Below, piece by piece: positions 1 to 64,000 of a DNA stretch of 64,000 nt. The position numbers and the translations under genes are program-made. Origin of the DNA: Asterias amurensis (lineage: Eukaryota > Echinodermata > Asteroidea > Forcipulatida > Asteriidae); the NCBI RefSeq assembly GCF_032118995.1, contig NC_092649.1, forward strand, positions 17,797,332 to 17,861,331, read 5' to 3'. Numbering within the stretch: position 1 is the stretch's first letter; the number at the start of each line of letters is the position of its first letter. Under the pieces are notes generated by a model. That model was not told where the DNA came from and did not search any database. It was given only the letters and a program-made list of their open reading frames with translations.

Positions 1-350
1 AATGATATAAGTCTAAAACTTGGAACATCCATAAACTCACTGCAGGCTATCCATGTGACTGATAAGGTTGTGCTATCAAGAAACTCAATGCTTCACTCCA
101 ACCACTGTATAGTTCATCTTTGTGACGGCAACTATTATCTTCAATGGGTAAGTCTTGAAGTTTTATCCCATATATACTAAGTTTAAACTGTACTTTGTCT
201 CATCAAACAAAACTTGTCTCGTGCACCGGGGTCATATCACTCTGTGGTTTTTTACCTTTTCAAGTCTTCAGACACTAGTATTTAAACAAAAAAAATTCAC
301 TTTTAAATTGTTCCCAAACAGATTTGTGTCATTCATGAAATATTACCACA

Positions 351-623
351 GTTGGTCTTTGAAAAGCGTTTGAAACAGTTTGTTATAAAATGCATAAGGT
401 TAGAAAGTTATTTTAAAAGTAGAATACAATGATCCACACGAATTTACCTTGGAATTGCGTGGTTTTCCTTATACTTTGCAAACAAGCACGGTCGGCCATT
501 TATGAGAGTAAAAATGGCGATTGATACTTGTGTGGATCATTATATTCTACTTTTAAAATATCTTCTATTCAATATGCATTTTTTTTCACAAACTTGACCG
601 ATCCAAAGGCAAAGTGTTCCTTT
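351..623. mobile_element. Fold-back MITE, family 1 (copy inside module A)
   Basis: The two halves are reverse complements: GTTGGTCTTTGAAAAGCG with GTAGAATACAATGATCCACA on the left, and the matching inverted strings ending in CAAAGTGTTCCTTTAA on the right. The outer 20-25 bp of the left end are missing. It has no coding capacity. The same element at 2,069-2,385 was duplicated together with the module. Confidence 0.8.
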
Positions 624-1449
624 AAACAAAAAATTGGCAAATCCAATGATCTCGTTGGATTCTTCTTTGAAATTTATTTCCTTTTTTGCTCTCAAATTTA
701 CAAATATAGGGAGGGAACCTATATGGGTACCCCCCCCCCCCCGCCCCCTCCACCAACTCTAAAAAATAAATTGTTTCGATTAGGTTACAAGTGTAAAAGA
801 AATTGTTTGAAATAGACGCTTTATTGACAGGTTAAAGAACTTACTAATCAGACAACCCTGGATTTAATCAAAAAGTTTTCCTTTGCCTGTTTAGGACATA
901 CCAGCTTTTTTTAAATTGTGTTCCCTTTGATGCCATAAAGATATTGTACTTAAAAAATAGTCAATCCAAAATTTATATTGATTGGCATGTTTCATGTTTC
1001 ATAGTTTGCTGATAAGTTAACTCAATGCTTCATTCTTACCACTGCAGGTTATCCATGTGACTGCACAGTTACTGCTCCACTCCTACTGCGGCAGGTCATC
1101 CATTTGTTACTCACTGCATCACTCCAACCACTGTAGGTAATCTATGTGACAGCAACTATTATCTTCAATGGGTAAGTCTTGAAGTTTTATCCCATATCTA
1201 CTAAGTTGAACTTTACTTTGTCTCATCAAACAAAACTTGTCCTGTGTACTGAGTTCATATCTCTCTGTTTTTTGTTTACCTTATCAAGTCCTCGGACACT
1301 TGTGTTTTAACAAAATTGCTTCCACTTTTAATTTGTTTCCAAGATTAGTCACCCATTTGGTTGCAACATAAAAAACTGTTTACCAGTGCTGGGCCAACTC
1401 TCTAAAGCCAATGTTATACCATCTAATTACATTTTCCCAAAACTTGCTG

Positions 1450-1646
1450 ACACCCGGTTCAGACAAGCGAACATAACATAACATAACAGTTACATTAGGT
1501 TCGGCTCAAGACAAGATCTCAGCTGAAACCAAGGTGCTCCAGATCCGTTTTGGACAACTGCAACAGAACGATCTTTCAGATGTCGAACTGTGCACTTAAT
1601 TCAATAATTTAGTTCGGACTCTGGAACGCCTGTCTGAAAAGGGTGT
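1450..1646. mobile_element. Short inverted-repeat element (~200 bp)
   Basis: Ends are ACACCCGGTTCAGACA on the left and the near-reverse complement TGTCTGAAAAGGGTGT on the right. The interior has a short AACAT microsatellite near 1,470. It lies between the two module A copies and has no ORF. Family not identified. Confidence 0.5.
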
Positions 1647-2068
1647 AAGTTTATGTTTTTTAATCCCAAAACAATAGTACTGTTTTGTTGACTGTCTTTA
1701 ATTTGTTTTTATCAATCTTGTGATTTTAATATGTGGTTGTAAATGTGATGTATGTCTTGATTCTGTTCTGTTGCCATGCTGGTTGTTGCTATCAAGAAAC
1801 CTCATTGCTTCACTCCAACCACTGTATAGTTCATTCATGTGACGGCAACTATTATCTTCAATGGGTAAGTCTTAAAGTTTTATCCCATATAATACTAAGT
1901 TTAAACTGTACTTTGTCTCATCAAACAAAACTTGTCTTGTGCACCGTGGTAATATCACTCTGTGGTTTTTTACCTGATAATGTCCTCAGACACTTGTATT
2001 TAAACATCAAAAATTTCACTTTTAAATTTTCCCAAACCGATTTGTGTCATTCATGAAATATTACCACA

Positions 2069-2385
2069 GTTGGTCTTTGAAAAGCGTTTGAAACAGTTTG
2101 TTATAAAATGCATAAGGTTAGAAAGTTATTTTAAAAGTAGAATACAATGATCCACACAAATTTACCTTGAAATTGCGTGGTTTTCCTTATATTTTGTGAA
2201 CAAGCACGATCGGCCATTTATGAGAGTAAAAACTTTAACTCCCCTAAATGGCGCTTGATACTCGTGTGGATCATTATATTCTACTTTTAAAATATCTCCT
2301 ATTCAATATGCATTTTATAACCAAACTGTTACAAACGCTTTTCCAAGACCAACTCGACCGATCCGAAGGCAAAGTGTTTCTTTTA
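2069..2385. mobile_element. Fold-back MITE, family 1 (second module A copy)
   Basis: Same palindromic sequence and same missing left end as the copy at 351-623, so both descend from one insertion that was duplicated with the module. The loop side includes GGCCATTTATGAGAGTAAAA. Confidence 0.8.
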
Positions 2386-4341
2386 AACAAAAATTGGCAA
2401 ATCCAATGATCTCGTTTTTTGTTGTTGTTTTTTTAAATCAATTTCATTTTTTTCTCTCAAATTGACAAGTATAGGGAGGGAACCTAGAGGGGTAACCCCC
2501 CCCCCCCCCAACTCTAAAAAATAAATTGTTTCGATTAGGTTACAAGTTTAACATTTTTTGTTTGAAATAGACGCTTTATTGTCAGGTTAAAGAACTTACT
2601 TATCAGACAACCCTGGATTGAACCCAAAAGTTTTTCCTTTGCCTGTTTAGGACATACCAGCTTTTTTTAAATTGTGTTACCTTTGATGCCATAAAGATAT
2701 TGTACTTAAAAAATAGTCAATCCAAAATTTATATTGATTGGCATGTTTCATGTTTCATAGTTTGCTGATAAGTTAACTCAATGCTTCATTCTTACCACTG
2801 CAGGTTATCCATGTGAGAGCACAGTTACTGCTCCACTCCAACCACGCCAGGTCATCCATTTGTGTACTAACTGCGTCACTCCAACCACTGTAGGACATCT
2901 ATGTGACAGCAACTATTACCTTAAATGGGTAAGTCTTGAAGTTTTATCCCATATCTACTAAGTTGAACTTTACTTTGTCTCATCAAACAAAACTTGTCCT
3001 GTGTACTGAGTTCATATCTCTCTGTTTTTTTATTTACCTTATCAAGTCCTCAGACACTTGTATTTTAACAAAATTGCTTCCACTTTAATTGTGTACAAGA
3101 TTAGTCACCCATTTGGTTGTGACATAAAAAAACTCCAAGCTCATGTTGTGTTGTTCCTCAAAAACTAAGATGTTGGGCTGTCTTTAAATTTACTGAAAAT
3201 CATTTGTCAAGTGTTTTTCAAAATGTGGCATTCTTGTGATTTTTGTAATGGGATTTATAATTGTCATGTATGATTTGATTTCATCTAGATTGCCATGCTG
3301 GCTGTCCTTAGACAGGGTTGGCTGCTGCTGGCACAGATGATGAAAGCATGTCAACCTGGAACAAAAGAACATCGCCGAAGGTTCTACAGCATAAGTTGCC
3401 GTTACATCATTAAAGGTATATGCAAACCTTTTGAACCTTGTGATTTTATTACACTTTTTTACACTTCTATTGTCTGAAGCAATACACCAGTGTCCCCCCC
3501 CCCTCGGACCTAGGGTCATTTATACCCGAAGTCAATTTAAATAGGAACCTAGTCTCTTCATTACCAGTCCCCCCCACCCTCCAAGGTTATGTTGCACTTC
3601 TCAAATCATTTCCAAAATTATTTTGTGCATGTCTCAAAGCCACCACCAAGTTTTTGTTGTGTCGCTAAAGTTATTTAAATCACAAATTATGTCAAAGACA
3701 CTTTACACTTATTGCTCCCTCCTTTAAGTGGGGCGTAATGCTGGTGAGAGAACCCAATTTAACTATCTTGGAAAGAAGGGTTTGTCCTGGTGTTTCTGGC
3801 ATGTTTGGCAAATGATGTTGGATATATGGGTCTTGTGTTTCAACAAGTTAGCATAAATGTCTTAAACATTATGGCTCTCAGTAACTAAATGGATGACGCT
3901 TTATAAAAGCTTTATTTTATTACTTTTCAACTATTTCAGATCAAGGAGGCTCTAGAAGAGGGTCAGAAGACTCAAGCGGACCACGTTGCTTCCAAGATGT
4001 TAGAGATTTAACAGAAACAGTATAATGAGACCAGCAGTGATGAACACGACGTCTAGATTCCCCATCAAGACAACTGCCTCAAATCTTTATGAGAACACAG
4101 GTTGGATGCTTTGTACTGCCGGGAAGGAATTTATTGAGCATCCTTTTTGTATCAACCCCTAAATTTTCCAAAAGCACATTCTGTCCATCCTCAAAACTTT
4201 TCATCCTACTGATTTTCAAACACCAAACTGTTCATCTGCTTAATTTTTTTTTTAACCTTCTCACCACGCCTTCCTGCTCTAACATGCATCTTCAGCTACC
4301 ACTCTCGACTAAGATCGAGAGTTGGAGTCGAGCAGTCACCT

Positions 4342-4705
4342 GAAAATTGAAATTGAAATTAGCGGTCGCCCGGTCGCCAAATGCGAGTGAAAATAGCGGC
4401 GGGCGAGTGAAAACCCTTTCTCACTAGCCCGCCGGGCGAGTCAAATAATTATTCCTTTTCACATATAAATGAGGGTTCAGTGGCAAAATCCCACAGAAAA
4501 CTTTTACTAAAGCTTTTAAATTAGTAAGTTTGACAATTCTAGATACTTGCTAGATTTAATTTTGCCGTGATCGGGACCGAAATTGCCGTCGTTTGTTTCA
4601 GAAAACATGTGCATGACGACAATCAATTGAAAACACGATGCACAAACCACATGGTGCCGAGTATCCTTACAGTACATGTACACGGTCGCCCACTGGTACA
4701 TCCAT
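4342..4705. mobile_element. Insertion of ~360 bp interrupting one 2.2-kb unit
   Basis: The unit sequence AGCAGTCACCTGA continues to its usual downstream part at 8,620 and elsewhere, but here it is interrupted until GTGCCAATAGTTTCTGAGG. The insert starts with GC-rich GGTCGCCCGGTCGCC and CTAGCCCGCCGGGCGAG motifs, much like the CTAGCCCG-rich segment at 56,240-56,520. Exact ends and family are unclear. Confidence 0.45.
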
Positions 4706-6258
4706 GCAGTGTGCCAATAGTTTCTGAGGTAATCATTCTCCATCTATCATAACAGTTAAAAAACTTTCCAAAGACACTTAACCACTATTGCTCCCCCCCT
4801 TTAAGTAGGACGAAATGCTGGTGAGAGAACCCAATTGTATACATGGTGTTTCTAGCATGTTTTACAAATGATGTTGTATATATGGGTCTTGTATCTCAAC
4901 AAGTTAGCATAAATGTTTTAACCATTATGGCTCTCAGTAACTAAATGGGTGACGCTTTATAAAAGCTTGATTTTATTATTTTTTCAACTACTTCAAATCC
5001 AGGAGGCTCTTGAAGAGAGTCAGTCAGAACAATCAAGAGGACCACCTTGCTTCCAAGACGTTAGAGATTGAACGAAACTGTCTAATGAGAACAGCAGTGA
5101 TGAACACGACGTCTTGATTCCCCATCAAGACATCTGCCTCAAAGATTCATGAGAACACAAGTTGTATGCTTTGTTCTGCTCGGAAGGAATTTATGAAGTA
5201 TGATTTTTGTATCAACCCCTAAATTTTCCAAAAGCACATTCTGTCCATCCTCATGCCTTTTCATCGTACTGATTTTCAAACATAAAACTGTTCATTAGCT
5301 GCTTATTTTTTCCCAAGCCAAATATGTACAGACCCTTAACTTTTGGGTTGACTTTGGTTGGGTTGGTCACCAGTTGGTTGTGACACAAAAAAGCTCCTAG
5401 CTCATGTTGTGTTGTTCTTCTAAAACAAAGATGTTGGGCTGTCTTTAAATTAACCGAAAATTATATGTCAAGTGTTTTTTTAAATGTGGCATTCTTGTGT
5501 TTTTCTATTCAATTGAGTTTATATTGTTTATATATGGTTTGATTTCATCTAGGCTGCTGCTAGCACGGATGGTGAAAGCATGTCAACCTGGAACAAAAGA
5601 ATCGCTGAAGGCTCTACAGCATATATTGCCGTTACATCATTGAAGGTATGTATACTTTGTTTAACCTTGTGATTTGACACTTTTGTTACACTTCTATTGT
5701 TCTCAAGCCACAACTGTGCCATCTCTGATAAGCAGAATGTTGAGTCCCTCAAAACTTGCTAAGCTGAATAAATTTTGAGTCGCTACAAGTTCACAACCCA
5801 ATGGTGTGCGGTCTCTTGAAATAATTAATGTTATACCAGCCCTTTAAAAAAACTTGACAATAAATCGACTGGTGTTACTCTGAAATTTGTATGCTCCCTC
5901 GATGTGGTGGTGCTTTTGATATTTCATAAAATCTCCTGTTGTCCAATTTTGTGGCATCCCTTTGAAACCATACCTACAATCCTGGCCATATCTCGTTGGG
6001 CCCCCCTGCCCCCTTTCAATGTTGGTTCCAATTGCCGATCTTCTTATGAGTTACAGTCAACATTGAGCGGGGGGCGGGAAACAGTGTTGTTATTGTGAAT
6101 GGGAAGTGCACAGTGAATTGTTTTGTGTAGCGTTAGGAATGGGTGGCCCAAGCATTTTGGCCGGGATTGTGGTTCATGTTGAACTGCTCCGGTCATTTTC
6201 AAATCAACCTTGTACATTCTCTCATGGTGACATTGTATGGCTGTAATTATTGTTTTAA

Positions 6259-6615
6259 GGAACACATTGCCTTGAATCGGTCGAGTTGGTCTTTGAAAAG
6301 CGCTTGTAACCGTTTGTTATAAAATGCATATGATTATAAAGATATTTTAAAAGTAGAATATAATGATCCACACAAGTATCACTCGACATTGCGTGGTTTT
6401 CCTTAATATACCTTGTCGACTAACACGCTCGGCCGTTAAATGGCCGACAGAGTTAGTTCGCAAAGTAAAAGGAAAACCACGCAATTTCGATGTAAATTTG
6501 TGTTGATAATTGTATTCTACTTTTAAATCATCTTTCTAACCATATGCATTTTATAACGAACGGTTACAAACGCTTTTCAAAGACCAAATCAACCGATCCG
6601 AGGCAACGTGTTCCT
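6259..6615. mobile_element. Fold-back MITE family 1, complete, in a TTAA site
   Basis: Complete ~357-bp element with inverted halves from GGAACACATTGCCTTGAATC to the matching GGCAACGTGTTCCT. It is flanked on both sides by TTAA. A uninterrupted copy of the same unit at about 31,787 (minus) reads through GTTTAATTACAGC, which shows the empty site. TTAA duplication is typical of piggyBac-group elements. No transposase is present, so it is non-autonomous. Confidence 0.8.
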
Positions 6616-6994
6616 TTAATTACAGCAATTCAATGTCTTGCTAGATGACTTTTGATGAAATTATAAACGAATTTGTTTTTTCTTCTTCAGATTATTCACT
6701 AATTGGAGAGTCAACTCATTGTCCCAAGTAATACACCAGCCCCCCCCCCTCGGACCTGGGGTTATTTATAACTGAAGTCCATTTGATTAGTAACCTAGTC
6801 TCTTCATCACCTGTCTCCCCCAGACTTAGGGTCTTCTATACCCAAAGTCAATTCATTTAGGACCTTGGACTCCTCACCACACCCTTCCTGCTGCAACACA
6901 CATCTTCATATTACCACTCTCCATTGTGAGCAAGATTTGGAGTCCAGCAGTCACCTGACAGACAGAGAATACTGTCCGTTACACTGAGCCCGAT

Positions 6995-7031
6995 GGTTCT
7001 TCTCAGAACCGAAAATCACTCAAGTGAGATC
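6995..7031 (+). promoter_or_regulatory. Histone-type 3' stem-loop plus purine block in the 2.2-kb unit
   Basis: GGTTCTTCTCAGAACC forms a 6-bp stem with a four-base loop and fits the metazoan histone mRNA stem-loop consensus. Ten bases later comes CAAGTGAGATC, resembling a histone downstream element. The better copy at 26,713 (minus) has CAACAGAGATC at the same spacing. Function is inferred from pattern only. Confidence 0.5.
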
Positions 7032-8665
7032 TACCTACTGAGTTTGGCAATCATCATGTTGCCAAGCTTCGGAGGGTTGGCATTTTGTTGACCTACCCCA
7101 AATTTCTGATGCTCAGTAATACAATTTTTGTACCTTAAAAGCAATGTGCACTTTTTGGAAACTTTGGAGTGTTTTAATCCTTTATAAATTTAGTTGTATA
7201 CAATAAAATAACCTTGAAAATTTCATTTCAAAATGTGGTCGTGGTCACAGTTTTGAGATATCGCTGAAACTTCGTAGCAAATCTACCTCCGTAGACATCT
7301 GCCTCAAACCTTCATTTTAACACAGGTTGGATGCTTTGTTCTTCTGGGAAGGAATTTATTTAGTATAATTTTTGTATCAACCGCTAAATTTTCCAAAAAC
7401 ACTCTGTCCATCCTCAAAACATTTCATCCTACTGATTTTCAATTATCAAACTGTTCATTAGCTGCTCAAATTTTCCCGAACCAATTGTGTAAAGACCCTT
7501 TAACTTTTGGCTCGACTTTGTGTAGATTGGTCACCCAGTTGGATGTGATATAAAAAATCTCCAAGCTCGTGTTGTGTTGTTCCTCAAAAACTAAGATGTT
7601 GGGCTTTCTTTAAACTTACCGAAAATCATTTTTTCAAATGTTTTTTTTTTTTTTTTAAATGTGCCATTCTTGTGATTTTTATTTTATGGGATTTAGACTG
7701 TCATGTATTCTTTGATTTCATGTAGATTGCCATGCTGGCTGTCCTTAGACAGGGTTGGCTGCTGTCAGCACAGATGATGAAAGCATGTCAATCTGGAACA
7801 AAAGTACATCGCTGAAGGACAGCATAGATTGTCGTTACGTCATTGAAGGTAGATGCATAATTTTTGAACCTTGTGATTTTATTACACTTCTTTACACTAA
7901 TATTCCAAAGCCAAAACTTTACCATCTCTGCTAATTAGAATGTTGAGTCCCACAACACTTGCTAAGCTGAATATATTTTCAATTCGCTACAAGTTCACAA
8001 CCCAATAGTGTGCGATCTCTTGAAATAATTAATCTTATGCCAGCCCTTCAAAAACTGATCAATCAAACAACATTTGTTACTCTCCAATTTGTATTCTCCC
8101 TCGATGTTGTGGTGCTTTTGATATTTCATGAAATCCCGTTGTCCAGTTTTGTTGCATCTCTTGAAACCATACCTAGTTCATGTTGAATTGCTCAAGTCAT
8201 TTTCAAATCAATCTTGTACATTCTCTCAATACCATTTCATAGTGATATTGTATCGTTGTAATTATTGTTTAGTTCCAGCGATTCAATGTATTGCTAGATG
8301 ACTATTGATGAAAGCTAGATGACTTTTGATGAAATGATAACCAGAGGTTTTTTTCCTTGTTCAGATTATTCACTGATTGGAGAGCCAACTCATTGTCCCA
8401 AGCAATACACCACCCCCCCCCCCCTCGGAACTAGGATCATTTATAACTGAAGTCAATTTGATAAGGAACCTAGTCTCTTCATCACCAGCCCCCCCCCCCA
8501 GACTTAGGGTCTTCTATACCCAAAGTCGATCCATTTAGGACCTTGGACTTATGCCCTCCCGACTCATACATGCATCTTCAGCCACCACTCTCCAGTGCAA
8601 GCAAGAGTTGGATTCGAGCAGTCACCTGACAGACAGAGTATACTGTCTGAAACATTGAACCCACC

Positions 8666-8702
8666 GGTTCTTCTCGGAACCAACAATTACTCAATAGAGA
8701 TC
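8666..8702 (+). promoter_or_regulatory. Histone-type 3' stem-loop, second left-arm copy
   Basis: GGTTCTTCTCGGAACC, with one change in the stem that still allows a G-U pair, followed by CAATAGAGATC at the same distance as in the other copies. Confidence 0.45.
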
Positions 8703-10305
8703 TATACCTACTGAGTTTGGAAATCATAATGTTACCAAGCTTTGGAGGATTGGCATTTTGTAGGTCCACCCCAAATTTCTCAAGCTATTGTTACTACTCA
8801 TTATTGTGTCAAATCAACCTTATAGTATACTGTGCCAATAATTTCTGATGCCCCATCCTGACAAAAAGAGTCAGAAAAGTTTTGAAGCTTATAAGCAATG
8901 TGCAATTTGTGATAACTTTTGATTGTTTTAATTCTTTATAAATTAAGTTGTATACTCTAAAATTAACCTGTGAAAATTTATTTCAAAAGGTGGTCAGTGG
9001 TCACAGTTTGAGATATCACTGAAACTCCGGAGCAAATCTTTACAGGAATACACAATCTAAGAAGCGTTGCTGCAGTAATGCTTCTCATTTTCAAATATCT
9101 TGAGATGGAAAATTAAATCTTTTTCCATAATCATAATTCTTCAAATTGCAATGTTTCTCAAAAATGGATTTTACTCTCAAAAGCTGTTGTACATCTTAGT
9201 TTTATTTCCCTTAGAGAGGAGAGTTTGCCCTGGTGTTTCTGACATGTTTGGCAAATGATGTTGTACATATGGGTTTTGTATTTCAAAATCTTAGCATAAC
9301 TGTCTTAAACATTTCTACTCTCAGTAAATGAATGGACAACGCTTTTTTAAATGCTTGATTTTATTATTTTTCAGCTGCGTCAGATCTAGGAGGTTCTTGA
9401 AGAAGGTCAGAACACTCAAGCGAACGACTTTGCTTCAAAGACGGCAGAGATTGAACAGAAACGGCCCAATGAGAACAGCAGTGATGAACATGACGTCTAG
9501 ATCCTCATCAAGACACGGCCTCAAACCATCATGAGAACGCAGGTTTGATGCTTCGCACTGCCCTCAAGGAACTTATTAAATGCTTTTTGAACCGACTCTT
9601 AAATTTTCCAAAAGCACATTCTGTCCATCCTCAAAACTTTTCATCCGACTGATTTCCAAACATCAAACTGTTCATTAGCTGCTTAAATTTTCCCAAACCA
9701 AATGTGTATAGACCCTTTAAATTTTGCGTTGACTTTGTTTAGACTGGTCAACCAGTTGGTTGTGACATGAAAAGCTCTAAGCTCATTTTGTGTTTTTCAT
9801 AAAAAACTAACATGTTGAGCTGTCTTTAAATTTACCGAAAATCATTCGTCAAGTGTTTTTAAAAATGGCATTCTTGTCATTTTTATGATGGGATGCTTGT
9901 ATGCTTTGATTCATCTAGATTGCCATGCTGGCTGTCCTTAGACAGGTTTGGTTGCTGCTAAAACATGACGAAAGCATGTCAACCTGGAACAAAAGAACAT
10001 TGAAAGAATTATACACATTTTTCAACCTTGTGAATTTATTACACATTCTGTACACTTCTATTGTTCCCAAGCCACACCTGTACCATCTCTGATAGTGTCC
10101 GATCTCTTGAAATAATTAATGTTATGCCAGCCCATCAAAAAACTTACCAATCAAACGACTTTTGTTACTCTGAAATTTGTATTCTCGCTTGATGTTGTGG
10201 TGCTTTTGATATTTCATAAATAACTCCTGTTGTCCAGTTTTATGGAATATCTTCATGTTGAACTGCTCAATTTATTTTGAAACCAACCTTGTACTAGAGT
10301 CCCAC

Positions 10306-10572
10306 TCAAGACAACCGTCTCAAACCATCATGAGAACACAGGTTGGATGCAAAATTATCTTTCAACTCTTTAGTGTTTCGTTCAACTAATTTTTTTCTTT
10401 TACCTTTTTGTTCACCCATTTTATCAAGTTCTTTCAATTGTTGTGTTTTAACTCTTTCAAACTTTTCATTTGTTAAAAGTTGGTTCTGGTACCAGTCATC
10501 TTGAAACATTTTTTTAAGCTCAGAATTTACACAAATAAAATCGGTATAATTTGGTTGATATCCCTGACCCAT
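10306..10572 (-). CDS. Small ORF of 88 codons, lysine/glutamate-rich, MGQG start
   Basis: The frame begins MGQGYQPNYTDF, continues through QDDWYQNQLLTNEKFERVK (about residues 24-42) and ends in a charged, probably helical KELDKMGEQKGKRKKL stretch. It lies at the outer edge of the heptad minisatellite on the left arm and reads away from the palindrome centre. The mirror copy at 25,469 (plus) preserves the start codon and the first ~17 residues, plus the QD-WY-NQ block, with several changes, then stops after 47 codons. Preservation of the same frame in both arms suggests that it once coded. There is no signal peptide, no membrane segment and no domain that I recognise. Whether it is an independent gene or an exon is not resolved. 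Confidence 0.4.
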   Translation of the reverse strand: MGQGYQPNYTDFICVNSELKKMFQDDWYQNQLLTNEKFERVKTQQLKELDKMGEQKGKRKKLVERNTKELKDNFASNLCSHDGLRRLS

Positions 10573-10599
10573 TCCCCCCCCCCCAAAAATGATTAGTTA

Positions 10600-10950
10600 A
10601 GCTGGTGTTGGGTTTACTAATTTGAACTTGAATAAGCCGAGGATACTTCAGATGGAACTTCTTTTGCCAGAGGACACTTCAGATGGAACTTCATTTGAAC
10701 CTGTGAGTATGAACAAATATCTTTACTAACCACGCCAGATCATGGAACAACGACACTCCAGATTGAACTTTATCTTCAGCTTCATTTGGACATGTGAGTA
10801 TGGAAAACTTTCTTGAAAAATCACGCCACACGCACAACATGGAACGGAGCATATGCGGCCACAGGCCAACGGTCCTGAGTGCAAACCTTTATCAGAGCTA
10901 TCCTTAAACTATTCTATTTCTCACTCCAAAAAATCGTCCCCAAAGTATCT
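10600..10950. repeat. Conserved palindrome shoulder, left
   Basis: This ~350-bp segment with two ACTTCAGATGGAACTTC repeats and two donor-like GTGAGTATG sites matches the reverse complement of 25,130-25,450 at roughly 90 percent by eye. A third diverged copy lies at 44,940-45,250. Short open stretches exist around the ACTTCAGATGGAACTTC repeats, but the frames are not preserved between copies. Confidence 0.75.
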
Positions 10951-10959
10951 ACCAAGTCT

Positions 10960-12450
10960 TCCCGAAAGTATATACTAAGTGCCCTCTCTGAGTTTAAGTT
11001 TTAATTTAACTCTGAAATTAAAGTTTCTTTTGAGTTTCTCTTCAACTTTTAACCAAATCTTCAAAGTTCTTTATAAACTCTTCCAAGTTTTCCCTCGACT
11101 CTTCCAAGTTCTAAATCAACTCTTTAAAATTTTCTTAATTTTCTATTTTCCCCCTTAAATCTTCCCAAGTTGTTCTTGACCAAGTTTTAGCTTCTCAACT
11201 CTATCAAGTTGTATTCTAAACTCTTCCAAGATCTTAATAAGCTCTTCCAAAACTGTTTTATCACCTCACAAAGTTCCTGTTCAACTCTTCCAAAATTTAT
11301 TAATTTTCCAGTTTTTATTCCCAAATCTTCCTAGTTCTTGACAAACTCTTTCAAGTTGTTTTTTATAAACTCTTCCAATTGTTTTCAATTCAAGTTTTCT
11401 TAATTTTTTCAAAGTTGTTCTTAACCAACTAATTGGTTTTCTCAACTCCAAGTTCTTAATCAACTCTTTCAAATGTTTGATCACCTCTCGAAATCTTTTT
11501 AATTTGCCAGGTTTTTACCCAAATATTCTAAGCTCTTAATAAACACTTGTTGTTTTCTCATCTCTTCTTAGTTCTTAGTCAACTCTTCCTATTATTGTAC
11601 CACTTCTTCTCAAAGTTGTTTTCTAAATTCTTCCAAGTTCTTATTCAACTTGTCTAATTGTTGTATCACCTCTTCCAAGTTCATAACCAGCTATTCCAAG
11701 TAGAACAGTTGTTCAAATTTTCCAAGTTGTTTCCTAAACCTTCCCAAGTTGTTCTTGATCAACTCTTCTCATTCAACTCTTTCAAGTGTTTGCTTCTCAA
11801 CTCTTTCAAGCTGTTTTCTAAACTCCTCCAATTGTTGTATCACTTCTTCCAACTGTTTTATCACCTTTTCCAAGTTTAATTATTTATTCTTATTCAACTC
11901 GTCTAATTGTTGTATCACCTCTTCCAAGTTCTTAACCAATTATTCCAAGTAGAATAGTTATTCTTAATCAACTCTTCCAAGTTCTTAATTTACTCTTTCA
12001 AATGTTTTATCACCTCAAATGTTTTATCGAAGTCTTTTCAATTTGCCAGGTTTTTACCTAAGTTCTTAATAAACTCTTCCAGTTGTTATATCACCTGTTC
12101 TAAGTTCTTCTTAATCAGCTCTTAAAGTTTGTTCTCAACGCTTCATTTTATTTTATCAACTCTTCAAAGTTCTTAATCAACTCGTTCAAATGTTTTATCG
12201 CCTCTCAAAGTCTTTTCCACAAATATTCCAAGTTCTTAATCGACTCTTCCAATTGTTGTATCCTCCTCCAAGTTCTTAATAAACTGTTCTTAGTTCTTCA
12301 TTTTTTAAATCAACCAAGTTCTTAATCATCTGTTCTAAATGCTTACTCAACTTTTCCAAGTATTTTATCAACTCTTTCAACTATCAACTATTCTAATTTC
12401 TAAATCAACTCTACCAATTTTTGTGCCACCCTGAAACTTATTCAACTCTT
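10960..12450 (-). repeat. Degenerate 21-bp minisatellite coding for leucine heptads, left arm
   Basis: On the minus strand the DNA is a chain of units near GAAGAGTTGATTAAGAACTTG. At 21 bp, one unit is exactly seven codons (EELIKNL), placing leucines in the 3-4 spacing of a coiled coil. Variants with GAGAAAACAACTTGG are 22 bp and shift the frame, so the whole stretch is no longer one ORF. A 67-codon piece stays open at 11,484-11,281. The array was probably coding in origin, or coding-like by chance of unit length. The mirrored array is at 23,536-25,060. Confidence 0.75.
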
Positions 12451-12464
12451 CCAGTCTTCATCTT

Positions 12465-14625
12465 TGAAATGGGCGTGGCCTATTTTATTTGTCTTTTAAA
12501 TGGGCGTGGCCTAATTTCTTTATCTTTTCAAATATGCATATTAATTTCTATTGTCTTTTAAATGGGCGTAGCCTGTTTTCTTTATCTTTTTAAATATGCA
12601 TATTAATTTCTATTGTCTTTTAAATGGGCGTGGCCTATTTTCTTTATCTTTTTAAATATGCATATTATTTCTATTGTCTTTTAAATGGGCGTGGCCTGTT
12701 TTCTTTATCTTTTGAAATATGCATATTAATTTCTATTGTCTTTTAAATGGGCGTGGCCTATTTTCTTTATCTTTTTAAATATGCATATTAATTTCTAAGG
12801 TCTTTTAAATGGGCGTGGCCTTTTTTCTTTATCTTTTCAAATATGCATATTAATTTCTATTGTCTTTTAAATGGGCATGGCCTACTTTCTTTATCTTTTC
12901 AAATATGCATATTATTTCTATTGTCTTTTAAATGGGCGTGGCCTACTTTCTTTATCTTTTCAAATATGCATATTAATTTCTATTGTCTATTTAATTGGCG
13001 TGGTCCACTTTCTTTATCTTTTTAAATAAGCATATTAATTTCAATTGTCTTTTAAATGGGCGTGGCCTACTCTCTTTATCTTTTCAAATATGATATTAAT
13101 TTCTATTGTCTAATAAATTGGCGTGGCCTACTTTCTTTATCTTTTTAAATATGATATTAATTTCTATTGTCTTTTAAATGGGCGTGGCCTACTTTCTTTA
13201 TCTTTTTAACTGTGCATATTAATTTCTATTGTCTTTTAAATGGGCGTGGCCTACTTTCTTTATCTTTTTAAATATGCATATTAATATCTATTGTCTTTTA
13301 AATGGGCGTGGCCTACTTTCTTTATCTTTTCAATTATGCTCATTAATTTCTATTGTCTTTTAAATGGGTGTGGCCTACTTTCTTTATCTTTTCAAATATG
13401 CATATTAATTTCTATTGTCTTTTAAATGGGCGTGGCCTACTTTCTTTATCTTTTCAAATATGCATATTATTTCTATTGTCTTTTAAATGGGCGTGGCCTA
13501 CTTTCTTTATCTTTTCAAATATGCATATTAACTTCTATTGTCTAATAAATTGGCTTGGTCTACTTTCTTTATTTTAACTATGCATATTAATTTCTATTGT
13601 CTTTTAAATGGGCGTGGCCTACTTTCTTTATCTTTTTAAATATGCATATTTATATCTATTGTCTTTTAAATGGGCGTGGCCTACTTTCTTTACCTTTTCA
13701 ATTATGCTCATTAATTTCTATTGTCTTTTAAATGGGTGTGGCCTACCTCTTTATCTTTTCAAATATGCATATTAATTTCTATTGTCTTTTAAATGGGCGT
13801 GGCCTGTTTTCTTTATCTTTTCAAATATGCATATTAATTTCTATTGACTTTCAAATGGGCGTGGCCTGTTTTCTTTATCTTTTTAAATATGCATATTTTA
13901 TTTCTATTGTCTTTTAAATGGGCGTGGCCTATTTTCTTTATCTTTTTAAATATGCATATTAATTTCTATTGTCTTTTAAATGGGTGTGGCCTACTTCTTT
14001 ATCTTTTCAAATATGCATATTAATTTCTATTGTCTTTTAAATGGGCGTGGCCTGTTTTCTTTATCTTTTCAAATATGCATATTAATTTCTATTGACTTTC
14101 AAATGGGCGTGGCCTGTTTTCTTTATCTTTTTAAATATGCATATTTATTTCTATTGTCTTTTAAATGGGCGTGGCCTATTTTCTTTATCTTTTTAAATAT
14201 GCATATTTATTTCTATTGTCTTTTAAATGGGCGTGGCCTATTTTCTTTTTTTTTTTCAATATGCGTATTAACTTCTATCGTATTTTAAATGGGCGTGGCC
14301 TATTTTCTTTATCTTTTCAAATATGCATATTATTTCTATTGTCTTTTAAATGGGCGTGGCCTACTTTCTTTATCTTTTCAAATATGCATATTAATTTCTA
14401 TTGTATTTTAAATGGGCGTGGCCTATTTTCTTTATCTTTTCAATTATGCATATTAATTTCTATTGTCTTTTAAATGGGCGTGGCCTACTTACTTTATCTT
14501 TTCAAATATGCATATTATTTCTATTGTCTTTTAAATGGGCGTGGCCTACTTTCTTTATCTGTTTAAATGTGCATATTAATTTCTATTGTCTTTTAAATGG
14601 GCGTGGCCTACATTCTTTATCTTTG
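12465..14625 (+). repeat. 62-bp satellite, left arm (~35 units)
   Basis: The unit contains AAATGGGCGTGGCCTA, then CTTTCTTTATCTTTT, then AAATATGCATATTAATTTC and CTATTGTC. GGGCGTGG is a GC/KLF-type box and ATGCATAT a degenerate octamer. Units are similar but not identical (TACTTTC versus TGTTTTC, one-base deletions), which points to older amplification than the inner array. Open frames here (KWAWPTFFIF repeats) are by-products of the repeat. Confidence 0.95.
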
Positions 14626-16778
14626 TATTTTTTCTTATGCAAATTAGCGTTTTCTGCCTATTTAAATTGGCAATTCCTTTTTCTTTTTGCGTATGCAAAT
14701 TAGCTTCTATTGTCTTTTTTCGTATGCAAATTAGCTTCCTTTGTCTTTTTTGTATGCAAATTAGCTTCCTTTGTCTTTTTTTCGTACGCAAATTAGCTTC
14801 CTTTGTCTTTTTTCGTATGCAAATTAGCTTCCTTTGTCTTTTTTCGTATGCAAATTAGCTTCTATTGTCTTTTTTCGTATGCAAATTAGCTTCCTTTGTC
14901 TTTTTTCGTATGCAAATTAGCTTCCTTTGTCTTTTTTCGTATGCAAATTAGCTTCCTTTGTCTTTTTTCGTATGCAAATTAGCTTCCTTTGTCTTTTTTC
15001 GTATGCAAATTAGCGTTTTCTGCCTATTCAAATTGGCAAATCCTTTGTCTTTTTTCGTATGCAAATTAGCTTCAAATGTCTTTTTTCGTATGCAAATTAG
15101 CTTCTATTGTCTTTTTTCGTATGCAAATTAGCTTCCTTTGTCTTTTTTCGTATGCAAATTAGCTTCCTTTGTCTTTTTTCGTATGCAAATTAGCTCCTTT
15201 GTCTTTTTTCGTATGCAAATTAGCTTCCTTTGTCTTTTTTCGTATGCAAATTAGCGTCCTTTGTCTTTTTCGTATGCAAATTAGCTTCCATTGTCTTTTT
15301 TCGTATGCAAATTGGCAATTCCTTTGTCTTTTTTCGTATGCAAATTAGCTTCCTTTGTCTTTTTTCGTATGCAAATTAGCTTCCTTTTGTCTTTTTATAT
15401 GTCTTTTTTCGTATGCAAATTAGCCTCCATTGTCTTTTTTCGTATGCAAATTAGCTTCTTTTGTCTTTTTTCGTATGCAAATTAGCTTCCATTGTCTTTT
15501 TTCGTATGCAAATTAGCTTCCTTTGTCTTTTTATATGTCTTTTTTCGTATGCAAATTAGCCTCCATTGTCTTTTTTCGTATGCAAATTAGCCTCCATTGT
15601 CTTTTTTCGTATGCAAATTAGCTTCCTTTGTCTTTTTTCGTATGCAAATTAGCTTCCTTTGTCTTTTTTCGTATGCAAATTAGCTCCTTTGTCTTTTTTC
15701 GTATGCAAATTAGCTTCCTTTGTCTTTTTTCGTATGCAAATTAGCGTCCTTTGTCTTTTTCGTATGCAAATTAGCTTCCATTGTCTTTTTTCGTATGCAA
15801 ATTGGCAATTCCTTTGTCTTTTTTCGTATGCAAATTAGCTTCCTTTGTCTTTTTTCGTATGCAAATTAGCTTCCTTTTGTCTTTTTATATGTCTTTTTTC
15901 GTATGCAAATTAGCTTCCTTTGTCTTTTTTCGTATGCAAATTAGCCTCCATTGTCTTTTTCCGTATGCAAATTAGCTTCCTTTGTCTTTTTCGTATGCAA
16001 ATTAGCTTCCTTTGTCTTTTTATATGTCTTTTTTCGTATGCAAATTAGCCTCCATTGTCTTTTTTCGTATGCAAATTAGCTTCCTTTGTCTTTTTTCGTA
16101 TGCAAATTAGCTTCCTTTGTCTTTTTTCGTATGCAAATTAGCTTCTATTGTCTTTTTTCGTATGCAAATTAGCTTCTATTGTCTTTTTTCGTATGCAAAT
16201 TAGCTTCTATTGTCTTTTTTCGTATGCAAATTAGCTTCTATTGTTTTTTTCGTATGCAAATTAGCTTCTATTGTCTTTTAAATGGGCGTGGCCTACTTTC
16301 TTTATATTTTCAAATATGCATATTATTTCTATTGTCTTTCTATTAGCTTCTATTGTTTTTTTTCGTATGCAAATTAGCGTTTTCTGCCCATTCAAATTGG
16401 CAATTCCTTTGTCTTTTTTCGTATGCAAATTAGCTTTTATTGTCTTTTTTCGTATGCAAATTAGCTTCCTTTGTCTTTTTTCGTATGCAAATTAGCTTCC
16501 TTTGTCTTTTTTCGTATGCAAATTAGCTTCCTTTGTCTTTTTTCGTATGCAAATTAGCTTCTATTGTCTTTTCGTATGCAAATTAGCGTTTTCTGCCTAT
16601 TCAAATTGGCAATTCCTTTGTCTTTTTTCGTATGCAAATTAGCTTCCTTTGTCTTTTTTCGTATGCAAATTAGCGTCCTTTGTCTTTTTCGTATGCAAAT
16701 TAGCTTCCATTGTCTTTTTTCGTATGCAAATTGGCAATTCCTTTGTCTTTTTTCGTATGCAAATTAGCTTCCTTTGTC
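14626..16778 (+). repeat. 31-bp satellite block 1, plus orientation
   Basis: About 65 units of GTATGCAAATTAGCTTC followed by CTTTGTCTTTTTTC, with CTATTGTC and CCATTGTC variants. At intervals a longer variant inserts GTTTTCTGCCTATTCAAA and TTGGCAATTCC. A ~490-bp higher-order repeat is visible: 15,255-15,490 reappears at 15,745-15,980. One isolated 62-bp unit lies at 16,266-16,350. Confidence 0.95.
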
Positions 16779-18869
16779 AATTTGAATAGGCAGAAAACGC
16801 TAATTTGCATACGAAAAAAAGACAATAGAAGCTAATTTGCATACGAAAAAAGACAAAGGAAGCTAATTTGCATACGAAAAAAGACAAAGGAAGCTAATTT
16901 GCATACGAAAAAAGACAAAGGAAGCTAATTTGCATACGAAAAAAGACAATAGAAGCTAATTTGCATACGAAAAAAGACAATAGAAGCTAATTTGCATACG
17001 AAAAAAGACAAAGGAATTGCCAATTTGAATAGGCAGAAAACGCTAATTTGCATACGAAAAGACAATAGAAGCTAATTTGCATACGAAAAAAGACAAAGGA
17101 AGCTAATTTGCATACGAAAAAAGAGAAAGGAAGCTAATTTGCATACGAAAAAAGACAATGGAGGCTAATTTGCATACGAAAAAAGACGTATAAAAAGACA
17201 AAAGGAAGCTAATTTGCATACGAAAAAAGACAAAGGAATTGCCAATTTGAATAGGCAGAAAACGCTAATTTGCATACGAAAAAAGACAATACAAGCTAAT
17301 TTGCATACGACAAAAGACAAAGGAAGCTAATTTGCATACGATAAAAGACAATGGAGGCTAATTTGCATACGAAAAAAGACAAAGGAAGCTAATTTGCATA
17401 CGAAAAAAGACAAAGGAAGCTAATTTGCATACGAAAAAAGACAATAGAAGCTAATTTGCATACGAAAAAAGACATATAAAAAGACAAAGGAAGCTAATTT
17501 GCATACGAAAAAGACAAAGGAAGCTAATTTGCATACGAAAAAAGACAAAGGAGCTTATTTGCATACGAAAAAAGACAATAGAAGCTAATTTGCATACGAA
17601 AAAAGACAATGGAAGCTAATTTGCATACGAAAAAAGACAAAGGAAGCTAATTTGCATACGAAAAAAGACAATAGAAGCTAATTTGCATACGAAAAAAGAC
17701 AATAGAAGCTAATTTGCATACGAAAAAAGACAAAGGAATTGCCAATTTGAATAGGCAGAAAACGCTAATTTGCATACGAAAAGACAATAGAAGCTAATTT
17801 GCATACGAAAAAAGACAAAGGAAGCTAATTTGCATACGAAAAAAGACAAAGGAAGCTAATTTGCATACGAAAAAAGACAAAGGAAGCTAATTTGCATACG
17901 AAAAAAGACAATAAAAGCTAATTTGCATACGAAAAAAGACAAAGGAATTGCCAATTTGAATAGGCAGAAAACGCTAATTTGCATACGAAAAAAAACAATA
18001 GAAGCTAATAGAAAGACAATAGAAATAATATGCATATTTGAAAATATAAAGAAAGTAGGCCACGCCCATTTAAAAGACAATAGAAGCTAATTTGCATACG
18101 AAAAAAACAATAGAAGCTAATTTGCATACGAAAAAAGACAATAGAAGCTAATTTGCATACGAAAAAAGACAATAGAAGCTAATTTGCATACGAAAAAAGA
18201 CAATAGAAGCTAATTTGCATACGAAAAAAGACAAAGGAAGCTAATTTGCATACGAAAAAAGACAAAGGAAGCTAATTTGCATACGAAAAAAGACAATGGA
18301 GGCTAATTTGCATACGAAAAAAGACATATAAAAAGACAAAGGAAGCTAATTTGCATACGAAAAAGACAAAGGAAGCTAATTTGCATACGGAAAAAGACAA
18401 TGGAGGCTAATTTGCATACGAAAAAAGACAAAGGAAGCTAATTTGCATACGAAAAAAGACAAAGGAAGCTAATTTGCATACGAAAAAAGACAATGGAGGC
18501 TAATTTGCATACGAAAAAAGACAATGGAGGCTAATTTGCATACGAAAAAAGACATATAAAAAGACAAAGGAAGCTAATTTGCATACGAAAAAAGACAATG
18601 GAAGCTAATTTGCATACGAAAAAAGACAAAAGAAGCTAATTTGCATACGAAAAAAGACAATGGAGGCTAATTTGCATACGAAAAAAGACATATAAAAAGA
18701 CAAAAGGAAGCTAATTTGCATACGAAAAAAGACAAAGGAAGCTAATTTGCATACGAAAAAAGACAAAGGAATTGCCAATTTGCATACGAAAAAAGACAAT
18801 GGAAGCTAATTTGCATACGAAAAAGACAAAGGACGCTAATTTGCATACGAAAAAAGACAAAGGAAGCTA
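16779..18869 (-). repeat. 31-bp satellite block 2, inverted
   Basis: Orientation flips abruptly at 16,778/16,779 without a spacer. The first ~680 bp match the reverse complement of 18,870-19,547, including rare variants such as a seven-A run, GACGTATAAAAAGAC and ACGATAAAAGAC. The remainder (17,460-18,869) is an inverted copy of material in 15,240-16,500, including the isolated 62-bp unit at 18,003-18,080. Confidence 0.95.
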
Positions 18870-19547
18870 ATTAGCTTCTATTGTCTTTTTTCGTATGCAA
18901 ATTAGCTTCCTTTGTCTTTTTTCGTATGCAAATTAGCTTCCTTTGTCTTTTTTCGTATGCAAATTAGCCTCCATTGTCTTTTATCGTATGCAAATTAGCT
19001 TCCTTTGTCTTTTGTCGTATGCAAATTAGCTTGTATTGTCTTTTTTCGTATGCAAATTAGCGTTTTCTGCCTATTCAAATTGGCAATTCCTTTGTCTTTT
19101 TTCGTATGCAAATTAGCTTCCTTTTGTCTTTTTATACGTCTTTTTTCGTATGCAAATTAGCCTCCATTGTCTTTTTTCGTATGCAAATTAGCTTCCTTTC
19201 TCTTTTTTCGTATGCAAATTAGCTTCCTTTGTCTTTTTTCGTATGCAAATTAGCTTCTATTGTCTTTTCGTATGCAAATTAGCGTTTTCTGCCTATTCAA
19301 ATTGGCAATTCCTTTGTCTTTTTTCGTATGCAAATTAGCTTCTATTGTCTTTTTTCGTATGCAAATTAGCTTCTATTGTCTTTTTTCGTATGCAAATTAG
19401 CTTCCTTTGTCTTTTTTCGTATGCAAATTAGCTTCCTTTGTCTTTTTTCGTATGCAAATTAGCTTCCTTTGTCTTTTTTCGTATGCAAATTAGCTTCTAT
19501 TGTCTTTTTTTCGTATGCAAATTAGCGTTTTCTGCCTATTCAAATTG
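18870..19547 (+). repeat. 31-bp satellite block 3, plus orientation
   Basis: Short plus-oriented block joined abruptly to inverted blocks on both sides. It is the near-perfect inverted partner of 16,779-17,457, sharing the rare unit variants in mirrored order, so the two form the arms of an internal palindrome with a ~1.4-kb centre. Confidence 0.95.
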
Positions 19548-22500
19548 ACAAAGGAAGCTAATTTGCATACGAAAAAAGACAAAGGAAGCTAATTTGCATA
19601 CGAAAAAAGACAATGGAAGCTAATTTGCATACGAAAAAAGACAAAGGAAGCTAATTTGCATACGAAAAAAGACAAAGGAAGCTAATTTGCATACGAAAAA
19701 AGACAAAGGAAGCTAATTTGCATACGAAAAAAGACAAAGGAAGCTAATTTGCATACGAAAAAAGACAAAGGAAGCTAATTTGCATACGAAAAAAGACAAT
19801 GGAAGCTAATTTGCATACGAAAAAAGACAAAGGAAGCTAATTTGCATACGAAAAAAGACAAAGGAAGCTAATTTGCATACGAAAAAAGACAAAGGAAGCT
19901 AATTTGCATACGAAAAAAGACAAAGGAAGCTAATTTGCATACGAAAAAAGACAAAGGAAGCTAATTTGCATACGAAAAAAGACAATGGAAGCTAATTTGC
20001 ATACGAAAAAAGACAAAGGAAGCTAATTTGCATACGAAAAAAGACAAAGGAAGCTAATTTGCATACGAAAAAAGACAAAGGAAGCTAATTTGCATACGAA
20101 AAAAGACAATAGAAGCTAATTTGCATACGAAAAAAGACAAAGGAATTGCCAATTTGAATAGGCAGAAAACGCTAATTTGCATACGAAAAAAAACAATAGA
20201 AGCTAATAGAAAGACAATAGAAATAATATGCATATTTGAAAATATAAAGAAAGTAGGCCACGCCCATTTAAAAGACAATAGAAGCTAATTTGCATACGAA
20301 AAAACAATAGAAGCTAATGTGCATACGAAAAAAGACAAAGGAAGCTAATTTGCATACGAAAAAAGACAATGGAAGCTAATTTGCATACGAAAAAAGACAA
20401 TAGAAGCTAATTTGCATACGAAAAAAGACAAAGGAATTGCCAATTTGCATACGAAAAAAGACAAAGGAAGCTAATTTGCATACGAAAAAAGACAAAGGAA
20501 TTGCCAATTTGAATAGGCAGAAAACGCTAATTTGCATACGAAAAAAGACAAAGGAAGCTAATTTGCATACGAAAAAAGACAAAGGAAGCTAATTTGCATA
20601 CGAAAAAAGACAAAGGAAGCTAATTTGCATACGAAAAAAGACAAAGGAAGCTAATTTGCATACGAAAAAAGACAATATAAGCTAATTTGCATACGAAAAA
20701 AGACAATAGAAGCTAATTTGCATACGAAAAAAGACAATAGAATTGCCAATTTGCATACGAAAAAAGACAATAGAAGCTAATTTGCATACGAAAAAAGACA
20801 AAGGAATTGCCAATTTGAATAGGCAGAAAACGCTAATTTACATACGAAAAAAGACAAAGGAAGCTAATTTGCATACGAAAAAAGACAAAGGAAGCTAATT
20901 TGCATACGAAAAAAGACAATAGAAGCTAATTTGCATACTAAAAAAGACAAAGGAATTGCCAATTTGAATAGGCAGAAAACGCTAATTTGCATACGAAAAA
21001 AGACAAAAGAAGCTAATTTGCATACGAAAAAAGATAATAGAAGCTAATTTGCATACGAAAAAAGACAAAAGAAGCTAATTTGCATACGAAAAAAGACAAA
21101 GGAAGCTAATTTGCATACGAAAAAAGACAAAGGAAGCTAATTTGCATACGAAAAAAGACAATAGAAGCTAATTTGCATACGAAAAAAGACAAAGGAATTG
21201 CCAATTTGAATAGGCAGAAAACGCTAATTTGCATACGAAAAAGACAATAGAAGCTAATTTGCATACGAAAAAAGACAAAGGAAGCTAATTTGCATACGAA
21301 AAAAGACAAAGGAAGCTAATTTGCATACGAAAAAAGACAATAGAAGCTAATTTGCATACGAAAAAAGACAAAGGAATTGCCAATTTGAATAGGCAGAAAA
21401 CGCTAATTTGCATACGAAAAAAGACAATAGAAGCTAATTTGCATACGAAAAAAGACAAAGGAATTGCCAATTTGCATACGAAAAAAGACAATAGAAGCTA
21501 ATTTGCATACGAAAAAAGACAAAGGAATTGCCAATTTGAATAGGCAGAAAACGCTAATTTACATACGAAAAAAGACAAAGGAAGCTAATTTGCATACGAA
21601 AAAAGACAAAAGAAGCTAATTTGCATACGAAAAAAGACAATAGAAGCTAATTTGCATACGAAAAAGCCAAAGGAAGCTAATTTGCATACGAAAAAAGACA
21701 ATAGAAGCTAATTTGCATACGAAAAAAGACAAAGGAATTGCCAATTTGAATAGGCAGAAAACGCTAATTTGCATACGAAAAAGACAATAGAAGCTAATTT
21801 GCATACGAAAAAAGACAAAGGAAGCTAATTTGCATACGAAAAAAGACAAAGGAAGCTAATTTGCATACGAAAAAAGACAATAGAAGCTAATTTGCATACG
21901 AAAAAGACAAAGGAATTGCCAATTTGAATAGGCAGAAAACGCTAATTTGCATACGAAAAAGACAATAGAAGCTAATTTGCATACGAAAAAAGACAAAGGA
22001 AGCTAATTTGCATACGAAAAAAGACAATAGAAGCTAATTTGCATACGAAAAAAGACAAAGGAATTGCCAATTTGAATAGGCAGAAAACGCTAATTTGCAT
22101 ACGAAAAAAGACAAAGGAAGCTAATTTGCATACGAAAAAAGACAAAAGAAGCTAATTTGCATACGAAAAAAGACAATAGAAGCTAATTTGCATACGAAAA
22201 AAGACAAAGGAAGCTAATTTGCATACGAAAAAAGACAATAGAAGCTAATTTGCATACGAAAAAAGACAAAGGAATTGCCAATTTGAATAGGCAGAAAACG
22301 CTAATTTGCATACGAAAAAGACAATAGAAGCTAATTTGCATACGAAAAAAGACAAAGGAAGCTAATTTGCATACGAAAAAAGACAAAGGAAGCTAATTTG
22401 CATACGAAAAAAGACAAAGGAAGCTAATTTGCATACGAAAAAAGACAACAGAAGCTAATTTGCATACGAAAAAAGACAACAGAAGCTAATTTGCATACGA

Positions 22501-23268
22501 AAAAAGACAAAGGAAGCTAATTTGCATACGAAAAAAGACAAAGGAAGCTAATTTGCATACGAAAAAAGACAATAGAAGCTAATTTGCATACGAAAAAAGA
22601 CAATAGAAGCTATTTGCATACGAAAAAAGACAATAGAAGCTAATTTGCATACGAAAAAAGACAAAGGAAGCTAATTTGCATACGAAAAAAGACAAAGGAA
22701 GCTAATTTGCATACGAAAAAAGACAATAGAAGCTATTTGCATACGAAAAAAGACAATAGAAGCTAATTTGCTTACGAAAAAAGACAAAGGAATTGCCAAT
22801 TTGAATAGGCAGAAAACGCTAATTTGCATACGAAAAAGACAATAGAAGCTAATTTGCATACGAAAAAAGACAAAGGAAGCTAATTTGCATACGAAAAAAG
22901 ACAAAGGAAGCTAATTTGCATACGAAAAAAGACAACAGAAGCTAATTTGCATACGAAAAAAGACAATAGAAGCTATTTGCATACGAAAAAAGACAATAGA
23001 AGCTATTTGCATACGAAAAAAGACAATAGAAGCTAATTTGCATACGAAAAAAGACAAAGGAATTGCCAATTTGAATAGGCAGAAAACGCTTATTTGCATA
23101 CGAAAATGACAATAGAAGCTAATTTGCATACGAGAAAAGACAATAGGAGCTAATTTGCATACGAGAAAAGACAATAGAAGCTAATTTGCATACGAGAAAA
23201 GACAATAGAAGCTAATTTGCATACGAGAAAAGACAATAGAAGCTAATTTGCATACGAAAAAAGACAAT
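19548..23268 (-). repeat. 31-bp satellite block 4, inverted (~115 units)
   Basis: Longest uniform block, made of the same unit on the minus strand. The long variant with TTGCCAATTTGAATAGG recurs every ~180-270 bp from 20,140 onward, forming a higher-order repeat (for example 21,170-21,300 and 22,250-22,385). Units near the right end carry ACGAGAAAAGAC, consistent with decay at an array edge. A third isolated 62-bp unit lies at 20,206-20,280. Confidence 0.95.
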
Positions 23269-23535
23269 GATAAAGATAAAGAAAGTAGGCCACGCCTATT
23301 TAAAAGACAATAGAAATTAATAGACATATCTGAAAAGATAAAGAAAGTAGGCCACGCCCATTTAAAAGACAATAGAATTTAATCTGCATATTTGAAAAGA
23401 TAAAGAAAGAAGGCCACGCTCATTTAAAAGACAATAGAAATTGATATTCGTTTTTGAAAAGGTAAAGAAAGTAGACCACGCCCATTTAAAAGACAATAGA
23501 AATTAACATGCATATTTGAAAAGATAAAGAAAATA
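23269..23535 (-). repeat. 62-bp satellite, right arm (~4 units)
   Basis: Four to five inverted units with GTAGGCCACGCCCATTT and AAAAGATAAAGAAAG mirror the left 62-bp array, but occupy under 300 bp against more than 2 kb on the left. The left block expanded, or the right one contracted, after the palindrome formed. Confidence 0.9.
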
Positions 23536-25060
23536 CTGTCCGAGTTGAATAAGAAGAATAAAGAATTGATGATTAAGAACTTGGAAGAATTTTTCACAAA
23601 AAATTCAAGGAGTTGATACAAACATGAAGGGTTTAGAACATGTTTTATTGATTTAGAAGAGTTTAGAAAACAACTGTTCTACTAGGACGAGTTGAGAAAA
23701 GAACTTGGAAAAGTTGTGAAAACAGCTTGGAAGAGTTGAGAAGAAAACTAAGGGAAAAATTAAGAAAACTTGGAAGAAGTGATACAACAGTTAGAGAGTT
23801 GAATGAGAACTTGAAAGAATTTAGTAAACTCTGAAGAGTTGAATAATAACTTTGAATAGTTGAGAAAACAACTTGGAAGAGTTGATTAAGAATTTGGAAG
23901 AGTTTAAAACAGTTGATTAAGAACTTGGAATATTTGTGGAAAAGACTTCGAAAGGCGATAAAACATTTGGAAGAGTTAGTTAAGAACTTGGAAGAGGTTA
24001 CACAACAATTAGGAGAGTTGACAAAACAACTGTTCTACTTTGAAGAATTGGTTAAGAACTTGGAAATGTTGTGAAAACAACTTGGAAGAATTGAGAAGAA
24101 AACTAAGGGAAAAATTAAGAAAACTTGGAAGAAGTGATACAACAGTTAGAGAGTTGAATGAGAACTTGAAAGAATTTAGTAAACTCTGAAGAGTTGAATA
24201 ATAACTTTGAATAGTTGAGAAAACAACTTGGAAGAGTTGATTAAGAATTTGGAAGAGTTTAAAACAGTTGATTAAGAACTTGGAATATTTGTGGAAAAGA
24301 CTTCGAAAGGCGATAAAACATTTGGAAGAGTTAGTTAAGAACTTGGAAGAGGTTACACAACAATTAGGAGAGTTGACAAAACAACTGTTCTACTTTGAAG
24401 AATTGGTTAAGAACTTTGAAATGTTGTGAAAACAACTTGGAAGAATTGAGAAGAAAACTTAAAACAGGTGATACAACAACTGGAAAGATTGATTAAGAAC
24501 TTTTAAGAAGTGATACAACAATAGGAAGAGTTGATTAAGAACTTAGAAGAGTTGAGAAAACAACTTGGAAGTGTTCATTACGAACTTGGAATATTTGGGT
24601 AAAAACCTGGCAAATTCAAAAGACTTCGAGAAGTGATAAAACATTTGAAAGAGTTGATTAAGAACAACTGTTCTACTTAGAATAGTTGGTTAAGAACTTG
24701 GAAGAGGTGATACAACAATTGAAAGAGTTGGTTAAGAACTTGGAGTTGAGAAAAACCAACTTGGACGAGGTGATACAACAATTGAAAGAGTTGAGAAAAC
24801 AACTTTAAAGAGTTGAGAAGATAAAACTTGGAAGAGTTGAATGAGAACCTGGAAGAGTTGGTCAAAAACCAGATTTAGGAAAAGCTTGGAAAACTTGAAA
24901 AATGTATACAATTAGGAAGAGTTGATTTAGAACTTGGAAGAGTTGAGGAAAACTTTGAAGAGTTTATTAAGAACTTGGAAGATTTGGTTAAGAGTTGATA
25001 GATTTGAAGGAAGAAACTCAAAAGAAACTTTTAAACGAGTTGAAAAAAAAAATAGACTCA
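23536..25060 (+). repeat. Heptad-coding minisatellite, right arm
   Basis: Plus-strand mirror of the left array. A clear in-frame stretch near 24,698-24,742 reads LEEVIQQLKELVKNL, two perfect heptads. The region contains a recent ~355-bp tandem duplication: AACTAAGGGAAAAATTAAG starts at about 23,746 and again at 24,101, with near-identical sequence up to 24,455. Frames are broken by 22-bp units, so no long protein is predicted. Confidence 0.75.
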
Positions 25061-25129
25061 GAGAACACTTAGTTTATACTTTCGGGAAGACTTGGTAGAT
25101 ACTTTCGGGGACGATTTTTTGGAGTGAGA

Positions 25130-25450
25130 AATAGGATAGCTAAAGTATAGATATGATAAAGGTTTGCACTCAGGACCGTCGGCTGGGCCGCATATGCTCC
25201 GTTCCATGTTGTGCGTGTGGCGTGATTTTTCAAGAAAGTTTTTCATACTCACATGTCCAAATGTAGCTGAAGATAAAGTTCAATCTTGAGTGTCGTTCCA
25301 TGATGTGGCGAGGTTAGTAAAGATATTTGTTCATACTCACAGGTTCAAATGAAGTTCCATCTGAAGTGTCCTCTGGCAAAAGAAGTTCCATCTGAAGTAT
25401 CCTCGGCTTATTCAAGTTCAAATTAGTAAACACAACACCAGCTTAACTAA
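25130..25450. repeat. Conserved palindrome shoulder, right
   Basis: Reverse complement of the left shoulder, with the same GGTTTGCACTCAGGACCG and GTTCCATCTGAAGTGTCC landmarks and the same donor-like sites on the minus strand. Paired positions sum to about 36,040-36,050, which fixes the palindrome centre near 18,020. Confidence 0.75.
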
Positions 25451-25468
25451 TCATTTTTTTATTTTGGA

Positions 25469-25612
25469 ATGGGTCAGGGAGATCAACAAAATTACACCGA
25501 TTTTATTTTTGTGAATTCAGCATGTTTCTTATTAACTATTTCTCAAGATGGCTGGTACAAAAACCAAATTGTAACCAATAATAAGTTTATAAGAGTTAAA
25601 AAACAACACTAA
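25469..25612 (+). pseudogene. Right-arm copy of the MGQG ORF, shortened
   Basis: Begins MGQGDQQNYTDFIFVNS and keeps QDGWYKNQIVTNNKFIRVK, aligned with the left-arm ORF, then ends in TAA after 47 codons, where the left copy continues for about 40 more. The segment between the two conserved blocks differs (ACFLLTIS against ELKKMF), consistent with a small indel. The start codon is retained. It reads outward from the centre like its partner. Confidence 0.4.
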
Positions 25613-26712
25613 AAGAAATGAGTTTAACAAAATTCTAGAAAAAAAAGTTGACAAAATCGGTCGAAGAAAATTTAAAGAGTTGAGAACATTTTTTGTAATA
25701 TTAACTATTTTTCAAAATGACTGGTACCTGAACTATTTTGGTTCTGGTACCGTTTTTTTAACTTGTTTATTCCAGTATTGATTATTTTGAGCCATTCAAA
25801 GATGTCCACCTACGTATTCAGACCAATTCCTAGTGAAAAAAATAGTTACTATTTTTGTTTTCAGAGTTAGGGGGGTGGGGACAGCCAGCATGGCAATCTA
25901 ACTGAAATCAAAGCATACATGACAATATATATCCCATAATAAAAATCACAACATTGTATAAATTTTACAAATACTTGACGAATGATTTTTGGTTAATTTA
26001 AAGACAGCCCAACATTTAGTTTTTAAGGAACAACACACATGAGCTTGCAGCTCTCTATTTGGACACCAACTTGGTGACCAGTTTAAACAGTTTCAAAAAA
26101 GCCAAAAAATTATGCTGGTCTCATAATAGACAGTTTCCGTTCAATCTCTACCATCTTGGAAACAATGTGGTCCGCTCGAGTGTTCTGACCCTCTTCAAGA
26201 GCCTCCATAATCTGAAGTAGTTGAACAATAATAAAATCAAGCATTTATAAAGTGCCATCTATTTAGTTAATTTGAGCCATAATGTTTAAGACAGTTATGC
26301 TAGCTGGTTGATACAAGACCTGTAAGCTATATACTTAATCCTTTGTCATACATGCCAGAAGCACCAGGGCAAACCTTTCTTTCCAAGATAGATACAATGG
26401 GGTTCTCTCATCAGCATCACGCCCCACTCAAAGGACGAAGCAATAATCGTAAAGTGTCTTTCAAAAAATGTGCAATTTAATACAACTTAAGCCAATGGTT
26501 TTGAGAAATTGCACAAAATTACTCTTTGAAAATGATTTGAGAAGTAAAACATAACCAATATTGGAATTGTTATGATAGATGTAGAGTGATTACCTCAGAA
26601 GTTATTGGCACAGTACAATATAAAGTTGGCCTGGCTTCACCTACCCTCCGAAGCTTGGCATTAAGATAATGATTTCCAAACTCAGTAGGTAGATCTCTGT
26701 TGAGTGATTTTT

Positions 26713-26728
26713 GGTTCTGAGAAGAACC
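26713..26728 (-). promoter_or_regulatory. Histone-type 3' stem-loop in right-arm unit
   Basis: On the minus strand GGTTCTTCTCAGAACC, followed after ten bases by CAACAGAGATC (26,718 downward to about 26,692). This is the best copy of the motif. The downstream block differs at two of nine positions from the sea-urchin histone downstream element CAAGAAAGA as I recall it. Confidence 0.5.
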
Positions 26729-28398
26729 GGTGGGTTCTATAATATTTAAGACAGTTTACACTGTCCGTCAGGAAACTGTGGGAATCCATCTCTTGCTCAT
26801 ACGGGAGAGTGGTAGCTGAAGGTGCGTGTTGAAGCAAGAAGGGCGTGGTGAGCAGCTTAGGGTCCTAAATGAATTGACTTTGGGTATAGAAGACCCTAAG
26901 TCTGGGGGGAGACTGGTGATGAAGAGACTAGGTTCCTAATCAAATTGACTTTGGGTATAAATGACCCAAGCTCCGAGGGGAACTGGTGTATTGCTGGGAC
27001 AGTGAGTTGGTTCTTCAATCAGTGAGTAATCTGGAAAAAAAACAAGACACACAATATTAATCATTTCATCAAAAGCCATCAAGCAAGACATTGTGTGGCT
27101 GTTATTTAATGATAATTATGGCCATACAAAGGCACCACAAATTACACCATACAATGTCAACATAAAATGGTATCAAGAGATGTACAAGGTTGCTTTAAAA
27201 ATGACTTGAGCAGTTCAACATGAAATAAGTATGGTTTCAAGAGATGCCACAAAACTTGACAACATGAGCTTTGACAAAATGTTAAAGGCACCACAAAAGC
27301 TAGTGAGAATAAAAATGTCAAAGTACCAAAGTCATTTGGTTGGTAAGTTTTTTTAAAGTGGACAACACATTGATAGTTTCAAGAGATTGCACACCATTGG
27401 GTCGTGAACTTGTAGCGAGTTGAAAATTAATTCAGCTCAGCAAGTTTTCAGCTCAGCATTCTGCTTGTCAGAGATGGCATAGTTGTGGCTTAGGAATAAT
27501 AAGAGTTTACTAAAAGTGTTATAAAAACACAAGGTTCATAAAATGTGCATATACCTTCAATAGTATCATGGCAATCTAAGGACAGCCAGCATGGCAACCT
27601 AAATGAAATCAAAGCACACATGACAATATAAACCCCATCACAAAATCACAAAAATGCCACATTTTTAAAAATACTTAACAAATGATTTTTGGTAAACTTA
27701 AATATGGCTCAACATCTTAGTATTTGAGGAACAACATAACATGAGTTTGGAGCTTACCACATTACAACTAACTGGGTGACCAACCCAAACAAAGTCAAGT
27801 CTAATATTAGATGGTCTTTACACATTTGTTTCAAAATTGTGTAGAGAATTTAAGCACAAAAGCAGCTCATAAACATTTTGATATTTGAAAATCAGTAGGA
27901 TAAAATTTTTTAAGGGACTGTACAGAATGTGCTTTTAGAAAAATGAAGGGTTGATACAAAAAGTCTACTTAACAGTTTCTTTGAGGGCAGTGCGAAGCAT
28001 CCAACCAGTGTTCTGTGGATGGTTTGAGGCGGTTGTCTTGAGGGGGACTCTAGACGTTGTATTCATCACTGCTGTTCTCATTAGACAGTTTCAGTTCAAT
28101 CCATACCATCATGCAAACAAAGGGTCCAATTGAGCATTCTGACCCTCTTCCAAGAGCCTCCTTGATCTGAAGTAGTTGAACAGTAATAACACAAAAAGCA
28201 TTTTTAAAAGGACATCTGTTTAGTTACTGAGAGCCGAAACAAATTTAGACAGTTATGCCAAGTAATACAAGACCCATATATACTACATCATTTGCCAAAC
28301 ATGCCAGACTTTAACACTAATGAGCAAGACTTTAACACTAATTACACCATCTGATGTCAAAATGACATGGTATCAAGAGATGTACAAGGTTGCTTTAA

Positions 28399-28763
28399 AG
28401 CCATTATACACTTTCGGTAAACAGTATTGTCCAATCCCACACTTCGTGTATCACAACTTATATATAAAATAACAAACCCGTGAAAATTTAGGCTCAATCG
28501 GTCATCGGAGTCGGGAGAAAATAACAGGAAAACCCACTCTTGTTTCCGCGCGTTTCGCCGTGTCATGACATGTGTTTAAAATAAATCTGTTATTCTCGCT
28601 AACAAGAATTTATATTGTTTTACTGTTTTCTCAAAAAGTAAAGCATTTCATGGACTAATATTTCAAGAGAAGTCTTTCACCATTACCTTATGTAAACCCT
28701 GTAAATTATTTGTAAATCTGTGAACTTTTTTTGTTCTTTCTGTACCGAAAGTGTATAATGGCT
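28399..28763. mobile_element. MITE family 3 in a TTAA site, with empty paralogous site
   Basis: The ~365-bp element runs from AGCCATTATACACTTTCGGT to the inverted GTGTATAATGGCT and is flanked by TTAA on both sides. The paralogous unit at 27,191-27,205 reads GCTTTAAAAATGACTTG with no insert, which proves insertion after unit duplication. A second copy of the family is at 53,136-53,497. Confidence 0.85.
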
Positions 28764-29782
28764 TTAAAAATGACTTGAGCAGTTCAACATGAACTAAGTA
28801 TGGTTTCCAGAGATGCCACAAAACTTGACAACAGGAGCTTTGACGAAATTTCAAAGGCACCACAAAGCTAGTGAGAATAAAAATGTCAAAGTACCAAAGT
28901 CATTTGGTTGGTAAGTTTTTTTAAAGTGGACAACACATTGATAGTTTCAAGAGATTGCACACCATTGGGTCGTGAACTTGTAGCGAGTTGCAACTTTTAT
29001 TCAGCTTAGCAAGTTTTGAGGGACTCAACATTCTGCTTATCACAGATGTCACATTTTGTGGTTTAGGAGTGATACAAGTTCACTAAAAGTATAATCAAAA
29101 CAAAAGGTTCATAAAATATGCATGTACCTTCAATAGTGTCATGGCAATCTATTTTGTAGATATTTCAGTGATGTTCTTTTGTTCCAGGTTGACATGCTTT
29201 CATCATCTGTGCTAGCAGCAGCCAACCCTGTCTTAGGACAGCCAGCATGGCAGCCTGCATGAAATCGAAGCATACATGTCAAAATAATTCCCATAATAAA
29301 ATCACAAGAATGCCACATTTAAAAAAATACTAGACAAACTATTTTCGGTAAATTTAAATATGGCTCAACATCTTAGTGTTTGAGGAACAACATAACATGA
29401 GTTTGGAGCTTTCCACATCACAATCAACTAGGTGAAAAATCCAAACAAAGTCAAATCTATTGTAAAAGGGTCTGCATACAATTGGTTTAAGAGAATCTAA
29501 GCATAAAAGCAGATCATAAACTTTTTGTTATTTGAAAATCAGTAGGATGAAAAGTTTTGAGGGAGTAGACAGAATGTGCTTTTTGAAAATTGATGGGTTG
29601 GTACAAAAAGTATACTTCAAGATTTCTTTGAAATGAAGCATCCAACCAGTATGAAGCATCAACCAGTGTTCCGATTATGGTTTGAGGCGGTTGTCTTGAT
29701 GGAGAATCTAGATGTCTTGTTCATCACTGCTGTTCTCATTAGAACAATAATAAAATCGAGCATTTATAAATCATCATCTATT

Positions 29783-29920
29783 TGTGGAAAAACGATATAG
29801 AAAGGTTTGCGGTAACACCATGTAATGACTTACTCTAATGAGTTGGGGGTGGTTCTGAAAAGAACCGTTGGTTTCAACTCGACTTTTTGATCAGTATGCT
29901 CTGATTGTCTTCATGAGAAA
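29783..29920 (-). other. Inserted ~140-bp fragment with a histone-like 3' stem-loop
   Basis: Relative to other units, ~140 bp are inserted between CATCATCTATTT and AGTTACTGAGAGCC. On the minus strand it contains AACGGTTCTTTTCAGAACC (stem-loop at 29,866-29,851) followed by ACCCCC, a textbook histone mRNA 3' end. No histone-coding sequence was recognised beside it. It could be a processed histone 3' UTR scrap or a short repeat that carries this signal. Confidence 0.45.
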
Positions 29921-31413
29921 TTTAGTTACTGAGAGCCATAAAGTTTAAGACAGTACTGACAAGTTGTTGAAATGCAAGACTCATATTGTATACAACATCA
30001 TCTGCCAAAACCAAACATGCCAGAAACACCAGGGCAAACCCTTCTTTCCAAGACTCTTGCTCATACGGGAGAGTGGTAGCTGTGGATGCGTGTTGGAGCA
30101 CGAAGGGCGAGGTGGGAATTCTATGGTCCTAAATGAATTGACTTCGGGTATAGAAGACCCTAAGTATGGGGAGACTGGTGATGAATAGACTAGGTTCCAA
30201 ATCAAATTGACTTCAAGTATAAATGACCCTAGGTCCAAGGGAGGACTGGTGGAATGCTTCGGACAATGAGTTGGTTCTTCAACCAGTGAATAATATGAAG
30301 AAGAAAAAAAAATACAAAGTCATCTAGCAAGACATTGCATGGCTGTTATTTACCGATAATTACGGCCACATTAATCTTTCATCAAAAGTGATCTAGCAAG
30401 GAAGGAGATTCTATGATACATCAAAGGCACCATTCTGCTTATCAGAGATGGCACAGTTGTGGCTTGGGAACAATGGAAGTGTAAAAAAATTGTAATAACA
30501 TCACAAGGTTAAAACAAATGTGTATATACTTTCAAGAGTGTAACGCAATCTTTGCTGTAGAACCTTCAGCATTGTCTTTTGGTTCAGTAAGGTGAAAGCT
30601 TTGAGGGAGTGGACAGAAAGTGCATTTTTAAATTTGAAAAGTTGAAACAAAAAGTATACTTAACAAAATTCTTTGAGAGCAAAACTGAGCATCCAACCAC
30701 TTTTCTCATGATGGTTTGAGGCTGTGTCTTGATGGGGACTCTAGATGTTGTGGTCATGACTTCTGTTCTCATTGGGGTATTTCTGTTCAATCTCTACCGT
30801 CTTGGAAGCAAGCTGGTCTGCTCGAGTGTTCTGACCCTCTTCCAAGGGCCTCCTCGATCTGAAGTAGTTGAACAATAATAAAATCAAGCATTTATAAAGC
30901 ATCATTCATTTAGTTACTGAGAGCCATAATGTTTTAAGACCTTTAAACTTAAACTTGTTCAAAAACAACATAATTTGCCAAACATGATAGAAACACCAGG
31001 GCAAACCCTTCTTTCCAAGATACAAATGGGTTCTCTCATTAGCATTACGCCCCACTCAAAGGACAAACCAATGGTAAAGTGTCTTTGGAAAATTTAAAAA
31101 AAAACTAATGCAACTTAAGCGCTACAGCACCAACTTGGAATGGTTTTGAGACATTGCACAAAAATAGTTTGGAAATGATTTGAAAATTGCAGATCGTCAC
31201 CTTGAAATTGTTATGATAGATGGAGAATGATTACCTCAGAAATTATTTGCACAGTACACTTTACAGTTGGCCTGGCTTGAATAGAGAACACAACAATGAG
31301 TTGTAAAAATAACATCAGAAATTTGGGGTGGCTCATAAAAAAGCCCACCCTCCGAAGCTTGGCAACATAGTGATTTACAAACCCATTAGGTAGATCCCTA
31401 TTAAGTGATTTTT

Positions 31414-31429
31414 TGTTCTGAGAAGAACC
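31414..31429 (-). promoter_or_regulatory. Histone-type stem-loop, decayed right-arm copy
   Basis: Minus strand GGTTCTTCTCAGAACA, with the terminal base pair lost. The downstream block is TAATAGGGATC, more diverged than in the copy at 26,713. Confidence 0.4.
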
Positions 31430-32027
31430 GGTGGGCTCAGTGTATCAGACAGTATACTCTGTCTGTGTGTCCGTCAGGAGGCTGCTCGTACGGGAGAGTG
31501 GTAGCTGAAGTTGCATGTTGGAGCAGGAAGGGCGTTGTGAGAAGTCCAAGGTCCTACATGAATTGACTTCGGGTATAGAAGACACTAAGTCTCGAGGGAG
31601 ACTGGTGATGAAGAGACTGGGTTCCTAATCAAATTGACTTCGGTTATAAATTACCCTCGTTCCAAGGGGAGACTGGTGTATTGATTGGAACAATGAGTTG
31701 GCTCTCCAATCAGTGAATACTCTAAAGAAGAAAAAACAAAAACTCCATTAATCATTTCATCAAAACTCATCTAGCATCGCTGTAATTAAACAACAATTAC
31801 AGCCATACATTGTCATCATGAAATGGTGTTGAGAGAATATCCAAACTTTTTTAATGAAATATAAAAGGCACCACAACATCAGGCACAAATACAAATTTCA
31901 AAGTAAACAAATTTGTATGGTTGGTAAGCTTTTTGAAGGCTGGACATTAATAATTTCAAGAGGTCGCACACTTTTGGGTCGTGAACTTGTCATGAATTGA
32001 AAATGTATTCAGCTTAAGGTACGCGTT

Positions 32028-32384
32028 GCCTGGATCGGTCGAGTTGGTCTTTCAAAACCATTTGTAACCGTTTGTTATAAAACACATTATGATTAGAGAG
32101 ATATTTTAAAAGTAGAAAAAAATGATCTACACAAGTATCACTCGTAATTGCGCGGTTTTCCTTTTATCTTGTCGACAAACACAGTTGGCCATAATTGACT
32201 CCCATAAATGGCCGACCGTGTTATGTCACAAAATAAAAGGAAAACCACACAATTTCAAGGCAAATGTGTGTGGATAATTGTATTCTACTTTTAAAACATC
32301 TTTCTAACCATATGTATTTTATAACAAACGGTTACAATCGCTTTTCAACGACCAACTCAACCGATCCAAGGCAAAGTGTTCCTT
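32028..32384. mobile_element. Fold-back MITE family 1 in right-arm unit
   Basis: Complete ~357-bp palindromic element from GGTACGCGTTGCCTGGATCG to GGCAAAGTGTTCCTT. The paralogous unit at about 29,005 reads TTCAGCTTAGCAAG uninterrupted. The target duplication is less clean than at 6,259. Confidence 0.8.
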
Positions 32385-33029
32385 TACTAAGCAAGTTTTA
32401 AAGGACTCAACATTCTGCTTATCAGAGATGGCACAGTTGTGGCTTGGAAACTATAGAAGTGTGAAAAAAGGGTAATAAAATCACAAGGTTAAAAAAATGT
32501 GTATATACCTTCAATGATGTAAAGGCAACCTATGCTGTAGAACCTTCTGTGATGTTCTTTTGTTCCAGGTTGACATGCTTTCATCATCTGTGCTAGCAGC
32601 AGCCAACCCTGTCTAAGGACAGCCAGCATGGCAGCCTAAATGAAACCAAAATCAAAGCATACATGACAATATAAATCCCATCATAAAAATCACAAGAGTG
32701 CAACATTTTGAAAAACCATTGACAAATGATTTTCGGTAAATTTAAAGACAGCCCAAACATTAAGTTTTGAGGAACAACACAACATGAGCTGAGTGCTTTT
32801 TGTGTCACAACCAAATGGGTGACCAATCCAAACAAAGTCAAGCCAAAAGTTAAAGGGTCTGTATATGTTTGGTTTGAGAAAATTTGAGAGAATTTAAGCG
32901 CAAAATCAGCAAATAAACAGTTTCATGTTTCATGTTTGAAAATCAGTGGAATGATTAATTTTAAGGGACTGAACAGAATGTGCTTTTGAAAAAAATAAGG
33001 ATGCAAGGAGAGATCAATTCTTTTTTTTT

Positions 33030-33670
33030 AAATGGCAAAAACTTTGGTAAATTTCCTGACTGATCCAAAATCAGCTTGGGCACAAATTAAAACTGAAAAA
33101 TATAATGATTTTAAGTGTCCAACAATTGGATCAATTAAGTGTGTATTTCAGGCGAAAAATGTTACATTCATACCTTGATAAAATGTTGTTAATTTTTTGA
33201 GTTGGAAGAGGGAGGATGGCCCCCATTGGTCCCCCTTACTTGATTTTATTATCAATTTTGAAAAACAAAAATCAATTTTAAAGAAGAACCTCAAGAAAAT
33301 GTCGAACTTGGGATAAAACTTCAAGACTTACCCACTGAAGATAATAGTTGCTGTCACACGGTTGACCTACAGTGGATAGAGTGTAGCATCGAGTTTCTAG
33401 ATAACCTTTAGTCACATGGCAACCTTTAGTAACATGGATAGCCTGCAGTGAGTTATTAGTTATGTTCCAAGGTGTTAGGCTTTCATCATACGTGCAGGCA
33501 GCATCCAACTCTGTCAAAGAAACAACCAGCATGACAACAAAAACAAAATCAAGACATACATGACGTTATCAATCACAGCATTAAAAATCACAAGATCGAT
33601 AAGTTTTTGAAAGACAATCAACAAAACAGTACAAATGTGTACAGTTGTTTTTTTAGAGTTGTATGGGTAG
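33030..33670 (-). repeat. Module A, right arm, first inverted copy
   Basis: Holds the reverse complement of the module A exon-like block (ACTTACCCACTGAAGATAAT at about 33,326) and, near 33,500, CAACTCTGTCAAAGAAACAA. Further copies follow at 35,275-35,960, 37,146-38,000 and 39,170-39,560, interrupted by two transposons. Confidence 0.7.
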
Positions 33671-33959
33671 GGGCGCGATATTTTTTTTCCAGCTCAGTTG
33701 CGGCAGAATCAATAGGGGGCGCTGTTGCGAGATTTCGTCATAAAAAGATATATGAATTATGCATTAGCTCAGTTGCGTGTTGCTTCCTACACAGTACTAT
33801 GATCGCACACACACGGGCAAGGCGCTGATGGTGATAATGTGATACACCAACAACATGTTTGTTTGTACTGTTGTTTTTTTTGCATACCATCAGTGTATTG
33901 ATTCATTATTCCACAATACAAAGCATTCATATCCATGGAGGAAGAAAATATTTTCTTCC

Positions 33960-34095
33960 TTACACATTCATAGATCATCTGCAATGGGAATTACCAATCA
34001 CAACTGCCATTTATTTCTGCAATGGGAATAACCAATAACAACTGCCACGTTATTTCTGCAATGGTGATAACCAATCGCAACTGCCACTTATTTCA
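33960..34095 (+). repeat. Three ~41-bp tandem repeats with CCAAT motifs inside the transposon
   Basis: Three successive units of the form CTGCAATGGGAATAACCAAT followed by AACAACTGCCA. Each contains ACCAAT, a CCAAT-box-like string. They lie about 150-290 bp upstream of a TATA-like sequence. Confidence 0.6.
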
Positions 34096-34244
34096 TTTTT
34101 AACTGTTCAGCTCACCGTAAATATAAACCGTTTGGACGTAGGTGTTCTCATGGCTTTAGTCTTTAACTAAGTGTACCGATTGGTACTTGTAAATGCTCAA
34201 ACATTTATGATCGAAAATGCTGACTATAGTGCGACCACCCATGT

Positions 34245-34488
34245 TATAAATAGCTCACTGAGTGCTGTGAATCCACGACCCTAGCTAGCTATGGAAGGAC
34301 AAACCCAACGGAGTGTATTTCCACCATGGAGAAGAAACTCCTCCATAGTTGATGTGTGGGTGCGAGTGAAATGTACATGTACAATACACTGTATTACAAA
34401 CACGCGACACACAACAGCTGTCCGTATCAGCCAGTACTATGCTATCACTATCAGCCACACACACACGCAGCTATGCACGCTTGACTGA
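34245..34488 (+). promoter_or_regulatory. Promoter-like segment and small ORF inside the transposon
   Basis: TTATAAATAGCTC at about 34,245 resembles a TATA box. The first ATG, at 34,291, opens a 65-codon frame starting MEGQTQRSVFPPWRRN and ending in HTHTQLCTLD. The peptide resembles nothing I know and its codon use looks random, so the frame is probably not functional. The promoter-like layout is the more credible part. Confidence 0.25.
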
Positions 34489-34602
34489 AAACGTGCGACA
34501 AGAAGCTAAACATGCATAATTCATAGATTTTTCTACGACGAAATCCTGCAACAGCGCCCCCTATTGATTCTGCCGCAACTGAGCTGGAAAAAAATATCAC
34601 GG

Positions 34603-35963
34603 GAGGGGCATGGCTCCAGCGACCAGCCATTGATTATACTGCCAATTTCAACACAAACATTCAGTTTTAAAAAAAGTTCACAGAGAGAACAATTTATTCT
34701 ATTGAAACAATTGAGTTGAAATACCATTAGATTTGCAATTTCTTCAAAGAATGGCACAAACTTTGACAACATTTCATGAATGACAAAAAATCAGCCTGGG
34801 AACAACTTAAAACTGAAAAATATCACGACTTCAGTTGCAAGTGTGCAAGGATTGGATCAGGTAAAAATGATGGTGAGAGATATGGCCTTATTAGTGCATG
34901 GGACAAGTTTTGTATGATGAGACAAAGTAAAGTTGAGTTTGAGTATAGATATGGGATAAAACTTCAAACTTGCCCAAATTTGCTGATTATTTTGCCGAAA
35001 ACGCCATTCCATTTGACTTTCCAATGCGCATACGTTGGATGTAACAACGATCGAGAATGGCCTACTATGAGCCACTGCGCATGCAGTGTTATCCATGTGT
35101 TTGCCAACTATTTACCAGTTCTCCGTCCCGCTGCAGCAATATTGGTCAGTTTCCCAATTACCAGAGAAGTTTTGCTGTAGCGATCAGTGTACACACAGGG
35201 CCATTGAAGGTTGCAAAAGTTGGTGTTGCAGTTCTTACATACGTCCCAGCCTTTCTCTATGGTCAAACTTAGTAGATATGGGATAAAACTTCAAGACTTA
35301 CCCATTGAAGATAATGGTCGCTGTCACACGGTTGACCTACAGTGGTTGGAGTGAAGCATTGAGTTTTTTGATAGCACAACCTTTACAGTCACATGGATAG
35401 CCTGCAGTGAATTTCTAGACATGTTCCAAGTTGTTAGGCTTTCATTATCTGTTCAGGCAGCAGCCAACTCTGTCAAAGAAACAAACAGCATGGCAACAGA
35501 GACAGAATCAAGACATACATGACATTATCAATCACAGCATTAAAAATCACAAGATCGGTAAGTTTTTAAAAGCTATCAACAAAACAGTACAGATGTGTAC
35601 ACTTTTTTTTTGAGTTGTGTGGGGAGGGGCATGGCTTCAGCAATCGGCCCTTGATTATATTGGCAAAACATTCAATTAAAAAAAGTTCAAAGAGAGAACA
35701 GTTTATTCTATTGAAACAATTGAGTTGAACTATCAATGGATTTGCATTTTTTTTCAAAGAATGGCACAGACTTTGATAAAATTTTATGAATGACGAAAAA
35801 TCAGCATGGGAATATTTAAAAACTATAAGGTATAACGATTTTAGTAGCAGGTGTCCAAGGATTGGATCGAGTAAAAATATTGGAGAGAGATATGGCCAAA
35901 GTTTTGTTTGATGAGACAAAGTAAAGTTGGAATTGAGTATAGATATGGGATAAAACTTCAAGG
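34603..35963 (-). repeat. Module A, right arm, second copy with inserted sequence
   Basis: Continues module A after the transposon. A sub-module with GATATGGGATAAAACTTCAA occurs twice (34,950 and 35,280), separated by about 285 bp of sequence not seen elsewhere in the window (about 34,985-35,268). On the plus strand a 134-codon frame opens at 34,776. The block near 35,430-35,560 corresponds to 33,470-33,590. Confidence 0.65.
34776..35180 (+). CDS. Unassigned 134-codon ORF within module A
   Basis: This is the longest open frame in the palindrome outside the satellites. It begins MNDKKSAWEQLKTEKYHDF, with SCKCARIGSGKNDGERYG following. The paralogous module at 35,787 starts MNDEKSAWEYLKTIRYNDF with SSRCPRIGSSKNIGERYG, so the N-terminal ~38 residues align in frame with mostly conservative changes, but that copy stops about 40 codons in. 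The copy near 39,020 is more decayed. After about residue 70 the 34,776 frame enters inserted sequence and is probably random. No domain is recognised. It may be a remnant of a coding module or chance. Confidence 0.3.
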   Translation: MNDKKSAWEQLKTEKYHDFSCKCARIGSGKNDGERYGLISAWDKFCMMRQSKVEFEYRYGIKLQTCPNLLIILPKTPFHLTFQCAYVGCNNDREWPTMSHCACSVIHVFANYLPVLRPAAAILVSFPITREVLL

Positions 35964-37145
35964 CACCTGGAAATAGGATTTTTTTTCTTTTAAACATAAG
36001 AGTATATGTTTGTTAACAACAAAACAATTTTTGGAGTAATTGTTTGTCACGATTTATATGTTAAAAAAATTAATTAAGTGCTTGGGGGTTGACTCCGCCT
36101 ACCCCTTTTGTGACGTAGGAAAAGGAAGACTTTGCCTCGATGCGTAGATAAACACACGTGCAATAGTACATGTAATTCTAAGACGTGAGTTTGTACGCTG
36201 CGAAAAAGGTTTTTTCTGGCATTTTTCCGGCAATGCCGACCAGGTGTATTGCTGCTGGATGCAGCAAAACTAAAGATGGGGTCAGTCTTCATCTATTTCC
36301 TGCAGATCCCAAGTATAGGCGGTTGTGGGCTGCGAAAGTCAGATTAACTAGAGCAAAGTGGTCCGGTCCGACGTCTTTTTCAGCGCTATGCAGCGAACAC
36401 TTCGAGCCGTCGTGATTCGAATCCGGGATACACCACTCATTTGACATGACGAGAAGAGCCATTCTTAAACACGACGCCGTCCCAACAATTTGTCCAGCTA
36501 GTGGGAAATCGAAGAAGGTATCTGAAAGACGTGACGAACCCAATGGAGCATTTGCTAAACGTGAAAAAATTCGGTTAAGTTTGAACTTTGAGGGTATGTT
36601 TTTAGCTTTTGCCAAGTGACACGATTTGTTTTGGTACCGCATGCGATTCACTGGCGTGCAGGTCCTATGTGATCGTCCGCACATTATACAGCAGCCATAG
36701 TGCATGCGTGCAGTCTGCTCCGTGGCCGTATTTCTATAATAATACTAGACTAGACCCACATCTTACAACCCATTTGGTCAGTAAAAAGTCGCATAGTTAA
36801 ATAAAAATAGCAGCAAATAGCTTTTGTAAAAACCACTAGGCGTTCAACATGTTCAAGTTTCAATGTACGTATGTGTGTGTAAAATCGTGTCTAAATTTGT
36901 TTTGATGTGCCATGTTCCCAGACGTAATGTACGGGGGCCTGACTACAAATTTTCTCTTCAAATATCGCGCCTTGAAATACGTCACGAACAGCGCCCTCTC
37001 GGGTCGGGGCCTACTCGTAAATTTGTCAATATAATCAAAACTAATATTTTTAAACCTTAGTTAACATTTTATTCACATTCCTCTCGTAAAAACACACATT
37101 TTAGTGACAAAAGCTTTATTTGAAAAAAAATACCACTCCCAGGTG
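35964..37145 (+). mobile_element. P-like DNA transposon remnant carrying a THAP exon (~1.18 kb)
   Basis: Left end CACCTGGAAATAGGATTTTT and right end, read inverted, CACCTGGGAGTGGTATTTTT form ~22-bp terminal inverted repeats. They interrupt module A between two TTCAAG strings (ACTTCAAG on the left, CTTTCAAG on the right), compatible with a decayed 8-bp target duplication. The uninterrupted module reads AACTTCAAGACTTACCC at 35,288. The interior holds a THAP-domain exon, the DNA-binding N-terminus typical of P-element transposases, but no catalytic region, so it appears internally deleted. Confidence 0.6.
36233..36593 (+). pseudogene. THAP zinc-finger exon with an in-frame stop
   Basis: The frame starts at ATG 36,233 with MPTRCIAAGCSKTKDG, then HLFPADPKYRRLW and SALCSEHFEPS. 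It shows the C-x4-C, C-x2-H ligands, the HxFP and Trp positions and the trailing AVPTI motif (LKHDAVPTICP) of the C2CH THAP fold, a DNA-binding module. At 36,413-36,415 a TGA stands where THAP domains have a cysteine. The same frame then continues open through FESGIHHSFDMTRRAI to a donor-like GTATGT at 36,594. A start at 36,185 is possible, but 36,233 fits the family, where the first Cys lies within a few residues of Met. It sits inside the P-like element described above, so a transposase origin is more likely than a host regulator. One base change explains the loss. Confidence 0.75.
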
Positions 37146-39560
37146 ACTTTCAAGACTTACCCAATGCAGATAATAGTTGCTGTCACATAGATTACCTACA
37201 GTGGTTGGAGTGAAGCAGTGAGTACACAAATAGATTACCTGCCGTATATGGAGTAACTGTGCTCTCACATGGATAACCTGTAGTGGTAAAAATGTAGCAT
37301 TAAGTTTACTAATCAGCAAAATATGAAACATGCCAATCGATATAGTTTTTTGAATTGTAGTTTTAAGTACGATATAATAATGGCATCGAAGGGAACACAG
37401 TTAAAAAAAAGCTGGTATAATGAAAACTTTTAGATTACATCCAGGCTTGTCCGATTAGTAAGTTCTTAACTGTCAATAAAGCGTCTATTTCAGACAAAAC
37501 ATTTTACATTCATAACAAAATCAAAACAATTTATTTTTTTACATTGGGGGAGGGGGATTGCCCCCGTTGGTCCCCCTCCCTTGATATTAAAAATTGTGAA
37601 GACAAAAAATAAGTTTTAAAGAAGAACCCTAAGAAAAATTCAAACTTAGTAAATGTGAGAGAAAACTTCAAGACTTACCCATTGAAGATAATAGTTGCTT
37701 CACATGGCTGACCTACAGTGGTCGGAGTGAAGAATTGAGTTTTTTGATAGCACAACCTTTACAGTCACATGGATAGCCTGCAGTGAATTTCTAGACATGT
37801 TCCAAGTTGTTAGGCTTTCATTATCTGTTCAGGCAGCAGCCAACTCTGTAAAAGAAACAACCAGCATGGCAACAGAGACAGAATCAAGACATACATCACA
37901 TTATCAACCACAGTATTAAAAATCACAAGATTGGTAAGTTTTGTTTTAAAGACTGTCAACAAAACAGTACAAATGTGTACATTGTGAAAATTAAGAAAAA
38001 GCACTGTGCTTTGAAAAAATATTTAAGGATGGAAAAACACTAGGTTTAGAAGTTACGATGGATTTAGCTTTTTACATCTAGGGTTGTCCGGTTATTAACT
38101 TTTTTAACCTCCCAATCTAGTATCTATGAACACACACAAAAATGTCACATTCCTAACTTAATAAAAAACACCCTTTTTTGTTTTTAGAGTGTTGGGGGGG
38201 GGGCAATGGCCCCAATGATCGGCCCTTGATTATATTGGCAATTTAAACAAAAAATCAATTAAAAAAACAGGCCCCCAGACAGAGAGAACATTTTCTTAAA
38301 TTTGAAATATATGAGTTGAACTATCATTAGATTTGCAATATTTTTAAAAGAATGACACAAACTTCGGTAGAACTTCATAATTGATGATGTCCGATGGTTG
38401 GATCAGGTAAAAACAATGGAGATAAATATGGCCTCAGTGTTTAAAAAAAGTTTTGTTTGATGAGACAAATCAAAGTTCAGTTCAAGTAGATATGGGATAA
38501 AACTTCAAAACTTGCCCAAAGAAGATAATAGTTGCTGTCCCACAGATGACCTAAATTGGTTGGAGTGCAGCAGTGATGAGTAGCTGTCACATGGATAACC
38601 TGCAGTGGTAAGAATGTAGCATTGAGTTTACATGAAATAAGCAAATCGATATAGTTTCTGGATTGCATGTTTTTAAGTACAATTCCAAATGGCATTAAGG
38701 GAAAAACAGTTAATAGAACCTGGTATGTCCCAAGGAGGCAAAGAAAATCTTTTGATTACATCCAGGGTTGTCTGATTAGTCAGTTCTTTGAACTGTCAAT
38801 ATAGCCTCTATTTCGGGCACAAAATGTTACATTCCTAACAGTTGAGAGGGGGGGGGGCATGGCCCGGGTTGGCCCCCTAGGATCGGCCCTTGATTATATT
38901 GGCAAGTTCAATAAGAATTCAATTAAAAAACAAGGATCCCAAGAGATAACAACTAATTAAATTTGAAACAAATGAGAGTTTTATTTTTAAAGAATGGCAC
39001 AAACTTTTGTAAAATTTTAGACATGACACAAAATCAGTCTGGGAACAAAAACTATTTTTGTAGTGACAAGTGTCTGAGGACTGGATCAGGTAAAACAAAA
39101 TTCGAGAGACATGATTTCTGTGCACGGGACAAGTTTGTTTAATGAGACAAAGTAAAGTTGGAATTGAGTGTAGATATGGGAAAAAACTTCAAGACTTACC
39201 CATTGAAGATAATAGTGGCTGTCACATAGATGACCTACAGTGGTTGGAGTGAAGCATCGAGTTTCTAGATAGCACAACCTTTACAGTCACATGGATAGCC
39301 TGCAGTGAGTTTCTAGACATGTTCCAGGTTGTTAGACTTTCATCATCTGTGCAGGCAGCAGCCAACTCTGTAAAAGAAACAACCAGCATGGCAACAGAAA
39401 CAGAATCAACACATTCATCAATCACAGTGTTAGATGGTAAAAATTGGCTTTTGAGAGTTGGGCCAGCACTGGGAAACATTTTGCGAGTTAGGTTGTCTTT
39501 GAGGATATGCCAGGATGCATGGAGAAAAGTAAAGATCACAACTTCTTTAAGGTAAAACAT
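37146..39560 (-). repeat. Module A, right arm, outer copies
   Basis: At least two further inverted copies, with landmarks at 37,150, 37,670, 38,500 and 39,190 (CAAGACTTACCCATTGAAG and variants) and CAACCAGCATGGCAACAG at 37,862 and 39,383. Poly-G tracts near 38,190 and 38,840 match the poly-C tracts of the left arm. The palindrome's recognisable right edge is near 39,560. Confidence 0.7.
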
Positions 39561-40450
39561 CAGTTAATTGGAAAGTGAGCCTCAAGCAATATCAACCAAA
39601 TACAGCACAACGTTGACTATAATTTGAACAACTAAACACAAATCAGTTTTATTTTCAGATAACCAGGTTTGCGAATGAATAGCACAAAATCGTCTCAGGA
39701 AAAGTTTAGGTTAGAAAAAAAACTTTTTTGAATTGTGCTTGGGTCTTTTCAGAGATGTCACACTGGCTTCAAGAAACACTTTATAATTTGACAACTCTTT
39801 GGGTTTGGAAGTTCTATGGTAAGCCTACTGAAAGTTATTTACTAAAATAATTGTTTGCTTAATTTAAACTGACTAATCATGTTAGGAATAATTGACCTTT
39901 TTCAAAGTATTTGTATTGTATGTTTGCATATAGTTTTTAGTATAGGTTGTTTAATTTGTGTAAACAATAATAAATAAATAATAACACTAACATTACACTT
40001 AAAAACTAGGACACGGGTCAAAGGAAGTTGCAAACGCCATCTTTTGAAAAAGAAATAAGGGCTAACGAAAGACAGTACCATTACGTTTATCCAGATGTAA
40101 AAAAAATTAAAAAACGTGTGTACGGGAAAAAAAAATCTGGGAGAATTTATAAATAAGGAGAAAACGTAAAATTCTAAAAATCGACTAGAGATTTAAAAAG
40201 AACATGAAGAGAACATACGAATACCCGAATACACCAGGGATAAACACTGAATTCCGAAAAAAAATGTAGCACACAGCTATCGCGATATACTTGCATTGCG
40301 GGCAGAAAAAAAAATCATCACGTTGGATGATTGCCGCTGCATCCCACACACGTGAAACCAACACGGAACCAATTTCTGGAAAGCAACTGTAGAATGTATG
40401 CGGTATAAGGTGCTGTGCTACGCGTGACGTCATAGTCTTTGAGTGGGACG
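39561..40450. other. AT-rich stretch without recognisable gene
   Basis: No convincing exon, RNA gene or repeat structure was seen, apart from a short segment (39,585-39,620) resembling the start of the 180-bp repeat described next. Confidence 0.5.
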
Positions 40451-40739
40451 GCACAACATGCGTGGGGAAAATAAATATTACAACATCCACTTATACAATT
40501 TGAGAGCTGAAATATCGGTACATTGGCAACATTTAGAGAAATATACACGAGTCTCCAGAAATATCAACCCGAATACAGCACAACATCACTCATAATTTTA
40601 ACATTGAGAAGTTTTAGACTGGTAGCTTTGTGGTGAGTTACACGATATGTTTGTTATTGATTAAATTTAATTTAATTAAACCCATATTTAATAAATACTT
40701 TAATAAACTAATTATTTATGTATTTATTTATTTATTTAT

Positions 40740-41005
40740 TTGGTGTTTTCTTGTTTTGTTTCACATGATTCTTCCTGTTGCACTTGCTAGACTTGTCTGT
40801 TTTTGTTACATCAATTTCTTGTTGCCAATTTTTAAGCCTAAGATATGGCTATGTGGTTATCCTCGGATATTTTTTGTATTGTATTTTTATCTTATGCTCC
40901 ATTTATGTGTATCTTATTTCATTGTCTTTTTCCCATTTTTGTTGTGTATTATGCATTTTTTACATGTTTTTATGCAAATAAATTCAATCAATCAGTCAAT
41001 CGGGA
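40740..41005 (+). mobile_element. Possible LINE 3' end
   Basis: A T-rich segment ends in a simple repeat, AAATAAATTCAATCAATCAG, the kind of tail many non-LTR retrotransposons have. No reverse-transcriptase residues are visible, so the call rests on the tail only. Confidence 0.3.
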
Positions 41006-41358
41006 TAATGAAGAAAATCATTAGGTTGGCAAGTCTTTGAGAGATGGCACAATATGCTTGGGGAAAATAAATATTACAACATCCACTTCGGGAACAATCC
41101 GAGAGCTGAAATATCGTACATTGGCAAAATGTAGAGAAATAAACATGAAACTCGGAAAACAATCACAGCACAACATCAGTAATATTTGAGCATTGAAACG
41201 TTTTAGATTGGCAGGACTCTGACAGGTAAACAAAAATTTAGCAAAACAACCACCCATGGAAAAGTAAAAAAAAAAAAAAAAAGTTCTGATCTGTTTGTTT
41301 TTGAAATGTGCTACAGTCATTTCCCAGACATAACAAAACTGGCTCTAGGGACTCAGCG

Positions 41359-41745
41359 AAAGGAACACGTTGCCTTGGATCGGACGAGTTGGTCTATAAA
41401 AAAGCGTTTGAAATCGTTTGTTATGAAATGTATTTGGTTGGGAAGATGTTTTAAAAGTAGAATGTAATGATCCATACAAGTATCACTCAAAATTGCGCGG
41501 TTTTCATTTTACGTCGCGAATTAACACGGTCGGCCATTTATGGGAGTCAACTTTTTGACTCCCATAAATGGCCGACCGTGTTAGTCGACAAGGTAAAATG
41601 AAAACCACGCAATTTTGAGGCATATTTGTGTAGATCATTGTATTCTACTTTTACAACATCTTTCTAACCATATCAATTTTATAACAAACGGTTACAAACG
41701 CTTTTCAAAGACCAACTCGACCGATCCAAGGCAATGTGTTCCTTT
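41359..41745. mobile_element. Fold-back MITE family 1, near-perfect long hairpin
   Basis: Two ~185-bp arms from AAGGAACACGTTGCCTTGG to CCAAGGCAATGTGTTCCTT meet at TGGGAGTCAACTTTTTGACT, leaving only a few unpaired loop bases. This is the most symmetric copy in the window. A transcript would fold into one long hairpin. No ORF. Confidence 0.85.
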
Positions 41746-42668
41746 AAAACTCTTCAGGTTTCGAAATTCTGCTGGTACTGAACGATTTGCGCAGCATTAG
41801 CCCAGAGACAATTAGCAGAGAAAGAACAACATTTCAGAGTAAGTACTGTTTGAAGCTTTGCGTGGTGTGGAGAAATAAGAATTAACTATAAATAAATATT
41901 CATAAATACCTCAAACAGTTTCGCTATTCCTATTGGTGGGAGAGCGCATCAAGTGGTGGTGTTTAAACGGTTGATAAGGACCAGCTGGAGCTCCGTTTAT
42001 AACCAGATGTCATCGGATACAACAGGCTAGTCTTGGAGCAGGACAATTCTTGTTACGGCTATGTGGGTGCTGTCGATGAGCTGGCCGTGCTGTGTGTGAA
42101 AGGAAAACGAGAACGTCATACATGTACACACTCAGCTCAAGCACATCGGAAACGGATAAATTTTACAGAGTTTATTAAGCCTTTTAACCAAAAAGGCATA
42201 TACAAATGGGAATAAAGGAGTAGAACTCGTTCTTTAGCCTCAAATTAAAACCTTGCCGGGTCGTTGCCGTGTGACAAGGCAACAACCCCGACTGTTTTTA
42301 ACGGCCGTTGTGAACAATTTGAGAGCTGAAATATTGGTACACTGGCATTATTTAGAGAAATAGCATCAAGAGCCTCGAGAAACATCAACCAAATACAGCA
42401 CACGACGAAACCGAAATAGTTCTAGGAGTAACGATGGTAACACTATGAGCATTGAGAAATTTTCGATTTGCAGGTTTGTAAGTGACAGACAGGATAAGGT
42501 ATTTGCAAAAAAATAAACTCTTTACAACACTGGATTTAGCCCTTGTGTTTGGTTTGTGTATGAGGGTGGTTTTTGAAAACACCGGCTATCCGCTATGACG
42601 ATGCCCCTCAGAGCCTCACACAGTCAATTCGGTTTATAGTCTCTAAATAAATCTTGGAGACATATTTG

Positions 42669-42797
42669 GATAACTTTACGTATGGCGCCACAACTTTTTC
42701 CCTCATTTTTACAAAAAGGGATATATCAATTAGGTAAATTAGATACTATATTATTTTATTTCGAATGAAAAAGTGGTGGCGCCCTACGGAAAGTTTT
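42669..42797. mobile_element. Short MITE with GGCGCCAC termini
   Basis: Left end ATAACTTTACGTATGGCGCC and right end, read inverted, AACTTTCCGTAGGGCGCCAC frame ~130 bp. One end of the same family recurs at 56,109-56,160 as ATAACTTTCCGTATGGCGCC. Confidence 0.7.
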
Positions 42798-42888
42798 CCA
42801 CATTATTTCAATCAGACAATCATATGCTCAGTTCAAAAATAATCTTCATGATTTTTGGATATGATCAACTAACATAACTTACGATTGT

Positions 42889-43290
42889 TACAGGCGTCTC
42901 TTTACTGTGTAGGCTGTGCGTCCCAGTTTAGTCAAATTTGTGCTGCAAATGATCACCTTACTCAAGACCTCAAGCAACACTGGCACTGAAGATAAGGAAG
43001 AAAATAACACTAATAACTCTTGTAACACTAGAAAAACAACATTGCCTCAAGAAATTGCTGCCTCAATGTGGTCTTTGGCTGCACACACTAGCTGCCGGGA
43101 TGACGATGTTAGAGAGGCACGACGCTTGGCGCTGCGACAAAGAAAGACAAAACCAAAATCACACCAGACTCGTTCTCACGTACTTTCTGTAAATGTAGTA
43201 ATAGCGCACATGGTGCATTCAACTATTCAACCCCGCTCGCACCCCGCTCGCTCCCCCACCGAGCTGAAGCTAGCCGCGTTTCTGGCCTAA
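42889..43290 (+). CDS. Weak candidate exon/ORF, unassigned
   Basis: From an acceptor-like TTACAG at 42,894, one frame reads SLYCVGCASQFSQICAANDH, with a C-x2-C-x12-H spacing like half a zinc finger, and then stops near 42,989. An overlapping frame from 42,916 runs 124 codons, rich in Thr, Arg and Lys, without recognisable domains. The two frames exclude each other and neither shows a good donor. No repeat was seen here, so an exon of an unknown gene remains possible. Confidence 0.2.
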
Positions 43291-43299
43291 TTCCTAGCC

Positions 43300-44450
43300 C
43301 GATTACTGGACCGAAAATTAGGGAAATAGAACCCATGCAGTACAAGGCGGTGGAATTAAGGTCCCCAATCCTCTATAATTTTAACGAATTTGTTATTTGG
43401 ATGTAATTGGGAGTATTTTTTTTTCACAGTTCTGAACAATTGGCAGTGAGCAAACTTAGAGGTAGAATTATATTAATTGGTTGCATGTTAACAAGCAATT
43501 AGCCGCTGCAATTAAGATTAATCACGGAAATGTACCATTTATGTTGCATACAAAATTACAAATTATTACATAATCGGGTAGACCATACCTCTGGGCAGAC
43601 TTTATTTTTGGAGGAAGCTCAATCGGTTCACTAACTATTACCTTATGAGCCGCTAGAATACACGCCGTGCTGACACACGACACATGGGAAGTACAGTACA
43701 GCCGGTAGAAAAAATGACTGAATATAGTTGTGCCGGTCGAGTGGCCATTCAGCACCATAAAGCAGAGCCTTGCTCTACCTATACTACGGACGGCAACATA
43801 GGCATAGTACGTGTATGCTCATGGGACTGCACTGTGGCATGCTGCAGTGTGGTGTGAATGGGTGCGAATGGGTGAACCTCCAGGCGGTGGTACACACTGT
43901 GACTGTCTGGCATTTCGAAAATTTTATTTCAGCGTGCAGCACTGTGGGATGGGCATGTTGCCTTGCTGCACCGTGGGCAAGCTACCGTGCAGCGCTGTGG
44001 GCATGATGTAGTGTGGGTGGGTGGGTGAACCGAAGGCGGTACACATTGTCTGTTATCAATTTTGACATTTTAATTCAACATACGATATGCCCGACGATTT
44101 AAATAAAGATATACAGCAATTCTAACATAAATGTTCACTCGACGAGACTTTCAAATTTTATCCTACAATACAATGCAACAAGGCTATGAGTGTGTACTTA
44201 TCAAATTTTGCGTGACAATGCAAAAAAACAAAATGCTCTGAAATTGCAACTCCCTAAAAAGCAACAAGGCTTGTGTGCTTATCAAATTTTGCCTGAAAAT
44301 GCAACAAATTTTGCCCTAAAAAGCAACAAAATTTGTCCTTAAAAAGACAAGGACAGACTTGTGTACAAATCAATGTATTAAGGACATATTGGTACGATAT
44401 CAGGTTTTTTTCCACATCGAGGCTAGTGACTGTTAAAAAATCATCATAAG
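43300..44450. other. Non-coding stretch with two small minisatellite patches
   Basis: A GTGGGC/CTGTGGGATGG-rich imperfect repeat spans about 43,830-44,040. At 44,170-44,370 AAATGCAACAAATTTTGCC-type units recur (CAACAAGGCT and TTATCAAATTTTGC twice). Neither shows a coding signal. Nothing else was recognised. Confidence 0.5.
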
Positions 44451-44456
44451 GCAATG

Positions 44457-44837
44457 AACACCTTTGGTAATTTTCAAAGCCAGTCTTCTTACTTGGTGTA
44501 TCTCAACATCATTATGCACAAATTATCAAACCTGTGAAATTGAGCTAGTTGGATCGACGAAGTTGCGAGATAATAATGAAAAAACAAAAAACGCCCTTGT
44601 CACACGAAGCAATTTGTGTGCTTTCAGATGCTTCATTTCAAGACCTCAAAATTTACATCCGAGGTCTCGAAATCAAATTCATTGAAAATTACTTCTTTCT
44701 CGAAAACTATGTTATTTCAAAGGGAGCCATTTCTCACAATGTTTATACCATCAACAGCCCCCCCATTACCCGTTACCAAATAAGGTTTTATGCTAATAAT
44801 TATTTTGAGTAATTACCAATAGTGTCCACTGCCTTTA
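44457..44837. mobile_element. MITE family 2 (~380 bp)
   Basis: Ends in ATTACCAATAGTGTCCACTG and TTTAAG on the right, with the weaker inverted CCTTTGGTAATTTTCAAAG on the left. It contains an internal inverted pair, AGACCTCAAAATTTACATCC with GAGGTCTCGAAATC. Other copies: 55,030-55,396, 55,455-55,834 and a fragment at 60,415-60,640. Confidence 0.8.
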
Positions 44838-44939
44838 AGATGGCAAGTTTTTAAATGACTGGACAACATGTGCTTTGGAAAAAACCTAGATGGCACCACC
44901 CACAATATGCACATGGTAACAACTTGAGAGTTGAGAAAT

Positions 44940-45250
44940 GGAAAATCATTCTGATTGTAATGCACTGGGCATGCTCCGTTCCATGTTGTGCGTGTGGCGT
45001 AATTTTTCAAGAATTTTGTTTTATACTCAAATGTCCAAATGTAGCTGCAGCTGAAGTTAAATCTGAGGTGTTGTTGTTCCTTGATGTGGCGAAGTCAGTA
45101 AAGAAATTTGTTTATACTCACAGGTTCAAAATGTAGTTACCATTGAAGTTCCATCTGAAGTGACCTCAGCCTCAAGAAGTTCCATCTGAAGTGTCCTCAG
45201 CCGAAATAAGTTCCGATTAGTGAACCAAACACCAAGCACCAATCATGATA
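44940..45250. repeat. Third copy of the palindrome shoulder, outside the palindrome
   Basis: CTCCGTTCCATGTTGTGCGT and, later, GTTCCATCTGAAGTGTCCTC match the right shoulder (25,196-25,400) in the same orientation, with about 15-20 percent divergence by eye. The heptad and satellite arrays do not follow it, so this copy predates or escaped the amplification. Confidence 0.7.
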
Positions 45251-45259
45251 CTTAGGTGA

Positions 45260-45320
45260 TACTGTAAAGGGACGCGTGTGTTACCTTGGATCGGGCAAGT
45301 TGATCGGCCAACTCACCAAC
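45260..45320. mobile_element. Fragment of MITE family 1
   Basis: GTTACCTTGGATCGGGCAAG resembles the terminal part of family 1 only. The rest is absent. Confidence 0.4.
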
Positions 45321-45639
45321 AGCAATATTAACAAACATGTCCAGTGCCTTTACACACTTTGTGTGTTGGCAAACTCATTGGAAATCATTACCTTGAGAAG
45401 TTTGGAGGGATTGGCGACTGGAGTTTTGACAAAACTTAAGGGTAGGCACAACATTAGGTTAGCAACTTTTGAGAGACTCCACATTAGCAAGTACAACAGA
45501 TTTACGCGACTCTCCTAAAAACATTGCTCTGTAATTTTCACTTTCTTGACGACTTCAGCTGAAACTTCTACAGGTAAACTGTATTTACTAACAATAGTGA
45601 GTAGGGATTCATGTCATGGCCCAAAACTTGATCTACACT

Positions 45640-46020
45640 ACAAAAGGTATTAAAACTAAGCCTGGGTGACTAGAACGACTAGTGTAACAATCGTGACAAC
45701 TGTTTTTCAACTACTCAGTTAATCGTGCTGCCACTTCTACTACATAAATAGTTTTGACTGCCTGCTTGGTGAACCAAGTGTGTCGCTCACGACTATTCAC
45801 CACAACATTATTTACTTACAAAGCACAATCAGACATCAGTGACACATCCTTCAATCCTTTCAGCGTGAACTTTACTGTATAACTATATTGCGGCTGTGGC
45901 CAAAAATTTGTCGTAATGCATATTAGTGGTGACTAGTGTCAAAGTCGCAACCATTTGAGGCAGGTCTGGTAAATTTTTACTAGTCAACCAGGCCTAGCCT
46001 TTAAGGGAAACGACTCCTGT
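45640..46020. repeat. Dispersed ~370-bp repeat, copy 1
   Basis: Shares TTTTTCAACTACTCAGTTAA, GGTGAACCAAGTGTGTCGCT and CATCCTTCAATCCTTTCAGC-type strings with 47,820-48,190 in the same order and orientation. It ends near GTCGCAACCATTTGAGG. No ORF. Probably a non-autonomous mobile element of unknown family. Confidence 0.6.
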
Positions 46021-46380
46021 GGTCTAGAGGGCATGGCAACACTATTGACATTGGGTGATGTACATTGTACCCCTCTTAATGTAAAAATTGGCTATGGATG
46101 CAGTCGGATGGAAATCACAGGATGCTGTAGCCAACAAGAAAATGGAAAACCTTTTGAGATTAAACATTAGACCGAGTTCACTTTACAATAAGGAAAGTGA
46201 ACATTGCACATTGCAACCTTCTTAGTAAGTGATTTCTATTATTTTCCAAGTGTAAATAAATGATGTAACATAAGAGAGCAATCAAGTTGAAAAACAAATT
46301 TTATTTAGGATTTTGTGACGTTGTCTTCATATCAAATTACATGTAACCAAAAATCAGTGTCCCATAATACAGTATAGAAA

Positions 46381-46495
46381 TATTGACTGCTATGAGGGGC
46401 ACAGTTAAGATTATAGGCCCAAGGTGATGTCAAAACCATGACATCACTGAGAGCCTATAATTAAAACTGTGCCCTGAATATTAAGAAGTCAATAG
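46381..46495. mobile_element. Small hairpin element (~115 bp)
   Basis: TATTGACT at the left pairs with AGTCAATA at the right, and GGGCACAGTTAAGATTATAG with the inverse CTATAATTAAAACTGTGCCC. Centre is GGTGATGTCAAAACCATGAC. A related partial motif follows at 46,735. Confidence 0.65.
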
Positions 46496-46989
46496 TCAAA
46501 GAAAGATTATTTCTTTTATAAACCGAATATAGATTCTTCTAATCTGATTAGTTAAAACTTCCTGAAATGACTTTCTGAACTGACAAGGCTGTAGCATAGG
46601 CTTTAATTTTGAAATGTAATAAAAGTGATGTTACCAAAATACATGTAAGTCTCCATCGAGCCGTGACACGAAACGCTAGACTTACAATGGACGTGTACAA
46701 CACGAGCGACCTGTACCAGTGTGTCATTATTTTCAGGGCGGGCACAGTTGATTGCTGAGCCCCAGTTAATGATGACATCATCTTGATGAAAAAAGGGAGC
46801 CCAGTTATTTCAATGAGTCTACTTTTAACCAATCAGGGTAGAGCACGCATTCAAGTTATTTACAGGCCAGTAAAGTAATTGAAGTACGTACATAGCTTCA
46901 ACCAGGAAGTACCATTTATGTTTCCTATGTGTATGCAATACCCTTCAAGTACTTACAACTAATAACAAGTAATGGTTGACCAGCTTATT

Positions 46990-47115
46990 GCTGACTGGGT
47001 TTTTACCATCGGGCTAGCTTGGTGCTTCTGATTGGCAGAATGGGTTCGAGTCCCAGTCTTGACTCTTATGTCCTGAGCAAGATACCTAACTATCATTGCT
47101 TTATCCTTCGAAATA
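46990..47115 (+). mobile_element. tRNA-related SINE fragment
   Basis: Contains GGGTTCGAGTCCCAGTC, a polymerase III B-box, followed by TGTCCTGAGCAAGATACCTA and CATTGCTTTATCCTTCG, the body typical of tRNA-derived short repeats in marine invertebrates. The upstream half does not fold as a complete tRNA. Confidence 0.5.
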
Positions 47116-47589
47116 TTTACATAAAAGTAAAACTAAAAGGCCTCCGTGGCTGAAACTAGATGTAATTTTTATGATACATTGATGTGCAGTGAAGACCTAA
47201 TCCTGGAGAAAAATATCTCCACTGCCAGTGTTATAGCTAGACCAATTTTAGTGATGCGCTCTAAATCCAATTTAGTCCACCAAGGGCTCAAGCAGTTTAA
47301 CAAAATGAGTCATGTTTAGATATTGGGCAATCATTGCTGAAGTGCAGTCTGGGGGAATCTGTGCTTGGCAGCACAGTGTATTTTGCAAAGAGTGCTGGGC
47401 GAAAATTGTTAGTTCTGAGCAGGCCCACCCGGCACCGCCCACTGTGACTACAACACTGTCCACAGCACCTTTCCAGGAACTTGCATAAGTTTACAATGAT
47501 TTTTGATAAAGTAACTTAGAAATACCGGTCCAGGTAGTGTCTTTTCCTGTGGAAATCCTGACGAAACTGGCCAATGTTCTTTTTCAGTG

Positions 47590-48506
47590 TCATGTATCTC
47601 GCTGTCTAATGTTTGTTTCCTGTGAGTTCGTGTCCCTGGTCCTCTTCAATGGTGGGCCGAACTGTTCCATTGTCTCAATGGTCAGATTGAGAAAATCCGT
47701 GAAGGAGCCAACTGCCACTCTCAGTAATCTTGCTTCTGATGCAGTAAAGGACCTGAAATATGTAAGGATGGAATGTACCCATTCAGTTTGCGGTCACACT
47801 TGGCCCGGGCAACTATTCAATCATTAGTCGAGTCGCTACTATCGTTTTTCAACTACTCGGTCAATTGTGCTGCCTCGATTACTACAAAAACAGTCCAACC
47901 TACTACAAAAATACCGGTTACTTCCTGTTTGGTGAACCAATTGTGTCGCTCACTACTATTCTGGACAACTCAATTAACTTACGAAACTAAATCAGACCTC
48001 ATTGACACCATCCTTCAATCCTTTCAGCTTGAATTTTACTTTCTTGACGTGCGGCACACATTGCCTCAATGCTTCTTGAGAATTAAAAATTAGTCGCAAC
48101 TAGTGTACTAAGGCAGAAGTCGCAACTATTTGAGGCGCCACTAGTGGAGGATGAGTAGTAAATTTCACTGGTCGCCCTCGACTAGGTAATTAAATACCAT
48201 GTGTATCTACATTTAATTCAAGTAGGATTTGACAACTTGTAATCAAGCACATCCTTGTACCAGACAATACTCAAATCACGTAACACGTAACTGACTTATA
48301 ACCAGTTTTCAATGTGACTAGGATTGGCAGTAAAATATTTTGAAGGCCATCTTAACAACTGAGCAAAGATTTTAACTTACACTTTCAACAGATGCCCTTC
48401 CAGTTGCAAATGTTTGGTAACTTCTTTTCTTGGCTCTTTATCGACTCTCAATGTGTTGAAGGCAATTTCCGCTTCCCTTACTGTGCCAAATGGTATCGTC
48501 AAGTCA
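47590..48506 (-). CDS. LAGE3: LAGE3/PCC1 homologue, KEOPS (EKC) complex subunit; last two exons
   Basis: Two minus-strand exons were read: 48,506-48,381 and 47,752-47,590 (stop TGA at 47,592-47,590). The acceptor CCCAACAG, donor GTAAGT and acceptor TATTTCAG join in frame (AAA-GT plus G-TCC gives K-V-S). The first exon gives REAEIAFNTLRVDKEP and TKHLQLEGHLLK, the second SFTASEARLLRVAVGSFTDF and TIETMEQFGPP. These match the Pcc1 fold: the AEIA...SLRVDKEP helix-strand and the EAR-LRV-V-SF-D-L helix. PCC1/LAGE3 dimerises and binds the OSGEP/Kae1 subunit in the complex that makes t6A at position 37 of ANN-decoding tRNAs. The first exon with the initiator Met was not found between 48,507 and 50,270 and probably lies further right. 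A basic ~20-residue tail (KRTRDTNSQETNIRQRDT) extends past the domain. I see no sign that the gene is broken. Confidence 0.88.
47820..48190. repeat. Dispersed ~370-bp repeat, copy 2, in the LAGE3 intron
   Basis: Second copy of the 45,640 repeat, here inside the intron between the two LAGE3 exons. It ends near GTCGCCCTCGACTAGG. Confidence 0.6.
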
Positions 48507-48519
48507 CTGTTGGGATAAT

Positions 48520-50270
48520 TAAACAGTAAATAAAGACAAAGTACTTGTAAATTCTTTATTATAGTTATCTAAATAGTATTACTAAATAATGTCAGTTTAA
48601 ATAAAATAGCTAAAAAATTCTTCATCAGGTTTCCACTTCTAATGGTTAGGTCAATCACTTAATAAGTGGTGGCTGATGCAGAAATATTTCCACACTAAAT
48701 CATTGCTGACGTAGCCCCCCATAATTGCCATAAATAGCGCAAATACGCTGGACCTCCGATTCTGGGCCCTACGCCCAACCAAGTCTCTCCAAAAGTGAAA
48801 TCATTGTTCGAAAAATACATGCTTTTATGCAGATATTTTCCCCTAGTATTGTCACTTATCATAGCTCATTTTGTGGAGAGCACATGATCTTGGTTTAGTG
48901 CAGTTTTATGAAAAACTTTCGGAACTGACGGCAACTGCTTGATAACATCATTCGTGCTATGTTTACCAATGCACATGATATTGATAACAAGGGAGAAGAA
49001 TGGAGCAGACAACTCCATTTTATGCTTCCCCAGTTGTCAATTAGTACTAGTTGCGATAACGTAACCCTCCTGCCGACGGCGCAACTAAATTAGTACATGC
49101 ACAATATTACAAAAATTTGCACCCTCCTGTTGGTGTAATTTCATCAACAAAACCCAGGGCAAATCGCAAAATTTTACATCGTCGTTTGGCCCAATGATGT
49201 TTACTGATGCATATAATGTGTACACAAGCACTGATCTAATTTGCTGAAACGGCAGCATTGCCTGCCAAGTCTTCCTAGGTCATTGCAACGCACAACTTCA
49301 CGGGCGCCCAAATTTTTGTAATATTGCAGGGCGCAGATTGACGCCGCGCTGCTTGCTGCTGATTCATGTTTAGCTGTGGCGCTGTGAGCAAAGAAAAGGG
49401 TACCTGACTTAAGACCACCAAACACATACACGCAAAAGTAAACATCTTGTCGCCGACTACCCGGAACTATGAAGTTTGCTCCACTATCGTCTCCATTACA
49501 TGATATGATTGCGGAACAAACCTCAATAGTAGGCGCCAATGATGTTTTTTTAGCAAAGTGTTTCATACCAAATTATACAGTGTACACCAAAATGAGAGCG
49601 CACATTTTGAGGTAAATCTGCATGCACAAACTTAAACAATTGAGCTACGGTCATGGGTTATGATAACTGGCTAGTGACAACACGGAGGAAGGAATGGTGG
49701 TGACAAGTGCACAGGTCTGACAGTGACTGAGAAACACTTTTAAACAAAAGGCAATAACAAGAGCCAAAGCAAAGGCAATTGCCTCCATGCCCTCTGTTCA
49801 CCAATGCCCTACCTAGTGCCATTGAAATGCTTTATGCGTGAAGGGCCGGTATTTTGTAAACAAACAGCGCACGCACTGCCACACGAGTTTGTAACACCCC
49901 TTCTACAAAATGGTTAAGTCCAACTCGGTAGTGGCTCAGCAGTTCGGCGAGTAGGCTGGTGTACAGCGCTTGGTAGTCTAGTGACCAAAAGATAAAGCGT
50001 TGAGCATATTGAAAAGTCAAAAAACGTGCGATGCAGCAGAAAAACAACAGTAAGTACCGAGCAGAAAATTGCATTTTTTGACGATGTTTTTTAATTTCAC
50101 TCAACAAAAAGGAAATACAAGCATTGTGAATGTATATTGAGTATGTGGGGAAAGTTTTGGTAGTGTAGTACACAAAAAAATTCAGTTATGGCTGGCTAAC
50201 GGTCATAAAACTTTCACCTATCAACGCCGATTTGAAAAACGTATACCTTACGGAGGCCCCAAATACTAGA
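48520..50270. other. Stretch upstream of the LAGE3 exon; no exon recognised
   Basis: Searched on the minus strand for the missing LAGE3 first exon and on both strands for others. Several open frames exist (for example 49,566-49,201 minus, 121 codons), but none shows domain residues or good splice borders. Contains the 40-bp Mutator-like element at 49,048. Confidence 0.4.
49048..49087. mobile_element. Tiny Mutator-like MITE (40 bp) with 9-bp target duplication
   Basis: TAGTTGCGATAACG at the left and CGCAACTA at the right are inverted ends. The element is flanked on both sides by AATTAGTAC, an exact 9-bp direct repeat (49,039-49,047 and 49,088-49,096). Confidence 0.75.
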
Positions 50271-50411
50271 CCCCTAAGGCTCACAGGGGAGCCTTACAGT
50301 TTCTAGAAGTACCCCCAGGTGACCCACTCCACAAGCAGGGCACTGACCGGGGTGAGCCCCGTCAAAGCTATTCGAACAAACCGCAGAGGGTCGAGATGCC
50401 AAGTCCAGGGC

Positions 50412-51148
50412 TAGTGCGATAACGTGACCCTCCTTCCGACGGCCGCCAGGCCGGAGGGTTACGAGATTGTTTCGAGCGGCAATGGTTAATCTGGTCCAAC
50501 ACGTACAATTTTGACAGCTAGTAACCAGATTTGCCCCATTTTTACCACTTTCAAAAATCATTACACAAATTCTGAGGGTACGAACTTAGTCTGCAATGTC
50601 TAATGCAGCCTGCCATAATACTCAAAACACCATTGAGGAAATATTTCGAAGAAAAATAGACAAAAACTTACCAGAACCGGAGCGAAGTTCACAGGTTCAA
50701 ATGTCGAACCTGCGTGGGGCGGAGCTTTGGCTCTACGTGTGTGACGGACCGCCCATGTGTGCACTGTTGCCAGGCTACACAATGCACCCCACGCATTGCC
50801 ACAACCTTTTGAACTACACTTCACACACGTAGAGCCGAAGCTCCGCCCCACGCAGGAACCTGTGAATTTCGCTCCGGTTCTGGTAAGTTTTTGTCCATTT
50901 TTCTTCGAAATATTTCCTCAATGGTGTTTTGAGTATTATTATTATGGCAGGCTGCATTATATGATTAGACATTGCGGATTAAGTTCGTACCCTCAGAATT
51001 TGTGTAAAAAGTGGTAAAAATAGGGCAAATCTGGTGACTAGCTGTCAAAATTGTACGTGTTGGACCAGATTAACTGTTGCCGCTCGAAACAATCTTGTAA
51101 CCCTCCAGCCTGGCGGCCGTCGGGAGGAGGGTTACGTTATCGCAACTA
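50412..51148. mobile_element. Fold-back element (737 bp) with ~340-bp inverted arms and 9-bp target duplication
   Basis: Arms begin TAGTGCGATAACGTGACCCT on the left and, read inverted, TAGTTGCGATAACGTAACCC on the right. They stay complementary to near the centre (~50,780), including GGGGCGGAGCTTTGGCTCTA. Flanks are exact GTCCAGGGC repeats (50,403-50,411 and 51,149-51,157). Long inverted arms plus a 9-bp duplication are characteristic of Mutator-like elements. No transposase frame is present. One arm contains a donor-like CTGGTAAGTTTTTG. Confidence 0.85.
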
Positions 51149-51149
51149 G

Positions 51150-53090
51150 TCCAGGGCCAGCTATGCAATTGCTCACCAGAGCAAAATGCTACACAAAATG
51201 TATCAGTTTTTACTCAAAACCAGGTTTTTCTATTCAATATTGGAATTCATATGTTCTGACACACTGTGTGTCATGTGTGTGTGCACACAACGAACAACCA
51301 TATGATTATGATATCGGTCGGTTGACCGAATGTTTTTGTGCTACTCCCTCCGTCCTGGCTGGATGAAATCGTTCCCTATTTTAGCTGGCTCTAGTTTAGC
51401 CACACAAAAGTGGGGTTACTAGCTTCGGTCAGAAATTTGTGCGTGTAATTAGAATCAGAAGGCTTTCCGTCACAATACAAACGAGGTTCAATTAATAATC
51501 TGTAGTTGCATAATTACCATTCGTGTTTACGTTGTTCCGTCATATCCACGGAAGTCGCCATCTTTAAATAATGTTTTTTATAATGGCGCCAACTAATTAT
51601 TTACCGACAATTGGTGGCGCACTTCAAAGTAAAAAAAAAATACAAGTGCTAAACAAAACTTTTAAAAATACTTTCAAAATAATTAGAACTCTCTCAGCCT
51701 CCTTAAAACAAACCAAAAAGATTTTTATGACAACTAAACTTCGTTTGGATGATGGTGTTTTTGATAGGCTCCAAAATAAGTAAATTGGCCACCAGACTCT
51801 TTGGAAAAATTACATTACTCTCAACAATGCTATCGCCACTGAACTCAAAAATGTTCTTGGATTAAAAACAAGTTGCTTTGCACATGTTTTTCTCTCAAAG
51901 TGTCGCTTGATTTGAATTAACGTTCTCATAAGTAACTCATGGGTCATAAGGCCTATACTGGTCATCATTAGTAATGTGACTCAGTGCACAATTTTTTTGT
52001 TCGTCATAAACAATCCAGTTTATTCCACAAACACAGTTAACCACAACTCGCACAAAATAGCAAGGCTGTAAGAATTGTTTTTATGATAATCAAAATAAAA
52101 TATCTACAGGGTGACTTGAATGGAATTTTTCCCATCCCAACTTTTTTTGGTTAAAGTTTACTTTAAAAAAAGTAATACACCACATGCCTAAAAACATTCA
52201 GAAAACTGAGAATAATAATAGTGGCTTCTTATATCGTGCTCAGGTCCGTCATGCAGTGACACTGATGATGCTTCAACAGCATAACCCGGGTTATTGAGCC
52301 TTAAATCATTCCCTAAACCATCTCAGCTCCCTCAGGAGCGAGCATACAGCCAAATATGAAGCGCAATAAGCTAATCAATCACAAGAACCAACTCTTCCAT
52401 GTGGGAGATGGGGGGGGGGGGCGGGGTAATAAATTTACACCAGCAGAGGGCGCTCACTCAATTCCTTGCATTGCCTCTTGATGGACTGGAAATTTCTTGA
52501 TCAATCTGCACCACTCTTCAGCAAGGAAAATAGGGTTGTTTTTGAATGGTTAGCGAACCTGTAATGTCGCGCTTGGTCGTCTTGGGTGGAAGTAGTCAGT
52601 CAAAGGGGGGCAGCTAGTGTACAATATTGGACCATCGTCCAACAATCCTTAATTAAGCCATGACTTTAATTTCTGAGTGATTACCATGGTGTATGTCCAA
52701 TTACTTTTAACATCATTAACTTAATAACGACTCGGTGCACAATTTTTACATAAACAATCAAATTTATTCCACATCCATTTTTACCAAAATCCACAACTCG
52801 CATAAAATAATCTGACTAGGAAAACAAATGATAATCAGTTAATGGCAAAAGTTTCTGCCACTCCTGAGTGCTGTCGGCTAATAAGTGCAGCATATTTTAT
52901 TGATTATAATTGGTGACGCTAATTATTTTCCACCAATGACAAGAGAAAACCTTGATAGACACAAGAGGTAAAGATTATGGGTATTTGCTCACAGATAGTA
53001 TTATGATTTAATGAGAAAATCCAAAGTCAGAAAAATTCCCTTAAACATCACATTCAAATAACTTTTAAATCATAGCCCCATGTTCAGGGC
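51150..53090. other. AT-rich stretch; one small repeat pair, no gene recognised
   Basis: A ~115-bp segment at 51,970-52,090 (CTCAGTGCACAATTTTTTTG, TTTATTCCACAAACACAGTT, CCACAACTCGCACAAAATA) recurs at 52,725-52,840. A 70-codon frame at 51,571-51,783 is Lys/Thr-rich and unassigned. A poly-G tract lies at 52,412. Confidence 0.45.
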
Positions 53091-53091
53091 C

Positions 53092-53890
53092 CAATTTCAT
53101 AAAGCATGTAAGCACAGAAAAGTATTGCTTATTAAAGCAATCGCACAACATCGGTAAACAGTATTGTCCAAAGGCTTAGTGTATCGCAACTTATATATAA
53201 AATAACAAACCTGTGAAAATGTAGGCTCTATCGGTTATCGGAGTCAGGAGAAAATAACGCGAAAACCCACCATTGTTTCCGCACGTTTCGCCGTGTCATG
53301 ACATGTGTTTGAAATAAATCCGTTTTTCTCCATATCGAGAATTGATAATTGTTTTGATATTTTCTCAAAAAGTAAAGCAGTTCATGGAATAACATTTCAA
53401 GGGAAGTCTTTAACCATTACCTTCTGTAAACCCTGTAAGTTATTTGTAAATCTGTGAACTTCAAATTTTTGTTCTGTTCAGAAAGTGTCCAATGGCTTTA
53501 ACAGAAAGAGGATACCAGCCAACATTACATAGGGTACAGTCTTGTCTCTGATGCCCAACTCATTTTTTTATATTATTCTCACACAGCTTTATGAAGTTGG
53601 ACTCTGATTAGTTCAGGAGTTTTCTTTACCGTAATTGGCACAAAATGATTACGAACACACAATAAGGGCCCAATTTCATAGAGCTGCTTCGCCAAAACTG
53701 TTTGCTTAGCATGAAATTTCTTCCTTGATAAAAACACGATTACCAACCAAGTTTTCATTTACTGGTATTTAACTGTTGTTTGCTTGTCCTGAAAATCACG
53801 CGGACATTTGGTTGGTAATCCTGTTTTTATCAAGGAAAAATTTCATGCTAGACAGATTTTTGTGCTTAGCAGCTCTATGAAATTGGGCCC
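53092..53890. mobile_element. MITE family 5: fragment plus full copy
   Basis: The full copy at 53,667-53,890 has termini GGGCCCAATTTCATAGAGCT and its exact inverse, and an inner pair, TTGATAAAAACACGATTACC with GGTAATCCTGTTTTTATCAA. A one-ended fragment, GGGCCCAATTTCATAAAGCA, at 53,092-53,135 is interrupted by the family 3 MITE at 53,136. Confidence 0.8.
53136..53497. mobile_element. MITE family 3, second copy, in a TTAA site
   Basis: Homologous over its length with 28,399-28,763 (shared GTAAACAGTATTGTCCAA and CGTTTCGCCGTGTCATGACA). Flanked by TTAA on both sides. The inverted ends are AGCAATCGCACAACATCGGT and CAGAAAGTGTCCAATGGCT. Confidence 0.85.
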
Positions 53891-53894
53891 AGGT

Positions 53895-54505
53895 TAGTAA
53901 CAAGATCATGAACAAAACAAAATTTACACTTCATATTAATTAATGATATAAAAATAACTTTTATGATATTGAATAATAAAAAACTATGTGGCCAACAATA
54001 ATAATACACAGCGCGGTGAATCCATTCACCATAGCTCCTAGAAAGATTTAAAACTACCTCACAACAAGAAATATAAATCAAGTTCTTCTCCCTTACAGGT
54101 TAAACTGTAACTTTAGAAAAGAGCCATCATGCGCTTGTGATGAAACAGTTTTAACTCTTTCGTTAACTAGAGATTATGGCCCCTAACATTGTGGTAAATA
54201 CACAATCGGCTCTCTTTAAAAAGAGTACTGTGAAAAAGAGGTTTTGCTTATGAATATAATATATTCAGAATTCCCAAATCTCATTGCTGCTTTGTGTTTC
54301 TTTGTTTTCCTGTTCCTTAATATATACATGTTGTAACAACTTTCCTGTTGTAATTCAATCTCAGCGTTTTAGTCAATTTCTAATCCACGACGGAATTCCA
54401 CACCCAACATTTTCTTTTGCAGGATGTTTCCTTTCGCCTTTCGGATAGAAATCATACAATTTATTTTGAGGTGGATGGTCATTACCAATGTATTACCCTA
54501 CCTTT
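53895..54505. other. Non-coding stretch, nothing recognised
   Basis: AT-rich. A short palindrome, GAATATAATATATTC, lies at about 54,253. No exon with acceptable borders. Confidence 0.4.
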
Positions 54506-54510
54506 TGAAA

Positions 54511-54738
54511 TAATGGACCCTTCCCATGAAATATGCTAATCACATTCACCCATGCGTACAGACCCTGTTGGTTGGCAAGCGCCATAGAGTTGTGCACTAA
54601 GCAGACATGCAATCGCGTCTGCGTCACGCACCCATTAGCCGTGTACAAAACAGCGCAATGTTCCCTCATTTTGCTAATCAAAACGTTAGTGCGCACACGC
54701 TATGTGCAATTTACATAGTTCATGGGAAGGGTCTATTA
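54511..54738. mobile_element. MITE with TAATGGACCCTTCCCATGAA ends (~228 bp)
   Basis: The left end TAATGGACCCTTCCCATGAA is exactly inverted at the right end, TTCATGGGAAGGGTCTATTA, apart from one base. The interior has GCATGCGTACAGACC-like and TAGTGCGCACACGCTATG strings. No ORF. Confidence 0.8.
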
Positions 54739-54739
54739 A

Positions 54740-55029
54740 AAAATGAATGGCCATTATTATTAGTGCAGCTGATTACTCAACCAGAAGACTCGTGTGAACA
54801 CTGTATGCAAATGTAAGATGACTGTCTGTCCTCATTGGTACCTCAAGTTTTGTTCACCACAATGTTACGGCCTCTTGCTGTGTGATTATTTCCTTTTTAC
54901 AGATATGGTGGCGGACTCAGTGATGCTTCACCAGATGAATCTTGGCTTTGTTCTTCGTATTTTGTCTCATGATGAACCGCACCTGTTTAAGAAAAATTTA
55001 ACAGGATTGATTATTCCATCAAATCCAAC
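54740..55029 (+). other. Intervening segment with weak exon-like frame
   Basis: After a pyrimidine-rich acceptor-like tract ending TTTTTACAG (54,901) the frame DMVADSVMLHQMNLGFVLRI continues into the MITE at 55,030 and stops there. No similarity recognised and no donor, so it is probably not an exon. Confidence 0.15.
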
Positions 55030-55396
55030 AGTACATTATTGGTAATTACTCAAAATAATTCTTAGTATAAAACCTAACTTGTTGACGAGTATAAATGGGG
55101 AGAGGTTGATGGTGTAAAACATTGTCAGAAATATGGCTCCCTTTGAAGTGACATTGTTTTCGAAGAAAGACATAATTTTCCACGAATTTGATTTCGAGAC
55201 CTCAGATTTAGAATGAGATCTCGAAATCAACCATCTAAACGCACACAACTTCAAGTGACAAGGGTTTTTCTTTCACTATTATCTCGCAACTTCAATGACC
55301 AATTGAGCTAAATTTTGCACAGGTTTGTTGTTGATACACCAAACCAAGTGAGAAGACTGCCTTTTGACAATTACCAATAGTGTCCAGTGTCTTTAA
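55030..55396. mobile_element. MITE family 2, copy 2
   Basis: Inverse orientation to the copy at 44,457: starts TTGGTAATTACTCAAAATAA and ends CAATAGTGTCCAGTGTCTTT. Contains the inner pair TTTCGAGACCTCAGATTTAG with GAGATCTCGAAATC. Confidence 0.8.
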
Positions 55397-55454
55397 AACT
55401 CAATACGTACATTTAAAACCCAATAGTCCAAATACCACGTCTAATTACGACAAC

Positions 55455-55834
55455 TTGGACACTTTTGGTAGTGGTCAAATACCAAGGCAATATTCTCACT
55501 TGGTGTATCCCAACGCATTAAGTAACAAATCTGTGAAAATTTTGACACAAATCTTTATGAATCATCTTTATTCTCGAGTTGTCTTGAGACTGCAATGGGC
55601 CTTCAAAGTTGCAAGAGAATAATGAAAGAAAAACACCCTTGTTGCACAACTTTGTGTGTTTTCAGATGCATAATAAAAGGCTTCAGCTGAAGTCTTTTAT
55701 TATTTGAGTGAGAAATTACCTCTTTCTCAAAAACTACGCTACTTCTCACAATTTTGTATACTATCAACAGCTCTCCATTGCTTGTTTCCAATTATTCCAA
55801 ATAATTACCATGGCATTAGTGTCCAGTGCCTTTG
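55455..55834. mobile_element. MITE family 2, copy 3, with an added hairpin
   Basis: Same termini as the other copies, but the centre holds a short perfect hairpin, ATAAAAGGCTTCAGCTGAAG followed by TCTTTTAT, in place of the usual inner pair. Confidence 0.7.
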
Positions 55835-55933
55835 ATAAACATTTGTGTAAGGAACAACGAAAATAAACACAACCAATTGTTTTTCTTTATCCTGTGCATA
55901 AAACCCAAATGAGGAAAACTGCTAAACATTTAC

Positions 55934-56068
55934 CATTCTGTGTTGGCTTCTTTCCTTTGAGCATACAAGTACGCGATTGAATGTCGTCATGTTCAAGGAC
56001 CTCATCTTTATTCTTGAGTTTCCTCGAGCTGATTGCCTGTGAGATCTTGTTGCCAACATAGGCACAGG
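55934..56068 (-). CDS. Coding exon of an unidentified gene (135 bp)
   Basis: A minus-strand exon bordered by a strong pyrimidine tract and acceptor (CCCATGTTCATCTTTGCAG) and the donor GTAAAT after CACAGAATG. It is 135 bp with phase 1 at both ends. The translation is CAYVGNKISQAISSRKLKNK followed by DEVLEHDDIQSRTCMLKGKK, then PTQNG. The sequence is free of stops, uses varied codons and is hydrophilic and basic, which looks like real protein. A start with ACAYVG after a possible hydrophobic segment would suit a membrane-proximal cytosolic stretch, but that is speculation. I do not recognise the family and could not find neighbouring exons. Confidence 0.5.
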
Positions 56069-56108
56069 CTGCAAAGATGAACATGGGAGAAAATGTATTA
56101 CACTGTAG

Positions 56109-56520
56109 GGATAACTTTCCGTATGGCGCCACCACTTTGATAAATGTATTTATACAGTCTAAGCCTACTCTACACTTCTGAAAAGAAGATAGTTGCGATA
56201 ACGTAACCCTCCCCCGCCTGGCGACCGTCGGGAGGAGCAGGGGTCGAAATTGCCACTAGCCCGCTAGCCCGGGACTACCAGATTTACAGCCGGGCTACTG
56301 ATTTTTCCAGTTTGATAGCCCGACGGGCTAGTGGAAAAATAATGCAAAAATCATCATCACAAACAATAAAGAACTATGTTATTGGTGTATTGTAAAGTTT
56401 GAGCCGTGACGCGAGACATAATGTGTCTTTCGGGCTACCAAAATCTAATCAGGGCTACTAAAAATTATTGGTCACTAGCCCCGTAACGGGAGACGATAGC
56501 CAGACGAAACCGAATAAAGT
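56109..56520. mobile_element. Cluster of three partial elements
   Basis: In order: one end of the GGCGCCAC MITE (56,109-56,160), one end of the Mutator-like MITE (TAGTTGCGATAACGTAACCC at 56,191), and a ~280-bp segment with CTAGCCCGCTAGCCCGGG and repeated GGGCTACT/GGGCTAGT motifs, similar to the insertion at 4,342. None is complete. Confidence 0.55.
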
Positions 56521-57770
56521 TCTACTAGGAGTATGCATTACCCATTTACTGGGTCTTTAGTTCAGACATGGGCATGGTAAGGATTTTGAGGATTTGGTTA
56601 AGATTGGAAACTAGACCAAGTGGTGACTGGGGCACTAGATTCCTTTTTTCGAAATTTTGACATTATCGGGCCTGTTGCATTGGTATTATAGGAAACCTGG
56701 ATGCTTGATTAGTTAGACTTTTAGAGAACATGATTCATGAACATTGAACAAACAAAGTCAAAAAGAAATTGGTTGACTATTTCGATTTAAACTTGAAAGG
56801 GTTTCGATTTGCAACAACTGCTTCTGACATGGTTTATTACAATATTAACTATAAACTAAAAGTAACTCGTATTAAATGTCTTGTGTACCAACAGTATGAT
56901 TAATTATGAACAGTGGTGTATTGAAATGGGGGAGTGTAGTGCACCATGTACTGCATGTACTGTGGGGGTGAAGTGTAATCAGATCCGATCCGAGTCTGTG
57001 CAGTGAGCTGCGATCGATTTTTAATACAGTCAAAATGTCCAATAGTACAATACATTTCTCGAAAAGTTGTGTCTTCCTTACCATCCAATATCAATCAGAC
57101 CATGGTTGTTGACTAGTGAAGTTCCCTCTTCTGATGAGAAACAGGCAGAATTTAAGGCCGAGTGCTGCGAATTCACTGGACTGAACGTGACGAAGACCGG
57201 ACGATGTATTTTATGCGATTTAGTAAACAGTAGTGTACACAATGACGAAGCTATTTACCTAAAGTGGTTGTGATTAAAGTGAGCATGCGCACAGCTTTGT
57301 TAGTCTCTTGCAGTCGTAATATGTGTATAGTTGGCAATACTAAAATAACTGTATTAATTAAAAGCTATGTCGTATTCAGTCAGGTAGATTCTTTCGTGCG
57401 GGTAACAACACGGTTTTTATAAACTGTCCACCGACACTTATTTATGGTACATTCGCTTTATGTTTCCAAAAATAAGCGGTGATTTAAATATTCATTACGA
57501 TGTCAATGGCAATCTTGCATATTCATAAAAATAATGATAGTGTTTTTTGTTTGTTTTACAACCGAGGAAATCTGAAAACAGCTCTGGGAAGGGCTTCGTT
57601 AATTATTCTATAACAAACACTAGATCTCCTTTTTATTATAGTTTAACAATTCAAGAACTTGCTTGAGTATAATTATGTAGAGATATTGTGGTTCAAACAT
57701 ATTTGCAATTACTTTTTGAACTGAACATTTATCGCAGAACTTGCTGAGGAGATGAATCGTACTTCCTACA
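56521..57770. other. Stretch without assignable gene; one ambiguous open segment
   Basis: Around 57,085-57,270 both strands stay open. Minus reads NSQHSALNSACFSSEEGTSL and VNNHGLIDIGW up to a donor-like GGATGGTAAGG at 57,080. Plus reads SDEKQAEFKAECCEFTGL and more. Its phase does not join with the exon at 56,068. Possibly a 5' exon, but unsupported. Confidence 0.3.
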
Positions 57771-57772
57771 GT

Positions 57773-57855
57773 TAGTTGCGATAACGTAACCCTCATAACA
57801 TTACCACGGGAGGCTGATGGCGGCCGTCGGGAGGAGGGTTACGTTATCGCAACTA
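57773..57855. mobile_element. Mutator-like MITE, 83 bp, complete ends
   Basis: TAGTTGCGATAACGTAACCC at the left and its exact inverse at the right enclose GGCGGCCGTCGGGAGG. The flanks are only partly alike (CTACAGT and CTTACAGT), so the target duplication is not clear here. Confidence 0.75.
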
Positions 57856-57892
57856 TAACTTACAGTAGGCCTATAGCATCTCAATTAGACAA

Positions 57893-58195
57893 GGGGTCCA
57901 TTCACAAAAAGTTAGGACTAGTCCTAATTTAAGGCTAAACTAGGACTAGTCATCACTAAGGACTAGTCCTTACTTTATAGGACTACATGTATGTAGTCCT
58001 AAGTTAGGACTAGTCCTAACTTAGGACTAGTCCTATAGGAGATGTTCAAAACCAAAGATCGTAACGCAAACTCAACTTCTTCAAGACTAGTCCTAAGTTA
58101 GGAATAACACTAGTCTTAACTCTCTCCAGGACTAAGTTGAAAGAGATCACTGTGGCCTCCAAATGTCCTGCAGGGTTGAAAAGGACTAGTATAAG
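57893..58195. mobile_element. ACTAGT-rich palindromic MITE, copy 1
   Basis: Starts GTCCATTCACAAAAAGTTAG. AGGACTAGTCCTA or variants recur about ten times in ~300 bp, so nearly every part can pair with another. A shorter relative is at 62,826-62,945. Confidence 0.7.
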
Positions 58196-58424
58196 AAAGT
58201 AAACTATACCAATATATACAAAATACATTAAATACTGATTTTAATAGCTAAAACTCTTGCGGTATAAAAGCATGCATAAGCCTACTAGTTGTCCATAACG
58301 TAGTAAAAAAATATATATTTCGAAAACACATATAACCACTTCATCTCAATAGCATGTTTGTCTGCATTTAATTTTTTTGAAACTTATGGCAGACATTTGT
58401 TGATTGTTCTGAACCCTTTTTTTT

Positions 58425-58901
58425 TTGGCAGACAACCGTAAAGTCTGTATTTGTCTTAACCTGGACTTTATGCCGTGTCGGGTGCACAGCCAGGCATGTA
58501 CATCAGTAAAACTTCACCTGAACAAAGAGCAACAATTACAGGTTATGGAAAACATGCATTGTAAAAAGCTTTTCCAGAGGTATAGGATTCAAGACCTAAA
58601 GTCCTGTTGTTGTTTCAATGTAGCAAAAAAGAAAAAAAAACAAACGGGCAGCCTCTATTGTTTTTCTGTGAATCACACACAGTGAGTGCCTACTTGTATG
58701 TACTTATTTTTTTTACACAACCCCATCAATCCTGAAACTAATTTTGACAACATCTGCTGCCTTTCCATTGTCAAGTCAAGGATTCATTTCGGCAATGACA
58801 TTTTCAAAGGAAAACAAGTTCTTAAGAAGCTAACAAAAAAAAACGACTCAGAAAATCAAACTGCATGTGGTCTTGGAATAATTGTTAGAATACATAAGTG
58901 A
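58425..58901 (+). CDS. Two weak unassigned ORFs
   Basis: After an acceptor-like tract ending TTTTTTTTTTGGCAG (58,431) a frame reads DNRKVCICLNLDFMPCRVHS and continues for about 80 codons to 58,685. The next frame (58,686-58,901) ends SRIHFGNDIFKGKQVLKKL plus about 25 residues. Cys-rich and Lys-rich respectively, with no domain recognised. They could be exons of an unknown gene or leftover repeat sequence. Confidence 0.2.
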
Positions 58902-58904
58902 AGT

Positions 58905-59546
58905 GGTAAAAAAAAAACTAGTAACTATAATAACAAAAACAAAGATTTTAGAATCTTACAATATTTACAATTAAAAATGAAATGCTATGATGGTAGTAAA
59001 TTTCTGTGAATAGCACAATTCCTCACTTGGGTGAGGGGGGCCGGGGGTCATCTTTAAGAAATTGCTGCCACTAAAATATTATATGGGTAAATGCACATAG
59101 TTGCGAGGTATCAATTATCAATCCTGCATGCTGAATCAGAATATTTGGACAAAAATCACTGGGCAGGCTCAAGCTTCCACATGGTGTTTGACTTAATGAC
59201 GATGATGAATAATACAAATTTTTGAACCTGTGATATATCAACCAAAATTGGTGGAGGTTATCAGAACAACAAAAACTGCTTCTGTTTTACGAGGGATATT
59301 TGCATCAGCTCATATTGAGCATACTTCGATTGCAACATTTGAAACAAGCTATGGTCATTTTAAAAAGGGTTTTGATGCTATCTTTTCAACCTAGAAAAAT
59401 ATTTCTCTTGTGGACTAGTGATGACATGAGCTTGATAATTTCAGATTGAAACACAATTTTGTTTCCTCCTGATCAATTTCAACAAGTTCTAATTTTGTCT
59501 CAAAATGAGAACAATTAAAACGAATCTTGTTAATTTGCTTCCATGA
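58905..59546 (-). other. Probable 3' flank/UTR of the protease gene
   Basis: AT-rich sequence directly after the protease stop codon on the minus strand. No AATAAA was seen in the first few hundred bases, so the polyadenylation site is not assigned. A poly-G tract lies at 59,035. Confidence 0.35.
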
Positions 59547-62500
59547 TTAATGTTCTTCTATATACTGATTTATCCACTTGAGAAACTTAACGAGTCTGGT
59601 ATAAAACCCATAATTGCCTTTTCTGGCACAACCCTCTCCCCAGCTAACAATGCCAAGCTGATACCATCTACCCTCATGCTCTATAGAAAATGGTCCCCCA
59701 CTATCGCCTCTACACGCATCGGCTGTTTTCTTCTTGTAACCAGCACAGAACATGTTGTCAGTGACAAGATATCTGGTTGAGGCTTTACATTTTCGCTGTC
59801 CAACAACGGGTACTGTTATCTCCTTAAGGAAACGCGGATAGGGCGAACTGTCACCCTCAACCAGCCTACCCCAACCAGCGACGGTACCCTTGCGCCCAGA
59901 AACCAGGAGGGCCCTCGCCAAGGCTTTGGTGGGAAGGCACAATGGGCGGAGGTAGTCAGTGAATTCCTCCACAGGTTCGTCAAGCTTGATCAAGGCTATA
60001 TCGCTGTCGTAATCATCCGGGACAAAGTTCTGGTGCACTTTGATGTGTTGCACGCCAATCAGTCGCTCGTTTACCTCCGTCGAGTAGATATCGTGGTCAC
60101 CCAGCCTGATCTTGATGTCGGCCTTGGTCACCGAGTATTCAGTAATACAGTGAGCCCCTGTGATGACCCAGAAGCGGTTGATCAGCGTACCACCACAGAA
60201 GTGTTTGCGGTCGTTAGTCAGCCAGATACGTGCAATCCAAGGGGACGATCCCATCTTGGCAGTAGTACCTCCAACGATGCGGAAGGTCTGGTCGTCATCA
60301 TTGATATCGCTCTGGGATGCGTTACGGGATTCTGATGCTATCCCGGTTGCCTCGGGTGATGTTACTCTGCCACACACTGCATGGATTCAACAGACACAGG
60401 ATATTGTTAAGAGTCATTTATTCATTCAAAATTTGTGCACAAAATATTGAACTCAATCGTTTATCGAAGTTGCAAGATTATAATGGAAGAAAAAACACCC
60501 TTGTCACACGAAGTTGTGTGCTTTCAGATACTTGGTTTTGAGACCTCAAAACCAAATTCTGAGGTCTCGAAATCAACTTCAAATAGTTCAGTGAGAAATA
60601 TCTTCTTTCTCCAAATCGACAATATTTCAGAGGGAGCCGGGAGAAGATAATGATAGTAAAAAGCTTCCCTGAAAATATTAATTGATGAGGTGCTGTAGTT
60701 TTTGAGAAATGAGTAAAACAATGTAATGAAAATTATTTTAGCATGTAAAAACGTATTATCATGACATTGTTTTACTCATTCTCAAAAACTACAGCACCTC
60801 AGCAACTAATATTTTCTGGTACGCTTTCCACTATCATTACCTTCAAACGGTGTAAGTTTAATGTAAATCTGTGGACATTGTGTTTTGTGTTACAAATCCT
60901 TTAACTGGTAAGCTATTAAGGAGATGGTTTTCGATGAATTTTTTGTTCTGGTTAAACGGTTTAACACTACAACCCTAATGGAGGATGAAGTAGAGAGTCA
61001 CCCTACCTTCTTCTACAACTTGCTGTGATTCTACAGTGACCTTGGCAGTTACCTCTGCAACACGCACCACACTACCGAACGTTTCTGCATAACAGGTATA
61101 CACCCCAGAGTCTGAGATAATCGCCTGACGAATTATCAGATTATCCCCCAAATACATGTGGATCATATCTGAGAATTGAACTCGCTCGCCGTTCTTTCCC
61201 CAGTGGATAACATAAGAGGCCTCTATTGCAGAGCACATGAGAATATAATCACCCCCCTCTGGAATCACAATGTCTGCTTTGGGTTTAACTAGGAATACGT
61301 CATCTGGATCAAATTCTGTGGTATGAAGGAGAAAAGGGTAATAGTTAAAGGCAAACTACACCTTTGGTTTTTGGAACTGTTTTATTGTTTTAATCACATA
61401 TAAATGCAGATGTTTAAAATAAAATCAACATGTGAAAAATTCGTTTCCAAATGTGGGCGCATTTTTGAAATATTGCCGAAAATCCAGAGCGAGTGTGTCC
61501 CTGCAGGAAGATTAAGAATGGTGTTTTGACAAAACAAACGCCCCACTAAGATTGGAGTTGCTTCGCCATGTCCTTTTCGAGTCATTGTTTTAGCCATAAT
61601 GAGCTTAATATTTATCTGAGTGGGTCCCAAATTAATAGGCTTCTGGGGGATCCCATGACTAATCCACAAACCAAGTTTGGAGATGTCAAGTCCTTTTTTA
61701 GTTATTGCTCAGAAAACATTTCTTTTGTTTTAGCCATAATGAGCTTAATATAAATCCCTAATACACAATCTAATCTCAGATTCAAAGTATGGTACGTAAA
61801 AACTGATATCTTTTAACATAGCCACATTACTTTGAAATGAAATTTTTCTCACAAAGTATAAGGACAGAAATCTATGTGTTGTACAAAGGAATATATAAAT
61901 ACACACTATGAAATTCACATGGCCTTACGGAAAATGTAGTACGCAATAGACGATGTGACCTATGTTTACATTCAAACCGCCCTCTGTTGACAAAACACTC
62001 TATACGTCATGTTTCGCCGGGCACTGAGTTGCGCAGTCACAGTAAGATTGCGTACACTTTCTAGCTGGCTGCCAAAACACAAAGGTTTTGCCCGGCGGTA
62101 TGCGCGCGAATCATGTTATGGTTTTCGTGTGACGTCAGAGGTCACATCGTCTATACAAATGCATGGATTTATGTTCATTGCTTGGCGTGTACATTCACTT
62201 TTAAGCATTACGCACAAAGCAAGTCAAACACACGCATCCGGCATAAAAAAGACCAGTCTCACGACTGAATCTGTTCGTTTTACATACACATTTTTAGCCA
62301 AACATTACAGTTTAAAACTTACGAAACTCTGCATGTGCTTGCACAGCCTTGCCGTCGACTGCAGTCACAACGCAAGTATAAAGCCCTCTGTGTGTTTCAT
62401 CAACGTCTAGGATTTGCAACCCGCCATCGGGAAAAACATACATGCTTCCGGATTGACCTGCAAATAAACAAAACAACTCACATCACACTCCACTGTTTCT

Positions 62501-63257
62501 AGGTCAGAACTCGGTTAAAATGAGTCATTTGTAAAATAGTCAACAAGTTAAACAATTTTTTTTATATGAATCCATTTATAGCCAGTGGAGTTCACTGCGT
62601 GATGGGGGGTCATACTGTTGGCTCAGTGCTATAAGGTCATTAATTGCAATTTCATACTTGTAGTAATCAAAAGGCTGTGTAGTGAAAAATGAAGAAAAGT
62701 TTGACAAAAACGAATCCAAACCCACAACAATATGTTTTTCTTAGAAAACTTTTTTCCTTCTTTTTGTCAACACTTACTTTGGAGACAACTCTTGATCAAT
62801 TAACCCCATGATACACGGGGGGGTCGATTTCACAAAAAGGGAAGGACTAGTCCTAGGAGATATTAAAAACTTAAGGCTTGTCCCAAGTTAGGATGAGTAA
62901 CTCATCCTAACACGAGATAAGACTAGTCTTAACTCTTTGTCTTAACAGGTGCTAGAGCAGTTTGATGAAATCCATACAAACTGCACTAATAAAAAACCTA
63001 AAGTCCTGAGTTGACGATATGCTCTCAAGGGTGTGGAACTATTGAGGTCTATATTACTTCACTTTCCATTTGGTAAAATGAAGTCAAGACGTTTATCAAG
63101 TCACACTCACCTAGTGCTAATTCCCCCCCGTCCTTCCACCACTGAATGTTGGCCGACGGTTGATTGCTGCTACACATCTGAAAGATCTCCATGCCCAATT
63201 GGAGTGTGACGTCATGTGGTCGATCCGTCATTTCAAGTGTTTCTAGTTTTGAGTCAG
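59547..63257 (-). CDS. Ig-domain trypsin-like serine protease, 3' part of gene (four exons)
   Basis: Exons on the minus strand: 63,257-63,111, 62,457-62,323, 61,315-61,007 and 60,376-59,547 (stop TAA). All junctions are GT-AG and phase 1. The first two exons together make one Ig domain (FQMCSSNQPSANIQWWKDGG ... THRGLYTCVV). The third is a whole Ig domain (YILMCSA, IHWGKNG, DSGVYTCYA). The last is a single-exon S1 catalytic domain with linker Cys, activation site FRIVGG, His in ITGAHC, Asp in SDIALIKL, Ser in GDSGGP, specificity Asp in ADACRGD and SWGEGC, predicting cleavage after Arg/Lys. The linker CG can pair with PLCLP, keeping both chains joined after activation. GAHC replaces the usual AAHC. 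There is one N-glycosylation site (NAS) in the linker. It should be a secreted zymogen. The signal peptide and any further domains lie beyond base 64,000. Role (clotting, complement-like, developmental) is unknown. Confidence 0.9.
60415..60640. mobile_element. MITE family 2 fragment in the protease intron
   Basis: GTTGCAAGATTATAATGGAA to TTTCTCCAAATCGACAATAT matches the middle of family 2, with the inner pair TGAGACCTCAAAACC / GAGGTCTCGAAATC. Both ends are missing. Confidence 0.65.
60643..60846. mobile_element. Fold-back element with ~90-bp arms in the protease intron
   Basis: AAGATAATGATAGTAAAAAG through GAGGTGCTGTAGTTTTTGAG on the left is mirrored by CTCAAAAACTACAGCACCTC through CTTTCCACTATCATTACCTT on the right. 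The internal loop is ~30 bp. Confidence 0.75.
61946..62154. mobile_element. MITE with ATAGACGATGTGACCT ends (~209 bp), in intron
   Basis: ATAGACGATGTGACCT at the left and AGGTCACATCGTCTAT at the right are perfect inverted ends. The GC-rich interior has GTTTCGCCGGGCACTG and GTTTTGCCCGGCGG, which also pair. Confidence 0.8.
62826..62945. mobile_element. ACTAGT-rich MITE, copy 2, in intron
   Basis: GTCGATTTCACAAAAAGGGA then AGGACTAGTCCTAGG and later AAGACTAGTCTTAACTC. A shorter relative of 57,893-58,195. Confidence 0.65.
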
Positions 63258-63265
63258 CTGTTAAT

Positions 63266-63345
63266 AATGTTAATAAAAAATATAACATTTAGTAAGCGCC
63301 AAATCCATCGCAAAAATGCTCCATGGCGCTTTACAACCAAAAATA
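63266..63345 (-). mobile_element. LINE 3' tail (CR1/L2-like)
   Basis: Minus strand TGTAAAGCGCCATGGAGCAT, then GATGGATTTGGCGCTTACTA, then AATGTTATATTTTTTATTAA. The GGCGCT...AATGT(TATT) tail is typical of CR1/L2-type LINEs in invertebrates. It lies just upstream of the Ig exon acceptor. Confidence 0.5.
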
Positions 63346-63629
63346 GAAAAACTATAGCTTTGTTCATCTAAACATTTCGTAAGATAATGAAAAAGACAAA
63401 AAAAATGCGTAAACTATAAAAATCCTGGACAAATTACCATAAGATCCACTAATTTAAAATGAAAGCAGTATACAATGATAAAAGGATACAGTGCACAAAA
63501 TAGAGATTGGTCGAGAGGACATCACATGGCCATATTATTTAAATGTGAAACACAGTAAGGATATCTTAGCTCAATTTAAGTTGGTAGGTCCCATATTTTG
63601 GCTAGCGCAAGTTTGAAACTTCCGAAGGT

Positions 63630-63780
63630 TTGAAAATTGAAAATTGAAAAAAAATCAAAAGGGGGTAAAGTCCAGCAGTTTTATCCAATTTGGGTAAAAA
63701 AAAAATAAAAAATCACAAGGGGTAAGTCAAGCATTTTTAATCCAATTTGGGCCAAAGGTTGAAAAATCAGAGGGGGGTAC
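63630..63780. repeat. Short imperfect tandem repeat (~60 bp x 2-3)
   Basis: GGGGTAAAGTCCAGC, TTTTATCCAATTTGGG and AAAAAATCA recur with variation around 63,660, 63,720 and 63,770. Confidence 0.5.
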
Positions 63781-63901
63781 AGCCTTGCATTAGGCTAAAC
63801 TGTATAGTTTTTTTGTTGATGTTTATACAGAAAGGTATAATGAATGGGTGAGTGATAACTGCATCCTATATTTATCAATATAGGAGTCAATATTAAATTT
63901 A

Positions 63902-64000
63902 GGAGCATCTAGGCTGAACACCGCACTCTCTCTGGAGCTGGTTCACATGCATTTTCTGCTGCTGCTCCAAATGTTTGGAACTCACTACCATCACATCTTC
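63902..64000 (+). mobile_element. LINE reverse-transcriptase C-terminal fragment
   Basis: One frame reads EHRTLSGAGSHAFSAAAPNV then WNSLPSHL, the conserved C-terminal end of CR1/L2-group LINE reverse transcriptases (AFS.AAP..WNSLP). It runs off the window. The residues just upstream include a stop, so the copy looks old. Confidence 0.7.

Follow-up and report, generated by a model that had tools for sequence, protein, structure and literature searches.

TU of sea urchin and FB of Drosophila are foldback elements, and the ampliconic palindromes of sex chromosomes possess near-identical arms that carry genes and are able to exchange sequence. In Tribolium, macro-dyads consist of kilobase satellite subarrays that are inverted, extend up to tens of kb and show array-to-array transitions, and they are reported to occupy multi-megabase putative (peri)centromeric regions on all chromosomes (PMC13081366). 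The foldback transposon Tetris is described as having inverted arms that hold tandem repeats and as a source of satellites (PMC4079207). For the early-embryo arrays miR-427/miR-430, embryos with depleted Pou5f3 and Sox3 activity are reported to have less of the transcript (PMC10569791).

The window, i.e., the whole stretch of 64,000 nucleotides analysed here from Asterias amurensis (NC_092649.1, positions 17,797,332 to 17,861,331), contains a layered palindrome, a genuine and uncommon mirror architecture whose function is putative. The mitochondrial contig of the same assembly reads with the echinoderm code and has nad1 and nad2 opposite to cox1; its gene order and the chromosome number point to a starfish. 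Like ampliconic palindromes the locus has inverted arms that may exchange sequence, but identity between the arms of the window locus is 72-92%, and neither arm was found to carry a gene. As in the macro-dyads of Tribolium, kilobase-long satellite subarrays are inverted; in contrast to the multi-megabase regions described there, 18 isolated loci exist on three chromosomes, and these also have a conserved core and ordered shells of non-satellite sequence. With foldback transposons the locus shares long inverted arms composed of tandem repeats, its role as a satellite source and an apparently non-autonomous nature. However, the palindrome measures about 50 kb and is present in 18 copies limited to three chromosomes (C2, C4, and C13) instead of being scattered genome-wide. 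The link to SOX and POU factors, in the window one of motif resemblance, is shared with the miR-427/miR-430 arrays, but the window lacks an Rfam miRNA and the SOX/POU-like sites here are the satellite itself. The features of the window are as follows.

1-3100, minus strand: left outer arm of module A units, with inverse matches to 33.1-39.4 kb
3090-10300, minus: left arm of 1.6-2.2 kb tandem units, polarity opposite to the right arm
10561-11000, plus: left shoulder, written inward, with conserved GTGAGTATG words
10790-10920, plus: 131-bp conserved core, left copy, from the genome census of the core
11030-12480, plus: left heptad minisatellite (21-22 bp), taken as non-coding
12467-14624, minus: left 62-bp satellite of two 31-bp halves, a POU-like box in one and a KLF-like box in the other
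14625-16778, minus: 31-bp satellite block 1
16799-18872, plus: 31-bp satellite block 2, running opposite to block 1 and containing the nominal axis at 18,020
18869-19526, minus: 31-bp satellite block 3
19547-23267, plus: 31-bp satellite block 4
23272-23532, plus: right 62-bp satellite, about four copies
23651-24993, minus: right heptad minisatellite with an internal 355-bp duplication
25053-25480, minus: right shoulder
25128-25256 (C2:17822459-17822587), minus: 131-bp conserved core, right copy, from the genome census of the core
25870-33000, plus: right arm of 1.6-2.2 kb tandem units that contain a conserved segment, about 108 bp long (for example at 29178-29285)
33131-39430, plus: right arm of module A units with a diverged version of the 108-bp segment
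39830-43700, plus: outer layer, absent from the sequence-only reading, on both sides at the window locus, c174, and c134
43800-45000, plus: outermost layer
44971-45246, minus: remnant of part of a shoulder/core, a solo copy at the outer edge

The two sides share kinds of sequence and their order in opposite orientation, and the shoulders pair at a coordinate sum of about 36,040, both as the sequence-only reading had it; where that reading had the shoulders differing by about 10%, they match at 92.4% over 437 columns and at 88% over 620 bases. The palindrome had been thought to end at 39,560, but sequence beyond the left edge of the window matches the window at 39.4-43.4 kb inversely, and arm-to-arm homology begins near -9.9 kb in window coordinates (negative values lying left of the window) and reaches at least 43.4 kb. 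On the left, the module A units continue past the window edge in a tandem array with a repeat of about 1.86 kb. Homology with locus c185 extends to about 45.0 kb, and for 43800-45000 the palindrome at C2:18.5 Mb provides, with its left end, the only long locus-specific match among the candidates scored (40 of 11,944, mostly dispersed repeat). At 45.4-48.4 kb, the matches scored (40 of 4,152 candidates) are dispersed repeats. The supposed centre at 18,020 falls within a one-way 31-bp block, and satellite orientation flips near 16.79, 18.87, and 19.54 kb, leaving the palindrome with no clean centre. Nor are the inner satellite blocks near-identical as had been claimed, since the 60 longest inverse matches, all of them satellite, have identities of 83-89%, no better than the shoulder. 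At this locus the tandem units of the arms match at 72-89% and the shoulder at 92%. The 31-bp unit consensus is uniform within the window array, the 62-bp arrays differ greatly in length (2.1 kb on the left versus 0.26 kb on the right), and arm-specific tandem expansions are present in the outer arms.

A comparison of the 131-bp shoulder core with the genome yielded 38 matches (all 38 candidates were scored), consisting of 18 inverted facing pairs, in one of which the right copy is split into two matches, plus a solo remnant. The pairs are located on C2 (12), C4 (2), and C13 (4), i.e., on three of the 22 nuclear contigs. The core is near-invariant among arms and its flanks diverge. Six loci were read at length; in each, a satellite centre of about 8-12 kb sits between the cores and long tandem-unit arms lie outside. 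All 49 matches reported for a 2.2-kb-unit query point outward, at 13 loci (40 of 163 candidates were scored, the query's own site is counted and several matches stem from a single arm). Facing core pairs at 18 of 18 loci, together with this outward polarity, exclude chance. Among the matches listed for the 62-bp and 22-bp satellites, positions are at palindrome loci. A second core query identified three additional short and diverged solo matches about 9, 11, and 26 kb from the ends of C4, C2, and C1, respectively, all facing the chromosome end; the C4 and C2 sites were read in sequence. Among the literature titles and abstract openings found, none describes this palindrome family.

Shoulder arms are within-locus sisters at seven of the 18 loci, including the window (support 86/86 there), and at the other 11 they show no clear within-locus pairing or group across loci. 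The outer-arm units group across loci, the right window arm (winR) with c185L and c174L and the left window arm (winL) with c174R, where L and R denote the arms of loci c174 and c185; this clustering implies that the units predate the split of those loci. By these groupings the outer units predate the pairing of the shoulders. It had been proposed that the outer palindrome is old and the centre was renewed later, and this is supported in modified form; cross-locus grouping bears out the greater age of the outer units, but the near-identity of the inner satellites, given as the evidence, does not stand (83-89% identity). Maintenance by gene conversion seems plausible for the inner part only, and the arm-specific tandem expansions argue against ongoing exchange between the outer arms. 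Segmental duplication would have multiplied the palindromes, with copies in either orientation and sometimes passing from one chromosome to another, and within a locus the inner part would occasionally be re-homogenised.

The MGQG ORF of the sequence-only reading does not qualify as a gene, as its ATG reads outward and just one of the 28 arms examined has an ORF of at least 60 amino acids starting at or near it; these arms were those of the loci other than c190, c273, c288, and c302, and some of the pieces compared fell short of the 500 bases sought. The heptad array is taken as non-coding because 21- and 22-bp periods are mixed and the frames read contain many stops; its candidacy as a coiled-coil protein was rejected on the broken frames and the same mixed periods. 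Relevant to a transposase in some copy are the long ORFs listed for the window (at least 120 amino acids) and, at 130 amino acids or more, for five further loci and the flank to the left of the window; many of them are satellite frames, and Pfam was applied to three window proteins only. At the loci read at length, no conserved ORF was found in the tandem-unit arms. Rfam gave no match at gathering score in the window, the core having seven weak matches far under the cut-offs, and z-scores of +0.75 and +0.88 for its single strands also argue against a structured RNA. For the shoulder alignment, which may represent a structured RNA, z-scores were -1.34 and -2.64 with few pairs, the latter value belonging to the outward strand. 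A miRNA-like hairpin in the 2.2-kb units (59 copies collected, 57 distinct) was discarded, as it has no consensus structure (z +0.40 and -1.12) and stops in its frame.

Central satellites sampled at 10 of the 18 loci belong to a single 31-bp family, whose units carry boxes that, going by the usual motif consensuses, are SOX-like (WTTGT), POU-like (ATGCWAAT or GCATNNTAAT) or KLF/SP-like (GGGCGKGGC). The window array (11,074 bp) contains 242 ATGCWAAT, 20 GCATNNTAAT, 284 WTTGT, and 32 GGGCGKGGC boxes. Among nine consensuses from eight loci, one of 12 fixed box columns is variable versus nine of 17 other columns (Fisher p = 0.019, post hoc, the boxes having been picked after the repeats were seen); 24 out of 342 ways of placing a box pair like this come out just as invariant, and both degenerate box positions vary. 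At C2:27.33 Mb, the unit became the 22-bp ATTGTTATGCAAATTGGATCCT, which reads as a SOX-POU composite by the same presumed motifs, and CWTTGTYATGCAAAT is present in 18 copies within 1.2 kb. Locus c134 has neither ATGCWAAT nor CWTTGT, c185 has no GGGCGKGGC, c260 has just nine CWTTGT, and GGGCGKGGC is absent from 1.2-kb samples of e12, d150, c273, and e52. The SOX box of one half-unit is CTTTAT at three loci, and the spacer within arrays is about as uniform as the boxes.

Tentatively, narrowly and at less than an even chance, we favour over an inert repeat the reading that the locus is a dense platform for transcription factor binding, perhaps a selfish one. Germ-line or early-embryo SOX, POU, and KLF proteins would bind the central array, and the bound array would drive transcription from the two mirror-image cores into a repeat-rich non-coding RNA, the element being selfish or used by the host; the 131-bp core would thereby act as a putative promoter. 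The census of 18 facing pairs with near-invariant cores and diverged flanks, the listed satellite matches at palindrome loci, the polarity of the reported unit matches, the box counts, the low variation of fixed box columns, and the SOX-POU composite point in this direction. The presumed motif identities, the post hoc choice of boxes, the equally invariant placements, the box losses at several loci, the CTTTAT variant, the equally uniform spacer, and the outward-strand z-score weaken it. A contender almost as probable, likewise below an even chance, is a composite foldback-like or macro-dyad repeat with no host function, in which slippage, unequal exchange, and duplication make and keep arms and shells and the motifs are incidental. 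An MGQG site with no conserved ORF, the lack of clear RNA structure, unequal copy numbers between arms, variable satellite flip sites, and the parallels in Tribolium (PMC13081366) and Tetris (PMC4079207) agree with such a repeat, but it does not readily account for a core conserved far beyond its flanks, a related core near three chromosome ends, or a facing order kept at 18 of 18 loci.

A dsRNA or piRNA-precursor locus transcribed through the palindrome, partly anticipated by the sequence-only reading, is improbable: although long inverted arms and outward unit polarity would yield complementary transcripts, the arms match at just 72-89% in the units and 92% at the shoulder, and the window has no Rfam family at gathering score. 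Still less probable is an element of chromosome structure, i.e., a centromere-like, pairing or subtelomere-derived site representing relics of fused ends. The three end-facing solo cores near the ends of C4, C2, and C1 and telomere repeats at the start of C1 would suit such an origin, but core pairs are confined to three of 22 nuclear contigs, no chromosome end is among the satellite matches listed, and (TTAGGG)2 is absent from the stretches read at six palindrome loci, on which ground a telomere-fusion relic was rejected. That the assembler joined haplotypes or loci head to head is very improbable, since facing cores recur at 18 loci and their arms have diverged to differing degrees. The boldest version of the binding platform, unlikely as a whole, would make the family 18 non-coding mega-elements whose satellites were selected as SOX-POU-KLF arrays, with hundreds of sites per 10-kb array, flanked by conserved cores; these elements, whether selfish or used by the host, would serve as transcription hubs of the germline or early embryo and be kept palindromic so that transcription runs outward both ways. 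If the boxes are real sites, the satellite would have evolved as an array of embryonic transcription factor sites, linking satellite turnover to early genome activation, and the idea would be directly testable in starfish embryos. With 18 separately evolving copies in one genome, growth, inversion, and homogenisation of macro-dyad satellites can be traced stepwise.

Co-duplication with a host gene was rejected, as the neighbouring trypsin gene has its three best paralogs away from the palindromes (C2:15.72, 15.74, and 19.91 Mb). A structure search for this neighbouring gene named only the protease.

The shells that a sequence-only reading had arranged in inverted order around a common centre, i.e., 31-bp satellite, 62-bp satellite, heptad minisatellite, shoulder, units of 1.6–2.2 kb (2.2-kb units), and module A, were all confirmed by self-comparison and tandem-repeat analysis. 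The left and right shoulders of the window are 92.4% identical over 437 columns, and 88% identical when a longer piece is compared. Other parts of that reading have to be revised. The 60 longest inverse matches all lie within satellites and reach only 83–89% identity, and therefore the inner satellite blocks are not nearly identical, as had been proposed. The nominal axis near 18,020 falls inside a one-way satellite block, and satellite orientation flips near 16.79, 18.87, and 19.54 kb. The proposed extent of 1–39560 is too short, since the left-hand 10-kb flank of the window matches window 39.4–43.4 kb in reverse orientation, giving a palindrome of about 53 kb. Homology to the palindrome locus at C2:18.5 Mb (c185) reaches about 45.0 kb (40 of 11,944 candidates scored), and the candidates scored for window 45.4–48.4 kb (40 of 4,152) are dispersed repeats; additional matches may exist among the other candidates of both searches.

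Several other repeats are found in or near the arms. At 35957–37000, within module A, lies a dispersed element, 1.04 kb or longer, which is 92–97% identical to 39 other scored copies (40 of 1,777 candidates) and represents a recent insertion. Self-inverted elements of about 370–410 bp, with arms 79–85% alike, occupy non-corresponding arm positions (6229–6637, 32016–32384, and 41359–41747); relatives of the last occur also in the loci c134 and c145. A dispersed repeat of about 390 bp at 44448–44841, 85–87% identical to its scored copies, is found as well in palindrome arms of several loci.

The assembly comprises 491.5 Mb in 23 contigs, and the window sits on C2 (17,797,332–17,861,331); contig 23 (16,427 bases) is a mitochondrial genome, in which the first 10,000 bases fit the echinoderm code and nad1 and nad2 run in the direction opposite to cox1. 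Gene order and the number of remaining contigs (22) point to a starfish. Searching the genome with the conserved 131-bp core of the shoulder yielded 38 matches (38 of 38 candidates scored), consisting of 18 pairs, facing in every case, in one of which the right copy is broken into two matches, and a single solo remnant located in the window. C2 carries twelve of the pairs, C4 two, and C13 four, at core-to-core distances of 8.8–22.3 kb. A longer query, taken from an arm on C13, recovered all 36 arms and the solo remnant again, plus three short matches near chromosome ends (40 of 50 candidates scored):

C1:26460-26523, pointing towards the chromosome end, diverged solo core
C2:30797559-30797622, pointing towards the chromosome end, diverged solo core
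C4:9019-9082, pointing towards the chromosome end, diverged solo core

The C2-end and C4-end pieces are 98% identical to each other and about 77% identical to the window core over 104 columns; C1 starts with telomere repeats. With a piece of the 2.2-kb unit as query, 49 matches were listed, the query itself included (40 of 163 candidates scored), which belong to 13 loci, lie at most 30 kb from a core, and show outward polarity in 49 of 49 cases.

The core is near-invariant across arms while the sequence around it varies. A segment of about 108 bp (e.g., window 29178–29285) is common to the 2.2-kb units and, in diverged form, to module A; 59 copies with at least 80 aligned bases were collected from the window together with its left flank and from five further loci. 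The MGQG open frame proposed at the shoulder is not conserved. No consensus RNA structure was obtained for the 108-bp segment, the single-strand stability of the shoulder does not exceed that of shuffles, and the window holds no Rfam match at or above the family cut-off; the shoulder alignment gives ambiguous RNA-structure z values of -1.34 and -2.64 with few pairs. Core and 108-bp segment are presumably DNA-level elements or pieces of non-coding transcripts.

In a tree of the shoulders of the 36 arms and the solo remnant, 7 of the 18 loci have their two arms as sisters, i.e., the window (86/86), c174, c260, both C4 loci, and the C13 loci at 1.2 and 5.3 Mb. Arms of c134 and c145 show no resolved pairing, the arms of c244 pair crosswise with those of c253 (97/91 and 88/55), arms from the 27.3-, 28.8-, and 30.3-Mb loci are intermixed, and the split right copy of c185 groups with the left arm of c190. 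The C4 15.0-Mb locus is nested in a C13 group, and a C2 group contains the C13 locus at 5.3 Mb. A second tree, built from 30 fragments of units at six loci, joins the right arm of the window to units from the left arms of c185 and c174, and the window's left arm to a unit from the right arm of c174. This grouping agrees with satellite order, the 62-bp satellite lying mainly left in the window and right at c174 and c185, and with the outermost layer, found on the right in the window and on the left at c185. However, two units from the left arms of c174 and c185 also join the window-left/c174-right cluster, against the crosswise pattern. We infer that the entire window locus is turned round with respect to c174 and c185, that the outer arms are older than the split of these loci, and that the shoulder was homogenised later, at some loci. 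Some tandem growth is confined to one arm, e.g., that of the 1.86-kb units beyond the left edge of the window and that of a roughly 3.77-kb unit in c260, likewise in the left arm.

The 62-bp unit consists of two 31-bp halves. The full length of six centres was read, and 1.2 kb was sampled from each of four among the remaining 12; the repeats covered form one family, starting with a sequence resembling TTCTATTGTCTTTT, followed by ATGCAAATTAG, ATGCATAYTAAT, or GGGCGKGGCCTA. They carry boxes which we take to resemble SOX, POU, and KLF/SP sites. Nine consensuses of the 31-bp unit, representing eight loci, vary at 1 of 12 fixed box columns vs. 9 of 17 others (p = 0.019, post hoc) and at both degenerate box positions; 24 of 342 box placements perform as well as the chosen boxes. 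The locus at C2:27.33 Mb has a unit of 22 bp, ATTGTTATGCAAATTGGATCCT, which carries a SOX-POU composite with one base between the boxes, and arrays 76–90% similar to it occur at 28.8 and 30.3 Mb among the matches listed. Counting against the SOX/POU/KLF reading, ATGCWAAT and CWTTGT are absent from the c134 centre, GGGCGKGGC is absent from c185 and the four 1.2-kb samples, CWTTGT occurs just 9 times in c260, and CTTTAT replaces the SOX box in one half-unit at three loci.

Beyond the architecture, copy census, polarity, and history of the palindrome family, which these comparisons establish, a mechanism can be proposed, with low confidence, from motif resemblance, in which SOX, POU, and KLF proteins would bind the central satellite, transcription would run outward from the cores, activity might be timed to germline or embryo, and the benefit could be selfish or to the host. 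The closest parallel for this proposal is mir-427 of Xenopus laevis, for which PMC10569791 describes 33 precursors in both orientations within 55 kb and a drop of the transcript on depletion of Pou5f3 and Sox3. The closest structural parallels are the Tribolium macro-dyads (PMC13081366) and Tetris (PMC4079207).

Beyond the palindrome, the window contains a 750-bp self-inverted sequence (50405–51155, 81.6% identity) and, on one strand, side by side, an open frame for a serine protease of trypsin type (Pfam PF00089, E 1.2e-62) and an immunoglobulin-domain frame (59547–60386 and 60975–61355).
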